64,000 nt of DNA, taken from contig NZ_CP054150.1 in assembly GCF_021310995.1 (NCBI RefSeq), forward strand, positions 2,542,001 through 2,606,000, given 5' to 3'. Both the position numbers and the translations under genes were made by a program. The DNA is from Agrobacterium vaccinii. Lineage in GTDB: Bacteria > Pseudomonadota > Alphaproteobacteria > Rhizobiales > Rhizobiaceae. Shown here one piece after another: positions 1-64,000 of the stretch (the stretch's first letter is position 1; every line of letters begins with the position of its first letter). The notes under the pieces were generated by a model, which worked only from the letters and a program-made list of their open reading frames with translations, searched no databases and had not been told where the DNA came from.

Positions 1-906
1 ATGTTCTACCGCTCCCTCACCGGCGCGCTGAAGGCGATGCGGGAAGACCCGTGGGCGCTGGCCTCGCTGATCGGGCTGTCCTTTGCCTATGGCGTCTTCC
101 ACGCGGCTGGCCCCGGCCACGGCAAGGCCGTGATCTCTTCCTATATGATTGCCAATGAAACGCAGCTGAAGCGCGGCATTCTGATTTCGTTCATCTCGGC
201 CATCATTCAGGGTGCGGTCGCCATAGCACTCGTCGGCGCCGCCTATCTGGTGCTGCGCGGCACCTCCATCACCATGACCAAAGCAACGCAGACGATGGAA
301 ATCGCCAGCTTTGCCATGGTTGCGCTGTTCGGCGCATGGCTTTTGTTCCGCAAGCTGCACAGCCTGCTGACCCGCCCTGCCCCGGCACTTTCAGTGGAAT
401 ATGCCGCCCCGGCGATAGAAACCGCAACCATGGACGCCAGCCCCATGCGCACCGGCATGGGCAGCGGCCTACGCTTTCAGGGCAAGCCGGTCTTCCCGGA
501 TCACGACCAAAGTGGCACTGGGGATATCTGCACCACCTGCGGCAACGCCCACGCGCCCGATCCATCGCTTCTGCGGGGCAAGGATTTCAGCCTTCACGAA
601 GCATGGTCCGCCATCATCGCCGTCGGCCTTCGCCCCTGCTCCGGCGCCATTATCGTCATGAGCTTTTCGATCCTCAATGGCCTGCTGATGGGCGGCGTAC
701 TCTCGGTCCTCGCCATGTCCATCGGCACCGCCATCACCGTCTCGCTACTGGCCTGCCTCGCCGTCAAAGCCAAAGACATCGCCGTCCGCTTCGCCGGAAC
801 CGGCAGCAAAAGAGCATCCCGCATCACACACGGCATAGAAATCGCGGGCGCGCTGTTCGTGCTGCTGATGGGCCTCGCCCTACTGGGCGCCTCGCTTCAG
901 GCGTAG
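1..906 (+). CDS. NicO/RcnA-family nickel-cobalt transporter, 5' end cut by window
   Basis: This is an inner-membrane Ni2+/Co2+ transporter of the NicO (HoxN/HupN/NixA-like, RcnA) family. The visible 301 residues carry the family signature HAAGPGHGK at about residues 34-42. A Cys/His/Asp-rich cytoplasmic-type loop follows at about 167-188, with DHD and a CTTC motif. A second signature, GLRPCSGA, lies at about 209-216, and several hydrophobic segments flank these. The frame is open from base 1, so the ATG there may not be the true start. Family members usually have a few dozen more N-terminal residues, so the gene is probably partial. The metal and the direction of transport are inferred from the family only. 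No metal regulator is visible beside it. Confidence 0.85.
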   Translation: MFYRSLTGALKAMREDPWALASLIGLSFAYGVFHAAGPGHGKAVISSYMIANETQLKRGILISFISAIIQGAVAIALVGAAYLVLRGTSITMTKATQTMEIASFAMVALFGAWLLFRKLHSLLTRPAPALSVEYAAPAIETATMDASPMRTGMGSGLRFQGKPVFPDHDQSGTGDICTTCGNAHAPDPSLLRGKDFSLHEAWSAIIAVGLRPCSGAIIVMSFSILNGLLMGGVLSVLAMSIGTAITVSLLACLAVKAKDIAVRFAGTGSKRASRITHGIEIAGALFVLLMGLALLGASLQA

Positions 907-978
907 GCAGCGATTTCGTGCTACCAATTTTGCCGATTAATCCCTAGGTTGTGCTTCAGTTAAGAAGTAGGAGTGTGG

Positions 979-1518
979 GTGTCTGTGGTCAGTCATCGAT
1001 CAGTGAAACAATATGCTTTCAAGTTCAGCGCAATTGCCAGCGCATCGCTCGGTATTGTTCTGGGCCTTGCCGTTTTCGACGCAAGTCTTCCGTTGTCGAG
1101 CTATGGCAAATTTTGGCTTTTGATCACGGCATGCCTTTGCGCAGCCTTCATCGCAGGCCTGATGACAGATTACCTCCTCGCCAGATTGACCAATGCTCCG
1201 ATTTTTTTCAGAATCGATTTGGCATCCAAACAAGTCCGCTCGTCAGTCGAACGGCGCTTTAAAGGCAACCGCACGGACGAGGAATATCGGCGGATCAAAA
1301 TCGCTATCGTCGTGCCGCTGGTCATCGTGTGTTTGATCGGGATGTTATTTGTATCAGGGGAATGGGCCGCACATGCTTTCACGATCGGGTTGTTTCTCTG
1401 GATCGCAAAAGGCATCTTTAATTTCTTCGATGCGAGCACGGGCTACGGCATTGAGGGCGTGATTGGCTGGACTTTGTCGGGCTTCTTTCTAGCCCTGTTA
1501 TTCGGATTTTTCTCTTGA
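979..1518 (+). CDS. Membrane protein of unknown function, first of a tandem paralogous pair
   Basis: I do not recognise this family. The protein of about 179 residues has two hydrophobic segments in its N-terminal half (one around a conserved SSYGKFWLL stretch) and two or three near the C terminus, separated by a charged middle (ERRFKGNRTDEEYRR). The next gene repeats the N-terminal pattern (AIASASLGIV against TIACKALGVV, SYGKFWLLI against TYGKRWLIV), so the two arose by tandem duplication. I chose GTG 979 because AGGAG at 969-973 is well spaced to it. GTG 973 and GTG 985 are alternatives. Its stop overlaps the next start by one base, which implies translational coupling. Confidence 0.6.
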   Translation: MSVVSHRSVKQYAFKFSAIASASLGIVLGLAVFDASLPLSSYGKFWLLITACLCAAFIAGLMTDYLLARLTNAPIFFRIDLASKQVRSSVERRFKGNRTDEEYRRIKIAIVVPLVIVCLIGMLFVSGEWAAHAFTIGLFLWIAKGIFNFFDASTGYGIEGVIGWTLSGFFLALLFGFFS

Positions 1519-2054
1519 TGGCGGCGCCCCTGGTAGATCGTCTCCTGACGAAACAAAATGCTGCGAAGTTTGGCACAATTGCCTGCAAAGCTCTCGGTGT
1601 TGTTTTCGGGCACGCAGTTTACAATGGCAACCTTCAGCCTATTTCCACCTATGGCAAACGATGGCTTATCGTTAGCATGTGTCTCGGCCTTGCATTTCTC
1701 ATCGGGATGGTCATCGAATATTACATTCGCAAATTCTACTTAGCGTCTGCGTTACCAGAAGATAGCGGTGAGGATTCGAGCTTGAGTCAGCCTATCCGGG
1801 CTCATTTCAGAGTGGACCGCAGCCTCATCGCACGAGGTGCCGTGCTGGCTTTCATCATAGCGGTCTTCGGCTCCGTCGCGATACTCGGCTCCGTGGCCGC
1901 TGCTTTGCTCATTGTACCCTTCGTGCTCTTGACTGCAGCAGATAACTACGTCTCGGTGAATTCGGCCGATCGACACTTCAAGGCGTCAGCTATCAGCGCA
2001 CTCCTCTCAGGCGCGTTTTACGGTCTCTCAATCGGTTATACGCTTAAGATATGA
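1518..2054 (+). CDS. Membrane protein of unknown function, second tandem paralogue
   Basis: This protein of about 178 residues is paralogous to the one just upstream and of nearly equal length. The clearest shared block is the first 60 residues. The middle is again charged (DSGEDSSLSQPIRAHFRVDR), and two hydrophobic stretches follow. ATG 1518 overlaps the previous TGA by one base (TGATG). A TTG one codon earlier is possible but less likely. The pair probably acts together as a membrane complex. That is inference from coupling and duplication; no enzymatic motif is visible. Confidence 0.6.
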   Translation: MAAPLVDRLLTKQNAAKFGTIACKALGVVFGHAVYNGNLQPISTYGKRWLIVSMCLGLAFLIGMVIEYYIRKFYLASALPEDSGEDSSLSQPIRAHFRVDRSLIARGAVLAFIIAVFGSVAILGSVAAALLIVPFVLLTAADNYVSVNSADRHFKASAISALLSGAFYGLSIGYTLKI

Positions 2055-2061
2055 GCATTGC

Positions 2062-2271
2062 CTAAGGGTTACGTCGCTGATACCGCGCCCTGAGCCAGAA
2101 AACCAGAAAGAACGCCAGCACTGCGACCACGTCGAACACAGCGGCGACCCAGACCGAGTAGTGTTCTGCCAGCCATAGCGTGATAGTGGGCATGATGAAG
2201 AACAGCAGGCCGAAGCCGACCAGAATGGCGATGGCGGCGATGGCAGAGGCGCTGTTGCTTTTGCCGGTCAT
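2062..2271 (-). CDS. Small two-segment membrane protein
   Basis: This is a 69-residue hypothetical protein with two predicted transmembrane segments (about residues 10-32 and 40-61) and a basic C terminus (RARYQRRNP). Its ATG overlaps the stop of the upstream acetyltransferase gene as ATGA, so the two are very likely cotranslated. I do not recognise a named family. It converges on the paralogous membrane pair with only a few bases between the stop codons. Confidence 0.55.
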   Translation of the reverse strand: MTGKSNSASAIAAIAILVGFGLLFFIMPTITLWLAEHYSVWVAAVFDVVAVLAFFLVFWLRARYQRRNP

Positions 2272-2951
2272 GCGGTCAACCTCGCGCGAATGTCTTCCAG
2301 CTTCTGCTTCTGAACACCGTCACCGTCGAAATTGTCCGGTGCGAGCCATGCTTCGAAAGCCTGACGGATCAGCGGCCATTCGCCATCGATCATCGAGAAC
2401 CACGCCGTATCGCGGTTGCCGCCCTTGGACACCATGTGCTGGCGAAAGACGCCCTCGAACATGAAGCCGTAGCGCTTGGCCGTCGCCCTGGAGGGCTGGT
2501 TTTCGTTGTGGCACTTCCACTCGTAACGGCGGTAGCCCAGATCATCGAACACATGTCGCGCCATCAGGTAGTGCGCTTCGGTAGCAAGCGGCGAACGTTT
2601 CATCTTGATGCCATGCGCCACCGAGCCGACCTCGACCACCCCGTTCTTCGGGTCCGGTCGCATATAGCTCGCCATACCAACGACGTCACCCGTGGCATTG
2701 TCGATGAAAACCAGTGTCACCCAGCCAAAGGCGCTCTGCGCCCCGTCGATCCAGTCGCCAAAAGCCTGCGAATTGAGAAAACCGTCCTGCGGGAAATATT
2801 TGAGCAGATCATTGATGCCAAGACCACCCAGCGCGTCCCACAGCTTTTCCAGATGCTGCGCCCGATCAAACGGCACAGCGGTCACATAACGCCCCTCCAG
2901 CGTTACGGGCTGTGGGGCTGGACATCCTTTGAACTGGCTAAGATCGCGCAT
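2268..2951 (-). CDS. GNAT-family N-acetyltransferase (RimJ/RimL-like)
   Basis: This is a 227-residue cytoplasmic acyl-CoA-dependent N-acetyltransferase of the GNAT fold. The end of the domain shows the typical pattern of a helix, RYEWKC, then NQPSRATAKRYGFMFEG. This is the N-x-x-S-x-x-x-x-x-x-G-F arrangement of RimJ/RimL-like enzymes acting on protein N termini or small amines. The substrate cannot be told. The open frame extends upstream, but I chose ATG 2951 because a GAGGAAAAG ribosome binding site lies just before it. ATG 2963 is the alternative. It is coupled to the small membrane protein downstream. Confidence 0.8.
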   Translation of the reverse strand: MRDLSQFKGCPAPQPVTLEGRYVTAVPFDRAQHLEKLWDALGGLGINDLLKYFPQDGFLNSQAFGDWIDGAQSAFGWVTLVFIDNATGDVVGMASYMRPDPKNGVVEVGSVAHGIKMKRSPLATEAHYLMARHVFDDLGYRRYEWKCHNENQPSRATAKRYGFMFEGVFRQHMVSKGGNRDTAWFSMIDGEWPLIRQAFEAWLAPDNFDGDGVQKQKLEDIRARLTA

Positions 2952-3043
2952 TCTTTTCCTCATAAAATGACGGAAAAGACTTAAGACAGGCAGGGAGCAA
3001 AGACAACAGGCCGATTGGATGTCGAGCGTGGGTAACCCACAAA

Positions 3044-3070
3044 CAAAGGGCCGCCATTTCTGGCGACCCT
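3044..3070 (-). terminator. Terminator of the emrAB-type operon
   Basis: Read on the minus strand, the hairpin pairs AGGG and CGCCA with TGGCG and CCCT around a GAAA tetraloop, with one internal mismatch. It is followed by TTTGTTTG. It lies about 25 bases beyond the efflux-pump stop codon, as expected for a Rho-independent terminator. Confidence 0.55.
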
Positions 3071-3094
3071 CTGGCGCTGCGGTGGATGGGGAAA

Positions 3095-4678
3095 TCAGTG
3101 GCCGGCGTCGGGTGGTGGTGCGGCCTTGGGTTTGTTGATCAGGACGGTGAGGAAGATGAGGCCACTGAAGAGGCAGGTCAGCAGCAGGAAGACGTCTGCA
3201 AAGGCCAGCAGCCAGGCTTGTTGCGAGACGACGCCGACGAGTTTTTTGACGGCGACGGATGCGCCGTCGAGGCCGTAGGAATCGTAGTTGGCGCCGACGC
3301 TGTTCATCCACTCGAGTGCTGCCGGGTTGCCGAAATTGACGTGTTCGGCAATGCGCACATAGTGGTCGTCCGTGCGCTGGCTGAGCAGGGTGTTGATGAT
3401 GGCTAGACCCACTGCGCCGCCGAGGTTACGGGTGAGATTGAAGAGGCCCGACGCGTTCTTCATGCGGGCAGGCGGCAGGGTGCCGAGCGCGATGTTGTTG
3501 ATCGGCACCATGCACATCATCAGTCCGAAGCCGCGCAGCAGCTGCGGGATCAACAGCTCGTAGAAGTCCCAGTCGGCGGTCACATAGGTCATGATCCATG
3601 TGCCGGAGGCAAAGCTGATGAAGCCGATGACCATCATGATGCGCAGATCAAGCTTGGTGGACAGCTTGCCCGCAATTGGCGCGGTGAAGAACATCGCTAG
3701 ACCCGAAACGAACATGGTTTCGCCGATCATCAGCGCATCGTAACCCCGCACACGCCCCAGATAGAGCGGATACATATAGGTCAGCCCATAAAGACCGATG
3801 CCCATGACGAAGGAAAACAGGGAGCCGATGGAGAAATTCCGGTCGGCAAAGGCTTTCAGGTCGACGACCGGGAAATCCACCTTGAAGGCGCGCCAGAAGA
3901 ACACGATGCCGCCGATGGCCATGGCAAGCGTGCCCAGCACGATGTGGCTGTCGTTGAACCAGTCGTTGTTGTTGCCCTCTTCCAGCACATATTCCATGGA
4001 GCCCAGAAAGACGCCCATGGACAGCAAGCCCCACCAGTCGAACTTCTTCATCAAGGAGCGTTCGGGCTTGTCGAAATCGATGAAGTTCCACGTCACCAAG
4101 GTGACGATGATGCCGGGGATGATGTTGACTAGAAACAGCCAGTGCCAGGAAAAGGCATTGGAGAGGTAGCCACCGACCGTCGGGCCGATGGTGGGTGCCA
4201 GTGTTGCCACAAGCCCGATGATGGGCGACACCACCGCCCGCTTGGAGGGCGGAAAGATGGTGAAGGCGGCGGCAAAGACGGATGGGATCATGCCGCCGCC
4301 TATGAAGCCCTGTATGGCGCGGTACACGATCATCTGGTCGATGTTCGTCGCGGTCGCACACAGGGCGCTGGAAATGGTGAAGCCTGCGGCGCAGGTGGCA
4401 AACAGCACCCGCGTGGAGAGAATGCGCGCAAGCGTTCCCGACAGCGGAATCATGATGACTTCCGCAATCAGATAGGATGTCTGCACCCAGGCGATTTCAT
4501 CGGAACCGGCACCAAGGCCCGCCTGAATTTCCGCCAGCGAAGCGGACACGATCTGGATGTCGAGGATCGACATGAACATGCCGAACACCATCGCGAAGAA
4601 GGCGATGAGGCGTCTGCGATCCATCGGGGGATCGGCGGCGGGGGCTGTGCCCACCGCCATGCTGGCTGTTGCCGCCAT
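3095..4678 (-). CDS. EmrB/QacA-type multidrug efflux MFS transporter (DHA2)
   Basis: This is a 527-residue inner-membrane drug/proton antiporter of the 14-TM DHA2 family. Seen: a first-helix motif FMSILDIQIVSASL, a motif-A-like region around PLSGTLARILSTR, and the antiporter motif C GPTVGGYLSNAFSWHWLFLVN at about residues 165-185, close to EmrB (GPTLGG..SWRWIFLIN). Numerous hydrophobic segments run to the C terminus. It begins 21 bases after the membrane-fusion protein gene and ends at a terminator, so the two form a two-gene operon encoding the pump and its periplasmic adaptor. An outer-membrane channel gene is not present locally. The likely regulator is the divergent TetR gene. Confidence 0.9.
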   Translation of the reverse strand: MAATASMAVGTAPAADPPMDRRRLIAFFAMVFGMFMSILDIQIVSASLAEIQAGLGAGSDEIAWVQTSYLIAEVIMIPLSGTLARILSTRVLFATCAAGFTISSALCATATNIDQMIVYRAIQGFIGGGMIPSVFAAAFTIFPPSKRAVVSPIIGLVATLAPTIGPTVGGYLSNAFSWHWLFLVNIIPGIIVTLVTWNFIDFDKPERSLMKKFDWWGLLSMGVFLGSMEYVLEEGNNNDWFNDSHIVLGTLAMAIGGIVFFWRAFKVDFPVVDLKAFADRNFSIGSLFSFVMGIGLYGLTYMYPLYLGRVRGYDALMIGETMFVSGLAMFFTAPIAGKLSTKLDLRIMMVIGFISFASGTWIMTYVTADWDFYELLIPQLLRGFGLMMCMVPINNIALGTLPPARMKNASGLFNLTRNLGGAVGLAIINTLLSQRTDDHYVRIAEHVNFGNPAALEWMNSVGANYDSYGLDGASVAVKKLVGVVSQQAWLLAFADVFLLLTCLFSGLIFLTVLINKPKAAPPPDAGH

Positions 4679-4699
4679 GATCTTGGTTCCTATCGAAGC

Positions 4700-5893
4700 T
4701 TACTTCGACTGCGCAGTATTGGTCTCTTTGGGTGCGGTGCGGGTATCGACATCCACAACGACGCTCAAACCGGCGCGCAGCTTGTGCTTGGCCAGATCTT
4801 TCTTGGAGAAGACGACACGAACCGGCACGCGCTGAATGACCTTGGTGAAATTGCCCGTGGCATTTTCCGGCGGCAGCAGGGAGAAGACAGAGCCGGAGGC
4901 TGGCGAAATCGACTGCACCGTGGCTTCGATATCGTGGTCGCCAAAGGCATCCACGTGGACGCGAACCTTGGAACCGGGCTCGATTTTGGCGAGCTGCGTT
5001 TCTTTGAAATTGGCGTCGATGTAGAGATCGTCCATCGGCACCAGCGATGCAAGGCGCTTGCCGACAGATACGAGATCACCCGTCTGGACCGAAAGGTTGC
5101 CGATGACGCCATCATAGGGCGCGCGCAGAACCGTGAAGGACAGGTCGCGGGCGGCCTTGTCGCGGGAAATCTCCAGCGACTTGACCGAACCCTCGGCTTC
5201 CTTGCGCTGGGCGCGCAGCAGATCGATATTGGCCTGAGCGGACACGACGCCCGCTTCACCGGCGACCAGATTGGCCTTGGCCTGTTCCATGGCGATCTGT
5301 GCGTTATCCGACGATGCAGCCGTGCCGACATCCTTGGACTGGAGTTCGGTGGCGCGCTTCAGATTGATATCGGCACCCCGCAGTGCTGCATCCAGAGCGC
5401 CCTTCTGGGCAACGGCCTGGGCAAGCGATGCTTCCGCACCGGCAATCTGGGCATCGATACGGTTGAGCGAAAGCTGCTGCGTTTCAAGCTGGGCCTGCGC
5501 CTGTTCCAGCGCGTTGCGATAATCGCCGTCGTCCAGCGTCACCATCGGGTCGCCTGCCTTCACTTCCTGGTTGGCGACGATATCGACCTTGGCGACATAG
5601 CCGGAAACCTTCGGCGAGATGACGGCGATGTCACCTTTCACATAGGCGTCATCCGTGGAGATGAGGAAACGACCATCCGTCCACCACTGGTAACCGTACC
5701 AGCCGCCACCGGCCAATGCGGCAAGGACGATGATGGGCAGAACGAACGACTTGCGCTTTTTCTTCTCTGGCGCGGCCGCCTGGTTTGGCGCAGCACTCTG
5801 TTCGGCCGCCACGGGTTTTGCCTCGTCGGCCCGTGCTTCGGTCTCTTCAGAGGAATTCACTGCTCGGATCGCACCGCTTTTTTGCACCGACAT
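4700..5893 (-). CDS. EmrA/HlyD-family membrane fusion protein
   Basis: This is a periplasmic adaptor of about 397 residues, anchored by one N-terminal transmembrane helix (about residues 48-66, after a KKKRK stretch). The barrel-sandwich half-motif DAYVKGDIAVISPKVSGYV, long coiled-coil helices (about 120-230, rich in Q, E, A and L) and the second lipoyl half FTVLRAPYDGVIGNL follow. This is the standard EmrA layout. ATG 5893 is preferred, with GTG 5902 three codons upstream as an alternative. It is first in the operon with the DHA2 pump. Its predicted promoter (TTGATA, 17 bases, TATGTC on the minus strand, 5982-5954) overlaps that of the divergent TetR gene. Confidence 0.88.
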   Translation of the reverse strand: MSVQKSGAIRAVNSSEETEARADEAKPVAAEQSAAPNQAAAPEKKKRKSFVLPIIVLAALAGGGWYGYQWWTDGRFLISTDDAYVKGDIAVISPKVSGYVAKVDIVANQEVKAGDPMVTLDDGDYRNALEQAQAQLETQQLSLNRIDAQIAGAEASLAQAVAQKGALDAALRGADINLKRATELQSKDVGTAASSDNAQIAMEQAKANLVAGEAGVVSAQANIDLLRAQRKEAEGSVKSLEISRDKAARDLSFTVLRAPYDGVIGNLSVQTGDLVSVGKRLASLVPMDDLYIDANFKETQLAKIEPGSKVRVHVDAFGDHDIEATVQSISPASGSVFSLLPPENATGNFTKVIQRVPVRVVFSKKDLAKHKLRAGLSVVVDVDTRTAPKETNTAQSK

Positions 5894-5935
5894 GGGTAAC
5901 ACCGTTCACTGGAATGTAGAAAATGATTTCGAACT

Positions 5936-6005
5936 GAACCGTTCGGTTCGATTGACATAATCCGTTTGCTGACACATATCAAGTGACATCGAACCGTTTG
6001 GTTCG
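5936..6005. promoter_or_regulatory. Divergent emrA/tetR promoters with two paired operators
   Basis: Two near-identical palindromes are seen: GAACCGTTCGGTTC at 5936-5949 and CGAACCGTTTGGTTCG at 5990-6005, with centres 55 bases apart. Between them lie a plus-strand promoter candidate (TTGACA 5952-5957, 17-base spacer, CATATC 5975-5980) and a minus-strand candidate (TTGATA 5982-5977, 17-base spacer, TATGTC 5959-5954). Each operator falls at the predicted transcription start of one promoter. This is the classical arrangement for a TetR repressor controlling itself and a divergent efflux operon. Repressor identity is inferred from proximity. Confidence 0.75.
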
Positions 6006-6045
6006 ATATATTGAATCGAATCTAAAACGATTGGCGGATCGACAC

Positions 6046-6717
6046 GTGAGCGAAGACAAACAAATCCTGCATGAATGTCCTGCGCCTTCGGCAGGCCGTT
6101 TTGCTGCTGGCGAAGATCCGACGAAGCGCGAACAAATTCTTGACGGCGCATGGCGGGTGTTCAAGCAAAAGGGCTTCGACGCCGCCAGCATGAACGACAT
6201 CACCCGCGAAGCTGCTGTTTCCAAAGGGACAATTTACGTCTACTTCCAGAACAAGGACGACCTCTTCGCAGCCCTCATAGACCGCCACCGTGCCGAGTTT
6301 GCGCTGTCCATGCGCGATATTCTGGCTGGGACGGAGGCGGTGCGGGACGGGCTGTGGCAGTTTGGCGATGCGTTTATTCACAAAGTGACATGCACTGACA
6401 TGATACCTGCCATGCGCTCAGCGCTTGGCGTGATCGATCGCATGCCGAAACTGTCTCAGCGCTTTTTCGTAGCGGCACCGAACAATGTCCGCGTCGTTCT
6501 GCACGATTTTCTCCAGCATCATGTGGAACAGGGCGCGCTTGCCATACAGGATGTCGATATGGCGGCACGCCAATTCATCGAGCTCGCCACCGGCACGTTT
6601 TTCAAGATGAAGCTTTTCGGCGAGCTGGTGGGAGAGCCACCGGCAGATGAGGTGGAGCGTGTGCTGTCCAGCGCCATCCATGTTTTTATGTCGGCTTACG
6701 GAACCAAGACAGTTTAA
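6046..6717 (+). CDS. TetR-family repressor of the adjacent efflux operon
   Basis: This is a DNA-binding repressor of about 223 residues. The N-terminal TetR helix-turn-helix is clear: REQILDGAWRVF, FDAASMNDITREA, then VSKGTIYVYFQNKDDLF. The C-terminal helical ligand domain is divergent, as usual. GTG 6046 was chosen because an earlier in-frame GTG (5983) would place the operator inside the coding sequence and upstream of the domain. It is divergent from emrA and separated from it by the twin operators. The expected role is release from DNA on binding a toxic hydrophobic compound; the inducer is unknown. Confidence 0.85.
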   Translation: MSEDKQILHECPAPSAGRFAAGEDPTKREQILDGAWRVFKQKGFDAASMNDITREAAVSKGTIYVYFQNKDDLFAALIDRHRAEFALSMRDILAGTEAVRDGLWQFGDAFIHKVTCTDMIPAMRSALGVIDRMPKLSQRFFVAAPNNVRVVLHDFLQHHVEQGALAIQDVDMAARQFIELATGTFFKMKLFGELVGEPPADEVERVLSSAIHVFMSAYGTKTV

Positions 6718-6871
6718 GTCCATTCAGCATCCGGGTTTCTCGTATTGCGTGAAATTTCGAGAAAATAGAGCATGACACATCTGTCACACGCTTGTTTCTC
6801 GCGCATTCGAATATAAACATTGGTCAGTTTCGAATTGTCGAAGCCGGATAGCTGAAAAGGAAAACAGGCAC

Positions 6872-7621
6872 GTGGATTCCATAATCCCTTTATTGTCCGA
6901 CCCCGCTGCGTGGGTGGCGCTCGTCACCCTTATCGTCATGGAGGTCGTGCTTGGCATCGACAACCTGATCTTTATTTCCATTCTCACCAATAAGTTGCCG
7001 GAGCATCAGCGCGACAAGGCCAGAAAAATCGGTATTGGCCTGGCGCTGATCATGCGTCTGGGCCTGCTCGGCACCGTCGCGTGGATCGTACAGCTGACCG
7101 AACCCGTCTTCGAACTCTTCGGTCAGGGCTTCTCGTGGAAGGACATGATCCTCATCGGCGGCGGTCTGTTCCTCGTGTGGAAGGCCACCAAGGAAATTCA
7201 CCACAATGTGGACCCGGAAGACCACAAGGAAGACATGGTCGGCAACGCTGCCATCACCAGCTTCTCGTCTGCCATCGTGCAGATTCTGCTGCTCGACCTC
7301 GTCTTTTCGCTCGACAGCATCATCACCGCCGTCGGCATGACACCGCACGTGCCGATCATGGTTGTTGCCGTCGTCTTCGCCGTTACCGTCATGCTGCTGG
7401 CCGCCAATCCGCTGGCCAACTTCATCGAAAAGAATCCGACAGTCGTCATGCTGGCGCTGGCGTTCTTGCTGATGATCGGCACGACGCTGATTGCCGAAGG
7501 CATGGGCTTCCATGTTCCAAAGGGCTACGTCTACGCCGCCATGGCGTTTTCGGCGCTGGTGGAAGTGCTCAACATGGTCTCGCGCAACTCGCGCCGGAAG
7601 AAAAAGGGCACTGTGCATTAA
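6872..7621 (+). CDS. TerC-family integral membrane protein
   Basis: This is a 249-residue membrane protein of the TerC/YoaE/MnxA superfamily. Seen: the acidic metal-site motif [11 protein letters not shown] in the first helix region, a second copy of the pattern at [16 protein letters not shown] near the middle, and at least six hydrophobic segments. Relatives export Mn2+ or supply metal to exported proteins; others accompany tellurite resistance. Metal specificity here is inferred only. GTG 6872 is supported by AAAAGGAAAA upstream. The 154-base upstream gap holds a TGACA-4-TGTCA palindrome (6773-6786) and a TTTCTCG/CGAGAAA inverted repeat (6736-6764), but I see no recognisable metal riboswitch. 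A terminator follows. Confidence 0.85.
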
Positions 7622-7649
7622 TTGCGCTGAGCCCGTCTGAGAAAAAACG

Positions 7650-7676
7650 AAAGGCCCGTGTCATGCGGGCCTTTTT
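7650..7676 (+). terminator. Rho-independent terminator after terC-like gene
   Basis: A stem AAGGCCCG (7651-7658) pairs with CGGGCCTT (7666-7673). It is followed by a run of T residues about 30 bases after the stop codon. Confidence 0.85.
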
Positions 7677-7714
7677 GCGTCCGGGGTGATATGATGTCCA
7701 CGGAGGACGACGAC

Positions 7715-8128
7715 ATGGCATTTGTCATCAAGACAGATATCCCAGACCCGGATGCGCAGACATTCTCCTTCACCGCGCAGAAAACCATGTATGGCGGCAA
7801 GCATATTGCCGAAGGCGATACGGTGTTTCTGTTTGCGAGCGAGAACGAGGGCGGACGGGGTCTTGTAGCAAAAGGCACCGTCTCGAGCGAGGAAGCCGTG
7901 GCCAGAACGCCTGATATTGACCGGCAGACGCCGCGCGTCAGCATCATCGTCAAGTGCACCACCATGGCGACAAAGCCCCTGGGCCGCACGCAGGTCAAGC
8001 CCTTCAGGGACTGGGATGATGGCCAGCCCGAAACCGAACTCAATTTCAAACTCTACCGACAGGCGACAAACAAGATCGTCGGCATTTCCGAGGTGACCGC
8101 CCGTTTTCTGGAGAGGCACTTCGCGTGA
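7715..8128 (+). CDS. Conserved-looking small protein of unknown function
   Basis: This is a 137-residue soluble protein that I cannot place in a family with confidence. The sequence alternates short hydrophobic strands and charged turns (FVIKTDI, TMYGGKHIAEGDTVFLFASE, GRGLVAKGTVSS), which suggests a small beta-barrel resembling PUA/EVE-type domains. An Arg/Trp-containing tail (FRDWDDGQPETELNFKLYRQ) follows. ATG 7715 is favoured over earlier in-frame ATGs because GGAGG lies eight bases upstream. The gene follows the terC-like terminator, so it is probably transcribed separately. No partner gene is adjacent, and function is unknown. Confidence 0.6.
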   Translation: MAFVIKTDIPDPDAQTFSFTAQKTMYGGKHIAEGDTVFLFASENEGGRGLVAKGTVSSEEAVARTPDIDRQTPRVSIIVKCTTMATKPLGRTQVKPFRDWDDGQPETELNFKLYRQATNKIVGISEVTARFLERHFA

Positions 8129-8250
8129 TATGACACCGCACAAAGTTTTCGGCAGGCGCGCAGGAACTGCCGATGCGGGCTTGCGTTGTTGGTCACACAT
8201 CATGCAAAACGTCTTCTTCGTTTTCCAGATTCCGAAAGTAAATCAGTCTC

Positions 8251-10020
8251 ATGACCATCGAGCAGATCTTAGCCTTCAGCGTGATCGCCGGAATGATGGT
8301 CGCTTTCATCATCGACAAGTTTCGATATGACGTGGTGGCGTGCAGCGCGCTGCTGATTGCCGTCGCGCTCGGCGTCGTGCCGTTCGACAAGGCGTTTTCG
8401 GGTTTTTCGGACGATATCGTGATCATCGTCGCCAGCGCGCTGATCGTCAGCACATCGGTGGCGCGCTCCGGCATCGTCGATACGACGATCAAGAAATACT
8501 TTCCGGAGATGCGCTCCAAACATCTGCAACTGGCGTTTCTGATGATCGTGGTCGCCGTGATGTCGGCTTTCATCAAGAACATCGGCGCGCTGGCGATCAT
8601 GATCCCGGTCGCCTTCCAGTTCGCCCGCAAGTCCGGCAGCCCCGTCTCCTATTATTTGATGCCGATGGCTTTTGCTGCTTTGTTGGGCGGGTTGATGACG
8701 CAGATCGGCACGTCGCCCAACATCGTGGTTTCGCGGCTGCGAGAGGAAATGACCGGGCAGAGCTTTTCCATGTTCGATTTCACGCCCGTGGGTGCAACAC
8801 TCGCCGTGGTCGGCATCGCGTTTCTGACATTCGGCTACAAGCTGCTTCCGGCGCGCGCCAAGGATGGCGCGTCCGTCGAGGATATTCTGGAAGAGGCAAG
8901 CTATGCCGCCGAGGCCACGCTGCCTGCCGACAGCCTGATGATCGGCAAGCCGCTGAGCGACCTTCTGAAACAGGCGGATGGAGACGTCATTACGAACACC
9001 ATCATTCGCGGCCACCGACGTGTTTCGCCGTTCCCTGATGTGACATTGAAGGCAGGCGACACCATTCTTCTGGAGGGGACGTCCGAGGGGCTGGACCGGA
9101 TCGTTTCCAATGCCAAGCTGACACTATCGGGCAAGCCGATTACCGAAAATGGCCAGAAAACGGTCGATCTCATCGCCATGGAAGCGGTGATCAGCAACGA
9201 ATCCCTGCTGAGCGGGCTTTCCGCCAGGGAGTTGGCGCTGTCCTACACGCGTGGCGTCAACCTCATCGCGGTCAGCCGACGTGGCCACCGCGTCAATGAG
9301 CGGCTGAGCGACCTGACGTTGAAGGCGGGTGACGTGATCGTTTTGCAGGGATCACGCAAGAACCTGCCGGTGGTGCTGCGGGAATTCTCGTTGTTGCCGT
9401 TGGCGCAGCGCGAAATCCTGCTGGGTGTGCAGCGACGCGCCTTCATTCCCGTCATGATCCTCGCGGCGGCCATGCTGGCGGCAGCAACGGGCATTGCGCC
9501 GGTGGCGGTTGCCTTCTTCGCTGCGGCCTTCGCGATGATCCTTGTCGGCGCCATTCCGTTGACCGAAGTCTACAAATCCATCGACGGGCCGATCCTCGTC
9601 ATGCTGGCGGCCCTCATTCCCGTCAGCGACTCGCTGCGATCGACGGGAGCCAGCGACCTGATTGCCGGATGGCTGGGCCATGCCGCCCAAGGCCTGCCGC
9701 CTTTTGCTGCGCTAGGCATGATCCTGCTGACGGCCATGGCGGTGACGCCTTTCCTCAACAATGCTGCGACCGTGCTGGTGATGGGGCCGATTGCGGCGGG
9801 CTTTGCGACGACGCTGGGTTTTCGCCCCGAAGCCTTCCTGATGGCGGTTGCCATCGGCGCCGGTTGCGACTTTCTCACCCCCATCGGCCATCAGTGCAAC
9901 ACGCTGGTCATGGGGCCGGGCGGTTACAAGTTCAGTGACTATCCGCGCCTCGGGGCTCCGCTGTCCGTCATGATCGTCATCGTTTCCATTCCCATGCTGC
10001 TCTATGTCTGGCCCGTCTAG
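8251..10020 (+). CDS. SLC13/DASS-type anion permease with two TrkA-C (RCK_C) domains
   Basis: This is a 589-residue inner-membrane transporter. The N-terminal half carries permease helices with the family loops SAFIKNIGALAIMIPVA and GGLMTQIGTSPNIVVSR. The C-terminal half mirrors it with TPFLNNAATVLVMGP and CDFLTPIGHQCNTLVMGPGGY. Between them lie two regulatory TrkA-C modules (about residues 215-290 and 300-375; note LKAGDTILLEG and LKAGDVIVLQG). This architecture is typical of bacterial sulfate, dicarboxylate or thiosulfate transporters. The substrate cannot be assigned from the sequence. It stands alone between a small protein gene and gltX. Confidence 0.85.
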   Translation: MTIEQILAFSVIAGMMVAFIIDKFRYDVVACSALLIAVALGVVPFDKAFSGFSDDIVIIVASALIVSTSVARSGIVDTTIKKYFPEMRSKHLQLAFLMIVVAVMSAFIKNIGALAIMIPVAFQFARKSGSPVSYYLMPMAFAALLGGLMTQIGTSPNIVVSRLREEMTGQSFSMFDFTPVGATLAVVGIAFLTFGYKLLPARAKDGASVEDILEEASYAAEATLPADSLMIGKPLSDLLKQADGDVITNTIIRGHRRVSPFPDVTLKAGDTILLEGTSEGLDRIVSNAKLTLSGKPITENGQKTVDLIAMEAVISNESLLSGLSARELALSYTRGVNLIAVSRRGHRVNERLSDLTLKAGDVIVLQGSRKNLPVVLREFSLLPLAQREILLGVQRRAFIPVMILAAAMLAAATGIAPVAVAFFAAAFAMILVGAIPLTEVYKSIDGPILVMLAALIPVSDSLRSTGASDLIAGWLGHAAQGLPPFAALGMILLTAMAVTPFLNNAATVLVMGPIAAGFATTLGFRPEAFLMAVAIGAGCDFLTPIGHQCNTLVMGPGGYKFSDYPRLGAPLSVMIVIVSIPMLLYVWPV

Positions 10021-10040
10021 GGATCAGTCTAGGACGGGCC
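10010..10040 (+). terminator. Hairpin overlapping the stop codon, possible terminator
   Basis: GGCCCGTC and GACGGGCC pair with additional CTAG complementarity around a short loop. The stem includes the permease stop codon. No T-run follows directly, so this may be a 3' stabilising hairpin and not a terminator. Confidence 0.35.
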
Positions 10041-10215
10041 AAAACAACCTAATTTTCTTGACGCATGCGGCTGAATGTGGCCTAAGCCATGACAACAGGA
10101 AACTGTGGGATGGCAGCGTCTTCAGCCGTTTTCCCGCTTTTTCCATGCATTCAACAACACATCAGTGACACGTGGCTTGCCCCGTATCACCCTGCGTCAG
10201 CACGAGTGAATTTCA

Positions 10216-11673
10216 ATGACCACTTCCGGCGTCCGCGTCCGTATTGCACCTTCCCCCACCGGCGAGCCGCATGTCGGCACAGCCTATATCGCACTTTTCA
10301 ACTACCTCTTTGCCAAAAAGCATGGTGGTGAATTCATCCTGCGCATCGAAGATACCGATGCCACGCGCTCCACGCGCGAATATGAAGACAAGGTGCTGGA
10401 AGCGCTGAAATGGACCGGTCTGACATGGTCCGAAGGCCCAGACGTTGGCGGCCCTTACGGCCCCTACCGCCAGTCCGACCGCAAGGACATGTATCAGCCG
10501 TTTGCCGATGAGCTGCTGGAAAAGGGCCATGCTTTCCGCTGTTTCTGCACGCCGGAGCGGTTGACGGAAATGCGCGAGGGACAGCGCGCCGCCGGCAAGC
10601 CCCCGAAATATGACGGTCTCTGCCTGGATCTGAAGGCGGAAGAAGTGACAGACAAGATGGAAGCGGGCGAAGCCTCCGTCGTGCGGATGAAAATCCCTGC
10701 CGAAGGCTCCTGCGATTTCACCGATGGCGTTTACGGCGATGTTTCGATCCCTTGGGACAGCGTCGACATGCAGGTTCTGATGAAGGCCGATGGCATGCCG
10801 ACCTACCACATGGCCAACGTCATCGACGACCATCTGATGAAGATCACCCATGTGGCGCGCGGCGAGGAATGGCTGGCATCGGTGCCGAAGCACATTTTGC
10901 TGTATCGCTACTTCGGTTGGGACCAGCCGACATTCATGCATCTGTCTTTGATGCGCAATGCCGACAAATCCAAGCTGTCGAAACGCAAGAACCCGACGTC
11001 CATCTCCTACTACTCGGCACTCGGCTATCTGCCGGAAGCCTTGATGAACTTCCTCGGCCTGTTCTTCATCCAGATCGGCGAAGGCGAAGAGCTTTTGACC
11101 ATGGACGAGCTGGCTGAAAAGTTCGACCCCGAGGCCCTGTCCAAGGCCGGTGCCATCTTCGACATTCAAAAGCTGGACTGGCTGAACGGTCGCTGGCTGC
11201 GCGAAAAGCTGACCCAGGACGAGTTCATTGCCCGCACGCTGGAATGGGCGATGGAAAATGCGCGTCTGACCGAAGGCCTGAAGCTTTCGCAGAGCCGTAT
11301 TTCGAAGCTCGGCGATCTGCCGAACTTAGCTGGCTTCCTGCTGTCGAGCGATGTCGGCCTGACGCCAGCGTCCTTCGCTGGTCTTAAGAGCAAGACGGAG
11401 GAGATCCACGAAATCCTGACCACCGTTGCCGCCGATCTGGAGAAAATGCCGGACTGGACGCTGGAATCCATCGAGCAGGAATTGCGCGATGTGGCCGAAC
11501 GCACTGGCAAGAAGCTGCGCGTGGTGACGCCGCCGCTCTTCGTCGCCATGTCCGGTTCTTCGCGCTCGCTGCCACTGTTCGATAGCATGGCGGTGCTGGG
11601 CCGTTCCGTGGTGCGCCAGCGTTTGAAGGTGGCGATTGCGGTTGCGGCGACGATGGTTGGCGCTGGAAGTTAA
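10216..11673 (+). CDS. gltX: Glutamyl-tRNA synthetase
   Basis: This 485-residue class I aminoacyl-tRNA synthetase charges tRNA-Glu. Alphaproteobacterial forms often also charge tRNA-Gln for later amidation. Seen: the HIGH-type motif PSPTGEPHVGTAY at about residues 10-22, the family block LRIEDTDATRS, and the KMSKS-type loop KLSKRKNPTS at about 254-263. A C-terminal helical anticodon-binding region follows. Length is normal. ATG 10216 is only weakly preceded by a ribosome binding site. Alphaproteobacteria frequently carry two gltX copies; which one this is cannot be told here. Confidence 0.95.
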   Translation: MTTSGVRVRIAPSPTGEPHVGTAYIALFNYLFAKKHGGEFILRIEDTDATRSTREYEDKVLEALKWTGLTWSEGPDVGGPYGPYRQSDRKDMYQPFADELLEKGHAFRCFCTPERLTEMREGQRAAGKPPKYDGLCLDLKAEEVTDKMEAGEASVVRMKIPAEGSCDFTDGVYGDVSIPWDSVDMQVLMKADGMPTYHMANVIDDHLMKITHVARGEEWLASVPKHILLYRYFGWDQPTFMHLSLMRNADKSKLSKRKNPTSISYYSALGYLPEALMNFLGLFFIQIGEGEELLTMDELAEKFDPEALSKAGAIFDIQKLDWLNGRWLREKLTQDEFIARTLEWAMENARLTEGLKLSQSRISKLGDLPNLAGFLLSSDVGLTPASFAGLKSKTEEIHEILTTVAADLEKMPDWTLESIEQELRDVAERTGKKLRVVTPPLFVAMSGSSRSLPLFDSMAVLGRSVVRQRLKVAIAVAATMVGAGS

Positions 11674-11727
11674 GCGGGCAACGCGGCGGGCGAGCCGATG
11701 CCAACGGCCGTCGTCCGCACACCTCTC

Positions 11728-11831
11728 CGTCATCCTCGGGCTTGACCCGAGGATCTACTCACGGTGCCAGGGGTGAGACGTCGAACGTGCCGATGACGCA
11801 GCAGATTCTCGGGACAAGCCCGAGGATGACG
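11728..11831. repeat. RIME-like palindromic repeat, intact copy
   Basis: This element of about 104 bases starts CGTCATCCTCGGGCTTG and ends with the complementary CAAGCCCGAGGATGACG. It contains two internal hairpins, CCTCGGG/CCCGAGG near the left and CTCGGG/CCCGAG near the right. Size and two-palindrome design agree with the rhizobial intergenic mosaic element RIME1, from memory of its description. Two further copies at 13516 and 35020 are each split by an insertion sequence. It occupies the 235-base gtlX-lysS gap, in which I see no other gene. Confidence 0.8.
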
Positions 11832-11908
11832 AGACGGGAAGATACGGGGCAAACAACAAAGTCACCGCATCACCAAACAGAACAACTTGCCCGAAGAAGG
11901 CCCCGACG

Positions 11909-13408
11909 ATGACCGACAAGACAACCGAAACCACCGCCCTATCCTCCGACGTGACAGAAGTGCGCCGCCAGAAACTGGCGATGCTGCGCGAGAAGGTTGG
12001 CGACGTCTATCCCGCCCATTTCCACCGCACGCTGACCAATGCCGAGCTGGCCGAGAAATACGCAGACATCGAGCCGGACGTTGAAACCGGCGACACCGTC
12101 ACCGTTGCGGGCCGCGTCTATTCCAACCGCAATTCCGGCATGTTCATGGATATCCATGACGCATCCGGCAAGGTGCAGATCTTCTCCCACAAGGATACGA
12201 CGCCGCAGGAAGCGCGCGATCTGCTGCCGATGATCGATATCGGCGACATCATCGGCGTGACCGGCAAGGTGCGTCGCACCAAGCGCGGTGAGCTGACGAT
12301 CAACGCCGAAGAGATCACCATGCTGACCAAGTCTCTGCTGCCGATGCCGGAGAAGTGGAGCGGGATTTCCGATATCGAAATTCGCTATCGCAAGCGCCAT
12401 CTGGATATTCTCTCCAACGAGGAGTCCAAGCTGCGCTTCCAGCAGCGGTCCAAGATCATTTCCGGCATTCGCCGCTTCATGGAAAACGAGGCATTTCTTG
12501 AAGTGGAAACGCCGATGTTGCAGACCGTCTATGGCGGCGCGACGGCTGACCCGTTCAAGACCTTCCACAACACGCTGAAGCAGGACATGTATCTGCGCAT
12601 TGCGCCGGAACTGTTCCTGAAGCGCACGCTGGTGTCTGGCCTGTCCGACAAGGTGTTCGAAATCAACCGCAACTTCCGCAATGAAGGTGTTTCCACCCGG
12701 CACAATCCGGAATTCACCATGCTGGAATGCTACTGGGCCTATGCCGACTACGAAGACATCATGGGTCTGGTCGAGCGCATGTTCGAGACGTTGGCGCTGG
12801 CCATCCACGGCACGACGGAACTGGACTTTCAGGGCAAGACGATTTCCTTCAAGGGTCCGTTCAAGCGCGTGCCGATGCCGGATGCGGTAAAGGAAGCCAC
12901 CGGCATCGACTTCCTGGCCATCAAGACAGACGAAGAAGCACGCGCCGCGGCACGAGCCGCCGGTTTCGAGGTCGAGAAGGACTGGACATGGGGCGAATGC
13001 CTGGCCTTCATCTTTGAAGAGAAGGTCGAGAGCACACTGATCCAGCCAAGCCACGTCACGCATTTCCCCAAGGACATCTCGCCCTTCGCCAAGGAAGTAC
13101 CGGGCGAGCCGCGTCTGGTGGAGCGTTTCGAGAGCTATTGCAACGCCTGGGAAGTCGGCAATGCCTTCTCCGAGCTCAACGACCCGGAAGAACAGCGCAA
13201 GCGCATGGTCGAACAGCTGGAGCAGGCCCATGCCCGTGGCGAAAAGGACAAGCAGCTGGACGACGAATTCCTCGACGCCATCGATCAGGGCATGCCGCCC
13301 GCCGGTGGCCTCGGCATCGGTGTCGACCGTCTGGTCATGCTCTTGACCAACGCGCCGTCCATCCGCGATGTCATTCTGTTCCCGGCCCGACGCCAGAAGG
13401 CCGATTGA
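11909..13408 (+). CDS. lysS: Lysyl-tRNA synthetase, class II
   Basis: This is a 499-residue cytoplasmic class II synthetase. An N-terminal OB-fold anticodon-binding domain (about residues 60-165, VTVAGRVYSNRNSGMFMDIHD) is followed by the catalytic core. Motif 2 is FRNEGVSTRHNPEFTMLE and motif 3 is GLGIGVDRLVMLLTNAPSIR. Length matches the family. It lies downstream of gltX across a RIME-like repeat and is followed by a strong terminator. Confidence 0.95.
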   Translation: MTDKTTETTALSSDVTEVRRQKLAMLREKVGDVYPAHFHRTLTNAELAEKYADIEPDVETGDTVTVAGRVYSNRNSGMFMDIHDASGKVQIFSHKDTTPQEARDLLPMIDIGDIIGVTGKVRRTKRGELTINAEEITMLTKSLLPMPEKWSGISDIEIRYRKRHLDILSNEESKLRFQQRSKIISGIRRFMENEAFLEVETPMLQTVYGGATADPFKTFHNTLKQDMYLRIAPELFLKRTLVSGLSDKVFEINRNFRNEGVSTRHNPEFTMLECYWAYADYEDIMGLVERMFETLALAIHGTTELDFQGKTISFKGPFKRVPMPDAVKEATGIDFLAIKTDEEARAAARAAGFEVEKDWTWGECLAFIFEEKVESTLIQPSHVTHFPKDISPFAKEVPGEPRLVERFESYCNAWEVGNAFSELNDPEEQRKRMVEQLEQAHARGEKDKQLDDEFLDAIDQGMPPAGGLGIGVDRLVMLLTNAPSIRDVILFPARRQKAD

Positions 13409-13426
13409 GTTTTACGAATAGATACG

Positions 13427-13461
13427 AAAGCCGGGGGCAGCGATGTCTCCGGCTTTTTTTT
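13427..13461 (+). terminator. Rho-independent terminator of lysS
   Basis: AAAGCCGG (13427-13434) pairs with CCGGCTTT (13449-13456), and a run of eight T residues follows from 13454. It lies 18 bases after the lysS stop. Confidence 0.9.
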
Positions 13462-13588
13462 GTTTGGGTGATGGGCGGTACAGCGATGGTGGGGGGATGT
13501 CGGCATACCCTCTCTCGTCACCCTCGGGCTCGTCCCGAGGGTCTAATCACGCTTCTGCGGAAGCGACGTAGCAGATCCTCGGGACAGG

Positions 13589-14839
13589 TGTACGTCCCTG
13601 ATACATAGTTGACAGATGTTCGGAGACATCCCTGACAGTTTGCCATCTGGCACAGGAGGTCGGGATGGCTTGGCGGGAGTTGTCTGTTTTGGATCAGCGA
13701 CGAGAATTCGTGATGCTTGCGTCTTTGGATGGGGCCAATGTTTCGGCCTTGTGCAGGCGTTTCGGTATCAGTCGGCAGACGGGATATGTCTGGCTGCGGC
13801 GGGTGCAGGCGGGAGAGGCCGTGCAGGATCGCTCTCGTCGTCCGCATTCAAGCCCTCGCCGAACGCCCGACGATGTGGAGCGTCGTGTTCTGGATATCCG
13901 TGACGAGCATCCCGCCTGGGGTGCCCGCAAGATTGCACGGCGGCTGCAGGATCTCGCAATGGAGCCTCTCTCGGCTTCCACCATTCATGCCGTTTTGACG
14001 CGTCATGACAGAATAGGCCAGCAGACGAAGGAGCGGATGGCAAATGGCCGCTTCGAGCGCGAGGCACCCAATCTGCTGTGGCAGATGGATTTCAAGGGGC
14101 GCATCCGGATGGCCTGTGGCAACTGGTGCTATCCCCTGACCATCATCGATGATCATTCCCGCTTCGCCATCGCAATCGAAGCCTGCCTGGACGAGCGACT
14201 GGGAACCGTGCGCAGCAGGCTGGAGACGATCCTGCGCCGTTACGGTCTGCCAATGGCTATCTACTGCGACAATGGCAACCCATGGGACACGGGCGTGCCC
14301 AACCAGTGGACGCGATTGTGGGTTTGGCTGTTGAAGCTTGGTATCGAACTGATCCATTCACGGCCCTATCATCCGCAGGGGCGTGGCAAGAACGAGCGGT
14401 TTCATCGCAGTCTCAAGGCCGAGGTCATCGACTTCGCCACTTTTTCGGATCAGGCACACGCGCAAAAAGCTTTCGACCGCTGGCGCGACATCTACAACCA
14501 CCACCGTCCACATGAGGCAATCGGCATGGCAGTACAAGCCAGCCGCTATAGACCGTCACCGCGTCCTTTTCCAAGCCAGCTTCCAGAGCCAGTCTACGAC
14601 AGCACCGAGACAATCCGATGCGTCAGTTCCACAAAGGGATATGTCAGTTTCAAGGGCAAAGCCTGGCGTGTTCCCAATGCCTTCAGGAGCGAACGCCTCG
14701 CCATTCGCCTCCTGAACCGCAATGGCCTGTATGGCGTCTTCTTCGGCGCCACACAGGTCGCAAAAATCAACCTCGAAAACCCCTGACAAATGTCAGGGAT
14801 GTCTCCCAACATCTGTCAGGGATGTGTCCAGGCTTTACA
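13589..14839 (+). mobile_element. Complete IS481-family insertion sequence, 1251 bp
   Basis: The element begins TGTACGTCCC and ends GCTTTACA. Its outer 49 bases form imperfect inverted repeats that are identical over GACAGATGTT and GGAGACATCCCTGACA. A 5-base direct duplication ACAGG flanks it at 13584-13588 and 14840-14844. A single intact transposase gene fills it. Matching termini, an undamaged frame and a perfect target duplication suggest a fairly recent insertion. Confidence 0.88.
13665..14786 (+). CDS. IS481-family transposase
   Basis: This is a 373-residue DDE transposase. An N-terminal helix-turn-helix region (CRRFGISRQTGYVWLRR) is followed by an HTH_29/32-like linker and the rve integrase core. 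The catalytic residues appear at D142 (WQMDFKG), D202 (YCDNGNPW) and E244 (GKNERFHRSLKAE). The frame is uninterrupted, so the enzyme is probably active. ATG 13665 is preceded by CAGGAGGTCGGG. Its stop lies inside the right inverted repeat region. Confidence 0.92.
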   Translation: MAWRELSVLDQRREFVMLASLDGANVSALCRRFGISRQTGYVWLRRVQAGEAVQDRSRRPHSSPRRTPDDVERRVLDIRDEHPAWGARKIARRLQDLAMEPLSASTIHAVLTRHDRIGQQTKERMANGRFEREAPNLLWQMDFKGRIRMACGNWCYPLTIIDDHSRFAIAIEACLDERLGTVRSRLETILRRYGLPMAIYCDNGNPWDTGVPNQWTRLWVWLLKLGIELIHSRPYHPQGRGKNERFHRSLKAEVIDFATFSDQAHAQKAFDRWRDIYNHHRPHEAIGMAVQASRYRPSPRPFPSQLPEPVYDSTETIRCVSSTKGYVSFKGKAWRVPNAFRSERLAIRLLNRNGLYGVFFGATQVAKINLENP

Positions 14840-14861
14840 ACAGGCCCGAGGATGACGGCAA

Positions 14862-15806
14862 TTACCGACCGATATGCTTCTCACCGCGTTTCTTCGCCAG
14901 ATCGATCTGCTTCTGGCGGTTGCGAAAGCGGGTACGGTCTTCTTCGGTGCGATCGTCATAGCAGCTGGGGCAGGAGACGCCTTCTTCGAATTTTGGCGAG
15001 AGGCGAACTTCCGGCGTAATCGGGTTGCGGCAGGCGTGGCAGAGTTTGTGGTCGCCCTCGGCCAGACCGTGGACAACGGACACGCGCTCGTCGAACACGA
15101 AGCACGCACCTTCCCACAGGCTCTCTTCCTGCGGCACTTCTTCCAGATATTTTAAAATGCCACCCTTGAGGTGATAGACCTCATCGAAGCCCTGATCCTT
15201 CATGAAGGCCGTGGCCTTTTCGCAGCGAATGCCGCCGGTGCAGTACATGGCGATCTTGGGCTTGTTGTGCAGGCCGGGATTGTTCTTCACCCAGTCTGGA
15301 AACTCGCGGAAGGTCTTGGTCTGCGGATCGACCGCGCCCTGAAAGATGCCGATGGCGGTTTCGTAATCGTTGCGGGTGTCGATGAGGATCGTGTCGGGAT
15401 CGGAGATCAGCGCGTTCCAGTCCTTCGGGTCCACATAGGTGCCGACGATCTGGTTCGGATCGATATCCGGCACGCCCATCGTGACGATTTCCTGCTTCAG
15501 CTTCACCTTCATGCGCACGAAGGGCATCTTGGACGCACGGCTTTCCTTGTGCTCAAGATGAGTGAATTCTGGCTGGGCCCGCAGATAGGCAAGAACGGCT
15601 CCGACGCCCGCATCGGTCCCGGCGATGGTTCCGTTGATACCTTCGGTGGCCAGCAGCAGCGTGCCCTTGACGCCCTGTTCCTGACACAGCGTGAACAGCG
15701 GCTCGCGCACGCTTTCAAACCGCGGGAAGCGGGCGAAATGGTACAGCGCTGCCACGAGAAAATTACCGGTGGCGTCCGGGCGGGGTAGGATAGAGTTGTC
15801 GGTCAT
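14862..15806 (-). CDS. trhO: tRNA uridine(34) hydroxylase, rhodanese-domain protein
   Basis: This enzyme of about 314 residues belongs to the TrhO/YceA family. In relatives it hydroxylates uridine 34 of tRNA on the way to 5-carboxymethoxy- or methoxyuridine. Seen: an N-terminal acylphosphatase-like domain ([19 protein letters not shown]), a rhodanese domain with the active-site loop [10 protein letters not shown], and a C-terminal Cys-rich zinc-type segment (CHAC and CPSC). ATG 15806 is chosen at MTDNSIL; an upstream ATG would add an unrelated leader. Its 3' end lies only 18 bases from the IS481 target duplication. Confidence 0.88.
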
Positions 15807-15908
15807 GGCGGCTGAAATACAGCCAGACGGGCGTTTGCGCAATCTTATTTCGCGCTGGCAGCGTCCGTCGGTGAAGTTTTGATTTTCGTCAGGACGAGGC
15901 CACAGCCG

Positions 15909-16817
15909 CTACCGGGCCGCATGTTCCCACAAAGCCGCGATGATGCGGCTCTCGGCGCCAGAGGATTCGGCAAAGACATGATCGGCGAGATCAAGACAGT
16001 CCTGCCGCAACGCCTGCTGGCGGCGGGTGATGGTGTCCAGCAAGAGCGTAAGCGTGTCGCCACCGGCAAAGTGCTCGGGCTCCCGGTCTGCAAAGGCTGC
16101 GAGCACCGAAAGATCATGCTCGTGGCCAAGAAGGTCCACCAGCCGCTTGGCATCGACTTTCTTGGCGCGCAAAGCGGAGGGCCAGACGCGGCGCAGCAGC
16201 GCCAGATGCATCCAGTAGACCTGCCCGCTCTTGCGCAGATCGTGAAAGCTCTCGTCATGGGCGCGTTCGTGGCACTGCTGAAGCGCTGTCAGCGCCTTCT
16301 TGCGCTGCCTGCGCCATGTCTGCCGCACCAGCCGCACCGCCGTCTTCGCTCCCGTGGGAAGGGAGAGTTTCGCGAGCGCTTCCTTGCCTGCTTCGCATTC
16401 GGCAATGGCCGTGTCGATCCGGGCCTTAAAGTCGCCCTCGTCGCCGGTCAGGGCATCGCGCCTGCTGGCCAGTACTGTTTCAGCGGCGGTCAGGGCCTGC
16501 CGCTCATTGTCGGTGCTGGCAAAATTCTGGAGGTAGTGGATCGTTTCCACCAATGCCGCTGCATCCCGCGCCTGCGAGAGCGAGCGGGCGATATCGCGAA
16601 ACCGCAGGTTTTCAGTGCTGCGAAATTTCGGCTCTTCGCTTTGCACGAAGCGGTAGAGCGCCCGCAGGCGCTTGAATTTCTTGCGCGCACCGTGCACGGC
16701 GGCATGCGGGCCATCCGGCTGATTGGACAGGAGAGCGATGGCATCGTCGATCAGCTCCGTGCCGATGCGATGTACCTCGTTATCGAGCGGCTTTCTGGGG
16801 TCAATCCTGAATGACAT
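15909..16817 (-). CDS. CHAD-domain protein
   Basis: This 302-residue protein is all alpha-helical and rich in conserved basic and histidine residues (HAAVHGARKKFKRLRALYR, ESFHDLRKSGQVYWMH, LGHEHDLSVL), as in CHAD domains. Known members bind polyphosphate and often accompany or fuse with CYTH triphosphatases. Here the CYTH gene lies immediately upstream and overlaps by 17 bases, so the two products are coupled and probably work together on polyphosphate or triphosphate metabolism. The exact substrate is unknown. Confidence 0.85.
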   Translation of the reverse strand: MSFRIDPRKPLDNEVHRIGTELIDDAIALLSNQPDGPHAAVHGARKKFKRLRALYRFVQSEEPKFRSTENLRFRDIARSLSQARDAAALVETIHYLQNFASTDNERQALTAAETVLASRRDALTGDEGDFKARIDTAIAECEAGKEALAKLSLPTGAKTAVRLVRQTWRRQRKKALTALQQCHERAHDESFHDLRKSGQVYWMHLALLRRVWPSALRAKKVDAKRLVDLLGHEHDLSVLAAFADREPEHFAGGDTLTLLLDTITRRQQALRQDCLDLADHVFAESSGAESRIIAALWEHAAR

Positions 16818-17289
16818 AGCACAGCTCGCTGCTGAGGTCGTCTGTTGCCAGATGCTGGTTGGAATAGCGCGGGTCGCCGGTCACTTCGTCTCCCACCCAG
16901 GCCGGTAGTGCTGGCTGGTCCGTCTCGGCGGTCAGTTCCACCTCTGCCACCACCAGCCCCCGATAGAGGCCATCGAACACGTCGATTTCCCAGACGAAGC
17001 CCTCATGGGGAACGGTGTAGCGGATTTTCTCGATGATGGTGCCGGGTGCAGTGGCCAGCAGTTCCTCGCCATCGGCGACAGGAATGTCATATTCGTATTC
17101 ATCTCGGACAAGGCTGTTGGCGCCCACCTTGATGGTCAGGGTCGCCGCTTCGTTTTCCTTGATGCGCACCCGAACGGACCGGTCTTCCAGGGAAACGATG
17201 TAACCCTGGCGAAAGCGCGTACGCGTCGCGATTTCCTCGCGCCAGCTGTCATCCGCGACCAGAAACTTGCGTTCGATTTCTTTTGCCAT
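16801..17289 (-). CDS. CYTH-domain protein, likely inorganic triphosphatase
   Basis: This 162-residue protein forms a CYTH tunnel-fold domain. It opens with the signature EIERKFLV at residues 4-11 and has the expected alternating charged strands (SVRVRIKENEAATLTIKVG, EIDVFDGLYRGLVVAEVEL). Family enzymes hydrolyse inorganic triphosphate or related organic triphosphates in a metal-dependent way. The adjoining overlapping CHAD gene looks like a split version of the common CYTH-CHAD fusion. It is divergent from eda across a 151-base gap. Confidence 0.88.
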   Translation of the reverse strand: MAKEIERKFLVADDSWREEIATRTRFRQGYIVSLEDRSVRVRIKENEAATLTIKVGANSLVRDEYEYDIPVADGEELLATAPGTIIEKIRYTVPHEGFVWEIDVFDGLYRGLVVAEVELTAETDQPALPAWVGDEVTGDPRYSNQHLATDDLSSELCYVIQD

Positions 17290-17440
17290 TCAACAGCCTG
17301 CCCGATTTTCGGCAACCCTAGCCTATGACGTTGTCATGAAAAAGCAATCAAACTGAAATATTTCGTTTTGCCTCGACACATCAGGCTTTGCGCGGTAATT
17401 GAGTGCGCAATTCAATCGATTCAATAGAGGAGACACCATC

Positions 17441-18079
17441 ATGGCCCAGGATTCCGAAAAGCTGCTTTCCATCCTGAAACTCCAGCCGGTGGTGCCTGTC
17501 CTCATCGTCGATGACGTGGCCTCTGCCGTACCGCTCGCGCGTGCGCTTGTGGCGGGTGGTCTCAAAGCCATCGAAATCACCATGCGCACACCGGTTGCGC
17601 TGGACGCCATCCGCGCAGTGGCTGATGAAGTCGAAGGCGCGCATGTGGGTGCGGGCACCATTCTCAACGCCAAAGATTTCGAAGCCGCGGCCAAGGCAGG
17701 CTCGACTTTCATCGTCAGCCCCGGCATCAACAAGAGCGTGATGGAAGCGGCCAAGGGTTCCAAGGTTCCGCTGCTGCCCGGTGCTGCAACGGCCAGCGAA
17801 GTCATGCATCTGCGCGACAAGGGCTACAAGGTCCTGAAGTTCTTCCCCGCCGAACAGGCCGGTGGCGCGCCTTACCTCAAGGCGCTGTCCTCGCCGCTGG
17901 CAGGCACCATGTTCTGCCCCACGGGTAGTGTTTCGCTGAAGAATGCCAGGGATTACCTGTCGCTGCCGAACGTCGTTTGCGTTGGCGGTTCCTGGGTTGC
18001 GCCGAAGGAACTGATCGCAGCGGGTGACTGGGAGGGCATCACCAAGCTCGCAGCAGAAGCCGCAGCGCTTGCCGTCTGA
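17441..18079 (+). CDS. eda: 2-dehydro-3-deoxy-phosphogluconate (KDPG) aldolase
   Basis: This 212-residue class I aldolase cleaves KDPG to pyruvate and glyceraldehyde 3-phosphate, the last step of the Entner-Doudoroff pathway. Seen: the catalytic Glu region GGLKAIEITMRTP, the GAGTIL block, and the Schiff-base lysine in YKVLKFFPAEQAGG. The phosphate-binding FCPTGS block follows. The ATG at MAQDSEK was chosen because of GGAGACACC just upstream. No edd or zwf gene is linked. The upstream gap contains an AATTG/CAATT inverted repeat but no recognised operator. Confidence 0.93.
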   Translation: MAQDSEKLLSILKLQPVVPVLIVDDVASAVPLARALVAGGLKAIEITMRTPVALDAIRAVADEVEGAHVGAGTILNAKDFEAAAKAGSTFIVSPGINKSVMEAAKGSKVPLLPGAATASEVMHLRDKGYKVLKFFPAEQAGGAPYLKALSSPLAGTMFCPTGSVSLKNARDYLSLPNVVCVGGSWVAPKELIAAGDWEGITKLAAEAAALAV

Positions 18080-18140
18080 AGTTGAGGCGTTCACGACGGC
18101 GTGAACGTGCCTGCCATTTGTATTCGTGTCAGCACTTCCT

Positions 18141-18171
18141 ATCTCCTGTTTATATTCAACAAACAGGAGAT
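18141..18171 (+). promoter_or_regulatory. Perfect hairpin burying the ribosome binding site of the DUF533 gene
   Basis: ATCTCCTGTTT (18141-18151) is perfectly complementary to AAACAGGAGAT (18161-18171), with a nine-base loop. The AGGAG ribosome binding site (18165-18169) lies wholly within the 3' arm, four to six bases from ATG 18176. In RNA this would sequester the ribosome binding site; as DNA it could equally be an operator. Confidence 0.65.
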
Positions 18172-18175
18172 TTGA

Positions 18176-18877
18176 ATGTTCGACGCGAAAAAGCTTCTAG
18201 ACCAGTTTTTGGGCTCCAACGTACCGGGCCTGTCGGGAAGCGTGCGGGATCGGGCTGGACAGGCCACCCAGATCGCGAAGAACAATCCGATGAAGGCAGG
18301 CGCCATCGCCGCCGCCATCTTCGGCACCAAGACCGGTCGCAAGCTGGCGGGTAACGCGGCAGCGGTTGGCGGCATCGCCGCCATCGCCGGTCTCGGCTAT
18401 CTCGCCTACAAAAACTATCAGTCTGGCCAGAAGCCAGAGGCCGTGCAGCAACCGCAGCCGACCCAAGAGCTATTGCCACCACCGGTGGATTCCCCTTTTC
18501 ACCCGCAGTCTGAAACGCTCTCCAACACTTTCGCGCTGACGCTGGTGCAGGCCATGATCGCAGCTGCCAAAGCCGATGGCCATATCGACGAAGCCGAGCG
18601 CGCGCGTATCATGGAAAAGGTGCAGGTCTCCGAGCTTGATAGCGAAGCAGGTGCCTTCATCGAAAAGGAACTGGCCGATCCGCTGGACATCAACGCACTT
18701 GTCGCGGCCGCCAAGACCGAAGAGCAGAAGGTGGAACTCTACACCGCGTCCCGCCTGACCATCGAACCCGACAGCCGCGCCGAGCGCGGATATCTGGATT
18801 TGCTGGCCGGACGCCTTGGCCTGCCGGACGCGCTGGTGGAGCATATCGAGGCGACGGTTTCTGCTGCTAAGGTTTAA
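18176..18877 (+). CDS. DUF533 (YebE-like, TerB-type) protein
   Basis: This 233-residue protein has a glycine/alanine-rich N-terminal half with one hydrophobic stretch (about residues 55-80, AAAVGGIAAIAGLGYLAY), a Pro/Gln-rich linker (about 88-112), and a C-terminal TerB-like helical domain. That domain contains the acidic pattern AAAKADGHIDEAERARIMEKV, which in relatives resembles a metal-binding site. Relatives such as YebE are inner-membrane-associated proteins of poorly known role, linked in enterics to envelope stress. Its ribosome binding site is enclosed in a hairpin. Confidence 0.8.
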   Translation: MFDAKKLLDQFLGSNVPGLSGSVRDRAGQATQIAKNNPMKAGAIAAAIFGTKTGRKLAGNAAAVGGIAAIAGLGYLAYKNYQSGQKPEAVQQPQPTQELLPPPVDSPFHPQSETLSNTFALTLVQAMIAAAKADGHIDEAERARIMEKVQVSELDSEAGAFIEKELADPLDINALVAAAKTEEQKVELYTASRLTIEPDSRAERGYLDLLAGRLGLPDALVEHIEATVSAAKV

Positions 18878-19309
18878 TAGCGTTTTATGTGGGTGGGTGA
18901 GTGAGTAGGCTCCCCCTCCCCTTATAACCTCCCTTCACCGTCATTTGGGTGCGTACTGCCCAAGTGCGGTGGCGGATAGAGAGAAGCCCGGGGAGGCCGA
19001 GGCCCCCCGGCAGAGCCTAGTTTGGGCATCCGCCGTTCCATCGGCCCAGAACAGCCGCCAGTCCCGCTTGCGCAAGAAAAGCACGTAACGCGAGGACGGG
19101 ATAAGATGGATATTATCGTGGCATAGGTATCTCAAAGAACTGCCTCGGCGCTGCGGTTTCACCGTCTGACGCGCGCGTTTTCGTCGGGACGACCATGAGT
19201 TCCAACGATTAAGCACCACCATAACCACGAAACCGCCATTGAGGTACGTACGTCATTTTTTGATTTACGTACCTCAAAAACTCCTCTATGGACCATGGCC
19301 GGAGGATGC
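18878..19309. other. Intergenic region before the xylose locus
   Basis: This 432-base gap holds no convincing gene. A 95-codon minus-strand frame (19228-18941) lacks a ribosome binding site and recognisable similarity. The only clear element is the 11-base inverted repeat at 19240-19276 in front of the LacI gene. A CCCCGGG-type palindromic patch near 18990-19010 (GGGGAGGCCGAGGCCCCCC) may form a hairpin after the DUF533 gene. Confidence 0.5.
19240..19276. promoter_or_regulatory. Inverted repeat, candidate operator for the xyl LacI regulator
   Basis: TGAGGTACGTA (19240-19250) and its exact complement TACGTACCTCA (19266-19276) are separated by a 15-base AT-rich spacer. It lies 33 bases before the LacI start codon, so autoregulation and control of the downstream xylBA genes are plausible. 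Confidence 0.6.
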
Positions 19310-20329
19310 ATGAAGCCTACAGTTCACGATATCGCATCGAAAGCGGGTGTCAGCCTTGCGACCGTTGACCGGGTGATCAACCTGCGTCCGGGCGTGCATG
19401 CCTTGACGCGCGCCAAGGTGGAAACGGCGATTTCAGAGCTGGGTTATGTGCGCGATATGGCCGCTGCCAATCTGGCCAAGGGGCGCAGCTATGCGCTGGT
19501 CTTCATTCTACCCAACAATGACAATTCTTTCATGGCGGGCCTGCGTGCCGAGGTGCGGATGGCCGCTTCGCGGTCCTATCTGGAGCGTACCTCCATCCGC
19601 ATCATCGAGGTGCCACCGTTCGATGCGGCGGCGCTGGCGCAGGCACTGGATGTGGCACGCCAGGAGAAGCCCTCCGGCGTTGCCTTCGTCGCCATCGATG
19701 CCGAGGATGTGGTGGAGGCCACGGACCGGCTAGCGGAAAGCGGCATTGCGGCTGTCACGCTCGTCTCCGATCTCACCGGCTCGAAGCGAGACCATTTCGC
19801 CGGTGTCGATAACGTCGCCGCCGGGCGCACCGCAGCCAGCCTCATGGGCCGGTTTTCATCCGGCAGAACCGGCGACATCGCCGTTCTGGCGGGCTCGATG
19901 CTGGTCAAGGATCACCGCGAGCGTCTGGCCGGTTTTCAGGCCGTGATGCGCGACGAATTTCCTGACCTGACCCTGCTGCCGGTGCTGGAAGGCCGTGACG
20001 ATCCTGACGCTGTCGAGCAACTGACGGCGGATTGCCTGCGTCAAAACCCCGATCTGCTCGGCCTTTACAGTCTGGGGGCCGGTAATCGCGGCCTTATCAA
20101 AACCCTGCGTGCATCGCCCTCCTCGCCCTTCGCAATCGCCCATGAACTGACCGAGAACACGGCCAACGCCCTGCGCGAGGGCGTGCTCGATGCGGTGCTG
20201 AATCAGGATGCGGGCCACGAGGTGCGCAGCGCTATCAGGGTGCTGAAAGCCCGCGCCGATGGCCTTGCGGTCATCGAGGCGCAGGAGCGCATTCGTATCG
20301 ACATATTCTTGCGGGATAATCTCCCCTGA
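19310..20329 (+). CDS. LacI-family regulator of the xylose genes
   Basis: This 339-residue repressor has a LacI helix-turn-helix at the N terminus (TVHDIASKAGVSLATVDRVIN) and the hinge helix region ELGYVRDMAAANLAKG. A periplasmic-binding-protein-like sugar domain follows (DNVAAGRTAASLMGRF and onward). The ATG at MKPTVHD is preceded by GGAGG. It sits 24 bases upstream of xylB in the same direction, so it probably controls xylBA and itself through the inverted repeat at 19240. The sugar effector, most likely xylose, is inferred from context. Confidence 0.85.
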   Translation: MKPTVHDIASKAGVSLATVDRVINLRPGVHALTRAKVETAISELGYVRDMAAANLAKGRSYALVFILPNNDNSFMAGLRAEVRMAASRSYLERTSIRIIEVPPFDAAALAQALDVARQEKPSGVAFVAIDAEDVVEATDRLAESGIAAVTLVSDLTGSKRDHFAGVDNVAAGRTAASLMGRFSSGRTGDIAVLAGSMLVKDHRERLAGFQAVMRDEFPDLTLLPVLEGRDDPDAVEQLTADCLRQNPDLLGLYSLGAGNRGLIKTLRASPSSPFAIAHELTENTANALREGVLDAVLNQDAGHEVRSAIRVLKARADGLAVIEAQERIRIDIFLRDNLP

Positions 20330-20353
20330 CACTGACATAGCACTGGAGGAAAC

Positions 20354-21808
20354 ATGTATCTCGGTCTCGATTTGGGAACATCCGGCGTCAAGGCGCTGCT
20401 GATCGATGGCGATCAAAACGTCATCGGTTCGGCCAATGGCGCGCTGGACGTTTCACGCCTCCACCATGGCTGGTCCGAGCAGAACCCGGCGGACTGGATC
20501 ACCGCCACGCAAACGGCGATTGCCGGTCTGAAGGCGAAGCACCCCAAGGAATTGTCCGCCGTCAAAGGCATCGGCTTGTCAGGCCATATGCATGGCGCAA
20601 CGCTGGTGGATGCGGCAGGCGATGTGCTGCGCCCCTGCATTCTGTGGAACGACACCCGCTCCTATGCCGAAGCGGCAAAGCTGGACGCCGACCCGCGCTT
20701 CCGTAAGATCACCGGCAACATCGTCTTTCCCGGCTTCACTGCGCCGAAGCTGGTGTGGGTTGCCAATAACGAGCCGGAGATCTTCGCCAAGGTCGCCAAG
20801 GTCTTGCTGCCGAAGGATTATCTGCGTCTCTGGCTGACGGGAGAGTATATTTCCGAAATGTCCGACTCCGCTGGCACCTCGTGGCTCGATACCGGGGCGC
20901 GCAAGTGGTCAACGGAATTGCTGGAGGCCACCGGCCTCACCGAACAGCAGATGCCATCGCTGGTCGAAGGCACGGACGAGGCGGGAACGCTACGCTCCGA
21001 GCTTGCCTCCTCATGGGGCATCTCCGGCAAGGTCGTGGTCGCTGGTGGCGCAGGTGATAACGCGGCGTCCGCCTGCGGCATGGGCACGGTTTCGGAAGGC
21101 CATGCCTTCGTATCGCTGGGCACATCAGGCGTCTTGTTTGCCGCCAACGCATCCTATCTGCCCAAGCCCGAAAGCGCCGTTCATGCCTTCTGCCATGCTT
21201 TGCCCAACACATGGCACCAGATGGGCGTCATTCTCTCGGCGACTGACGCGCTGAACTGGTACTCCGGCATCACCGGCAAATCCGCTGGCGATCTTTCGAC
21301 CGAACTGGGCGACGAGTTGAAGGCACCGACAGGCGTCACCTTCGCGCCCTATCTTTCAGGCGAACGCACGCCCCACAATGACGCGGCCATTCGCGGCTCC
21401 TTCATTGGCCTGTCCCACGAAAGCGACCGCAAGGCGCTGACGCAGGCCGTGATGGAAGGCGTGACCTTCGCGATCAGAGATAATCTCGAAGCGCTGAAAT
21501 CCGCCGGCACCTCGATCGACCGCGTCACCGCCATCGGCGGCGGTTCGCGTTCGCGCTATTGGCTGGCGTCCATCGCCACTTCGCTTGGTGTATCAGTGGA
21601 TATTCCGGCGGAAGGTGACTTCGGTGCGGCTTTTGGTGCCGCGCGTCTGGGGCTGATTGCGGCGACGGGGGTTGATCCAGTTGCGGTGTGCTCGCAGCCG
21701 GAAACGGAGGAGACGATCGAGCCGCTGGCGGCGCTGGGTGAGGCCTATGAGGAGGCTTATGGGCGCTATCGGGCTCTTTATCCGGCGATCAGGACGCTTT
21801 CGCATTGA
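20354..21808 (+). CDS. xylB: Xylulokinase
   Basis: This 484-residue FGGY-family kinase phosphorylates D-xylulose to xylulose 5-phosphate for the pentose phosphate pathway. Seen: the N-terminal phosphate-1 loop YLGLDLGTSGVKALLID, the family segment GIGLSGHMHGATL (GQMHG-type, diagnostic for XylB), and the C-terminal motifs VVAGGAGDNAASACG and YLSGERTPHNDA. TGGAGG precedes ATG 20354. A long palindromic repeat separates it from xylA. Confidence 0.94.
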   Translation: MYLGLDLGTSGVKALLIDGDQNVIGSANGALDVSRLHHGWSEQNPADWITATQTAIAGLKAKHPKELSAVKGIGLSGHMHGATLVDAAGDVLRPCILWNDTRSYAEAAKLDADPRFRKITGNIVFPGFTAPKLVWVANNEPEIFAKVAKVLLPKDYLRLWLTGEYISEMSDSAGTSWLDTGARKWSTELLEATGLTEQQMPSLVEGTDEAGTLRSELASSWGISGKVVVAGGAGDNAASACGMGTVSEGHAFVSLGTSGVLFAANASYLPKPESAVHAFCHALPNTWHQMGVILSATDALNWYSGITGKSAGDLSTELGDELKAPTGVTFAPYLSGERTPHNDAAIRGSFIGLSHESDRKALTQAVMEGVTFAIRDNLEALKSAGTSIDRVTAIGGGSRSRYWLASIATSLGVSVDIPAEGDFGAAFGAARLGLIAATGVDPVAVCSQPETEETIEPLAALGEAYEEAYGRYRALYPAIRTLSH

Positions 21809-21824
21809 TGGTCGCCGGGTGGGA

Positions 21825-21989
21825 TTCACCCCCCTCTGTCCTGCCGGACATCTCCCCCACACGGAGGGAGATCGGCTAGACGCTTGCTCCTCGCTCTATC
21901 CGCAGGCTTCAAGATGGGGCGAGAGGTTTCAACGAGTCGATCTCCCCACCTGTGGGGGAGATGCCCGGCAGGGCAGAGGGGGGTAAGCC
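21825..21989. repeat. Long palindromic repeat (family 2) between xylB and xylA
   Basis: The outer arms CCCCCTCTGTCCTGCCGG and its near-exact complement at the right end, ending GGGGGGTAAGCC, enclose smaller hairpins built from CTCCCCCAC/GTGGGGGAG. A second copy lies at 57002-57168 in the opposite orientation: the left arm of one matches the complement of the right arm of the other. Both copies lie within apparent operons. Confidence 0.85.
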
Positions 21990-22056
21990 CCACCCACCAA
22001 CACAAGCGAATAGAACACTTCACTATTTTACCACTATGCAAACCAGGGAGAGAACC

Positions 22057-23367
22057 ATGACCACAGGCTTTTTCGGCGACATCCAGAAAATCAAATATGA
22101 AGGTCCAGACAGCACCAACCCGCTGGCCTTCCGCCATTACAACCCCGATGAGATCGTCGGCGGCAAGCGCATGGAAGAGCATCTGCGCTTTGCGGTGGCT
22201 TACTGGCACACCTTCACATGGCCAGGCGGCGACCCCTTCGGTGGCCAGACATTCGAGCGTCCATGGTTTGAAGATACGATGCAGGCGGCAAAATTGAAGG
22301 CCGATGTCGCCTTCGAATTCTTCTCGCTTCTGGGCTCGCCGTTCTACTGCTTCCACGATGCCGACGTGCGTCCCGAAGGCAAGACCTTTGCGGAAAACAC
22401 GAAGAATCTCAACGAGATCGTCGATTACTTCGGCCAGAAGCAGGCCGATACCGGCGTCAAGCTTCTTTGGGGCACAGCCAACCTGTTTTCCAACCGTCGC
22501 TTCATGTCCGGTGCAGCAACCAACCCGGACCCGGATGTATTTGCCTATTCGGCAGCAACGGTGAAGACCTGCCTGGATGCCACGAAAAAACTTGGCGGTG
22601 CGAACTACGTGCTCTGGGGCGGTCGTGAAGGTTATGAAACCCTGCTCAACACCGATGTGAAGCGTGAGCTGGACCAGCTTGGCCGCTTCCTCAATTTGGT
22701 AGTGGAATACAAGTACAAGATCGGTTTTGAAGGCACGATCCTCATCGAGCCGAAGCCACAGGAGCCGACCAAGCACCAGTATGATTACGACGTCGCCACC
22801 GTCTACGCCTTCCTGCAGAAGCACGGGCTGGACAAGGAAGTGAAGGTCAATATCGAGCAGGGCCACGCCATTCTGGCCGGTCACTCCTTCGAGCATGAAC
22901 TGGCCATGGCCAACGCCTTCGGCATTTTCGGTTCCATCGACATGAACCGCAACGACTACCAGTCCGGCTGGGATACCGACCAGTTCCCCAACAACGTGCC
23001 GGAAATGGCGCTGGCCTATTACCACGTGCTGGAAGGCGGCGGTTTCAAGAATGGCGGCACCAACTTCGACAGCAAGCTGCGTCGTCAGTCGCTCGACCCG
23101 GCAGATCTGCTGATCGGTCACATCGGCGGCATGGATTGCTGCGCCCGTGGCCTCAAGGCTGCGGCCAAGATGGTCGAAGACAAGGCCCTGTCGCAGCCGC
23201 TGGCAGACCGTTACGCCAAGTGGGATTCGGCAGATGCGCAGAAGCTGCTGCGCGGCGAGTTGAAGCTGGATGAGATCGCGGCGATGGTGGAGCGCGACAA
23301 CATCAACCCTGAGCCAAAGTCCGGTCGTCAGGAATATCTGGAGAACGTTGTTAATCGCTACGTTTAA
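22057..23367 (+). CDS. xylA: Xylose isomerase
   Basis: This 436-residue metal-dependent TIM-barrel enzyme converts D-xylose to D-xylulose. Catalytic and metal motifs are all present: [49 protein letters not shown] and [21 protein letters not shown] 22057 is preceded by CAGGGAG. An upstream in-frame ATG lies inside the repeat and was rejected. It is transcribed with the LacI gene and xylB in order regulator-kinase-isomerase. No xylose transporter is in the window. Confidence 0.96.
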
Positions 23368-23370
23368 TAG

Positions 23371-23430
23371 TCTTTCGCCGCGCAGACGCGCGACGACTAG
23401 ATTCCTGTGACACGCACAGGAATGAGGGGG
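23371..23430. repeat. Half-copy of repeat family 3 directly after xylA
   Basis: The 60 bases from TCTTTCGCCGCGCAGACGCG to CACAGGAATGAGGG match the right half of the full element at 59739-59856. It begins three bases after the xylA stop. The half ends in its own ATTCCTGTG/CACAGGAAT hairpin. Confidence 0.8.
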
Positions 23431-23533
23431 AGCTTACCTCCCCCTCATCACTCATCAAAAATCGTTTTCGAAAAAATAAAAAAATTCTCAAATTTTTTTC
23501 TCCACGGCCTCCAACCCTCCCGCATAATCCCCG

Positions 23534-23697
23534 TGCTTTCGAAACAAAGGGGTGCAACGCGCGGCATCCTGGCGGTTCGAAGGCCGGTATCGACAAGCGG
23601 TTGCTTAACAAAAGAGCCGTTTCCGTGGACCCACCTCTTGCCACTGGCCAGGCAAGGGACCGGGCGTTCCGATAGGTACCGTGACGTGCAGTTGTAA
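23534..23697 (+). ncRNA. Candidate structured RNA, 6S RNA-like
   Basis: The gap of 568 bases between xylA and the nitroreductase gene has no credible protein gene. A sequence of about 160 bases folds into one extended hairpin. TGCAAC (23553-) pairs with GTTGTA (23691-), GCGCG pairs with CGTGC just inside, and CC..TATCG (23584-23592) pairs with CGATAGG (23670-23676). An open asymmetric central region follows, and CCTCTTGCC pairs with GGCAAGGG at the tip. A CATAAT at 23523 could be its -10 element. Size, closing stem and large central bubble resemble 6S RNA, the RNA polymerase-binding regulator. The assignment is tentative; the strand is inferred from the -10 candidate. Confidence 0.4.
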
Positions 23698-23700
23698 TAG

Positions 23701-23802
23701 GTCCGGCAAATGCAAGACCTAGACCATAATCCGCCAATGCTTCCCGCATTTGCCGGACATGCCTGATCCCCCGGCCCGCTGTCTTGAATGGAGCGGGCCG
23801 GT
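23701..23802. repeat. Two strong inverted repeats before the nitroreductase gene
   Basis: GTCCGGCAAATGC (23701-23713) is exactly complementary to GCATTTGCCGGAC (23746-23758) around a 32-base loop. CCGGCCCGCT (23772-23781) is complementary to AGCGGGCCGG (23793-23802) around an 11-base loop. Neither is followed by a T-run on the plus strand. They could be the 3' processing or termination region of the preceding RNA candidate. Confidence 0.6.
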
Positions 23803-23935
23803 GAGGATTTTGCTTGGTTACTCGTCTGTGCCTTCTTGTGTGCACCGCAACATCACCTATCTGTATGACGTTTTACGGATAGCCCGGCGTGGCGCATGCG
23901 TGCCATGACTTGAGGACCTGTCCCAAGGAGATTTT

Positions 23936-24568
23936 ATGCTGATCGAGAAATTGAACTGGCGTTATGCCACCAAGAAGATGGACCCCTCCAAGTCGGTTTC
24001 GCAGGACAAGGTCGACCGCATCATCGAGGCCGCCCGTCTGGCGCCGACATCGAGCGGCTTGCAGCCCTTCGAAATCATCGTCGTCACCAACCCGGAAACG
24101 CGCGCCAAGATTCAGGAAATCTCCTGGAACCAGGCGCAGGTCACCGAAGGTTCGCATCTGCTGGTGTTCGCCGCCTGGGACAACTACACCGCAGACCGCA
24201 TCAACCACATGTTCGATCTGACCAATGACGAGCGTGGCTTCAAGAACGAAGGCTGGGAAAACTATCGCCAATCACTGCTGTCGTCCTACCCTCAGCGTGA
24301 TGCCGAAGTGAATTTCCAGCACGCCGCCCGTCAGGCCTATATCGCCTTCGGCATGGCCGTTGCGCAGGCTGCTTTCGAAGGTGTGGATTCCACCCCGATG
24401 GAAGGCTTCGATCCGGCCAAGCTGGACGAAATCCTCGGCCTTCGTGAAAAGGGCCTGCGCTCGGCAGTTATTTTGCCTCTGGGTTATCGCAAGGAAGAGG
24501 GCGACTGGCTGGTCAACCTCAAGAAGGTTCGCCGCCCGCTGGAAGAGTTCGTCTCCACCGTCGAGTGA
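23936..24568 (+). CDS. Nitroreductase-family NAD(P)H oxidoreductase
   Basis: This 210-residue flavoprotein of the NfsB/FRase I type reduces nitroaromatics, quinones or flavins using NAD(P)H and FMN. Seen: the N-terminal FMN block RYATKKMD and AARLAPTSSGLQPFEIIVV, a central dimer-interface region, and the C-terminal LREKGLRSAVILPLGYRKEEGDW block. The physiological substrate is unknown. AAGGAG precedes ATG 23936. It is monocistronic as far as visible. Confidence 0.88.
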   Translation: MLIEKLNWRYATKKMDPSKSVSQDKVDRIIEAARLAPTSSGLQPFEIIVVTNPETRAKIQEISWNQAQVTEGSHLLVFAAWDNYTADRINHMFDLTNDERGFKNEGWENYRQSLLSSYPQRDAEVNFQHAARQAYIAFGMAVAQAAFEGVDSTPMEGFDPAKLDEILGLREKGLRSAVILPLGYRKEEGDWLVNLKKVRRPLEEFVSTVE

Positions 24569-24817
24569 TCGTCCCGCCGCAGATTGCGGTCGATTTTTCC
24601 GCTACTGGCGGATAATTGAAAAACCATACCTATAATTCTGTATCGCAGACAGGCATGTTTGCGATACAGAGATGCCGATCCCGGTTTCCATAAGGAAAGT
24701 TGAACGTAATGCTCCGGAGCGTCATGCGTTGTCGAATGTGCCAGATGGCAGCATGAGCGAAGCGGCTTTCCCTGCCGCCGGGTTTCGACCTTGGAAATAC
24801 AGTCCGAAGAGCATTTT
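24569..24817 (+). other. Leader region of metNIQ with hairpins
   Basis: This 249-base gap contains a perfect 10-base stem, CTGTATCGCA (24638-24647) with TGCGATACAG (24660-24669), and the short palindrome GCTCCGGAGC near 24711. A GC-rich segment before the start may also pair (GCGGC with GCCGC). I looked for SAM-I and SAM-II riboswitch consensus blocks and did not find them. The stem could be an operator or leader hairpin controlling methionine uptake. Confidence 0.4.
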
Positions 24818-25918
24818 ATGATATCTGACATTTCAGCGGCTAGTGCCGTGCCATCCGGTCAAGCGGCCAGCGACCCCATGGTCGCCTTTCAAGCCGTGAC
24901 CAAGACCTTTGGTGACCCCGCCAGCAAAACCTCGTTTACGGCCCTTGCCGGTGTGGACTACGTGGTTCCACGCGGCTCGATCTCCGGCATTATCGGTCGC
25001 TCGGGCGCTGGCAAATCCACGCTCATCAGGCTCGTCAACGGGTTGGAACGGCCAAGCTCCGGCAAGGTCATCGTTGATGGTGTGGATGTGGGCGCGCTGG
25101 ACGAGGCAGGGCTTAGAACGCTACGCCGTTCCGTCGGCATGATCTTCCAGCACTTCAACCTTCTGTCGTCGCGCACGGCCTATGACAACGTTGCTCTTCC
25201 GCTGGAAATTGCAGGTGTCTCGAAAGCCGAGATCAAGCAGAAGGTCGGGCCGCTGCTCGACCTCGTCGGACTGGGAGACAAGGCAAACCGCTATCCGGCA
25301 GAGCTTTCCGGTGGACAGAAGCAGCGCGTCGGTATCGCCCGTGCGCTGGCGACCGAGCCGAAGCTGTTGCTCTCCGACGAAGCGACATCGGCGCTGGACC
25401 CTGAGACCACGCAATCCATTCTGGAACTTCTGAAGAAGATCAATGCCGAGCTTGGTCTGACCGTGCTTCTCATCACCCATGAGATGGAGGTGGTGAAGAC
25501 CATCGCCAGCCAGGTCGCGGTCATCGACAAGGGGCTGATCGTCGAGCAGGGCAGCACCTTCGATATCTTCACCAATTCGCGCCATGAGACGACCCGCAGC
25601 CTGTTGTCCTCTGCCGTCGGCGTGAAGCTGCCGCATTGGGTCACCTCCGGTTTGAAATCGGATGCAGCACCCGGCGACCCCGTGCTGGTGCGCCTCGTCT
25701 TCTTCGGCGACACCGCCTTCCAACCGCTCACAGCGCGCCTCGTCGCAGCCATCGGGCCTGATGTGAACATTCTGGCCGGCACCATTGAGGAAATCTCCGG
25801 CCAGCCTTTCGGCTCGCTGGTGGTGTCGTATCCGGCAACGTCCGACGTCACGGCGCGTGCCAATCAGTTCTATGCCGAAACCGGCCTGACAACGGAGGTT
25901 CTCGGTTATGTCGCCTGA
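24818..25918 (+). CDS. metN: Methionine ABC importer ATP-binding subunit
   Basis: This 366-residue ABC ATPase energises D/L-methionine import. Seen: Walker [10 protein letters not shown], signature LSGGQKQRV, Walker [13 protein letters not shown] and H-loop LITHEM. A C-terminal NIL domain (about residues 285-366) in MetN proteins senses internal methionine. ATG 24818 is chosen; TTG 24791 is an alternative. The stop overlaps the metI start by 11 bases. The order N-I-Q is the standard operon. Confidence 0.93.
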
Positions 25919-26576
25919 TATGATTTTTGCTGTTCTCTGGAAGGGTTTGATCCAGACGCTGCATATGGTGGCGGTCTCGGGGCTGGTCGGTTCACTGCTC
26001 GGTTTGCCTATCGGCATCTTCCTCGCCACCAGCGGCAAGGGCGAGTTGTTCGAAGCGCCGATGATCAACCGTGTCATCGGCCTCATCGTCAACGCCGCCC
26101 GCTCCACGCCCTTCATCATTCTGGTGGTGGCCATCATTCCGTTCACGCGGCTCGTGGCCGGCACCTCCATCGGCACCTCGGCGGCCATCGTGCCGCTCAC
26201 CGTGGCGACCGTGCCTTTCGTGGCGCGTCTGGTAGAAGCCGCCATCCGCGAAGTCGACAAGGGTCTCATCGAAGCCGCGCGTGCTATGGGTGCCACACCG
26301 CTTCAAATCGTCACAAAGGTTCTGCTGGCCGAAGCCAAGCCCGGCATTACGCTGGCGCTGACGCTCACGCTCGTCAGCCTCATCGGCTACTCGGCCATGG
26401 TCGGTGCTGTCGGTGGCGGCGGTCTGGGGGACCTTGGCATTCGCTATGGCTACCAGCGCTTCATGCCGGATGTGATGTTGGCCGTCGTCGTCGTTCTCAT
26501 CGTGCTGGTCCAGATCGTGCAGAGCGCGGGCGATGCCCTGGCCCGTAGCTTCGACAAGCGCAACCGCAAAAACTAA
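25908..26576 (+). CDS. metI: Methionine ABC importer permease subunit
   Basis: This 222-residue inner-membrane permease has five predicted helices. It carries the EAA loop facing the ATPase ([33 protein letters not shown]) and the MetI-typical ending [20 protein letters not shown]. It overlaps metN by 11 bases, which indicates translational coupling, and precedes metQ by 24 bases. Confidence 0.93.
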
Positions 26577-26600
26577 AAACACAAAACAAAGGAGACACCC

Positions 26601-27377
26601 ATGAAAAAACTCATCATCGCCGCATCGCTCGCCGCCCTGTTTGCGGGCAGCGCATTGGCTGAAACCATCAAGATCGGCGTGACCCCCGCCGAACACGCGC
26701 AGATCATGGAGCAGGTCAAGAAGATTGCCGCGACCAAGGGTCTCGACCTCGAAATCCTCGAATTCTCGGATTACGTCGTGCCAAATCAGGCGCTGGCCGA
26801 TGGCGAGTTGCAGGCCAATTCCTTCCAGCATCAGCCTTACCTCGACAATCAGGTCGCAGATCGCAAGTTCGATCTCGTCAGCGTCGGCACCACCATCACC
26901 ACACCGATGGGCGTTTACTCCAAGAAGGTGAAGAGCCTGGACGAGCTGAAGGACGGCGCAACTGTCGGCATTCCGAACGACCCGACCAATGGCGGTCGCG
27001 CCATTCTGGTTCTGGCCTCCAAGGGTCTCATCAAGGTCAACCCGGACGCTGGCCTGAAGGTCACGCCTGCCGACATCACCGAGAACCCGAAGAACATCCA
27101 GATCGTCGAACTCGACGCTGCCCAGCTTCCACGCTCGCTGGATGATACCGACGCTTCGGTCATCAACACCAACTATGCGACTGCCGGTGGCCTGAACCCG
27201 AAGAAGGACGCCATCGCTATCGAAAGCGAAAAGTCCCCATACGCCAACGTCATTGCCGTGCGTTCGCAGGACAAGGACAAGCCGTGGGTCAAGACGCTGG
27301 TCGAATCCTACCAGAGCCCGGAAGTGAAGAGCTTCATTCTTGAAAAGTACAACGGCACGGTCATTCCGTCCTGGTAA
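26601..27377 (+). CDS. metQ: Methionine ABC importer substrate-binding protein
   Basis: This 258-residue periplasmic or lipid-free binding protein of the NlpA/MetQ family has a clear Sec signal peptide (residues 1-20, cleavage near ALA-ET). The MetQ ligand-pocket region EFSDYVVPNQALADGELQANSFQHQPYLD and the later GIPNDPTNGGRAILVL block are present. No lipobox cysteine is seen at the cleavage site, unlike enteric MetQ. AAAGGAG precedes ATG 26601, and a strong terminator follows. Confidence 0.93.
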   Translation: MKKLIIAASLAALFAGSALAETIKIGVTPAEHAQIMEQVKKIAATKGLDLEILEFSDYVVPNQALADGELQANSFQHQPYLDNQVADRKFDLVSVGTTITTPMGVYSKKVKSLDELKDGATVGIPNDPTNGGRAILVLASKGLIKVNPDAGLKVTPADITENPKNIQIVELDAAQLPRSLDDTDASVINTNYATAGGLNPKKDAIAIESEKSPYANVIAVRSQDKDKPWVKTLVESYQSPEVKSFILEKYNGTVIPSW

Positions 27378-27405
27378 GCAGCTCTTTCGCTGCCCCTTTT
27401 TACAA

Positions 27406-27436
27406 CCTCTCCCATTGATATGGGGGAGGTTTTTTT
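27406..27436 (+). terminator. Rho-independent terminator of metNIQ
   Basis: CCTCTCCCA (27406-27414) pairs with TGGGGGAGG (27421-27429) around a six-base loop, followed by seven T residues. Confidence 0.92.
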
Positions 27437-27579
27437 ACGTCTGATTAGCCCTAAATCGAAACGCCAAGACATTTACTTCCAGTGCGTCACAATTGCGAAC
27501 AGGGCCGACCGCTTTTTAATACCTTTTGAAGACTTGACGCGGAATATGCAGCCTTCAGGGGTAGAAAAGATGCTGTTAG

Positions 27580-29772
27580 ATGCCGCATAAGCATGCCAAA
27601 ACACTGTCGATCGGCCGGAGCACCGCCGTGGCAGGTGTTTTGTCTGCGCTTGCCATCGTCGTGGTCATCGTCACCGTCCTCATTCTGTCTGCGCTCGGCG
27701 ATGTCGCCAAGAACACCAACGCGCTGGATGAACAGCGCTCGCAGGAAACGACATCCGGCGCCCTCTCCACTTTTCTCAACCAATTGACCGCGACGCTCAA
27801 CGATTACGCCGCTTGGGACGATGCCGCACGGTTCGCCTATGCGCCTGACGGCCTGGAATGGCTGATCAGCAATTACGGCGATATGACCGTCAACAGCGAA
27901 TTGTTCGACACCGCTGTCCTCATCGATATGGACGATCAGATTTTGATGTCCTATCGCCAGGGTGCACCAACGGACTGGTCGCTGTCGGATTATTTCGGCG
28001 ATGGTCTGGCAGGGCTGATCCAGAAGGTGCGCTCTGCTCCAATCGGGCAGGCCCCAGAAGTTTCGGGCTTTCTGCCCACGAAGGACGGCATTGCCGCAGT
28101 GGGTGTCGCTCTGGTGCGCAACAAATCCGGCCTGCTGGACGTGCCTGAAGCCAAAAGACGCTATCTGATTTTTGCGCGTCATTTGACGGCGCAGAAGGTC
28201 GAACAGCTTGCCCATACATACATCATCAACGGGCTGTCCTTGCAGCCTGCCGATGCACGCCCGGCTTATTTCGTCAGCATCGCTGATCCACAGGGCAACG
28301 TGCTGGGCAATCTGACGTGGCGATCGCAAATGCCGGGTGACATCAGCATGCGCGAGGTAAGCCCACGCATCATGGCGGCGATTGCCATCACCATGCTGTT
28401 TTTTCTGGCCCTGATCGCAATCGGCTTCACTGCGCTGAAAAAGCTGAAAAGCGATGAGGCGAGCGCTCGCCGCGAATTGTTGCGCGACAGGCTGAGCGGG
28501 CTTTACAACCGCCCCGGCCTTTTTTGGGGTCTGAAGCGACTGCTGCTGCGCTCCAAAGAAGACAATTCCTACGTCAAGCTGATCTATCTCGATCTGGATG
28601 GCTTCAAGGAAATCAACGATTCCTTCGGGCATGGCGCGGGTGACCTGTTGATCAAGGGTGTGTCTGCAGCTTTGCAGGTGCTGGTGGCCGAACAGGCCTT
28701 GCTGGCACGCCTCGGCGGCGACGAATTCGCCATTGCGGTGCAGGGCTCCGATGCCCGCAATCAGGGACGCCAGCTTTGCGACGACTTGCTGTCGCTGTTT
28801 TCCGAACCCTTCATGATCGGCGACCGCGTCGCCTCCATCGGTTGCAGTATTGGTACCGCAGTGTCGAAGGGTGGCGATATCGATGGCGAAGAGCTTTTGC
28901 GCCGCGCCGATATGGCGATGTACGAGGCCAAGGAAAACGGGCGTGGCCGCTATATGGCCTACGAGCCTCATATGGATACGCGCCGGGAAGAGAAAAACCA
29001 GCTTGAGGCCGATCTGAAATATGCCATTGAGCACGACGAGATCAAGGTCGTGTTCCAGCCTGTGGTCAACACGCTGAGCCGCCGCATTACCGGCGTGGAA
29101 GCGCTGGCGCGCTGGAACCGCGCAGGCTACGGCCCTGTTTCGCCCGATATTTTCATCGCTGCGGCTGAAAACAGCGGCCTCATCGACCAACTCGGCCTTT
29201 CCGTTCTGCGCAAGGCCTGCAAGGCGGCGATGGACTGGCCGCAGGTCAAGCTTGCGGTCAACATCTCTCCCGTTCAGTTCAGAAACCCGCTATTTTCCAG
29301 CCAGGTCCAGGCCATTCTAAGCGAACACGGCATCGAACCCTCTAGGGTGATGCTGGAGATGACCGAAGGTTACTTCATTCACCACCCGGAGCGGGCGGCA
29401 GCGGCCATCGAAAAGCTCAAGCAGACCGGGGTCAGCATCGCGCTTGACGATTTCGGGTCCGGCTTTGCCAGCATCGGCTATCTGCGGCAATTCGGTTTCA
29501 ACCGCATGAAGATCGACAAATCGCTGGTCGAGGCGCTGGATGAAGGCGGTCGCTCGCTGGAAATGCTGACGGCGACGGTGGCGCTTGCAAAGTCTCTGGG
29601 CATTCCGGTCACGGCGGAAGGCATCGAAACCGAAGATCAGGCTGCCATTCTGCAACTGTGTGGCTGCGATGAATTGCAGGGTTATCTTTTCTCGAAGCCT
29701 GTCCAGCCGGAGCAGATTTTCACGCTGCTTTCCGAACAGGATGCGCCCGTGCGGCAGTTGAAGGTTTCGTAA
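27580..29772 (+). CDS. Membrane-bound CHASE4-GGDEF-EAL cyclic-di-GMP enzyme
   Basis: This 730-residue signalling protein has a first transmembrane helix at about residues 15-40 and a periplasmic CHASE4 sensor (note LNDYAAWDDAARF). A second helix (about 265-287) precedes a cytoplasmic GGDEF domain (intact GGDEF at 379-383) and an EAL domain (EAL at 507-509). EAL catalytic residues look complete: MLEMTEGYF, LDDFGSGFASI, MKIDKSLVE, TAEGIET and QGYLFSKPV. No RxxD inhibitory site is seen at the usual place before GGDEF. Either or both activities are possible, so net synthesis or breakdown of c-di-GMP cannot be predicted. The ATG 27580 ribosome binding site is weak. It stands alone. Confidence 0.9.
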   Translation: MPHKHAKTLSIGRSTAVAGVLSALAIVVVIVTVLILSALGDVAKNTNALDEQRSQETTSGALSTFLNQLTATLNDYAAWDDAARFAYAPDGLEWLISNYGDMTVNSELFDTAVLIDMDDQILMSYRQGAPTDWSLSDYFGDGLAGLIQKVRSAPIGQAPEVSGFLPTKDGIAAVGVALVRNKSGLLDVPEAKRRYLIFARHLTAQKVEQLAHTYIINGLSLQPADARPAYFVSIADPQGNVLGNLTWRSQMPGDISMREVSPRIMAAIAITMLFFLALIAIGFTALKKLKSDEASARRELLRDRLSGLYNRPGLFWGLKRLLLRSKEDNSYVKLIYLDLDGFKEINDSFGHGAGDLLIKGVSAALQVLVAEQALLARLGGDEFAIAVQGSDARNQGRQLCDDLLSLFSEPFMIGDRVASIGCSIGTAVSKGGDIDGEELLRRADMAMYEAKENGRGRYMAYEPHMDTRREEKNQLEADLKYAIEHDEIKVVFQPVVNTLSRRITGVEALARWNRAGYGPVSPDIFIAAAENSGLIDQLGLSVLRKACKAAMDWPQVKLAVNISPVQFRNPLFSSQVQAILSEHGIEPSRVMLEMTEGYFIHHPERAAAAIEKLKQTGVSIALDDFGSGFASIGYLRQFGFNRMKIDKSLVEALDEGGRSLEMLTATVALAKSLGIPVTAEGIETEDQAAILQLCGCDELQGYLFSKPVQPEQIFTLLSEQDAPVRQLKVS

Positions 29773-29883
29773 CCCTCAACGGTGTCTGCCATTCCCTCGA
29801 CTGTGTAAATTTGTTCGCGCCGAAAACAGCGTGCAGCGCGACCGCACGTTCATACCCAACATGTCTGGTTTTGAGGTTGAGGC

Positions 29884-30867
29884 TTAGTGAGAAGGTTTGG
29901 CGTCTTCCGCCGGGGCAGCGACAGCAGCAGGCGCATCGTGGCCTGCATCAGCTGCCTGCGCGTGGTCAGGCTCTGCGGCGACTGCAACGGTGGGGCCCTT
30001 GCCGAAAATCAACGACTTAATATAAGCGAAACTGAATATGCTAACGCTATCATTCTCCGGCGTAGACGTCAGCAGTTTCGGATCGTCTGGGCCGGCATGG
30101 CTATCCTGCGCGGAAGGCTCGCCATGGCCGCCTTCGCCGGACGCCGCGGGTGTCTCACCATGGCCAGCATCTGGTGGTGCTGCTTCGCCGTGGCCGCTGC
30201 TTTCACCGTGACCGGCGGCTGGTTTATCGTGTCCGCTTGGTGCCGCGCCATGACCACCTGCCGGTGCGCTTTCTGCGGCGGGATCGACGCAGGGCGTGAA
30301 ATCCGTGAGGCTTGCGGCCATATGCTGCGTGTCTTCCAGCGGAAGATCGATCCGCAGGCCATAAAAGACGCCGTCTGTGCTGGGCGCACCATCATAATAA
30401 TAGGCAGAATAGGTTTTGGCATCCGCTTCGGGCGGCAGTTTCGCGACATCGGGAATGAAGAGGACCTGCGCTGCGACTGCCCTGCCCCGCATATCCGAGC
30501 GCATGGTTGGGCCGTGTTCATCCAGAATGGAGACCTGCACCAGATCCGGTTTCAGTTCGTCATAGGTGGTCTTGGCGATGCGAAGTGCCGTCTTGACGCG
30601 CTCCGGCCCATCACCGCCCTGGGTGCGGATGAATTTACGAATCCAGACGGCACCGTTTTTCTTGATGTTGACGGTTTGCACGATCTTGCATTCGAGGCCG
30701 TTGGCGGAGGCCGTGGCCTGCCCGAACAGGCTTTCGCGACCGACCATGATGGCGGCAACGCCGGACGCTCCCCCGAGAAGGAGGACACCGCCACTGATCA
30801 ATACGAACTTGCGAGAAAACCGTATTCTCTTGAACACTGCTTTCACGTCGATCGTCCCGACATCCAC
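29884..30867 (-). CDS. Membrane-anchored protein with His/Gly-rich tail, unknown function
   Basis: I do not recognise this family. The product of about 327 residues has a basic N terminus (KRIRFSRKF) and one transmembrane helix (about residues 20-42). A periplasmic-type domain (about 50-190) resembles no catalytic fold I know. Its C-terminal half is low-complexity, with repeated G-H-G and other His-containing units (GGHGAAPSGHDKPAAGHG and similar, about 195-255), and it ends in a His-spotted Ala/Pro tail. Start is uncertain: GTG 30867 follows AACGGGG, while GTG 30846 and an upstream ATG-less extension are alternatives. It is divergent from the sitABCD metal importer, which suggests metal binding; that is inference. 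Confidence 0.6.
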   Translation of the reverse strand: MDVGTIDVKAVFKRIRFSRKFVLISGGVLLLGGASGVAAIMVGRESLFGQATASANGLECKIVQTVNIKKNGAVWIRKFIRTQGGDGPERVKTALRIAKTTYDELKPDLVQVSILDEHGPTMRSDMRGRAVAAQVLFIPDVAKLPPEADAKTYSAYYYDGAPSTDGVFYGLRIDLPLEDTQHMAASLTDFTPCVDPAAESAPAGGHGAAPSGHDKPAAGHGESSGHGEAAPPDAGHGETPAASGEGGHGEPSAQDSHAGPDDPKLLTSTPENDSVSIFSFAYIKSLIFGKGPTVAVAAEPDHAQAADAGHDAPAAVAAPAEDAKPSH

Positions 30868-31076
30868 TACCCCGTTAAAAGTCCGAAATTCGCAAACCGC
30901 CCAGGCAGCGAACTGCGAAACGATTTCGGCGCGGCGGCAGTGAGACTGCTTCCGTGCATGTATCAATTCTGACCTGTTCACATTGAAGAAGCTTTAACCG
31001 AGCCGATATTCCGCTCCGTCAACTGAACCATTTTTGGATTCCGCGAAAATAAGCGAGACGAACTCAAACCATCTTT

Positions 31077-31128
31077 ATTGCGAATGATTTGCAATATCAT
31101 TGACAAAATCGTTTCACGGCACCAGATT
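31077..31128 (+). promoter_or_regulatory. Mur/Fur-like box overlapping the sitA promoter
   Basis: ATTGC and GCAAT flank a 9-base spacer at 31077-31095. The overlapping AATGAT-7-ATCATT palindrome occupies 31083-31101. A good promoter follows immediately: TTGACA 31100-31105, a 17-base spacer and CAGATT 31123-31128. In rhizobia, Fur-family Mur represses sitABCD with Mn2+ through TTGCAA-type boxes, so repression here is expected. A further TGCGA-5-TCGCA palindrome lies at 31134-31148. Confidence 0.65.
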
Positions 31129-31167
31129 GAGATTGCGAATTAATCGCATTAGGAGTTCTATAGGCTC

Positions 31168-32058
31168 ATGACATCGTCCGCGCTTCGTCTCTTTCTCTGT
31201 GTAGCAACGCTTTTCCTGCCCTTTGCGGCGGGTGCAGCCGACAAGCCGAAGGTCGTCACCACCTTCACAATCATCGCCGACATGGCGCGCAATGTGGCGG
31301 GTGACGCAGCCGAGGTGGAGAGCATCACCAAGCCGGGTGCGGAGATTCACAACTACCAGCCGACGCCGCGCGACATTCTCAAAGCCCGCAATGCCAATCT
31401 CGTTCTATGGAACGGGCTCAATCTCGAGCTGTGGTTCCAGAAGTTTCTGGCCAACCTTGCCGATGTGCCGAATGTCACGGTGAGCGATGGCGTAACGCCG
31501 ATGTCGATCAGCGGTGGCGCCTATCAGGGCAAGCCCAACCCGCATGCCTGGATGTCGCCCGACAATGCGCTCATCTATGTCGAGAACATCCGCAAGGCCT
31601 TGACGCAGATCGACCCTGCCCATGCGGACGTCTATGCCGCCAATGCAAAAGCCTATTCCGACAAGATCAGCCGCGAGATCCAGCCGATGCGCGATGCCAT
31701 CGCCGCTCTGCCGGAGAACAAGCGCTGGCTGGTGACGAGCGAAGGCGCGTTCTCCTACCTCGCCCGTGATTTCGGGCTGAAGGAACTGTTCCTGTGGCCG
31801 GTCAATGCCGACAGCCAGGGCACACCGCAGCAGGTGCGCGGCGTGATCGATGCCATGCGCGAACATAATATTCAGGTCATTTTCAGCGAAAGCACGGTGT
31901 CTCCCGACCCGGCCAAACAGGTGGCCAAGGAAACCGGCGCTGCCTATGGCGGTGTCCTCTATGTGGATTCGCTGAGCGAAGCCGACGGCCCGGTGCCGAC
32001 CTATCTCGACCTGCTGCGGGTAACGACGGAAACTGTTGTGAAAGGTCTCTCCAAATGA
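31168..32058 (+). CDS. sitA: Mn/Fe ABC importer, periplasmic metal-binding protein
   Basis: This 296-residue cluster A-I (ZnuA/TroA/SitA) binding protein has a signal peptide (residues 1-23, ending AGA-AD). The four expected metal ligands are visible in order: His in [11 protein letters not shown], His in [11 protein letters not shown], Glu in [10 protein letters not shown] and Asp in LYVDSLSE. The His-His-Glu-Asp set is typical of Mn2+/Fe2+ binders, and there is no His-rich loop as in ZnuA. It is the first gene of a four-gene operon with ATGA-type overlaps. Confidence 0.85.
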
Positions 32059-32945
32059 TGATGGGAAAGCGCAAGGGCGCAGAAACCGGACTGGCCGTCA
32101 ATGACGTGACCGTGACCTACCGCAACGGCCACACGGCGCTGCGCAGCGCCAGCTTCTCCATTCCGCGCGGCACCATCACCGCCCTCGTCGGTGTCAATGG
32201 CGCGGGAAAGTCCACCATTTTCAAGGCCATCATGGGCTTCGTACCGCTAGCGGCAGGCTCCGTTTCCATCTTCGATGTGCCTGCCCGCGACGCGCTGAAA
32301 AAGAACCTCGTCGCCTATGTGCCGCAGGCCGAAGAGGTGGACTGGAGCTTTCCGGTTCTGGTGGAAGATGTGGTGATGATGGGCCGTTACGGCCACATGA
32401 ATTTCCTGCGTATTCCGTCCAAGCGCGACCACCAGATGGTCGATGAAGCCTTGGCCCGCGTCAACATGGTGGATTACCGCAAGCGCCAGATCGGCGAACT
32501 CTCCGGCGGGCAGAAGAAGCGAGTGTTTCTGGCGCGCGCACTGGCGCAGGAAGGCCAGGTCATTTTGCTGGACGAGCCCTTTACCGGCGTCGATGTCAAC
32601 ACCGAAGAACAGATCATAACGCTGTTGAAGGCCTTGCGCGACGAAGGCCGCATCATGCTGGTTTCCACCCACAATCTCGGCAGCGTGCCTGATTTTTGCG
32701 ACCGGGCGGTTTTCGTCAAGGGCACCGTTATCGCTTCGGGCAAGACCGAAGACACGTTTACGGAAGAGAACCTGCAAAAGGCGTTTGGGGGTAGTTTGCG
32801 CCACTTCATACTGGGTGGAGCCGACCTGCATAACGACGCCGACCCGCGCCACCTCAAGGTCATCACCGACGACGAGCGGCCTTTCGTGATCTACAGCAAG
32901 GATGGCACGGCAACGGCGACCCCGAAAGCGAAGTGCCATGATTGA
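32055..32945 (+). CDS. sitB: Mn/Fe ABC importer, ATP-binding subunit
   Basis: This 296-residue ABC ATPase carries Walker [10 protein letters not shown], signature LSGGQKKRV, Walker [13 protein letters not shown] and H-loop VSTHN. The C-terminal extension beyond about residue 245 is typical of SitB/MntB. Its ATG overlaps the sitA stop by four bases (ATGA), and it overlaps sitC by eight bases, so all are translationally coupled. Confidence 0.87.
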
Positions 32946-33798
32946 TACTCTGCTCGAACCTTTCACCTATTCCTATATGCTGAACGCCATATGGGTCAGT
33001 GCGCTGGTGGGTGGCGTCTGCGGCTTTCTGTCGTCCTATCTGATGCTGAAGGGATGGTCTCTCATCGGCGATGCGTTGTCCCACGCCATCGTGCCCGGCG
33101 TGGCGGGGGCCTATATGCTGGGCCTGCCCTTTTCGCTCGGTGCCTTCATCTCCGGCGGGCTGGCGGCGGGGTCGATGCTGTTTCTCAACCAGAAGACCCG
33201 GTTGAAGGAAGATGCCATCATTGGCCTGATCTTCACCTCCTTTTTCGGGCTCGGCCTGTTCATGGTGTCGCTGTCGCCGACATCCATCAACATCCAGACC
33301 ATCGTGCTCGGCAATATCCTGGCGATCACCCCGGAAGACACGCTTCAGCTGGCGCTGATAGGCGGTATCAGCCTTTTAGTGCTGGCGGTGAAGTGGCGCG
33401 ATTTCATGGTGGTGTTTTTCGATGAAAACCACGCCCGCACGGTTGGCCTCAACCCCGACCTGCTGAAAATCATCTTCTTCACCCTGCTGGCCGCCTCCAC
33501 CGTTGCCGCCTTGCAGACCGTTGGCGCATTTCTGGTGGTTGCCATGGTGGTGACGCCGGGTGCCACGGCCTATCTTCTGACCGACCGGTTCGAGCGGCTG
33601 ATCGGCATGAGCTTCGGCATCGGCGCTGGTACCAGCTTCGTCGGGGCCTATCTCAGCTACTTCCTCGATGGTGCCACCGGCGGCATCATCGTGGTGTTGC
33701 AGACGCTGATCTTCCTGACGGCCTTCGTCTTTGCGCCCAAGCACGGCTATCTCGCCTCCCGCGCCAAGGCCAAAGCAGCATTGGAAACCGCGCCATGA
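32938..33798 (+). CDS. sitC: Mn/Fe ABC importer, first permease subunit
   Basis: This 286-residue ABC-3 family permease has eight or so hydrophobic helices. The family blocks [29 protein letters not shown] and [19 protein letters not shown] are present. ATG 32938 at MIDTLLEP is chosen; an earlier in-frame ATG lies inside sitB. The presence of two permease genes distinguishes Sit/Mnt systems from ZnuABC, which has one. Confidence 0.86.
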
Positions 33799-34646
33799 GC
33801 GAAAACCTGCAACTGGCGATCCTGCCGTTTCAACTGCCTTTCATGCAATATGCCTTCGTCATCACACTGATGATTGCGGTGCCGATGGCGATGCTGTCCT
33901 GCATTCTGGTGCTGAAGGGCTGGTCGCTGATGGGCGATGCCGTCTCCCACGCTGTTCTGCCGGGCGTCGTCATCGCCTATATCGTCGGCATTCCCTTTTC
34001 CATCGGGGCCTTCATTGCGGGGATGATCTGCGCTTTGGGCACCGGCTTCCTCAAGGAAAACAGCCGGATCAAGGAAGATACGGTGCTCGGCATCGTCTTT
34101 TCCGGCATGTTCGGGCTGGGGCTCGTACTCTATGTGAAGGTGCAGAGCGATGTGCATCTGGACCATATTCTCTTCGGCGACATGCTGGGCGTTGCCGTCA
34201 GCGACATCATCGAGACAGGCCTGATTGCGCTGGCCGCCACGCTGTTTTTGGTGCTGCTGCGCAAGGACCTGCTGGTCCACGCCTTCGATGCACAACACGC
34301 CAAGGCCATCGGCCTGCCGGTGCGCCTGCTGCATTATGGCTTGCTGGCGGTGCTGTCTTTGACGGTCGTTGGCGCATTGCAAGCCATCGGCATCATTCTC
34401 TCCGTCGCCATGCTGGTGGCACCCGGTGCCATCGCCTTTCTGCTGACGCGGCAGTTCTCCAGCATGCTGATCGTCGCCGTCATCGTTGCCGTCAGCTCGT
34501 CGCTGGCCGGAATATGGGCCAGTTTCCTTATCGACAGCGCCCCCGCCCCGACCATCGTTCTGATCATGACCGGTGTCTTCATCCTCGCCTTCATTCGCAC
34601 CACCGTGAAAGCGCGTGCCACCAACCGCGTGGAAAAGGCAGCGTGA
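33795..34646 (+). CDS. sitD: Mn/Fe ABC importer, second permease subunit
   Basis: This 283-residue ABC-3 permease is homologous to the preceding SitC. Shared blocks include LSCILVLKGWSLMGDAVSHAVLPG and LSVAMLVAPGAIAFLLTRQF. It overlaps the sitC stop by four bases and ends the operon. No clear terminator follows directly. The short gap to the DUF1328 gene contains no recognised element. Confidence 0.86.
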   Translation: MSENLQLAILPFQLPFMQYAFVITLMIAVPMAMLSCILVLKGWSLMGDAVSHAVLPGVVIAYIVGIPFSIGAFIAGMICALGTGFLKENSRIKEDTVLGIVFSGMFGLGLVLYVKVQSDVHLDHILFGDMLGVAVSDIIETGLIALAATLFLVLLRKDLLVHAFDAQHAKAIGLPVRLLHYGLLAVLSLTVVGALQAIGIILSVAMLVAPGAIAFLLTRQFSSMLIVAVIVAVSSSLAGIWASFLIDSAPAPTIVLIMTGVFILAFIRTTVKARATNRVEKAA

Positions 34647-34774
34647 CAGACAATTGTCCGCAATTGAAAAGATTATTTCAGAATCTGCGGAACTACCTGC
34701 CGTAGATTCGCGTCATATCTACAGGTTGAAGCGTGGGCGCTCGACCGCATCAATTGACGCAAAGAGGTACGACC

Positions 34775-34948
34775 ATGTTGAAGTGGGCTCTTATATTCTT
34801 CGTTATCTCACTGATTGCCGGTGTTTTCGGCTTTACGGGAATCTCGGCGGCGACGGCGGGCATCGCCCGTATTCTGTTCTTCATCGCCGTGGTCGTGTTC
34901 CTGATCTTCCTGGTGCTTGCACTGATGGCCGGTCAGGCGATCCTCTGA
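34775..34948 (+). CDS. Small DUF1328/YtjA-type membrane protein
   Basis: This 57-residue protein consists almost entirely of two transmembrane segments with the family pattern [36 protein letters not shown]. Function is unknown; relatives are widespread in proteobacteria and often stress-induced. AGAGG precedes ATG 34775, and a strong terminator follows within 50 bases, so it is a small independent unit after sitD. Confidence 0.85.
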
Positions 34949-34967
34949 TAGAACGAATGTTAAGGAA

Positions 34968-34997
34968 AACGGCGGGTCTCAGGGCCCGCCGTTTTTT
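34968..34997 (+). terminator. Rho-independent terminator after DUF1328 gene
   Basis: AACGGCGGG (34968-34976) pairs with CCCGCCGTT (34985-34993), and a six-T run ends at 34997. Confidence 0.92.
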
Positions 34998-35040
34998 GTT
35001 GTGCTCTACCAAGGACTTCCGTCATGCTCGGGCTTGTCCC

Positions 35041-36323
35041 ACTGCTGTCCGGTTTATTAATCCTCCGTCCATTGGAGCATCAGCTGGTCATTGTGGCATC
35101 TGCTGCTGTTGGGTGGTTTGAGAAGACTGTCTGTTCTTTTTCGATGCATGAGGTTGGCCCGCACGAGGCGGGCGAAGATCCAGGGGCTTTTGATGGTCTT
35201 CTGGTCTGCCTGCGCCATGCGCAGAAGCAGGAAAGCGATGAGGGCCACGGTGATCTGAATGCGCACGGCGTTTTCTGAGACACCCAGGAAATGCTTGATC
35301 TTCAAGGTCTGCTTGACCCATTTGAAGAACAGTTCGATAGCCCAGCGGCGCTTGTAGAGATCGGCGATCTCTTGCGCAGTGGCATCGAGATCGTTCGACA
35401 GGATCCGCAGCACCTTGCCGGTATCCTTTTGCACCGTGATCTCGCGAACCGGGTCGCTGAACGGGTTCTTGCGGTTGCCGGCCTGACGGGCAGGCAGCAG
35501 ACCAATGCGATCCGACAGGATGCGACCACCGTTTGCATCCGCGTCCTCCAGCGGCTGCTCATGCAACACCGTCAAGGGTGTATGGGACTTGAAGCGGGTG
35601 ACGATGCGGCATCCGGCCTGATCCATCCTGGCCCACCACGAGAAATCATAATAGCCCAGATCAAAGACGTAGGTCGCGCCCGGTTCGATCGGCATGGCCT
35701 TGGCGGCGGTGATGTCATTGACATTGGCGGGTGTGACGGCGGCATAGATCGGTCGCTCTGCGCCCGCATCATAGACGATGTGGACCTTGGCTCCGCAAGC
35801 CTGATGGGAGAACCGCGCCCATTGCGATCCTGCACCGGAAAGGCGAAGGCTCGTGGCATCAATCAGATAGGTCGCCTCGCCGACGGACCGTCGCAACCCG
35901 CGCCCGGCTCGTGCGACCAGCTCGGCAAACAGACCGGTAAAGACCGCACTTGAGCGTTTGGCATTGGCATCAGCCAGTGTCGAACGTGAGGCCGGGCGTG
36001 CGCCGAGATGATAAAGGCGTGTCGAATGGCTTTCCAGACCACCTTCGATCTCGCGCAAGCTGACAGCACCGGCGAGTTGCCCATACAGCAGGGCGATCAA
36101 CTGGCTCTTGGTGGACAATCGCCGGGTATGCTTGTCGGTGCCATGCTCATCCACAAGCCGCTCGAAGGTCGACCAGGAAATGCGCTTCAAAAGATCATGA
36201 AAAACGCTATTGTGATGCCGCACGGTGTTGCCCCTCTTTCGTGTCCAAATCGTCGCCAAACGCTTGAATACGAATAGAATCAACACCGTGCGCCGTGTCT
36301 ACAAATTTAAACCGGACAGCAGT
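35041..36323 (-). mobile_element. Complete IS4-family insertion sequence, 1283 bp
   Basis: Terminal inverted repeats ACTGCTGTCCGGTTTA are perfect at both ends. An 11-base direct duplication GGGCTTGTCCC occurs at 35030-35040 and 36324-36334. One intact transposase gene on the minus strand fills the element. The perfect ends and duplication point to a recent and possibly active copy. Confidence 0.92.
35057..36223 (-). CDS. IS4-family transposase with DUF4372-type N terminus
   Basis: This DDE transposase of about 388 residues has an N-terminal DUF4372 region (FHDLLKRISWSTFERLVDEHG, LREIEGGLESH). The catalytic core shows YLIDATSLRLSG, TYVFDLGYYDFSWW and the C-terminal YKRRWAIELFFKWVKQ, which holds the catalytic Glu of the IS4 Y-R-E-K signature. 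GTG 36223 is preferred because GAGGGG precedes it; an upstream GTG (36286) would extend it by 21 residues. The frame is intact. Confidence 0.9.
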   Translation of the reverse strand: MRHHNSVFHDLLKRISWSTFERLVDEHGTDKHTRRLSTKSQLIALLYGQLAGAVSLREIEGGLESHSTRLYHLGARPASRSTLADANAKRSSAVFTGLFAELVARAGRGLRRSVGEATYLIDATSLRLSGAGSQWARFSHQACGAKVHIVYDAGAERPIYAAVTPANVNDITAAKAMPIEPGATYVFDLGYYDFSWWARMDQAGCRIVTRFKSHTPLTVLHEQPLEDADANGGRILSDRIGLLPARQAGNRKNPFSDPVREITVQKDTGKVLRILSNDLDATAQEIADLYKRRWAIELFFKWVKQTLKIKHFLGVSENAVRIQITVALIAFLLLRMAQADQKTIKSPWIFARLVRANLMHRKRTDSLLKPPNSSRCHNDQLMLQWTED

Positions 36324-36423
36324 GGGCTTGTCCCGAGCATCTGCCACGTTGCATTTTCGGAGACGTGATTAGATCCTCGGGACAAGCCCGAGGATAACGA
36401 AGAAGGGTGCGGCAACTGCCGCC

Positions 36424-37155
36424 CTACGCCGTCCAACCACCATCGATCACATGAATCTGCCCGGTCGTGAAACCCGCCTCGTCCGACGCCAGATAGGTCA
36501 CCAGCGCCGCGACCTCTTCGGGTTTGGCAATGCGGCCCATGGGTTGGCGGGCGATGAAGTCTTTCAGGGCCTGATCGTAATCGCCGGTAGCGCGCAGGCG
36601 CTCGTGCAGGGATGGGCTGTCAACCGTGCCGGGGCAGATGGCGTTGCAGCGGATGCCCTTAGTGACGAAATCGGATGCGATGGATTTCGTGAGGCCAATG
36701 ACGGCGGCTTTGGATGCTGTATAAGCAAAGCGGTTCGGCACACCCTTCACGCTTGACGCAACCGACGACATGTTGACGATGGCGCCATTGCCCTGTTCCA
36801 ACATGGCAGGAAGAAAGGCGCGGCAGGTGCGGTACATGGCTTTGGCGTTGAGATCGAAGGAGAAGTCCCAGTCTTTCTCTTCGCAGTCAAGAATGGTGCC
36901 AGCATGGACAAAGCCGGCGCAATTGAAGAGAATATCGGCGCGACCGATATCTGCCGCCAGCGCTTTGACGGCATCGCCATCCAGCACGTTCAGCACCTGC
37001 GTTTCGGCTTGCGTCAGCGTCGAAAGTGCTGCCTCATTGATATCCGTGGCGATGACGCGCGCACCGAGGCTGATGAAACGTTCCGCCGTGGCGCGGCCAA
37101 TGCCCTGCCCTGCGGCGGTGATGACGACTGTCTGGCCGCTGAAATCCTGCGCCAT
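36424..37155 (-). CDS. Short-chain dehydrogenase similar to type 2 3-hydroxybutyrate dehydrogenase
   Basis: This 243-residue NAD(P)-dependent SDR has the cofactor loop TAAGQGIGRA, the NAG-type strand FNCAGFVHAGTILDCEEKDWD, catalytic Ser in MSSVASSVKG, and catalytic Tyr/Lys in YTASK. The NAICPGTVDSPSLHERL block and the EEKDWD block closely resemble animal BDH2/DHRS6 and bacterial sugar-acid SDRs such as 2-keto-3-deoxy-L-fuconate dehydrogenase. The substrate is therefore uncertain. GGGAGGAG precedes ATG 37155. It is divergent from an IclR regulator that probably controls it. The RIME/IS4 block lies directly downstream. Confidence 0.82.
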   Translation of the reverse strand: MAQDFSGQTVVITAAGQGIGRATAERFISLGARVIATDINEAALSTLTQAETQVLNVLDGDAVKALAADIGRADILFNCAGFVHAGTILDCEEKDWDFSFDLNAKAMYRTCRAFLPAMLEQGNGAIVNMSSVASSVKGVPNRFAYTASKAAVIGLTKSIASDFVTKGIRCNAICPGTVDSPSLHERLRATGDYDQALKDFIARQPMGRIAKPEEVAALVTYLASDEAGFTTGQIHVIDGGWTA

Positions 37156-37176
37156 ATTATGCTCCTCCCGCCCCAT

Positions 37177-37298
37177 GAGGGCCGTAACCTAAATCGAATA
37201 TGGATCGACAATTCATATGTAAACAGTGTATTCATATAACGTCAAGTGAACATGGCGATGCGGGGCTATACCGCAAGCCGCAAGCGACCTGAGGACGG
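37177..37298. promoter_or_regulatory. Shared control region between the SDR gene and iclR-type gene
   Basis: The AT-rich gap carries two direct copies of ATTCATAT (near 37212 and 37230), the first extended to the palindrome CATATG. They are candidate binding sites for the divergent IclR protein. Assignment is by position only. Confidence 0.35.
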
Positions 37299-38063
37299 AT
37301 GATCGAAGACGACAGTGAACGTTACCGCGCGCCTGCGCTGGACAAGGGTCTCGACATCCTCGAGCTTCTGGCCAGCACCGATGGCGGGCTGACGCAGGTG
37401 GAAATCGCCAAGGCCATCGGCAGAAGCCCTAACGAGTTCTACCGCATGCTGGACCGGCTGGTGCGGCGCGGCTATGTGCAGCGGCAGGATGGCGACCGGT
37501 TTTTCCTGACGCTCAAACTCTTCGGTCTTGCGCATTTTCATGCGCCGCTGCGCAGGCTGGTGTCCTTCGCGGCGCCCGTCATGCGCGACTTCTCCAACAA
37601 GGCGGCGCAGGCCTGCCATCTGGCGGTCTACGATCGTGGCTCCGTGGTGGTCATTGCCCAGCAGGATTCCTCCACCTACTGGGCCCTATCGATCCGCGTC
37701 GGCGCGCAGATGAGCCTGTTCAACACCGGCTCAGGCCACGTGCTACTGGCGTTTCAAACGGACGCGCAGCGCGAGATCATGATTGCCGAGCAGCTTCGTG
37801 GGGATGAGCTATCCCTGCCGGACGGGTTGATGGAGCGTCTGGAGCAGATCAGGGCCAGCGGTTTCGAGAGCATGAACAGCTTGCAGACGGCTGGCATCAG
37901 AAACATTTCCGCGCCGGTTCTGACGCTGGATGGCACTGCCTTGGCTGCGATCACCTGCCCTTACATCACACCTTTGAACAGCGATGCACCGAGCGCGGAC
38001 GACTGCGTGGGTCTCATCCGCGATGCGGCGCGCACCATTTCGGAAGTGGCCGCCGGACAATAA
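37299..38063 (+). CDS. IclR-family transcriptional regulator
   Basis: This 254-residue regulator has an N-terminal winged helix-turn-helix (ALDKGLDILELLASTDGGLTQVEIAKAIGRSPNEFYRMLDRLVRRGYV) and a C-terminal GAF-like effector domain (LSIRVGAQMSLFNTGSGHVLLAF, ISAPVLTLDGTALAAITCP). ATG 37299 follows GAGGACGG. It is divergent from the SDR gene across 143 bases and shares a hairpin terminator with the convergent tal gene. Confidence 0.87.
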   Translation: MIEDDSERYRAPALDKGLDILELLASTDGGLTQVEIAKAIGRSPNEFYRMLDRLVRRGYVQRQDGDRFFLTLKLFGLAHFHAPLRRLVSFAAPVMRDFSNKAAQACHLAVYDRGSVVVIAQQDSSTYWALSIRVGAQMSLFNTGSGHVLLAFQTDAQREIMIAEQLRGDELSLPDGLMERLEQIRASGFESMNSLQTAGIRNISAPVLTLDGTALAAITCPYITPLNSDAPSADDCVGLIRDAARTISEVAAGQ

Positions 38064-38096
38064 AAAACGCGACCGGCAGGGGACCGATCGCGTTTT
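38064..38096. terminator. Bidirectional terminator between iclR-type gene and tal
   Basis: AAAACGCGA pairs with TCGCGTTTT, and CCGG pairs with CCG inside. A-runs and T-runs on both sides allow termination in either direction for the converging genes. Confidence 0.8.
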
Positions 38097-38155
38097 CTTG
38101 ACTGGAGGTATTATACTTTAATAACGAGCAACTATCGCGAAGGTTCCAGAATTCT

Positions 38156-39112
38156 TTAAGCGGCCAGTTGCTTGCGAATGATACCGCGCAGGGATTCGAG
38201 ATCCTTGGCGAACTGGCGAATACCTTCCGACAGCTTTTCCGTTGCCATGGCGTCTTCATTGAGGTGCCAGCGGAATGCCTTCTCATCGAGAGACTGCAAG
38301 GGCTCGGCCTTGGCATCGTCAGCAGACAGCTTGCGCTCCAGTGTGCCGGTGTCCTTGTCCAGCTCTTCTAGCAGCGCCGGGCTGATGGTCAGGCGATCGC
38401 AACCGGCCAGCGCTTCGATTTCGCCGACATTGCGGAACGACGCGCCCATGACGACGGTGGAGATGCCGTTGGCCTTGTAATAATTGTAGATCTTGCGAAC
38501 GGAGACGACGCCCGGATCGGTCTCAGCCGTGTAGTCTTCGCCCGTGAACTTCTTGTACCAATCGAGAATACGACCGACAAAGGGCGAGATGAGGAAGGCT
38601 TTGGCTTCCGCACAGGCAATGGCCTGCGCTTGCGAGAAGAGCAGCGTCAGATTGCAATCGATGCCTTCTGCCTGAAGCACTTCAGCAGCCTTGATGCCTT
38701 CCCAAGTGGAGGCGAGCTTGATGAGAATGCGATCACGCTCGATGCCGCGATCCTTGTAACCGGCGATGATCTGGTGCGCCTTGGCAACGGATGCCTTGGT
38801 ATCGAAGGAGAGGTCGGCATCGACTTCGGTCGATACGCGACCGGGAACGAGTTCGACCAGCTTTGCACCAACGGAAATCGCCAGACGGTCCGCAATGGCA
38901 CCAACCACGGCATCGGAATCGCCACCCTGTTTTTTACCCCAGGCAACGGCCTCCGTTACCGTATCGGCAAACATCGGCGTGCCCAATGCTTTGAGAATAA
39001 TCGACGGGTTGGTGGTGCAATCCACCGGCTTGAGGCGTGCAACCGCCTCGATATCGCCGGTATCGGCAACAACCGTTGTGATTTTGCGGAGCTGGTCAAG
39101 TTTGGACGTCAT
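38156..39112 (-). CDS. tal: Transaldolase
   Basis: This 318-residue class I aldolase of the TalB type transfers dihydroxyacetone units in the non-oxidative pentose phosphate pathway. Seen: the N-terminal [16 protein letters not shown] block, DADLSFD, the Schiff-base lysine in [17 protein letters not shown], and [17 protein letters not shown] and [13 protein letters not shown]. The ATG at MTSKLDQ was chosen (GAGGATC upstream). It is divergent from a SorC-type regulator, which is an unusual neighbour and might control it in response to a sugar phosphate. Confidence 0.94.
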
Positions 39113-39255
39113 GCCGTTTGATCCTCGTGATCTCTGGAAAACTGCTTCAGCCGGGTTCCGTTCCACGCAGGGGCGCAATGCCGAAACCGGTTGTTTTCTA
39201 TGTTTCGAGTATCGCGCCGCACAAACCTCAAAGTCAAGACATTTGCGCAATGCAA

Positions 39256-39283
39256 TTGACATAAGTTTCACAAGAGCGATACT
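39256..39283 (+). promoter_or_regulatory. Sigma-70-type promoter of the SorC regulator gene
   Basis: TTGACA (39256-39261), a 16-base spacer and GATACT (39278-39283) lie about 18 bases before ATG 39301. A TTGCGCAA palindrome at 39243-39250 directly upstream may be an operator. Confidence 0.5.
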
Positions 39284-39300
39284 CGCCTCTCAACGAGAGC

Positions 39301-40290
39301 ATGGCGAAAACAGTGGCAAAACTGCGAAGAGACACTCACACGGCCTATTCCGAAGCCGCATCCCTGCGGCTGCGGGCCGCGTGGCTCTATTACAATCAGG
39401 GCATGACGCAGAAGGACGTGGCGGAAAAACTGGGCATCAGCCGCTCCACCGTCATCCGCCTTCTGGACGAAGCGATGAAGCGATCCGAGGTGCAGATCTG
39501 GATCAATGAGGGCATCGAGGACTATGTCGAACTCGCCATAAAGCTGGAAGCGGCTTACGGGCTGGATGAGGCGATCATCATTCCCTCCGCATCATCAAAA
39601 GCGGAAGATATCGCCAAGGCCGTCGGCCTCGCACTCGGCCAGTTCCTGTCGGAGGCCGTGCCCGACAACGCTACCATCGGCGTCGGCTGGGGCCGCACCA
39701 TGACAGCGTCGCTCTCCAGCTTCCGCCCGCCACGCCGGGAAAACTGCAAGGTGGTTTCGTTGCTGGGCGGTATCGTTGCCGTGCACCAGACCAACCCGCT
39801 GGATTATACGTGGCGGCTGGCCAGCGCACTGGGAGCGGAATGCTATATGTTCCTGGCCCCGCTGCTAGTGGATTCCGAGGAAACCCGCCGCGCACTCATC
39901 GAAAAATGCGGGTTGAACACGCTGTTCGAACTGGCCGAAAATCTAGACCTTGCTATCGTCAGCTGCGGCGATATCGGGCCGCATTCGACCTCGCTCTCGG
40001 AAGGCTTCATTTCCAAACAGACCCATGACGAGCTGGTGGCGGCAGGCTGCGTCTGCGACACCATGTTCAACTTCATCGATGCCGAGGGTCGCTCCGTCGA
40101 CCACCCCATCAACCAGCGCGCCATGGCGATTGGTCTGGATACGCTGAAAAAGGCCAAACACATCGTCCTCGCCTCCGGCGGCGCCCACCGCGCAACGGCC
40201 ATCCGCGCCACGATCAAACGCATTGGGTGCAATACGCTGATTACGGATGAAGCGGCGGCGCGGGCGTTGCTGGATTTAGTGGAAAGCTAA
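39301..40290 (+). CDS. SorC/DeoR-type sugar-binding transcriptional regulator
   Basis: This 329-residue regulator has an N-terminal helix-turn-helix (LYYNQGMTQKDVAEKLGISRSTVIRLLDEA) and a SorC effector domain (IGVGWGRTMTASL, VVSLLGGI, ISCGDIGPHST-like, AHIVLASGG-like). SorC proteins bind phosphorylated sugars. It is divergent from tal. A second SorC protein in this window (53400) belongs to the polyol locus and is clearly distinct. Confidence 0.85.
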   Translation: MAKTVAKLRRDTHTAYSEAASLRLRAAWLYYNQGMTQKDVAEKLGISRSTVIRLLDEAMKRSEVQIWINEGIEDYVELAIKLEAAYGLDEAIIIPSASSKAEDIAKAVGLALGQFLSEAVPDNATIGVGWGRTMTASLSSFRPPRRENCKVVSLLGGIVAVHQTNPLDYTWRLASALGAECYMFLAPLLVDSEETRRALIEKCGLNTLFELAENLDLAIVSCGDIGPHSTSLSEGFISKQTHDELVAAGCVCDTMFNFIDAEGRSVDHPINQRAMAIGLDTLKKAKHIVLASGGAHRATAIRATIKRIGCNTLITDEAAARALLDLVES

Positions 40291-40303
40291 AAGGGCGGAT
40301 AAT

Positions 40304-40594
40304 TCAGTAGATCTCGCGGGGCCATTCGCGCGCGCCATGCTGCACGAATAGAACCTGAATATCGTCACCCATGACCCTGTAAGCCACAATGTAAGGCGTG
40401 CCGGGTATGACCAGCTCCCGAGTACCCTCGATATCGCCTCTGCGACCAATGAATGGGTTAGATGCTAGAAGGTCTCCGGTCTTCCTGTGAATGAGACCTA
40501 TGACGCGAGCCGCCGCTCGTGGATTTTGTTCTGCTATATAGTCGCTAATTGCGACGAGCTCTTTTAGGTATCGCCTTGTCCAAATAATACGCAC
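40304..40594 (-). CDS. ParE/RelE-family toxin
   Basis: This 96-residue protein has the RelE/ParE fold pattern: IIWTRRYLKELVAISDYIAEQNPRAA, DLLASNPFIGRRG, GTRELVIPGTPYIVAYRV and a C-terminal HGARE.WP. ParE toxins inhibit gyrase; RelE toxins cleave mRNA. The R-GTRELVI..YIVAYRV type with a basic helical start favours ParE, but this is not certain. GTG 40594 lies six bases after the antitoxin stop, so the two form a typical antitoxin-toxin operon. Confidence 0.85.
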   Translation of the reverse strand: MRIIWTRRYLKELVAISDYIAEQNPRAAARVIGLIHRKTGDLLASNPFIGRRGDIEGTRELVIPGTPYIVAYRVMGDDIQVLFVQHGAREWPREIY

Positions 40595-40600
40595 AGCCGA

Positions 40601-40837
40601 TTAAGCCTGATCGTAACGGTTCAGAACCTCGGCAATTTCTTCGTCGCTGGCGAAACTACCATTGTTTGCATCATCAAGCCCTTCTTTGACACCAGCAATC
40701 CACTGCTCCTGCCAAGCTATTGAACGGCCATGCGCAAGAGCGTCCTCAACGATCTGGCTTCGGGTCAAACTGCTCCGCGACGCCAGAAGATCGATGCGGC
40801 GGTCGATATCATCGGAAAGTTGGATCGTGCTTTTCAT
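40601..40837 (-). CDS. Ribbon-helix-helix antitoxin (CopG/ParD-like)
   Basis: This 78-residue protein has an N-terminal ribbon-helix-helix (STIQLSDDIDRRIDLLASRSSLTRSQIVEDAL) and an acidic C terminus (SFASDEEIAEVLNRYDQA) for toxin neutralisation. It is first in the two-gene operon. The direct repeats upstream are its probable autoregulatory operator. Confidence 0.87.
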   Translation of the reverse strand: MKSTIQLSDDIDRRIDLLASRSSLTRSQIVEDALAHGRSIAWQEQWIAGVKEGLDDANNGSFASDEEIAEVLNRYDQA

Positions 40838-40843
40838 TTGCTC

Positions 40844-40862
40844 TTCACACGCTTTTCACACG
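40844..40862 (-). promoter_or_regulatory. Direct repeats, candidate toxin-antitoxin operator
   Basis: TTCACACG occurs at 40844-40851 and 40855-40862, exactly 11 bases apart and therefore on the same face of the helix, just before the antitoxin start. Tandem sites one turn apart suit a ribbon-helix-helix dimer pair. Confidence 0.5.
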
Positions 40863-40905
40863 GCGGATTGGAATTTAAATCCATATCACATCGTCCGTTC
40901 GCCAA

Positions 40906-41778
40906 TCAAACCTTTCCCGTTTCCCAACCCAACATCGCGCGCTTACGGGTAAGCCCCCAGTGATAGCCAGTCAGAGCCCCGCTTTTGCCCACGGCCCTAT
41001 GACAGGGGACGACGAAGGAGATGGGGTTGGCGCCGATGGCGGCGCCGACGGCGCGGGATGCGGTGGGTTGGCCGATGTCGTGGGCGACGTGGGAATAGGT
41101 GACGGCTTTGCCGAGCGGGATTTTGAGCAGGCTCTGCCAGACGCGGACCTGAAAATCCGTGCCGAGCAGGACGACGCGCAGGGGCTGTTCGCTTTTCCAT
41201 TTGTCCGCATCGAAAATGCGTGACGCATAGGGTGCAGTGGCGGCGCTGTCTTCGGTGTAGTCGGCATTGGGCCAGCGGCGCGACATGTCTTCGAAGCAGG
41301 ATTTTTCCTCGCCCGCATCCGCGAATGCGCAACCGGCCAGCCCGCGGTCGGTGATCATGATCAGCGCCAGGCCGAAGGGCGATGGGTGGAAACCATAGCG
41401 GATGAGGAGACCGCCGCCCTTGGCCTTCCACTCGCCGGGCGACATGGCCTCGTGGGTGACGAACAGATCGTGCAGACGGCTGGGGCCGGACATGCCGACT
41501 TCGAGCGCGGCATCCAGAAGCGGCAGGCTTTCATCGCGCAACAGACGCTTGGCGTGATCGAGCGTCACGGCTTGGAGAAAAGCCTTCGGAGACAGCCCGG
41601 CCCAGCGCGTGAAGGTCTTTTGCAACTGCGTGGGCGATTGTCCGAGTTGCGTGGCAATGGTTTCGAGTGAGGGCTGATCGCGGTATTCCACTGTCAGGAT
41701 TTCGATTACCTGCCGCACGGTCTCGTAGTCCGAACCGACCGGGGTGATGTCATCCTTCAGGGTGATATTAGCGTTCAT
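40906..41778 (-). CDS. Ada-like AraC-HTH/O6-methylguanine-DNA methyltransferase
   Basis: This protein of about 290 residues fuses an AraC-type helix-turn-helix region (about residues 20-105; LETIATQLGQSPTQLQKTFTRWAGLSPKAFL) to a methylated-DNA cysteine methyltransferase. The acceptor cysteine lies in NPISFVVPCHRAVGKSG. It repairs O6-alkylguanine by suicide transfer and may control transcription. The N-terminal zinc domain of enteric Ada, which takes methyl groups from phosphotriesters, is absent, so regulation by that route is not possible. AAGGAGACACGCC precedes ATG 41778. Confidence 0.88.
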   Translation of the reverse strand: MNANITLKDDITPVGSDYETVRQVIEILTVEYRDQPSLETIATQLGQSPTQLQKTFTRWAGLSPKAFLQAVTLDHAKRLLRDESLPLLDAALEVGMSGPSRLHDLFVTHEAMSPGEWKAKGGGLLIRYGFHPSPFGLALIMITDRGLAGCAFADAGEEKSCFEDMSRRWPNADYTEDSAATAPYASRIFDADKWKSEQPLRVVLLGTDFQVRVWQSLLKIPLGKAVTYSHVAHDIGQPTASRAVGAAIGANPISFVVPCHRAVGKSGALTGYHWGLTRKRAMLGWETGKV

Positions 41779-41849
41779 GGCGTGTCTCCTTGGCATGAGA
41801 CAAAACCACGTGGCGGTGCGTATCTCCACCCGTTTCTTGCGATCACGCG

Positions 41850-42332
41850 CTAAATTCTGAGCCGCACCGTGGCCAACGCGCCGCGAAAGGCCTTAGCAAA
41901 GCTCTCTCGATCATCTGGGTTGAGAAAAGAGCCGATATCCGTCGTGCGCCCCTCGCCCGAGACATGCATGGAGAGAATGCCGATCTCATCATGGCGCCGG
42001 ACCCGAAACCGCGCCCAGAAGGGATTGAATCGGTATTCGACCATGCGACCTGCGGGTGAAAACTTGCGGATGGAAAGGCTGGTGCGCGAGACCGTGACCT
42101 CCTCCCGCGCCTTGGCTGCCCGGTAATTGGCGCGAAAGGCAAAGTAGAGCAGCAGGAAATCCAGCCCCAGAAAAAGGCCGATGGGCCAAGCGCCGGTGAC
42201 GAGGAAGAAGACGCCGTAGACGAGGCTAACCGCTCCCGTGAGGCAAAGAAGGACGCGAAAACCCTTGCGTCCCAAAGAGCGATAAGGAACAAGTTCCGCT
42301 GTAAAAACCGGCTGCTCGTTTACGCCGTCCAC
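41850..42332 (-). CDS. DUF2244 membrane protein
   Basis: This protein of about 160 residues has two adjacent transmembrane helices (about 25-65) and a C-terminal soluble beta domain (VEYRFNPFWARFRVRRHDEIGILSMHVSGEGRTTDIGSFLNPDDRESFAKAF) typical of DUF2244, a family common next to cytochrome or nth genes in alphaproteobacteria. Function is unknown. GTG 42332 follows GAGGGCGG. It is divergent from nth, with 56 bases between the starts. Confidence 0.85.
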   Translation of the reverse strand: MDGVNEQPVFTAELVPYRSLGRKGFRVLLCLTGAVSLVYGVFFLVTGAWPIGLFLGLDFLLLYFAFRANYRAAKAREEVTVSRTSLSIRKFSPAGRMVEYRFNPFWARFRVRRHDEIGILSMHVSGEGRTTDIGSFLNPDDRESFAKAFRGALATVRLRI

Positions 42333-42388
42333 CTTGCCGCCCTCACCCGATGTTTGAACGAAGCCTGATCCCGAATTGTAGTCGCAAC

Positions 42389-43159
42389 ATGACAATAGCC
42401 AAGAAACGATCCAGCACCCAAACGCCGAAAAAGTCAAATTCCACGGCACGCCGCAAGCCCGCGAAGGTCAAGACGCTCTATTCGCATGATGAGCTGGTCG
42501 AGATTTTCCGTCGCTTTTCCATTCAGCGGCCCGAGCCCAAGGGCGAACTGGAACACTCCAACCCGTTCACTCTGGTGGTGGCCGTGGCGCTTTCTGCGCA
42601 GGCGACCGATGTGGGTGTGAACCGGGCGACACGCGGCCTGTTTGCGGTGGCCGATACACCGCAAAAGATGCTCGATCTGGGTGAGGAACGGCTGATCAGC
42701 TACATCAAGACCATCGGTCTCTACCGCAACAAGGCCAAGAACGTCATTGCGCTGTCGCAGATGCTGATCGACCAGTTTGGTGGCGAGGTTCCGCGCACTC
42801 GCGAGGAGCTGGTGATGCTGCCGGGCGTGGGGCGCAAGACCGCCAATGTGGTGATGTCGATGGCTTTTGGGGTGCCGACATTGGCTGTCGACACGCATGT
42901 GTTTCGCATCGCCAACCGGCTCTGTCTGGCGCCGGGCAAGACCCCGGACGAGGTGGAAGAGCGGCTGGTGAGGATCATTCCCGACAAATATCTGTTCCAC
43001 GCGCATCACTGGCTGATCCTGCACGGGCGCTACTGTTGCAAGGCGCGCAAGCCGGAATGCGAGCGCTGCGTGATTGCCGATATCTGCAAGGCGCCGGAAA
43101 AGACCTGCGATATTCCCGCATCCCTGGTGGAGTTACCGGCCCAGCTGGTTGCTGAATGA
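42389..43159 (+). CDS. nth: Endonuclease III
   Basis: This 256-residue DNA glycosylase/AP lyase removes oxidised pyrimidines in base excision repair. Seen: the helix-hairpin-helix LPGVGRKTANVV with the catalytic Lys, the catalytic Asp in LAVDTHVFRIANR, and the 4Fe-4S cluster ligands C-x6-C-x2-C-x5-C at the C terminus. The N terminus carries a basic extension (KKRSSTQTPKKSNSTARRKPAKVK) of about 35 residues. Its last 27 bases overlap the convergent CysZ-like gene. Confidence 0.94.
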   Translation: MTIAKKRSSTQTPKKSNSTARRKPAKVKTLYSHDELVEIFRRFSIQRPEPKGELEHSNPFTLVVAVALSAQATDVGVNRATRGLFAVADTPQKMLDLGEERLISYIKTIGLYRNKAKNVIALSQMLIDQFGGEVPRTREELVMLPGVGRKTANVVMSMAFGVPTLAVDTHVFRIANRLCLAPGKTPDEVEERLVRIIPDKYLFHAHHWLILHGRYCCKARKPECERCVIADICKAPEKTCDIPASLVELPAQLVAE

Positions 43160-43858
43160 CGGATCGCGTCTGCTGATCGCCTTGTGCAGATGCACCATCA
43201 TCGAGGCTGCAAACAGCGGAGTCAGCAGGTTGAGGAAGGGGACAGCCAGAAACGCGGCGATCACCAGACCAGCCATAAAGACTTTCGTGCCGTGCTTTGA
43301 GCGGAAGGCGCGGGCATCGGCTGGCGTGCGGAAGCGCATGGCGGCGAACTCGAAGAATTCCCGGCCCAGCAGATAGCCGTTGACCAGAAAAAACGCGATG
43401 AGATTGACGCCGGGAACGAGCAGCAGCAACAGCGCGATGATGTTGCCCAGAATGACCACCCCGAAGAATTTGAGCGACGATGGGATAGCCTCGGTGAGCG
43501 GCATGGCCGTGCCAGCCGGATCAGCCGGATAATCCTTCTTCTCGATCACCTCGGCCACATCATCGAGAAACAGACCGGCTATGACGGCGGTAACGGGCGA
43601 GATCAACAGACCCAGTGCCAGCGCAAGCCCAAGACCGGCCAGAATGGCGAAGACAAAGCTCAACCAGCCGGCCCATTCCGGCACGCCGGGCAGGAGCGAA
43701 TCAATCCATGGCAAGGCAAGCCAGATGAAGATGCCGCGAACGGCAAACCAGAGCCCGATGAGCACTAAAATCGTGAGGCCGAGGACCTTCCAGAAGGCTG
43801 AGCGGGTCTCTGGTGCAAAAAGATTGCCGAAACCCTGCCGCGCGGCGTAGAAAATCAT
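43133..43858 (-). CDS. CysZ-like (EI24-domain) membrane protein
   Basis: This 241-residue membrane protein has about four to six hydrophobic helices and the CysZ/EI24 signature region (LFLDDVAEVIEKKDYP, VNLIAFFLVNGYLLGREFFEFAAMR). Enteric CysZ takes up sulfate; whether this homologue does so is unknown, as no cysteine genes are near. ATG 43858 is preferred over ATG 43861 because GGAGG is better spaced to it. It is convergent with nth and overlaps it by 27 bases. Confidence 0.82.
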   Translation of the reverse strand: MIFYAARQGFGNLFAPETRSAFWKVLGLTILVLIGLWFAVRGIFIWLALPWIDSLLPGVPEWAGWLSFVFAILAGLGLALALGLLISPVTAVIAGLFLDDVAEVIEKKDYPADPAGTAMPLTEAIPSSLKFFGVVILGNIIALLLLLVPGVNLIAFFLVNGYLLGREFFEFAAMRFRTPADARAFRSKHGTKVFMAGLVIAAFLAVPFLNLLTPLFAASMMVHLHKAISRRDPSFSNQLGR

Positions 43859-44170
43859 CATTTGCCTCCATTTAGGCGGATTTAAAATCGATCGAGAGGT
43901 GCCGCCTGATGGGTGGCAGATAGGGGTATCGACCCCTCTTGGCAAGAAATGCCGCAACCTCCCAAAAAGAAAAACTTCAACCCATTATTTTGTGCTTGAA
44001 GAAAAGCAACCACTAAACTATAAAAACAAACAGGCAAAAAGTTGTATTTCTCGTGGGATTGGGGATCGACGGGATGACGCTTCGCCTATGAAACCCTAGT
44101 CGTTACGATTGGCAGCGGGACAGCCGCTTCACCACCATCGTCCGCTAAAGAATAGAAGAACGAGGCGTCG
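43859..44170. other. AT-rich intergenic region before the RpiR gene
   Basis: This 312-base gap is distinctly A-rich between about 43970 and 44050. I find no protein or RNA gene in it. A 66-codon plus-strand frame at 43899 lacks a ribosome binding site and any recognisable pattern. It separates two divergent genes and must hold both promoters, but none is clear enough to name. Confidence 0.5.
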
Positions 44171-44992
44171 TTGGAAAAATTGCTGATTGATCTCACCCGT
44201 TCGCTGAAGACCGGTACACCGTCGGAACGGCGAATTGCGAAATACCTTATCGAGCACCTGGCCGAACTGCCGTTCGAGACCGCTGCGACCCTCGCTGAAA
44301 AGCTGAGCCTGAGCCCGATGACGGTAGGCCGCTTTCTGCGCTCGCTCGGTTACCGCCAGCTCAGCGACATTCGAGAACATCTGCGCGAGGAAGCGCATGT
44401 TCCAGAAGCCGCACCCACAATGGCACAGGAAGCGCCGCAGACGCCCCTGTCATCGCTGATGTTGCAGCAGATTCAGGCCGTTCAGGCGGTTTACGATCTT
44501 GCCGGACAATCCGTATGGAAGACGGCGCTGAGCAACATTGCCGAAAGCCGCGATGTGTTTATCGCGTCCTCTGCTGAAAGCTTCGGCATCTGCCGCTACT
44601 TCTACACCAAGCTGCTGGAATCGCGTGAACGCGTTCACTATCTCCAGCGCGACGGTGCAACCTACATCGCGCTGATGGACGAACCCGTCGACGGTACGCT
44701 GTTGGTGCTGATGGACTGCGGCGGCAACCTTGCAGCCCTGCAGCGTCTTGCGAAGATGGCCATGAAGGCCGGATACAAGACCGTGCTGATCACCACCCGT
44801 TTTTATGAGTGGGGTCCTGACAGCGCTGACATCTGTCTGACAATTCCGCTGGGGCCGAATGGTGGTCACAGCATGTTGCAACTGGTGGCCATCACCGAGT
44901 TCATGCTGCATTCTCTTTCTCAGAAAAGCGAAACCGGACGCAGAGACCGGTACCGCCGCATTGGTGACATGCAGCGGGCTTTGAATGGCTGA
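44171..44992 (+). CDS. RpiR-family transcriptional regulator with SIS domain
   Basis: This 273-residue regulator has the N-terminal RpiR helix-turn-helix (TAATLAEKLSLSPMTVGRFLRSLGYRQLSDIREHLREE) and a C-terminal SIS sugar-phosphate isomerase-like domain (RDVFIASSAESFGICRYFYTKL, LVLMDCGGNLAALQRLAKMAMKAGYKTVLIT). A TTG start at 44171 is indicated by GAGG six bases upstream and by the domain start. It converges on the polyol locus kinase gene, but the target is unknown. Confidence 0.85.
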   Translation: MEKLLIDLTRSLKTGTPSERRIAKYLIEHLAELPFETAATLAEKLSLSPMTVGRFLRSLGYRQLSDIREHLREEAHVPEAAPTMAQEAPQTPLSSLMLQQIQAVQAVYDLAGQSVWKTALSNIAESRDVFIASSAESFGICRYFYTKLLESRERVHYLQRDGATYIALMDEPVDGTLLVLMDCGGNLAALQRLAKMAMKAGYKTVLITTRFYEWGPDSADICLTIPLGPNGGHSMLQLVAITEFMLHSLSQKSETGRRDRYRRIGDMQRALNG

Positions 44993-44997
44993 GCTTG

Positions 44998-45028
44998 ATG
45001 GAGCGGTTGATAGCCGCTCCATTTTTCT
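44998..45028 (+). terminator. Rho-independent terminator after the RpiR gene
   Basis: ATGGAGCGG (44998-45006) pairs with CCGCTCCAT (45014-45022) around a seven-base loop, followed by a T-rich tail. Confidence 0.9.
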
Positions 45029-45064
45029 TTTATCGCCCGGATATGACAATGGCGTGACGGCTTA

Positions 45065-46636
45065 TCACAGCCCCGCCAATTCTTCGCGATGCCGGTACAT
45101 GGCGAGAAACCGCCTGTAGTCCCGGTCGTAATGGCCAGCCGCCTTGTCGGAGTGCCGGACTTCTCCACCGGAATACATGGCCGCACCGGCAGCCGCCAAA
45201 CCCTGGTGAACACAACCCGCAGAGGCCGCATTCATGGCTGTGCCGAGAAGAACGGCATCTGCCGTGGCCGGAACGACGATGCGTTTGCCCGTCACATCCG
45301 CGTAGAGCTCCATGAGAAGCGGATTGTGCACGTGACCGCCGGTGACGTGCAGCGTTTCAACCGTATAGCCGAAGCCTTCCATGGCATCCAGCACATGCCG
45401 TGCACCCAGCGCGATCGCCACCGCCGTGCGCCAATAGAGGCGGCAGAGGCTGTCGAAGGAGGTGTCGAGGGTGAGACCGCTGACGACGCCACGGGCGTGC
45501 GGATCGGCCAGCGGCGAGCGGTTGCCGTGGAAATCTGGCAAGACATGAAGGTGATCGGCAAAGCCCTCGCCTTCCGTGCGGCGCAAATCCAGCACGCGCT
45601 CCACGATGCGGGCATGGAGCGCCGATGTCGGATCGCCGCCTGCGGCATGCATAAGCACGACGTGGTCGAGGAGCGCGCCGGTTGCCGACTGTCCACCTTC
45701 CACCAGCCAGTGGCCGGGAAGCACGGCCTGCCAATATGGGCCCCACAGGCTGTGGCCGGGCATACGCGTTGGCGTCAGCGTCACGAGGCAGCTGGATGTC
45801 CCGGCAATCAGCGCAACATTGCTGCCGACATTCGATTGCAGACTGCCGCCGAGAGCGCCCAGCGCGCCTGCATAGGCATCGATCATGCCCGCCGCGACGT
45901 CGCAATCCGTATCAAGCCCGAGTTCTTCAGCCGCTTGCGCTGAGAGCTTGCCGACGCTCTGGCCGGGCGCGACGGTTTGTGTGGGCAGGTTGCCGCGTTG
46001 CAGGAGATCGCCAAGGCCAGCTATTTCAAGATAATCCTGGCGCCAGCCTTGCCCTTCATGGGCCAGAAAATTCCATTTGGCCGTAAGGGTGCAATTGGAG
46101 CGCTGCGTGCTGCCGCTTGCCTTCCATGTCAGGAAATCGGCGAGATCGAAGAGATAACCGGCCTTGGCCCAGCTGTCCGGCAGATGTTTTTTGAGCCACA
46201 TCAGCTTGGGCATCTGCATCTCAGGCGAGATCGAGCCGCCCGCAAAATCCAGCACGGGGTGGCCGGAGGCACTGAGAAAGTCTGCTTCAGCAATGGCACG
46301 GTGATCGAGCCAGACGATGGTGTCGAAACGCTCTTCGCCTGTGGTGGACACCGTGACCTGCTCACCCTGCGAACCGCGCACGACGAGCGAACAGGTGGCG
46401 TCGAAGCCGATGGCAGCGACGGAAGATGCAGCAATGCCAGCACCCGCCATGGCCTTGCGCACGGCGATGCAGACGGCGTTCCAGATGTCGGCGGAATCAT
46501 GCTCGGCGTGGTTTTCCTTTGGCCTTTGCATGATGATGGGATGGGTTGTGCGTGCCATCAGCTTGCCGCTCGCATCGAAAACGCCAGCGCGGGCGCTGCC
46601 CGTGCCGACATCGACAGCAACAAGATGTTGACGCAT
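45065..46636 (-). CDS. FGGY-family carbohydrate kinase (D-ribulokinase-like)
   Basis: This 523-residue sugar kinase has the phosphate-1 loop VAVDVGTGSARAGVFD, the ATCSLVV and VWLDHRA blocks, and the FGGY segments AGTSSCLVTL and FHGNRSPLADPHARG. It resembles the D-ribulokinase/YpCarbK group of FGGY kinases more than glycerol or xylulose kinases. It is the last gene of the polyol locus, after a HAD phosphatase and a polyol dehydrogenase, so a ketose made by the dehydrogenase is the likely substrate. ATG 46636 uses GAGGGG supplied by the repeat directly upstream. Confidence 0.85.
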   Translation of the reverse strand: MRQHLVAVDVGTGSARAGVFDASGKLMARTTHPIIMQRPKENHAEHDSADIWNAVCIAVRKAMAGAGIAASSVAAIGFDATCSLVVRGSQGEQVTVSTTGEERFDTIVWLDHRAIAEADFLSASGHPVLDFAGGSISPEMQMPKLMWLKKHLPDSWAKAGYLFDLADFLTWKASGSTQRSNCTLTAKWNFLAHEGQGWRQDYLEIAGLGDLLQRGNLPTQTVAPGQSVGKLSAQAAEELGLDTDCDVAAGMIDAYAGALGALGGSLQSNVGSNVALIAGTSSCLVTLTPTRMPGHSLWGPYWQAVLPGHWLVEGGQSATGALLDHVVLMHAAGGDPTSALHARIVERVLDLRRTEGEGFADHLHVLPDFHGNRSPLADPHARGVVSGLTLDTSFDSLCRLYWRTAVAIALGARHVLDAMEGFGYTVETLHVTGGHVHNPLLMELYADVTGKRIVVPATADAVLLGTAMNAASAGCVHQGLAAAGAAMYSGGEVRHSDKAAGHYDRDYRRFLAMYRHREELAGL

Positions 46637-46638
46637 GC

Positions 46639-46757
46639 CCCTCATTCCTGTCCTTGTGACAGGAATCCAGCCGACGCGCGTCCGCGCGGCGGAAAGAACC
46701 CTTTCAGCCCAAAGACTTGGGCTGGCTGGATTCCTGTGACAAGCACAGGAATGAGGG
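46639..46757. repeat. Repeat family 3, copy abutting the FGGY-kinase start
   Basis: This 119-base element is bounded by CCCTCATTCCTG and CAGGAATGAGGG. Inside are nested hairpins (AGCCCAAAGACTTGGGCT, GACGCGCGTCCGCGCGGC and ATTCCTGT/ACAGGAAT). The copy at 59739-59856 is its reverse complement; a half-copy lies at 23371. The left boundary is two bases from the start codon at 46636. Confidence 0.88.
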
Positions 46758-46814
46758 AGCAATAAGTGTCGATGCGCACGTCAATCAGCCTTCATTCCAG
46801 AACTGCCGCGTATC

Positions 46815-47486
46815 TTAATGATCGGCCACAAGTTGGACCAAATCCGGCATGGCGTCAAACACCAGATCGGGTTTCAGGCTGGCAATATGGTCACGAAATG
46901 CCGGGAACCGGGCATGCGAGCCGCCGGTAAAGGCAAACACGCGCATCCCCGCCGCCTTGGCAGCGGCAATTCCAGCCGGACTATCCTCGATGACGATACA
47001 GTCCCTCGGATCAACCTGCATCTGACCTGCGGCATGCAGGAAGAGGTCCGGTGCAGGCTTGCCGTTTTTCACCATGGTGGCGCTGAAGATGTGCGGCTCG
47101 AGCTTGTCGAGCAGGCCAGTGAGGCCGAGCGAATAGCGGATACGCTCCGGCTGGCTGGAGGAGGCGACGCAGCGTGGCACCGACAGGCGATCCAGCGTTT
47201 CGGCCATGCCCTCTATGGCTTTCAGCTCATCGCGAAAGCGCTGGAAGAGTTCGCTGCGCATGTGTTCGAGAAAATCGATGTCGGTTTCGACGCCGTATTC
47301 GTCCCACAACGTCGCGGTCATGCTGGCAACGCTGCGGCCGAGGAAGCGCTGATAGGCTTCCTCTTCGGTGATCTGGACGCCCTGATGGGCGACCATGTCG
47401 ATCAGAACCGCGATAGAGACCGGCTCGCTATCCACGAGAACGCCGTCGCAATCAAAGATCAGCAAAGGCGCGTTCCCGGTTTGCAT
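46815..47486 (-). CDS. HAD-superfamily sugar phosphatase
   Basis: This 223-residue haloacid dehalogenase-like phosphatase of the beta-phosphoglucomutase/GPH subgroup carries the nucleophile motif FDCDGVLVDSEP at residues 9-20, the CVASSSQPERI motif II, KPAPDLFL motif III, and VIEDSPAGIAAAKAAGM motif IV. It is embedded in the polyol locus between dehydrogenase and kinase. It may hydrolyse a sugar or polyol phosphate. The ribosome binding site is weak. Confidence 0.85.
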   Translation of the reverse strand: MQTGNAPLLIFDCDGVLVDSEPVSIAVLIDMVAHQGVQITEEEAYQRFLGRSVASMTATLWDEYGVETDIDFLEHMRSELFQRFRDELKAIEGMAETLDRLSVPRCVASSSQPERIRYSLGLTGLLDKLEPHIFSATMVKNGKPAPDLFLHAAGQMQVDPRDCIVIEDSPAGIAAAKAAGMRVFAFTGGSHARFPAFRDHIASLKPDLVFDAMPDLVQLVADH

Positions 47487-47502
47487 GGCACATCTCTTTT
47501 CG

Positions 47503-48984
47503 TCAGCTGACGAGTTTGTTTTGCAGATAAAGTTCAAGCGTCTCGGCTGTACCCTTCTCCCACAATGTCTTCAAGGCATGGGCGAAGCGTTTGCGGAACA
47601 GGTCCGATTTGGCGACCTCGCCAAAGATATCGTCCAGCGCCAGAAACGCCATCGGATCGTCCTTGGCCTTGATGGCTGCGGCCTGAAGGCGCTCGGCGCT
47701 GGCATCGTTGAATACGATTTTTGCGCCGCTATCGGATGTGCCTGCAAAATAGCGGCACCAGAGCGCAGACACCAGCGAGAGGCCCACAATGTCATCGCCC
47801 TTTTCCAGACGATCCGCCGTCGATGGCAGGATGAATTTCGGCTGGCGGTTGGAGCCATCCTGCGCCAGACGCGGAATGGTATCGCCGATCTTGGGGTTGA
47901 GGAACCGCCGCTCGATCAGGTCGAAATACTCGTTGAGATCGGTATTCGGCACCGGCGGAATGATCGGGATGATCTCTTCCTTCTCCAGCTTGGCGAGGAA
48001 AGCGCGGATCAGCGGATGCTCCATCGCTTCATGCACGAAGTGGATGTCGAGAAGAGCCGCCGGATAGGCAATCGCCGCGTGGCCGCCATTCAGGATGCGG
48101 ATTTTCATATGCTCATAGGGCGCGACTTCGTGCACGAACTGCACGCCGACCTTTTCCAGCGCCGGGCGGCCCGCCGGGAAATTGTCTTCCATCACCCACT
48201 GCTTGAACTCTTCGCAAAAGACCGGCCAGTTATCGTCGATGCCGAAATCATCGCGGGCGATATCGCGTTCGCGGTCGCCGGTCGCAGGCGTAATTCGGTC
48301 CACCATGGAATTGGGGAAGGAAACGTTGTCGCTGATCCAGTTGGCAAAGGCTGGATCGGAGATTGCCGCGAGCCCGACGACAGCGTTTTTTGTGACCTTG
48401 CCATTGTGCGGAATGTTATCGCAGGACATGACGGTGAAAGGCTGAATGCCCTTGTCCTTTCGGGCTTTCAGGCCAGCGACGATGAGGCCGAAGACCGTCT
48501 TCGGTGCCGTCGGGTTCTTGCCGTCTTCGGCAATGGCCGGATGCTGCGGATTGAACGTGCCCGACGCATCGATAAAATAGCCGCCTTCGGTGATCGTCAT
48601 CGAGACAATGCGGATTTTCGGATCGGCCAGCGTTTCGATGGTGGCTGCGATGTCACCGATCTTCAAGATGTCGATCATCGGGGCGGTGACGCGCGCGCCG
48701 GTGCGGTTGTTGTCCTGCTCAACGACCGTCGTCAGGAAATCCTGGGCCGCCAGCTTTTCCCGCATGACGGTGTCAGATGGCAGAACGCCCGCGCCGATGA
48801 TGGCCCAGTCATGGTCGGCACCTGTGTTGAACAGATCGTCCAGATAGATCGCCTGATGGGCGCGGTGGAAATTGCCCACGCCGAAATGCACGATACCGGC
48901 GGAAAGGTCGCTGCGGGAATAGGACGGAACCGACGCCGTTGCCTTGACCTGATCGAGCGTTGCGAGCGAGAGTTTTGATGTCAT
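47503..48984 (-). CDS. Mannitol/polyol 2-dehydrogenase (mtlK-like)
   Basis: This 493-residue NAD-dependent long-chain polyol dehydrogenase of the mannitol dehydrogenase family oxidises mannitol, sorbitol or D-arabinitol to the ketose. Seen: the cofactor loop IVHFGVGNFHRAHQA, the VMSCDNIPHNG block, FPNSMVDRITP, and the catalytic Lys/Asn region PYEHMKIRILNGGHAAIAYPA. GAGGATC precedes ATG 48984. It follows smoK by 86 bases, and substrate choice cannot be made from sequence alone. Confidence 0.9.
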   Translation of the reverse strand: MTSKLSLATLDQVKATASVPSYSRSDLSAGIVHFGVGNFHRAHQAIYLDDLFNTGADHDWAIIGAGVLPSDTVMREKLAAQDFLTTVVEQDNNRTGARVTAPMIDILKIGDIAATIETLADPKIRIVSMTITEGGYFIDASGTFNPQHPAIAEDGKNPTAPKTVFGLIVAGLKARKDKGIQPFTVMSCDNIPHNGKVTKNAVVGLAAISDPAFANWISDNVSFPNSMVDRITPATGDRERDIARDDFGIDDNWPVFCEEFKQWVMEDNFPAGRPALEKVGVQFVHEVAPYEHMKIRILNGGHAAIAYPAALLDIHFVHEAMEHPLIRAFLAKLEKEEIIPIIPPVPNTDLNEYFDLIERRFLNPKIGDTIPRLAQDGSNRQPKFILPSTADRLEKGDDIVGLSLVSALWCRYFAGTSDSGAKIVFNDASAERLQAAAIKAKDDPMAFLALDDIFGEVAKSDLFRKRFAHALKTLWEKGTAETLELYLQNKLVS

Positions 48985-49070
48985 GAGACGATCCTCGAAT
49001 TTCCTGTCATGGAGCAGTCGCCGAAGCTGGCCGCTGATACGGCCAGCCATCCGGCGATGCGGTCTGGCCC

Positions 49071-50069
49071 TTAGATGGCGAGACCCTTGCTATCGAACTT
49101 GTGGATTTTGCTGTCATCCGGCGTGATGAAAACGGTATCGCCATGCTGACACGCAAACTCGCCACCGGCACGGGCGGTGATCATACCGATCTCATCGACA
49201 TTGATGTGGATGAATGTGTCGGAGCCCAGATGTTCGGCCACCGTGACCTTGCCGTGCCACAGACCGCTTTCCTTCGACAGCAGCAGATGTTCCGGCCGAA
49301 CGCCGACCGTATCGCCACCCTTGGCGGCAGCATAGGCACCCTTGACGAAGTTCATGCGCGGCGAACCGATGAAGCCTGCGACGAAGAGATTGCGTGGCGT
49401 CTTGTAAAGCTCCATCGGCGAGCCGACCTGCTCGATGTTGCCGCGATTGAGCACGACGATCTTGTCGGCCATGGTCATGGCTTCCACCTGGTCGTGGGTG
49501 ACGTAGATCATCGTCGTCTTCAGCGTGTTGTGCAGCTCGGAGATTTCCAGCCGCATGGTGCCGCGCAGCGAGGCGTCAAGGTTGGACAGGGGCTCATCGA
49601 ACAGGAACGCCGAGGGTTCACGCACGATGGCGCGACCGATGGCGACGCGCTGGCGCTGGCCGCCTGACAGTTGCGAGGGGCGACGGTCCAGATAATCGGT
49701 GAGGTTTAGCACGCTTGCGGCATCATTGACCTTCTTGTCGATGACGGCCTTGTCGAGCTTGGCCATTTTCAGCGGGAAGCCAATATTGTTGCGCACGCTC
49801 ATATGCGGGTAAAGCGCATAGGACTGGAACACCATGGCAAGGCCGCGTTCTGCCGGAGCCTTTTCGCTCACATCCTTGCCATCGATGATGATCTGGCCGC
49901 CGGTGACATCCTCAAGGCCTGCAATGAGGCGCAGAAGCGTGGACTTGCCGCAGCCGGACGGACCGACGAAGACCACGAACTCGCCGTCTTCGATATCGAG
50001 ATCGATGGAGGGGATGACCTTGGCTTCACCAAAGACCTTGGAAACTTTTCTAAGGGAAATGCTGCCCAT
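49071..50069 (-). CDS. smoK: Polyol ABC importer ATP-binding subunit (SmoK-like)
   Basis: This 332-residue MalK-type ATPase has Walker [10 protein letters not shown], signature LSGGQRQRV, Walker [13 protein letters not shown] and H-loop THDQ. A C-terminal TOBE-type regulatory domain ([10 protein letters not shown]) follows. The open frame extends further upstream, but ATG 50069 (AAGGAATAAG before it) matches family starts. It lies 11 bases after smoG. Confidence 0.9.
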
Positions 50070-50080
50070 TTTCTTATTCC

Positions 50081-50905
50081 TTATTTCACCGCGCCGAAGG
50101 TCAGGCCGCGAACGAGTTGTTTCTGGGAGAACCAGCCAAGCACGAGGATCGGCGCAATTGCCATCATCGAAGCGGCAGACAGCTTCGCCCAGAACAGACC
50201 TTGCGGGCTGGAGAAGGAGGCGATGAAGGCTGTGAGCGGTGCGGCATTGGTGGTGGTGAGACGAATGGTCCAGAAAGATTCGTTCCACGCCAGAATGATG
50301 TTGAGAAGAAGCGTCGAGGCAATGCCGGGGATCGCCATCGGCGTCAGCACGTAAACGATCTCGTTCCACAACGACGCACCATCCATGCGGGATGCTTCGA
50401 GAATCTCACCCGGAATTTCCCGAAAATATGTGTAGAGCATCCACACCACGATCGGCAGATTGATGAAGGTGAGCATGATGGTGAGACCAATGCGCGTATC
50501 GAGCAGACCGGCATTTCGGAAGATGAGGTAAATCGGCACCAGCACCGCCACCGCAGGCATCATCTTGGTGGAGAGCATCCACATCAGAATATCCTTGGTG
50601 CGCTTGGTGGGCGAAAACGCCATGGCCCAGGCCGCGGGGATTGCGATGATGAGGGCGACGATGGTGGAGCCGACCGAGAGGATCACCGAGTTCATGAACG
50701 GCTTGAAGTAATCGCGCTGCGTGTTCACAGTGATGTAGTTTTCAAACGTGCCCGATGGCCAGAGGCTGAAGCCCGCAATGGCTTCCGGCTCCGTTTTCAA
50801 CGACGTCAGAAACGCATAGAGGATCGGGAAGAACAGCAGGAGGGCAATGACCCAGGCGGCGATGGTGAAGCCGATTTTGGAGCGTGTCGAGACTTTACGA
50901 GCCAT
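50081..50905 (-). CDS. smoG: Polyol ABC importer permease (SmoG-like)
   Basis: This 274-residue MalG-type permease has six helices and the EAA loop [33 protein letters not shown]. It ends in the MalG-typical [15 protein letters not shown]. It is separated by 11 bases from both smoF and smoK, so it is part of one operon. Confidence 0.9.
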
Positions 50906-50916
50906 GATCCTGTCTC

Positions 50917-51789
50917 CTATCGATCGAGGTTCTTGCCGACGGCGCGCATCAGGAAGATGGCGACGACGTTTGCAAGGATGACGGCGATGATGCCACCGGC
51001 GGACGCTCCACCCACATCATAGCCCAGCAGCGCCGTGCGATAGATGAGGAAGGCGAGATTGGTCGAGGCATAGCCCGGGCCACCATTGGTGGTGACGAGT
51101 ATTTCCGCGTAGACGCCGAGCAGGAAGATCGTCTGGATGAGAATGACGACAGTGATGGCACGTGCCAGGTGTGGCAGCGTCAGATAGATGAAACGGCTGA
51201 AGAAGCTTGCGCCATCCATTTCGGCGGCTTCCTTCTGCTCTCCGTCAAGCGACTGCAGTGCGGTGAGCAGGATGAGCGTTGCAAAGGGCAACCACTGCCA
51301 TGCCACGATGATGACGATGGACAGCAGCGGAAACTGCGAAAACCAGTCGATCGGCTGAAATCCGAAGAACCTTGATAGGTCCGCCAGCACCCCGTAACCG
51401 GGATGCATGATCATGTTCTTCCAGACGAGGGCCGCAACCGGCGGCATGACGAAGAAGGGCGAGATGACGAGAATGCGCACGATGCCCTGCCCGAAAATGG
51501 GCTGGTCCAGCAACAGCGCAATGCCGATGCCGCCGATAACCGTGATCATCAGTACGCCGCCGACGATGACTAGCGTATTCCAGATGGACTGGAAGAATGC
51601 CGGGTCGGTGTAGAAATACTGATAATTGAACAGGCCAGCAAAGCTGACATTGGCCGGGTTCAGCAGATTGTAATTCTGAAACGAATACCACAGCGTCATC
51701 GACAGTGGCACGATCATCCAGACCAGAAGCAGGATGACCGATGGCGCCATCATGATCCGCGCCAGGTTCTTGGTATTTTGCGTAGCCAT
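50917..51789 (-). CDS. smoF: Polyol ABC importer permease (SmoF-like)
   Basis: This permease of about 290 residues is of the MalF type, with the EAA loop QSLDGEQKEAAEMDGASFFSRFIYLTLPHLARAI and six helices. The ATG at MATQNTK (GGGAGGGAG upstream) is chosen. A strong hairpin separates it from the binding-protein gene. Confidence 0.9.
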   Translation of the reverse strand: MATQNTKNLARIMMAPSVILLLVWMIVPLSMTLWYSFQNYNLLNPANVSFAGLFNYQYFYTDPAFFQSIWNTLVIVGGVLMITVIGGIGIALLLDQPIFGQGIVRILVISPFFVMPPVAALVWKNMIMHPGYGVLADLSRFFGFQPIDWFSQFPLLSIVIIVAWQWLPFATLILLTALQSLDGEQKEAAEMDGASFFSRFIYLTLPHLARAITVVILIQTIFLLGVYAEILVTTNGGPGYASTNLAFLIYRTALLGYDVGGASAGGIIAVILANVVAIFLMRAVGKNLDR

Positions 51790-51900
51790 GAGGCTCCCTC
51801 CCAATTCCGGACCATGCCTCTCAAGGGCACGGAAACGCTTGGCATTTTCTTATTCTGATTGGGTAACGACGCTTAAAGAAACAAATTGTTTGGCAAAGAT

Positions 51901-51927
51901 GCCGCCCGGCCATCAGGGCCGGACGGC
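51901..51927 (-). other. Intercistronic hairpin between smoE and smoF
   Basis: GCCGCCCGGCC (51901-51911) pairs with GGCCGGACGGC (51917-51927) with one mismatch and a five-base loop, 16 bases after the smoE stop. No T-run follows on the minus strand, so it fits a stabiliser that keeps binding-protein mRNA abundant rather than a full terminator. Confidence 0.65.
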
Positions 51928-51942
51928 GGTTCTTCGGGAGGA

Positions 51943-53256
51943 TTACTTGATGTATCCCGAGCGCGTCATTTCACGCGTGGCTGTGGACTGAGCACCGGCA
52001 AGCGCATCATCGACGCTGGACTGACCGGCAACGACTGCCGAGAACAGCTGACCGACCGTGGTGCCGAGCGACTGGAACTCAGGAATGGCCACGAACTGAC
52101 CGCCTGTGTAAGGCACCGGCTTCACCGTTGGCTTGGTGATATCTGCCGCATTCATGGCAGCGAGCGTCGGTGCTGCAAAGCCAGCCGCCTTCTCGTAATC
52201 CGCGTTCTTGTAGAGCGAGGTACGGGTGCCCGGAGGAACGTTGGCCCAGCCTTCCTTGGAAGCAACGAGCTGCGTGTATTCCTTGCTGGTTGCCCATGCG
52301 ATGAACTTTTCAGCGGCTTCGGCCTTCTGAGAGCTCTTAGGAATGGCGAGGTTCCAGGACCAGAGCCAGTTGCCGTGGTTCTTCAATTCGCCATGGGTCG
52401 GGAACAGCGCGTAGCCAACCTGATCGGCAACCTTGCTGTCCTTCGGGTTCGACACGAAGGAAGCAGCAACCGTGGCATCGATCCACATGCCGCATTTGCC
52501 CTGCTGGAACAGCGTCAGGTTTTCGTTGAAGCCGTTGGAGGAGGCGCCGGACGGACCGGCATCCTTCATCAGGTCAACGTAAAACTGAAGCGCGTTCTTC
52601 CATTCCGGCTGATCGAATTGTGGCTTCCAGTTTTCATCGAACCAGCGACCACCGAAGGAGTTGGTGAGAGCCGTGATGAAGGCCATGTTTTCGCCCCAAC
52701 CGGCCTTGCCACGAAGGCACATGCCGTTCACATCGGCCTTGCGGTCGGTGATCTTGCGGGCTGCATCGCCGATGAATTCCCATGTCGGGTTTTCCGGCAT
52801 CTTCAGGCCTGCTTTTTCAAACAGGTCCTTGCGATACATGATCATGGCGGATTCGCCGTAGAACGGTGCAGCGTAAAGCTTGGAATCGACAGTCAAACCA
52901 CCCTTGATCGATGGCAGCATGTCGGCAACATCGTAGTTATCGCCGAGCTTTTCAAGCGGCAGAAGCCAGCCCTGCTTGGCCCAGATCGGAACTTCGTAGT
53001 TGCCGATGGTCATGATGTCGTATTGGCCGCCATTGGTGGCGATATCGGTGGTTACGCGTTCGCGCAGGACGTTTTCTTCCAGCGTGACCCATTCAACCTT
53101 GATATCGGGGTTTTTGGCGGTGAATTCGGATGTCAGTCCCTGCATGCGGATCATATCGCCGTTGTTGACGGTGGCGATGGTCAGCGTTTCTGCGGAAGCG
53201 AGGCCCGAAAAGGCGAGAGCCGAGCACGCGCCCAGCAGAAGTGTCTTCAAAGTCAT
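51943..53256 (-). CDS. smoE: Polyol ABC importer substrate-binding protein (SmoE-like)
   Basis: This 437-residue periplasmic cluster D (MalE-type) sugar-binding protein has a Sec signal peptide (residues 1-22, ending ASA-ET). The family signature region FYGESAMIMYRKDLFEKAGLKMP is followed by NPTWEFIGDAARKIT. It matches the Smo polyol-binding proteins of rhizobia. ATG 53256 follows GGGAGGAAG. It is first in the operon; a promoter TTGACT-17-AGTAAT (53335-53307, minus) lies upstream. Confidence 0.9.
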   Translation of the reverse strand: MTLKTLLLGACSALAFSGLASAETLTIATVNNGDMIRMQGLTSEFTAKNPDIKVEWVTLEENVLRERVTTDIATNGGQYDIMTIGNYEVPIWAKQGWLLPLEKLGDNYDVADMLPSIKGGLTVDSKLYAAPFYGESAMIMYRKDLFEKAGLKMPENPTWEFIGDAARKITDRKADVNGMCLRGKAGWGENMAFITALTNSFGGRWFDENWKPQFDQPEWKNALQFYVDLMKDAGPSGASSNGFNENLTLFQQGKCGMWIDATVAASFVSNPKDSKVADQVGYALFPTHGELKNHGNWLWSWNLAIPKSSQKAEAAEKFIAWATSKEYTQLVASKEGWANVPPGTRTSLYKNADYEKAAGFAAPTLAAMNAADITKPTVKPVPYTGGQFVAIPEFQSLGTTVGQLFSAVVAGQSSVDDALAGAQSTATREMTRSGYIK

Positions 53257-53281
53257 GATCTTCCTCCCAGAAGAAGTTTGT

Positions 53282-53335
53282 GAGCATTCGCTTTGCTCTA
53301 GGGCAATTACTCACTTATGGGAGATGAAAGTCAAG
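53282..53335 (-). promoter_or_regulatory. smoE promoter with downstream palindrome
   Basis: On the minus strand, TTGACT (53335-53330), a 17-base spacer and AGTAAT (53312-53307) form a promoter candidate. The palindrome GAGCA-7-TGCTC (53282-53298) lies at the predicted transcription start and is a candidate operator for the adjacent SorC regulator. Confidence 0.5.
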
Positions 53336-53399
53336 CACCTACCTGCGCTGCGATGCACAAGGAATGGCTAACATACTGGTTTTAAAGTGATATTTATGC

Positions 53400-54353
53400 T
53401 CAACTTCTGAGCAAATATTCGGCGGAGGCTTCGTCGGTGATGACGCCATTGAGCAGCCCGCCACGCAGAGCGGCGAGAATGGCCGGTGATTTTTGCTTCC
53501 CCTGAGCGATGCCGATCACCGTGCTTGTTTCGCGTGGCGGCAGGGGAACGGAGGCGACACGATCATTGATCGGCGTGTCGAGAAACTGGCCGTCGCGATC
53601 AAAAGACCAGCCACAAATCTCGCCCGCACCACCCTTGGCGATGAGGTCACGCATCTCCTGAACCTCGAGGAAGCCATCGACGCAGAGCGGTGCATCCTCT
53701 GCCAATTGACCGACGCCGACGAAGGTCACATTGGCGGCGGCGCCCAGCGCCAGCGTGGAGCGCACCATGGACTGCTCATGCAGCAATTCCCGCTCTTCCG
53801 CAGACGAACAGAGAACCGGCAAAGGCATGGGGAAATGCCGCGCCTTGATGGCATCGGCCATCGAGAAGATGACGTTGTAATAGGCGGCAGACCCGTCCGG
53901 CCCGATATTGCCGGTAAGCGAGACGATGCGATGTTGCGGGCATTCCATCGGCGGCAACTGATCGACCGCAGCTTTGAGAGTCCGCCCCGTACCGATGGCA
54001 AGCACGATTGGTTCCGCCTTGCGCAGCCAGCGTTCGATTTCCGCCGCTCCCGCCTCGGCAATGCCGACGGTGGAGGAGACGCCCGCCGGATCGCTGGGCA
54101 CGACCTCGACATAGTTCAGCGCAAAGCGCTCGCGCAGGGCCTCGCTTTTCTCCAGACAGGCAGCAATGGGGTGATCGAGCCGGACCTTGATCAGACGTTC
54201 GGCAACGGCCAGTGACACGAGACGTTGCGCCGACTGGCGGGAGATGCCCATGGCAGCGGCGATCTCATCCTGCGTGCGGCCCGCGACGTAATAGAGCCAC
54301 CCAGCCCGCGCCGCGTCGTCTAGCCGTCCACCTGTTTCGGATCGTCTGGCCAT
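53400..54353 (-). CDS. SorC-family regulator of the polyol locus
   Basis: This 317-residue regulator has helix-turn-helix TQDEIAAAMGISRQSAQRLVSLAVAERLIKV and a SorC effector domain (AIGTGRTLKAAV, RIVSLTGNIGPDG, VGVGQLAEDAP). It lies directly upstream of smoE in the same direction and presumably controls the locus in response to a polyol or its phosphate. The ribosome binding site before ATG 54353 is weak. Confidence 0.87.
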   Translation of the reverse strand: MARRSETGGRLDDAARAGWLYYVAGRTQDEIAAAMGISRQSAQRLVSLAVAERLIKVRLDHPIAACLEKSEALRERFALNYVEVVPSDPAGVSSTVGIAEAGAAEIERWLRKAEPIVLAIGTGRTLKAAVDQLPPMECPQHRIVSLTGNIGPDGSAAYYNVIFSMADAIKARHFPMPLPVLCSSAEERELLHEQSMVRSTLALGAAANVTFVGVGQLAEDAPLCVDGFLEVQEMRDLIAKGGAGEICGWSFDRDGQFLDTPINDRVASVPLPPRETSTVIGIAQGKQKSPAILAALRGGLLNGVITDEASAEYLLRS

Positions 54354-54425
54354 ATGCCTGCCCCTACGTCATTTCCACTGTGCTGACATTTTTCTAGAGC
54401 CCGTGTCAAACGCGGCAAGGCACGC

Positions 54426-55109
54426 TCAGCCCAACAATGGTCCGACCACGAAATAAAGCGTAGCTCTGGCAATGCCGTAGATCACGCCGCTGACGATGGC
54501 CACCGAGACGACCGCAAGGACACCACCCAGCAACGCAAACAGGCCATCCCGCTCCAGAAGAGCAAAGGAAAAACAACAGATTGCGATGGCGGGTAGGATA
54601 TTTCCAAGCGGAATAGGTAAGGCCAGAATGACGGCGAGAAGCAGGCAGATGAGACCGATCAGCCGCTCGAAGACCGGCGACAGCAGGCCTTCCATGCGTG
54701 GCCGCAGCAGCTTTTGCACCCACAACAGGACAGGGACGATCTTTTGAACGACCCGGGCAAAATCTTCCCGCGCCAGCGAACGATCGGCAATGACGCGCGG
54801 CAGCCACGGGCTTTTGCCCGCGAACAATTGGGCGGCGAGAAAGACCAGGGGGGTGCCTGTTATCGCCGATGTGCCTGGCGGGGTGGGCACGATATTGGGC
54901 AGTGCAAAGACCAGCATCAACGCGCCGAAGGCACGGTCTCCCATCGCAGACAGAAGATCACCGACGGAGATGCGCTCGCGGCTTTCATCACCGGCCAGTG
55001 CTTGCAGAATATCGACAAGACCGACTTTTGGAGCATCGGGTTCCGTCAATGTCAGGTCGGTCTCTTCAACCGGACCGGAGAGAGCAGGATTATCCGACAG
55101 GCGCAGCAT
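54426..55109 (-). CDS. exoD: ExoD-family membrane protein
   Basis: This 227-residue inner-membrane protein of the ExoD family carries the conserved GALMLVFALPNIVPTPPGTSAITGTPLVFLAAQLF block, four predicted helices and a hydrophobic C terminus. In Sinorhizobium meliloti exoD mutants are alkali-sensitive and impaired in exopolysaccharide and nodule invasion. The biochemical role is unresolved. GGAG precedes ATG 55109. It follows the peptide permease genes in the same direction. Confidence 0.87.
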   Translation of the reverse strand: MLRLSDNPALSGPVEETDLTLTEPDAPKVGLVDILQALAGDESRERISVGDLLSAMGDRAFGALMLVFALPNIVPTPPGTSAITGTPLVFLAAQLFAGKSPWLPRVIADRSLAREDFARVVQKIVPVLLWVQKLLRPRMEGLLSPVFERLIGLICLLLAVILALPIPLGNILPAIAICCFSFALLERDGLFALLGGVLAVVSVAIVSGVIYGIARATLYFVVGPLLG

Positions 55110-55196
55110 AGGGTTTCAACTCCAGGATTATGGTCCCGCTGTAACAGATGAATGGCGGCAGCAATACGACAGGATGCTTATATTCTCGTCGCTCCC

Positions 55197-56018
55197 CTAT
55201 CGGCGCAGCTTCGGGTCAAGCAAATCGCGCAGGCCATCGCCCAGAAGATTGAAGCCGAGAACCGCCAAGGCGATAGCTAAACCGGGAAGGATCGCAAGCC
55301 AGGGCGCGGCGGCCAGATAGGTCTGCGATTCCCACAACAACCGCCCCCATGTGGGCGCGGGCGGCGGCATGCCGAGACCAAGGAAGCTGAGACCCGCTTC
55401 GGTGAGAATAGCGAGTCCCAGCTGGATGCTGACCTGCACGATGATGAGGTTGGTGAGGTTGGGCAGAATGTGGGTTAAGGTAATGCCACCCCTGCCCCGC
55501 CCCAGACTTTCCGCCGCCAGCACGAAATCCCGCGCCCATAATTGCAAGGCAGCAGCGCAGGTCAGCCGGGCAAACACCGGCACCATGAAGGTGGCGATGG
55601 CGACAATGGAGGTGAAGCGACCGGAGCCGATGAAGGCACCCAGCATCATGGCGGAAAGGATGGGCGGCAGCGCGAAGATGATATCGCAAAGCCGCATCAG
55701 CAAGGCCTCTACGACGCCCCGTTGCGCCGCTGCAAATATGCCGACCAGCGTGCCGACGGTAGCCCCGATGGCGACCGCAACCACGGCGGTAGACAGCGAA
55801 TTCCAGGCACCGACCATCAGCATCGAGAGAATATCACGGCCAAAGTGATCCGTGCCCAGCAAGCCCTGTGTTAGCGGCGGCTTCAGCTTGGCGACGATGT
55901 TCATTTTCGTCGGCAGCTGCGGCGTCCAGACGAGAGAGAGCAGCGCAATCGCCAGCAGAGCGCCAGTGATGGTGGCACCCGCCAAAAGGGAAACACTGCG
56001 GCGATTGAAACGTCTCAT
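55197..56018 (-). CDS. Peptide/nickel-type ABC permease, DppC-like (system 2)
   Basis: This 273-residue permease has the DppC layout: one N-terminal helix, then LLGTDHFGRDILSMLMVGAW, followed by the permease core. The EAA-type loop ends FNLLGDGLRDLLDPKLRR. It overlaps the DppB-like gene by four bases (ATGA). An upstream extension of the frame lies inside that gene and was rejected. Confidence 0.9.
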   Translation of the reverse strand: MRRFNRRSVSLLAGATITGALLAIALLSLVWTPQLPTKMNIVAKLKPPLTQGLLGTDHFGRDILSMLMVGAWNSLSTAVVAVAIGATVGTLVGIFAAAQRGVVEALLMRLCDIIFALPPILSAMMLGAFIGSGRFTSIVAIATFMVPVFARLTCAAALQLWARDFVLAAESLGRGRGGITLTHILPNLTNLIIVQVSIQLGLAILTEAGLSFLGLGMPPPAPTWGRLLWESQTYLAAAPWLAILPGLAIALAVLGFNLLGDGLRDLLDPKLRR

Positions 56019-56965
56019 GCGGCACGCGCCCGCAAGCGCGGATCGATCAGCAGATAGGCCATATCGACAAGGAAATTCATCGTTATCACCAGTGCGCAGA
56101 AGAACAGCACGACCGACTGCATGACGACGATATCGCGCTGGGTCAGCGCCTGATAGGCGAGCCGCCCAAGCCCGGGCAGATTGAAGACGTTTTCCACCAG
56201 CACAGTGCCTGCGATCAGGAACGTGAATTGCAGGCCGATCATGGTGATGACGGGGATTAGCGCGTTGGGCAGAACGTGTTTCCACAGGGTCGCGGTTTCG
56301 CCAATGCCTTTGGCACGGACAGTGCGCACGAAATCCTCGCCCATCACCTCCAGCATAGCCGAGCGGCATACTCGCACCAGCACACCCGCTTGAGAAAAGG
56401 CGAGCGCCACCGCCGGAAGCACGAGCGCCTTCAATGCCGCACCAAACCCTGCCTGCCAGCCGGGAAAACCGCCTGCGGGCATCCATCCGAGCGTGGTGGA
56501 GAAGAGAAGAATCAACAGCAGCCCGACCCAAAAGCCGGGAACGGCAATGCCCGCATGGGAAAACAGGCCGCAGAGAAAATCGATGGTGCCGCCTCTATAG
56601 CGTGCTGCCATGACACCCAACGGCAGGGCGATGAGGATGGACAGGCCGACGGCGATAAGGGCGAGCGGAAGGGTGACGGTGAGCCTCTCGAAGATAAGCC
56701 CGACAACTGGAACGCCGTAGGTATAGGATTGGCCAAGGTCGCCCCGTGCGATGGCCGCGAGCCAATGGAGGTAGCGCAGCATAAGAGGCTGATCGAGGCC
56801 CATCTGTTTTTGCAGGGCTGCGAGTGTGTCGGGACTGGCCGAGGTGCCGAGCATGATGGCTGCGGGGTCGCCTGGGAGCAGGCCCATGACGGTGTAGATG
56901 AGGAAGGATACGGCCAGAAGGGTGATGAGGAGGATTAGGATGCGTTTGGAGATGAGGGCGATCAT
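56015..56965 (-). CDS. Peptide/nickel-type ABC permease, DppB-like (system 2)
   Basis: This 316-residue permease has the N-terminal RILILLITLLAVSFLIYTVMGLLPGDPA and the DppB EAA loop RTVRAKGIGETATLWKHVLPNALIPV. Six helices are present. It lies 238 bases after the binding-protein gene, the gap being filled by a palindromic repeat. No ATPase genes are present in this unit. Confidence 0.9.
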   Translation of the reverse strand: MIALISKRILILLITLLAVSFLIYTVMGLLPGDPAAIMLGTSASPDTLAALQKQMGLDQPLMLRYLHWLAAIARGDLGQSYTYGVPVVGLIFERLTVTLPLALIAVGLSILIALPLGVMAARYRGGTIDFLCGLFSHAGIAVPGFWVGLLLILLFSTTLGWMPAGGFPGWQAGFGAALKALVLPAVALAFSQAGVLVRVCRSAMLEVMGEDFVRTVRAKGIGETATLWKHVLPNALIPVITMIGLQFTFLIAGTVLVENVFNLPGLGRLAYQALTQRDIVVMQSVVLFFCALVITMNFLVDMAYLLIDPRLRARAA

Positions 56966-57001
56966 GTTGGTGCCCGGTAGTTGGTAGGCGACAGTGGGCT
57001 T

Positions 57002-57168
57002 GGCTTACCCCCCTCTGTCCTGCCGGACATCTCCCCCACAGGTGGGGAGATCGACTCGTGGTTAGCTCTCGCCCATCTTGAATGCTGTGGATAGAATGGT
57101 GAGCGTGCGCCTAGCCGATCTCCCTCCTTGTGGGGGAGATGTCCGGCAGGACAGAGGGGGGTAAGCCA
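57002..57168. repeat. Long palindromic repeat (family 2) between binding protein and permease
   Basis: A 167-base element begins GGCTTACCCCCCTCTG and ends CAGAGGGGGGTAAGCC, perfectly complementary at the outer arms. It matches the copy at 21825-21989 in reverse orientation, with shared inner blocks GGTGGGGAGATCGACTCG and GGAGGGAGATCGGCTAG. Confidence 0.9.
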
Positions 57169-57203
57169 AGCCCACTGTCGCTCACCACTAAGCAAACACA
57201 CCA

Positions 57204-58742
57204 TCACTCTTCCCAATGCACATCCGCCAAAACATTCGACGGGATCGGTTCATTCTCCCACAGCCCCTGAATCTTCTTGTCCCAAACCCCAAGCTTCGGC
57301 ATCACAAAGAGAAACAACGCCGGTACATCTTCCGCCAAAATCTTCTGCGCATCCTGATACAAATCTTCCTGCTCCACCGGATCGGCAGTCAGCTCAATGT
57401 TCTTAATGATCTCGTTGAAGGTCGGGTTCTTGTAGTTGAAATAGTATGGATCACGCGAAAAGATATCGATATCCATCGGCTCCGCATGCGCCACGATGGT
57501 CATTTCGTAGTTGGCACCTTTCAGCACATCCGACACCCATTTGGCCGGAAATTCCGTGGTTTCGATGGTCATCGTCACGCCGATTTCCGCAAACATGGCT
57601 TGCAGGACCTGAGAGGTGCGCTGCGCGTAAGGCATCTGCGGCGCCTTGATGGTGAAGCTGAGGCCGTTGGGATAACCGGCCTCGGCCAGCAACGCTTTCG
57701 CCTTTTCAGCATCGTATGGCAGCGTGCCGGTCGTATCGACATAGCCACGGTCATTGGGTGTGTAATGACTGCCGATGGCCGTGCCGAAGCCGGACCATGC
57801 GCCTTCGATGACGGTTGCGCGGTCCACCGCCATCATCAGGGCCTGCCGCACGCGCTTGTCGTTGAAGGGTTCGACGGCATTGTTCATGCCCGCCACGACC
57901 TTCAACTCGGTATTGCCGATGAAGGTGCCCAGCCGCACGTCGCCCTCGAAAGAGCTCATGAGTTCAGGTGCGCCGAATTCTGGGAAGGCATCGATATCGC
58001 CGGATTTGAGCGCGGCGGCTTGCGCCTGCGGGTCTGGAATGAAGCGGAAGATTGCCTTTTCGAGCGTAACGGTCGCGGACTTGTCCCAGTAATCCATGTT
58101 GCGCGCCAGCTCGACCTTGTCGCCCTTGGCCCAGTTGACGAATGTGAACGGACCCGTGCCGATGGGTGTCGTCTTGTTGGTTTCGGCGGACGTCGTGCCG
58201 ACCATGACGGATGCTGGCCAACCGAGCCAATAGAGCAGGCTGCCGGAGGGCTGCTTCAGTTTCAGGACCAGCGTCATCGCATCTGGCGTTTCGATGTTGT
58301 CGATGGCCGCGAAGAAGCGTTTCTGCGGATTGATGGAGGCATCGCCGCGCGCACGGTCCAGCGATGCCTTGGCGACGGTGGAATCGAAGGCCTCGCCATC
58401 ATGGAATTTCACGCCGTCATGCAGCTTGAACGTATAGGTCTTGCCGTCCTCGGAAATCTCCCAGCTATCCGCCAGTTGCGGCTGGATCTTGCCGTCCTTG
58501 TCGATGGTCACGAGGCCTTGGAAGATGTTCTGCCAGGTGACCTGACCGATGAAGACGTTGGCGCCGGCTGTCGGGTCGAGCCCTGCAGGCTCTGTGCCCA
58601 TGCCGATGGTGATGGAATTTTTTGCCGCTGCAAAAGCCACCGTGGCGGGCAGCATGGCTGAAAGCGTGGTGGCAACGGCCAGGCCCAAGGCCAGGCGGCG
58701 TGTGAGGTTTACCGATTGCAAAAACATGCTGCGCATCATCAT
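57204..58742 (-). CDS. ABC peptide-type substrate-binding protein, family 5 (system 2)
   Basis: This 512-residue periplasmic binding protein (SBP_bac_5) has a Sec signal peptide (to about residue 39, ending AFA-AA), then ITIGMGTEPAGLDPTAG, WEISEDGKTYTFKLHDGVKFHDGEAF and PIGTGPFTFVNWAKGDKVEL. Ligands of the family include di- or oligopeptides, opines and nickel. Three ATG codons in a row (58742, 58739, 58736) compete; GGAG spacing favours the second or third. Its permeases lie downstream beyond a repeat, and a LysR gene is upstream. Confidence 0.9.
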   Translation of the reverse strand: MMMRSMFLQSVNLTRRLALGLAVATTLSAMLPATVAFAAAKNSITIGMGTEPAGLDPTAGANVFIGQVTWQNIFQGLVTIDKDGKIQPQLADSWEISEDGKTYTFKLHDGVKFHDGEAFDSTVAKASLDRARGDASINPQKRFFAAIDNIETPDAMTLVLKLKQPSGSLLYWLGWPASVMVGTTSAETNKTTPIGTGPFTFVNWAKGDKVELARNMDYWDKSATVTLEKAIFRFIPDPQAQAAALKSGDIDAFPEFGAPELMSSFEGDVRLGTFIGNTELKVVAGMNNAVEPFNDKRVRQALMMAVDRATVIEGAWSGFGTAIGSHYTPNDRGYVDTTGTLPYDAEKAKALLAEAGYPNGLSFTIKAPQMPYAQRTSQVLQAMFAEIGVTMTIETTEFPAKWVSDVLKGANYEMTIVAHAEPMDIDIFSRDPYYFNYKNPTFNEIIKNIELTADPVEQEDLYQDAQKILAEDVPALFLFVMPKLGVWDKKIQGLWENEPIPSNVLADVHWEE

Positions 58743-58826
58743 CGTCTCCGGTCGAGTGGCGCAAACATTTTGTGTTCAGCGCGTTGCGAAAATCGCTACA
58801 CGACATCAAGGGTAAAAATCAACCGC

Positions 58827-59726
58827 CTATTTCGGCAGATTGCCCATAAAGGTCTCGATAAAGCTGGCAAGCGTTGCGGCGGCAAAGGACAGTTCACGAT
58901 CCGGCGCAACGCAGAGCTCCATGGTCGTGCGGACACCTTTGGACCCCGACAGAGGTACCGCGACCATCTGCCCGGCATCGATTTCCCGCGCGACCGAAAG
59001 CGGCGGCAGAAGGGTGACGGCAGCACCATCCAGCACCAGATCTTTCAGCAATTCCAGCGAACTGGCGATAAAGGTCGGATCGAGGACGATGCCCGCTTGC
59101 GCAAACAGCGCATCGAAGGCCTGGCGTGCGGCGAAGGTTTTTTCCGGCAGAGCCAGCGGTATGGCAGCGAGGTCTTTCAACGAAATCGAAGGTTTATCAG
59201 CCAAGGGATGGCCTGCGGGAAGGATGACATCATAGCCGATCTCGCGCTTTGCAAGGATTTTGACCTCTGATGTTTTGGGCGCAAACAGGGTTATGGCGAT
59301 ATCGGCCTGTGCGGAGACCAGTGCATCGATGGCCTGTCGTGCCGAAGTGATATGAACCTCGAACCGCAGCTTGGGGTAAGTCTGGCTGAACTGCGATAGC
59401 GCCGGTGCCAGAAGGCTGGCGACGGTGGCACCATTGGCATAGATCGTCGCGCGCCCCCGCTCCAGCCCCTTGAGATCATCAATCAATTGATGGACGTGAC
59501 CAAGCTCGCGCAGGGTCTTGCCGGCCCGTTCGGCCAGAAGCTCCCCCGCTGCCGTCAACGTCACGCCCCGGCTGGATCGCTCCACCAATGGCGTGCCGAA
59601 ATATTCTTCCAGATTTTCGATCTGGCGGCTGACGGCGGTTGGCGCAACATTGAGATTTTCCGCCGCCGCGCGCATGGAGCTGGTGCGGACAAGCTCATCG
59701 AAATACATCAATGCGCGTAGATTCAT
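58827..59726 (-). CDS. LysR-family transcriptional regulator
   Basis: This 299-residue regulator has an N-terminal LysR helix-turn-helix (FDELVRTSSMRAAAENLNVAPTAVSRQIENLEEYFGTPLVER) and a periplasmic-binding-like effector domain. It sits between the two peptide-type ABC systems, in the same direction, and could control either. The ribosome binding site GAGGGGG is part of the repeat that begins 12 bases upstream of ATG 59726. Confidence 0.87.
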   Translation of the reverse strand: MNLRALMYFDELVRTSSMRAAAENLNVAPTAVSRQIENLEEYFGTPLVERSSRGVTLTAAGELLAERAGKTLRELGHVHQLIDDLKGLERGRATIYANGATVASLLAPALSQFSQTYPKLRFEVHITSARQAIDALVSAQADIAITLFAPKTSEVKILAKREIGYDVILPAGHPLADKPSISLKDLAAIPLALPEKTFAARQAFDALFAQAGIVLDPTFIASSLELLKDLVLDGAAVTLLPPLSVAREIDAGQMVAVPLSGSKGVRTTMELCVAPDRELSFAAATLASFIETFMGNLPK

Positions 59727-59738
59727 GGTGACGGTGCC

Positions 59739-59856
59739 CCCTCATTCCTGTGCCCGTCACAGGAAGCTAGTCAGCCCAAGTCTTTGGGCTGGAAGAACTC
59801 TTTCGCCGCGCAGACGCGCGTCGACTGGATTCCTGTGACGAGCACAGGAATGAGGG
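59739..59856. repeat. Repeat family 3, copy upstream of the LysR gene
   Basis: This 118-base element, CCCTCATTCCTG to CAGGAATGAGGG, is the reverse complement of the element at 46639-46757 with scattered differences. Inner hairpins are AGCCCAAGTCTTTGGGCT and the GACGCGCGTCGAC region. It fills the gap between the LysR start and the upstream ATPase stop. Confidence 0.88.
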
Positions 59857-59883
59857 AGCTTGTAGCAGCATCACCCCGACGCC

Positions 59884-60633
59884 TCAATCGCGCACAAAAC
59901 CCTCACTCGCCACCAGCAACTGCCGGGTATAATCGGCCTCGAACTTGCGACTTTCCAGCGCCTCCACATCCAGCATTTCCACCACCTTGCCGCTTTTCAT
60001 CACCGCAAGCCTGTCGCACATGTGGCTGATGACGCCGAGGTCGTGGCTGACCATGAGGAAGGTGAGGTTTCGTTCATGCCGAGCCTGTTCCAGCAGGTTG
60101 AGTATTTCGGCCTGAATGGAAGCGTCGAGTGCCGATGTCGGCTCGTCCAGCAGCAGGATTTTCGGCTCGAGGATCAGCGCGCGGGCAATGGCGATGCGCT
60201 GGCGCTGGCCGCCGGAAAGCTGGTGCGAATAGCGGAAGCGAAAGCCGGTTCCCAAGCCGACTTCATCCAGCGCGCGGGTGATGCGGCCTTCCTTGTCGTC
60301 CAGCCCATGAATGGTGAGCGGCTCCAGCAGCAGCGCATCCACCGTCTGGCGCGGATGCAACGAGCCATAGGGGTCCTGAAACACCATCTGCACATCGCGG
60401 TAGAAGCTCTTTTCGCGGAACTTGCTCTTGTAGGTCCGCCCCTCCACCATGAGGCTGCCCTCATCGAAGTGGTTGAGACCGGCAATGGCGCGCAAAAGCG
60501 TGGATTTGCCCGAGCCGGATTCACCGACCAGACCGAAGGATTCGCCTTTGGCGACATCGATGCTGACACCGTCGAGTGCGATGTGACCGTCGAAATCGAC
60601 CAGCAGATCGGAAGCGGAAAGAACTGAGGTCAT
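59884..60633 (-). CDS. Peptide-type ABC ATPase, DppF-like (system 1)
   Basis: This 249-residue ATPase has Walker A GESGSGKST, signature LSGGQRQRI, Walker B ILLLDEPTSALD and H-loop VSHDLG. It is shorter than usual DppF, since the C-terminal oligopeptide-transporter extension is mostly absent. ATG 60633 overlaps the upstream ATPase stop as ATGA. It is the last gene of system 1. Confidence 0.9.
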   Translation of the reverse strand: MTSVLSASDLLVDFDGHIALDGVSIDVAKGESFGLVGESGSGKSTLLRAIAGLNHFDEGSLMVEGRTYKSKFREKSFYRDVQMVFQDPYGSLHPRQTVDALLLEPLTIHGLDDKEGRITRALDEVGLGTGFRFRYSHQLSGGQRQRIAIARALILEPKILLLDEPTSALDASIQAEILNLLEQARHERNLTFLMVSHDLGVISHMCDRLAVMKSGKVVEMLDVEALESRKFEADYTRQLLVASEGFVRD

Positions 60634-61466
60634 AAGCGCCACTCCAACTGACGGTCCAGAACCGGCAGCGGATGCCTTTTCTCGCCAATCTTCGGCAAGC
60701 AATTGAGCAGCCCGCGCGTATAGGGGTGATGGGCGTTGTCGAGATTGGCAGCCTGAAGCTCTTCCACCACACGGCCCGCATACATGACGAGGACGCGGTC
60801 GCAGAAGGACGAGACAAGCCGCAGATCATGGGAGATGAAGATGAGGCCCATGCCGCGATCTCGCACCAGCTTGTCGAGAATGCCCAGCACTTCCAGCTGC
60901 ACCGTCACATCCAGCGCCGAGGTCGGCTCGTCGGCAATCAACAGTTCCGGACCGCAGACCAGCATCATGGCGATCATGACGCGCTGGCCCATGCCGCCGG
61001 AGACTTCGTGCGGGTAAAGCCCGTAGACGCGTTCCGGCTCACGGATCTGCACCGCCTCCAGCATGTCCAGCGCCCGCTGTTTGGCCGCCGATGTGCCGAT
61101 GCGTTCATGCGTTTGCAGGGTTTCCACGATCTGGCGACCGATGGTCATGACGGGGTTCAGCGAATATTTCGGGTCCTGCAGGATCATGCCGATGCGCTTG
61201 CCGCGAATGCTGCGGCGCTGTTTGGCCGAGGCTTTCAAGAGATCGATATCGCCAAAACGCAGGGCATCCGCCTCGATTTTCGCAGACGGCGGCGTCAGCC
61301 CCATAATGGCGCGCCCGGTCTGGGATTTGCCGGAGCCGGATTCGCCGACGATGCCGAGACGCTCCTTGCCGAGCGTAAACGACACGCCGCGCACCGCTTC
61401 CACCAGCCCGGTGCGGGTGGGAAAGGAGACGCGCAGGTTTTCGACCGTGAGAAGTGGCGCACTCAT
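60630..61466 (-). CDS. Peptide-type ABC ATPase, DppD-like (system 1)
   Basis: This 278-residue ATPase has Walker A GESGSGKSQ, signature VSGGMGQRV, Walker B LLIADEPTSALD and H-loop ISHDLRL. The oligopeptide-transporter C-terminal motif NAHHPYTRGLLNCLP is present. It overlaps both neighbours by four bases. Confidence 0.92.
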   Translation of the reverse strand: MSAPLLTVENLRVSFPTRTGLVEAVRGVSFTLGKERLGIVGESGSGKSQTGRAIMGLTPPSAKIEADALRFGDIDLLKASAKQRRSIRGKRIGMILQDPKYSLNPVMTIGRQIVETLQTHERIGTSAAKQRALDMLEAVQIREPERVYGLYPHEVSGGMGQRVMIAMMLVCGPELLIADEPTSALDVTVQLEVLGILDKLVRDRGMGLIFISHDLRLVSSFCDRVLVMYAGRVVEELQAANLDNAHHPYTRGLLNCLPKIGEKRHPLPVLDRQLEWRL

Positions 61467-62395
61467 TGGCCTGCCTCCTTCGGGTCCAGCGCATCACGCA
61501 GACCATCGCCCAGCAGGTTGAAGCCGAGGCTGACGATGAGAATGGCAATGCCCGGCATTGCCGCGACCCACCATTGGTCGAGAATGAAGCGGCGACCGGA
61601 TGCGATCATCGCGCCCCATTCCGGCAGCGGCGGCTGTGCGCCGAGGCCTAGGAAGCCAAGACCGGCGGCGGTTAGAATGATGCCCGCCATGTCCAGCGTC
61701 ACACGCACGATGAGCGAAGACATGCAGAGCGGCATGACGTGTTTGAGCACGATGCGCCACGGCGATGCGCCCATGAGCTGCACCGCCGCGATGAAATCGG
61801 AATGGCGAAACGTCATGGTTTCGGCGCGCGCAATACGCGCATAGGGCGGCCATGAGGTGATGGCGATGGCCAGCACGGCATTCTCGATGCCCGGCCCGAG
61901 TGCCGCGACCAGCGCCAGCGCCAGAACGAGTTTCGGGAAAGCGAGGAAGATATCAGTGATGCGCATCAATACGGCATCCACCCAACCACCGGCATAACCG
62001 GCAACGGTGCCGACGATGAGGCCGACGGGAGCGGCGATGATGGCAACCAGCAGAACCACGAACAGCGTCAACCGCGAACCGTGGATGAGGCGCGAGAGAA
62101 TATCGCGACCCTGATCATCCGTGCCGAGCAGATAGCCTGCGCTGCCGGGTGGCAGCAGGCGGGCGTTGCGCAGATCGCCCTGCACGGCGGAATGCGGGGC
62201 CAGCACATTGGCAAAAATCGCGACCAGCACCAGTGCGAGAATGATACCGAGACCGGCCAGCGCCAGCCGGTTTTCCGAAAAGCGCCGCCAGATGACGTAG
62301 GCGCGGCCAAGCCTTGCCTGACCGCGCGATGCGGGACGGTCGGACAGCAGCCATTCGCGGCTGTAGGGTTTCAATGGTGTCGAAGCTGTCGTCAT
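61463..62395 (-). CDS. Peptide-type ABC permease, DppC-like (system 1)
   Basis: This 310-residue permease has LLGTDDQGRDILSRLIHGSRL after the first helix, and it ends FNLLGDGLRDALDPKEAGQ. It overlaps the DppB-like gene and the DppD-like gene by four bases each, so system 1 is tightly coupled. Confidence 0.92.
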   Translation of the reverse strand: MTTASTPLKPYSREWLLSDRPASRGQARLGRAYVIWRRFSENRLALAGLGIILALVLVAIFANVLAPHSAVQGDLRNARLLPPGSAGYLLGTDDQGRDILSRLIHGSRLTLFVVLLVAIIAAPVGLIVGTVAGYAGGWVDAVLMRITDIFLAFPKLVLALALVAALGPGIENAVLAIAITSWPPYARIARAETMTFRHSDFIAAVQLMGASPWRIVLKHVMPLCMSSLIVRVTLDMAGIILTAAGLGFLGLGAQPPLPEWGAMIASGRRFILDQWWVAAMPGIAILIVSLGFNLLGDGLRDALDPKEAGQ

Positions 62396-63459
62396 CGGCT
62401 GCGCGTCCTTGGATCGAGCGTCCGGTAGAGCAGATCGGACAGGAGATTGATGCTGATGAACACAGCGCCAATCACGATGGTACCGCCGAGAACGGCGTTC
62501 ATATCCGCATTCTGCAAGGAATTGGTGATGTAGAGGCCGAGCCCCGGCCAGGAGAAGATGGTTTCCGTCAAAACGGACCCTTCCAGCAACCCGGCATAGG
62601 ACAGAACGATGACCGTCAACAGCGGCACGGCGGCATTGCGCAGGGCGTGAAACCAGATGATGCGAGTTTCCGAAAGGCCCTTGGCGCGGGCGGCGACGAT
62701 GTATTCCTGGCTCAGTTCATTGAGCATGAAGGAACGCGTCATGCGGCTGATATAGGCCAGCGAAAAATACCCCAGCAATCCGGCAGGCAGAATGATGTGG
62801 CGAAAGAGGTCCCACAGCACATCCCATTGCCCCTGCCAGAAGGCATCCAGCAGGTAAAAGCCTGTCACCGGCGTGAAGGTGAATTCGTAGACGATGTCCA
62901 TGCGGCCGGGATAAGCGACCCAGTTCAGCTTGGCGTAAAACACCAGCAGCGCCAGCAGGCCGAGCCAGAAGATCGGCACGGAATAACCGACGAGACCGAT
63001 AATGCGCACGATCTGGTCTATGATGCTGCCGCGCTTGACGGCGGCGAGAACGCCGAGCGGAATGCCGAAGACGGCACCGATCAGCGTGCCGATGGTGGCA
63101 AGCTCGATGGTGGCGGGAAAGACCCGGATGATATCGGTCATCACAGGATTTGTGGTCAGCACCGATGTGCCGAAATCACCGGATAGAGCCTGCTTGATAT
63201 AAAGGAAAAACTGCTGCCAGAGCGGCAGATTGAGGCCGAGTTCCTCGCGCACGCGCTCCACGACATGGGCAGGCGCACGGTCTCCCACGATCGCCAAGGC
63301 GGGATCGATGGGGATGACACGACCAATGAAGAAGGTCACCGCCAACAACCCCAAAAAGGTGGTGATGACGGTGACGAGGAAGCCGATGACGGCAGTCAGG
63401 CGCTTGTTGGCGCGGCTTTTGCCGCGCCTTGGCCTTGGCACTGTTTCAATGATGGTCAC
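62392..63459 (-). CDS. Peptide-type ABC permease, DppB-like (system 1)
   Basis: This 355-residue permease has a basic N-terminal extension (RPRRGKSRANKRL), six helices and an EAA-type loop (QEYIVAARAKGLSETRIIWFHALRNAAVPLL). It follows the binding-protein gene by 18 bases and overlaps the DppC-like gene by four. Confidence 0.92.
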   Translation of the reverse strand: MTIIETVPRPRRGKSRANKRLTAVIGFLVTVITTFLGLLAVTFFIGRVIPIDPALAIVGDRAPAHVVERVREELGLNLPLWQQFFLYIKQALSGDFGTSVLTTNPVMTDIIRVFPATIELATIGTLIGAVFGIPLGVLAAVKRGSIIDQIVRIIGLVGYSVPIFWLGLLALLVFYAKLNWVAYPGRMDIVYEFTFTPVTGFYLLDAFWQGQWDVLWDLFRHIILPAGLLGYFSLAYISRMTRSFMLNELSQEYIVAARAKGLSETRIIWFHALRNAAVPLLTVIVLSYAGLLEGSVLTETIFSWPGLGLYITNSLQNADMNAVLGGTIVIGAVFISINLLSDLLYRTLDPRTRSR

Positions 63460-63477
63460 TGGATCAATCCTGCCGGA

Positions 63478-64000
63478 CTATTCCTTGGAGACCGGGTAGA
63501 CATAGTTGGTGTCGAAGCTTGGTCCAAGCTTCAAACCTTTGACCTTATTGGAGAAACCGGCGATTTCCGTCTTCTGCTCGATGACGACGAACGGGCCGCT
63601 TTCCAGAACCTTTTTCTGAAGGTCCTGATACATGGCCGCGCGCTTAGCGTTGTCCTTTTCGAGAAGCGCAGCTTGTGTCTGCTTCGTCAGCTCAGGCACG
63701 TCCCAGGCATTGCGCCATGCCAGCGTCTTGTTCTTGCCTGCGTCCGAATTGTCGTAGTTGATGGTGAAGGTTTCAGCATTGGAGTTCGGGTCGAAATAGT
63801 CGGAACCCCAGTCACCGATGTAGATGTCATGCTGACGCGCGCGGTATTTCGTCAGCGTCTGCTTGCCATCACCGGGAATGATTTCCAGCTTGATACCGGC
63901 CTGCGCTAGGGTCTGCTGCATGTTTTCGGCAATGCCCGTGACCGGCTGGGTGTTGCGCACATCCATAGAAACGGTGAAGCCATCCTTCAGGCCTGCCTTT
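63478..64000 (-). CDS. ABC peptide-type substrate-binding protein, C-terminal part only (system 1)
   Basis: The frame is open to the right edge of the window, so only about the last 174 residues are seen. Pattern and position identify an SBP_bac_5 protein: DIYIGDWGSDYFDPNSNAETF, an ATP-binding-free periplasmic end with TKQTQAALLEKDNAKRAAMYQDLQKKVLESGPFVVIEQ. It is the first gene of the system 1 operon. Confidence 0.88.
   Translation of the reverse strand, partial: KAGLKDGFTVSMDVRNTQPVTGIAENMQQTLAQAGIKLEIIPGDGKQTLTKYRARQHDIYIGDWGSDYFDPNSNAETFTINYDNSDAGKNKTLAWRNAWDVPELTKQTQAALLEKDNAKRAAMYQDLQKKVLESGPFVVIEQKTEIAGFSNKVKGLKLGPSFDTNYVYPVSKE

Follow-up and report, generated by a model that had tools for sequence, protein, structure and literature searches.

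Hairpin loops of REP-type repeats as insertion sites of IS481- and IS4-family elements in Agrobacterium vaccinii

Insertion sequences directed at REPs

REPs, where present, usually exceed 100 copies per genome (PMC2817692), and several insertion sequences use them as targets. The sections of PMC1525189 drawn on here list members of the IS3 family (ISPsy8, IS1397 and ISKpn1) and of the IS110 family (IS621, ISPpu9, ISPpu10 and ISRm19) that insert into REPs; the insertion point is fixed for ISPsy8, where it lies on the hairpin symmetry axis, and for ISPpu9 and ISPpu10, which share a single point. Their duplications are 3 bp (ISPsy8) or 2 bp (ISPpu9, ISPpu10), whereas the two elements considered in this study, which belong to other families, duplicate 5 bp (IS481) and 9 bp (IS4), and no dependence on loop length is described in those sections for the IS3 and IS110 elements. 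Insertion of an IS4-family element at REP palindrome axes is already published, in as far as the same sections of PMC1525189 and those of PMC2266710, which also give the YREK signature of IS4 transposases, describe ISRm22 (IS4Sa subgroup) of S. meliloti: all its copies are in REPs, inserted on the palindrome axis, and mismatched repeats around some copies are attributed to recombination between copies. Our IS4 element resembles ISRm22 in family, in its use of rhizobial REPs and in its axial position within a strongly palindromic target, but its direct repeats are 9 bp rather than the 6 bp given there for ISRm22. The sequence of ISRm22 itself was not identified among the matches to our element, and the closest named relative found for its transposase is ISRel1 (75% amino-acid identity), for which our literature search returned no target study.

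A second type of comparison is provided by IS1272 (IS1182 family), whose "stem-loop replacing" transposition uses inverted-repeat targets that have no sequence in common, so that the structure was proposed as the target (PMC5678879). IS1272 has a transposase of a different family from IS481, and it deletes the stem-loop without generating a duplication, whereas the IS481 elements described below retain the stem and duplicate the loop; "pathway c" drawn in that paper predicts exactly such a loop-only duplication, and its main text makes no mention of IS481. The REPs of the CGTC type were reported in 2013 as being without a dedicated transposase (PMC3733652). A named relative of our IS481 element is ISRm20 of S. 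meliloti, with a transposase 58% identical to ours that is annotated in CP090106 as ISRm20 family; the copies that we saw show the same loop-exact targeting, with a stem of CCCTGTG as opposed to CCTCGGG at our element. We found no report on ISRm20 targeting, nor any earlier report of loop-exact targeting by this IS481 clade, which on our searches appears to be new.

Two repeats split at their loops

We analysed a window of 64,000 nucleotides of the A. vaccinii genome (NZ_CP054150.1, positions 2,542,001 to 2,606,000). The original prediction held that an IS481 and an IS4 element had each split a RIME-like repeat in the same hairpin loop, and this observation is confirmed, with the elements, duplications and hairpins located where they had been placed. 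The IS481-family element (13589..14839, plus strand; 1251 bp) is single-copy in this genome and has TG..CA ends in the form of imperfect terminal inverted repeats (TGTACGTCCC..GGCTTTACA). Its 373-aa transposase (13665..14786, plus strand; rve, rve_3, HTH_28, HTH_32) scores 266.2 bits against NF033577, for which the curated cut-off is 224. The 5-bp target site duplication (TSD), ACAGG (13584..13588 and 14840..14844), is the entire 5-nt loop of the target hairpin ATCCTCGGG-ACAGG-CCCGAGGAT, whose left stem ATCCTCGGG (13575..13583) and right stem CCCGAGGAT (14845..14853) form 8 of 8 innermost pairs. The other hairpin of this repeat, ACCCTCGGG-CTCGT-CCCGAGGGT (13520..13542), is intact.

The IS4-family element (35040..36324, minus strand; 1285 bp; ends CACTGCTGTCCGGTTTA..TAAACCGGACAGCAGTG) has eight copies in the genome and encodes a 409-aa transposase (35057..36286, minus strand; DUF4372 and DDE_Tnp_1) that scores 247.8 bits against NF033592 (curated cut-off 115). 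Its TSD, GGCTTGTCC (35031..35039 and 36325..36333), is centred on the loop of the target hairpin ATGCTCGGG-CTTGT-CCCGAGCAT (stems at 35024..35032 and 36332..36340) and comprises CTTGT together with the 2 bp that flank it to the left and right; the other hairpin of the repeat, ATCCTCGGG-ACAAG-CCCGAGGAT (36373..36395), is again intact. The original reading of this duplication as 11 bp (GGGCTTGTCCC) was one base too long on each side. It is ruled out by a relative (L056) that has an unambiguous 9-bp TSD with CA..TG ends, and the longer repeat is only apparent because the terminal C and G of the element match the target. Direct repeats of IS4-family elements are about 9-12 bp, and both the CACTGCTGTCCGGTTTA-type ends and the 9-bp repeat fit the repeat features of the family. 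Both insertion points are therefore within the loop of a hairpin, the IS481 duplication coinciding with the whole loop and the IS4 duplication being centred on it.

The label RIME-like is presumptive, and a search of the window against Rfam with gathering cut-offs gave no matches. Both split repeats are located between long ORFs and begin with CGTCAC and CGTCAT, which fits the CGTC-tagged REP superfamily (PMC3733652). The uninterrupted form of the target is represented by an unoccupied repeat at 11732..11825, with hairpins at 11732-11754 and about 11807-11825. The pattern CTCGGG-N5-CCCGAG occurs four times in the window against 0.04 expected from dinucleotide shuffles (none of 100 shuffles reached four) and at 46 intact sites genome-wide, against none for the reversed control pattern. 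These 46 sites make up about 0.016% of the bases of the genome, so that two independent chance insertions into such loops are very unlikely; chance was rejected through the shuffles, the genome count and the comparison with shifted positions at IS481 sites given below.

Loop insertion among copies and relatives

The survey of IS481 relatives covered 101 loci, of which 64 were usable. Non-duplicate sites with both flanks, from relatives with at least 50% identity, numbered 42, with a direct TSD in 31, and at 26 of these 31 the TSD is directly enclosed by 7 or all 8 of the 8 possible Watson-Crick pairs (mean over the 31 sites 7.23 of 8, as compared with 1.95 at shifts of 6-35 bp). Among these 26 there are 14 different 7-bp stems, and the loop measures 5 nt at 22 sites, 4 nt at three and 6 nt at one. 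In the survey, loops of 4 nt (L081, L084, L086), 5 nt and 6 nt (L113, L131, L132) have duplications of equal length. Re-dealing the right arms among the 31 sites left 4.45 of 8 pairs (sd 0.23; maximum 5.26 in 2000 re-deals), and stem position 6 is paired at every one of the 31 sites while its sequence conservation is merely 0.41 bits; on these analyses of re-deals and stem conservation, a fixed whole-stem sequence was rejected as the IS481 target. In the transposase tree, one clade of 37 rows (SH-aLRT 100) contains 32 loop sites, 4 non-loop sites and 1 unclear site. This clade, which includes the ISRm20-type elements, is alphaproteobacterial where hosts are named, its duplications of 4-5 bp mostly coincide with the unpaired loop, its targets are mostly CGTC-type REPs, and a few gammaproteobacterial relatives show a loop-exact duplication of 6 bp. 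Five direct-TSD sites fail the pairing test (L078, L079, L082, L096 and L106): at L079 and L082 the site is centred on a REP with a stem interruption close to the loop, and L106 reaches 8 of 8 pairs when shifted by no more than 3 bp. Below 50% identity, 3 of 15 direct-TSD sites pass.

Seven of the eight IS4 copies in this genome are within RIME-type loops, one of the seven (L011) with an imperfect stem. Among 24 non-duplicate two-sided IS4 sites, 15 form 7 or more of the 8 pairs and nine fewer than 7; a further two-sided site, L166, was left out of the 24 for its ends with two mismatches, and has no hairpin. If measured against type 1 of PMC1525189, in which every copy is in a REP, both lineages fall short of 100%, with 7 of 8 own copies for IS4, and for IS481 its one own copy and 26 of 31 direct-TSD sites across many hosts. 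The REP hairpin loop is nonetheless the usual insertion site of both lineages among the copies examined, and in the samples taken the opposite outcome, a majority of copies outside such repeats, was not found.

Empty alleles support this picture for IS481 in particular. The sister genome G295 has an intact RIME-like repeat at the IS481 site of the window, and in S. meliloti the empty and filled alleles of a pSymB site correspond exactly: strains 1021, GR4, CCMM B554 and MABNR56 carry an empty GATCCCTGTG-ACGAG-CACAGGGAT, and in HM006 and AK21 an IS481 relative occupies that loop between two copies of ACGAG, in opposite orientations. Alignment of five sister loci at the IS4 site revealed no empty form of the same repeat, with a different REP in G247 and G295 and none in G017, G417 and G419; a sixth locus spanning the site (L213) is a BLAST match outside this alignment. 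A search for empty alleles of L048 and L142 found none.

Mechanism and significance

Loop insertion is the observed habit of both lineages, and it is probably best explained by an IS481 transposase that reads the REP stem-loop and joins at the loop edges and an IS4 transposase that uses a motif together with a palindrome. The IS481 transposase would recognise REP stem-loops, and the form it reads would most likely be an extruded hairpin or cruciform, or else a single-strand hairpin arising in replication; on each of the two strands a 3' end of the element would be joined to the 5' boundary of the loop, and gap repair would then copy the target loop alone, in which case the length of the loop sets that of the duplication. 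We put forward only tentatively the stronger form of this proposal, namely that an IS481-family DDE transposase recognises folded DNA and that loop length, not a fixed stagger, determines the duplication. In this model an extruded hairpin would form in the cell and would be what the transposase binds; the original suggestion that such hairpins attract transposition is plausible as a hypothesis. The IS4 lineage inserts symmetrically about the same loop, mostly at a GG-N5-CC core and with a 9-bp duplication, and its transposase more likely responds to both a sequence motif and the palindrome; this lineage seems to need GG-N5-CC plus a hairpin. The two families may have converged because REP loops are abundant and alike between copies. 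The idea of two transposases choosing the same structure stands in part: both reach it, though probably not by the same rule, since the IS4 copies mostly use one core (GG-N5-CC within CTCGGG-N5-CCCGAG) and the IS481 clade tolerates many stems.

It is possible, although we think it doubtful, that the IS481 transposase reads the REP loop, and perhaps an outer tag, in ordinary duplex DNA, with stems that differ since REP families differ by host. The five-nt loops used, 22 in number, all match the REP type NCRRG or its complement, and a GTCAY tag lies close to the stem end in 28 of 33 hairpin targets, so the loop or tag sequence may be what is read; set beside the shared structure without sequence homology of IS1272, the targets combine 14 different 7-bp stems in 26 sites with these common loops and tags. 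Conservation at stem positions 4 and 8 amounts to 1.25 and 1.34 bits, base-pair covariation is inherent to REPs and expected whichever REP feature is read, and L096 has a 4-bp duplication and no hairpin, whereas L095 and L105, with transposases that share 89.5% identity with that of L096, have 5-bp duplications, so the length of a duplication can differ even where there is no loop. Of the 46 hairpins with five-nt loops in 464 kb sampled from this genome, 20 have no NCRRG-type loop, yet no hairpin of that sort is among those hit, a cross-host comparison that is only indicative. However, loops of 4 nt (GAAG, GCGA) and 6 nt (CTTGCC, GCCAGA, TCTGGC) are also hit with duplications of matching length, five of the 33 targets are without GTCAY, and a fixed stagger on duplex DNA is not expected to follow loop size.

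For IS4, the corresponding question is whether the lineage obeys a plain GGG-N5-CCC rule, the target of IS231A, with the hairpin incidental. The loop is preceded by GG and followed by CC at all 15 sites that form 7 or more of the 8 pairs, but this rule alone was rejected on site frequency: the 464-kb sample has 84 GGG-N5-CCC sites, 15 of them RIME-type, or about 880 genome-wide by extrapolation against 46 RIME-type sites, yet 7 of 8 copies are at sites of the RIME type, and two 39% identical relatives (L055, L144) lie close to the middle of palindromes of another type (CCCCGC/GCGGGG). We regard the plain rule as unlikely. Far less probable still is a safe niche, the other original suggestion, in which both elements insert widely and survive only in harmless intergenic repeats. 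The intergenic position of both split repeats and the preference of the IS4 copies agree with it, yet it predicts positions scattered over the repeat and by itself does not account for insertion at one exact point; moreover, another abundant hairpin family, TCCTGTG-N5-CACAGGA (38 sites), holds none of the eight IS4 copies, and the same S. meliloti loop was filled in opposite orientations in two strains.

At five of the 42 IS481 sites by rule (L046, L041, L066, L089 and L091), and at L042 by eye, the loop copies are inverted rather than direct, which joining at the loop edges does not predict. L066 and L091 each have two outer REP halves, consistent with inversion between copies. This was rejected for L046, L041, L042 and L089, where one outer and one inner half call for a local flip, which may arise, for example, through repair of snap-back pairing between the element ends.

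If transposition by reading folded DNA is correct, the IS481 clade would be a natural case of the loop-only duplication otherwise known to us only from the scheme drawn for IS1272 (PMC5678879), and the CGTC-type REPs would host a widespread clade of transposons directed at them. The S. meliloti loop filled in both orientations represents a natural hot spot, and insertion at intergenic repeats may become a tool. These results bear on how transposases find REPs: the targeting of loops on many stems, with duplications of loop length, offers a direct genetic handle on whether hairpins form at REPs in living cells, and on whether a DDE transposase can read the shape of DNA.

Two occupied hairpin loops and their orthologous sites

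The original prediction placed two unrelated insertion sequences in hairpin loops of the window, and both insertions are real: each transposase scores above its family cut-off, and each pair of flanks, once joined, restores a hairpin with the insertion in its loop. The IS481-family element with its flanking stems (13575-14853) lies between two copies of ACAGG and encodes a transposase matching NF033577 (266 bits, cut-off 224); because the joined flanks read ATCCTCGGG-ACAGG-CCCGAGGAT, the ACAGG duplication is the complete hairpin loop. The IS4-family element with its stems (35024-36340) lies between copies of GGCTTGTCC, its transposase (NF033592, 248 bits, cut-off 115) has the domains DUF4372 and DDE_Tnp_1, and its joined flanks read ATGCTCGGG-CTTGT-CCCGAGCAT. 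The 11-bp duplication GGGCTTGTCCC first assigned to it extends one base too far in both directions, since the C..G at the ends of the element match target bases; the duplication of a relative (L056) is unambiguously 9 bp. The RIME-type hairpin CTCGGG-N5-CCCGAG occurs four times in the window, against 0.04 expected; the whole 4.87-Mb genome has 46 occurrences of it and none of the reversed pattern.

G295, a genome of the same genus and the only one among the fetched sister loci to span the site of the IS481 element, has an intact repeat with the loop TCAAG at the orthologous place. At the IS4 site, the same repeat was found in none of the five aligned sister genomes: another REP is present in G247 and G295, and none in G017, G417 and G419, so at this locus the repeats themselves come and go. 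In the segments orthologous to window 34740-36640 (L204 in G247, L207 in G295), the different REP has the stem ATACCGGC and ATTCCGGC, respectively, the same as or resembling the stem hit by an IS481 element at locus L043.

Alleles of an ISRm20-type site on pSymB of Sinorhizobium (S. meliloti) HM006 were also compared, in five of 74 records with a match. Four strains (1021, GR4, CCMM B554 and MABNR56) are empty, as GATCCCTGTG-ACGAG-CACAGGGAT, and AK21 is occupied, with ACGAG on both sides of the element in both occupied alleles. One hairpin loop thus holds the same element type in opposite orientations in HM006 (L047) and AK21 (L256), through either repeated insertion or in-place inversion.

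IS4 copies in RIME-type and other sites

Seven of the eight full IS4 copies in the A. vaccinii genome split the loop of a RIME-type hairpin, one of them (L011) with an imperfect stem of 6/8 pairs and two (L007, L010) with a one-base difference between the duplication copies. In the eighth, L006, GCTGCAGGG is duplicated, with 3/8 pairs around it. This off-target copy sits on contig C2, where CTCGGG-type hairpins are rare; they are concentrated on the largest contig, with 44 of the 46 on C1 and two on C2. We rejected the motif GGG-N5-CCC alone as the rule for IS4: it occurs 84 times in a 464-kb sample of the genome (the window and 20 segments, each of 20 kb), 15 of these being RIME-type, and by extrapolation about 880 times genome-wide versus 46 RIME-type sites, and therefore does not explain seven of eight copies in RIME-type loops. 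None of the eight copies lies inside TCCTGTG-N5-CACAGGA, a second, equally structured hairpin family with 38 strict sites in this genome. Within the window, this family, ATTCCTGTG-N5-CACAGGAAT with near variants, occurs at 23401-23423, 46644-46666, 46730-46752, 59745-59765 and 59829-59851; IS481 relatives in S. meliloti target a stem of similar type.

DNA matches to the IS4 element are present in 27 of 394 family genomes, its own included. The pairing test took in 24 loci with both ends recognised (eight own, 16 others) and gave 24 non-duplicate two-sided sites, with L140 counted twice for its two sites and L008 a duplicate of L004; one-ended loci were excluded, as were L166 and L171, the latter at the location of L152. 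Fifteen of the 24 sites show at least 7/8 pairs around a 5-nt loop, all 15 with GG 5' and CC 3' of the loop. Among the other nine, L011 and L152 are RIME-like with six pairs each, L055 and L144 sit close to the middle of palindromes whose loop is 2 nt, and L006, L056, L141, L148 and L153 have one to five pairs. The transposases of L055 and L144 are 39% identical to that of the window and their records carry no annotation there; other records at 39% identity are annotated as ISRm16 family. L166, whose IS4 ends have two mismatches, has no hairpin in its flanks. Two non-autonomous derivatives with IS4 element ends, of 305 bp (L164 of genome G120, 1500-1804) and 267 bp (L140, 180-446), both lie within REP hairpin loops.

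Loop insertion among IS481 relatives

The window's IS481 element is the sole full copy in its genome. We drew relatives from 394 family genomes (20 with a match, counting the own genome and short matches), plasmid records and a species genome collection (the best 80 of at least 534 relatives), adding 21 chosen from the family genomes and plasmids to these 80 for a total of 101 loci examined. Of these, 64 were usable, having both ends by weight matrix and flanks of 40 bp per side, and three of the 64 were duplicates; the other 37 lacked an end, ran into a contig edge or contained N. At 50% identity or above, an automatic rule sorted 42 sites into 31 with a direct duplication of 4-6 bp, five with inverted loop copies and six with neither. 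At least 7/8 Watson-Crick pairs directly enclose the duplication in 26 of the 31 direct sites (all but L078, L079, L082, L096 and L106), and the mean over all 31 is 7.23/8 versus 1.95 when the position is moved 6-35 bp along; of the six sites with neither, L099 and L100 likewise show 7-8 pairs. Below 50% identity, 15 of 19 sites have a direct duplication and only three of these reach seven pairs, with 0-2 pairs for copies in Cupriavidus, Acidovorax and Mesorhizobium AR02, so the pairing test is not passed automatically. More distant relatives (L021, L106, L115, L118-L120, L121; 43-50% identity) are inserted within or next to CCCTCCCC/GGGGAGGG-type palindromes, mostly a few bases off the centre. 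A quick, unrooted tree of 62 transposases, in which some rows from the same genome are nearly identical, contains a clade of 37 rows (SH-aLRT 100) with 32 loop, four non-loop and one unclear site; the remaining 25 rows have six, 13 and six.

Insertion is mostly precise to the base. The 26 well-paired sites have 14 different 7-bp stems and loops of 5 nt (22 sites), 4 nt (three) or 6 nt (one), and, judged from the listed loops, the duplication cannot pair further inwards in any but L061 (CCGAG), so that the duplication is the loop. The 6-nt loops are used in Azotobacter vinelandii and a gammaproteobacterial MAG, with stems of TTTTTCTTG or TTCTCTTG type. Four Bradyrhizobium transposases of 89-93% mutual identity made duplications of 5 bp, in a 5-nt loop (L095, L105), and of 4 bp (L096; L091, with inverted copies GAAG/CTTC). 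This evidence cuts both ways: duplications of 4 versus 5 bp by enzymes this similar indicate that the stagger is flexible, yet no hairpin is present at L096, and two sites seem to have recombined at L091. In six copies (L046, L041, L042, L066, L089, L091), the two loop copies are reverse complements (nearly so in L042) and not direct; two fit recombination between inverted copies and four need a local flip.

Folded repeat, repeat sequence and published targets

When right arms are re-dealt among the 31 direct IS481 sites, pairing falls to 4.45/8, with 5.26 the highest of 2000 re-deals; target pairing comes in part from shared sequence and for the rest from base pairing. Some findings speak against pure structure reading and for the less probable alternative that the transposase reads sequence features of the REP (the loop or GTCAY): every one of the 22 five-nt loops matches NCRRG or its complement, GTCAY lies close to the stem end in 28 of 33 targets with a hairpin (at 50% identity or above; direct, inverted and unclear sites alike), and of 46 five-nt-loop hairpins in the 464-kb sample of this genome, 20 have no NCRRG-type loop. 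The overall pattern is that the loop is duplicated, the stem is free and duplication length equals loop length, which speaks for a transposase that recognises the folded repeat, though short of proof.

REP targeting has been reported for the IS3, IS110, IS4, IS256 and IS5 families, with ISRm22, an IS4-family element of S. meliloti, in REPs in 10 of 10 cases and inserted at the axis of the palindrome (PMC1525189); its insertion specificity is also noted in PMC2266710. The text of PMC1525189 has no mention of IS481, and 'ISRm20' matches only ISRm2011 there; in the accessible parts of PMC8496243 and PMC5894124 no ISRm20 targeting data were found, the matches again being ISRm2011. For IS1272, PMC5678879 describes inverted repeats as targets and outlines a pathway c in which the loop alone would be duplicated. 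Among the literature matches listed, none describes insertion of IS481 elements into hairpin loops; most subscription papers and ISfinder notes lie outside this coverage. The IS4 habit described here is a close parallel of the published ISRm22 case, and the hairpin-loop habit of IS481 is, as far as we have searched, undescribed. Behind the coincidence seen in the window lie two targeting habits, independent of one another, that converge on the same repeat.
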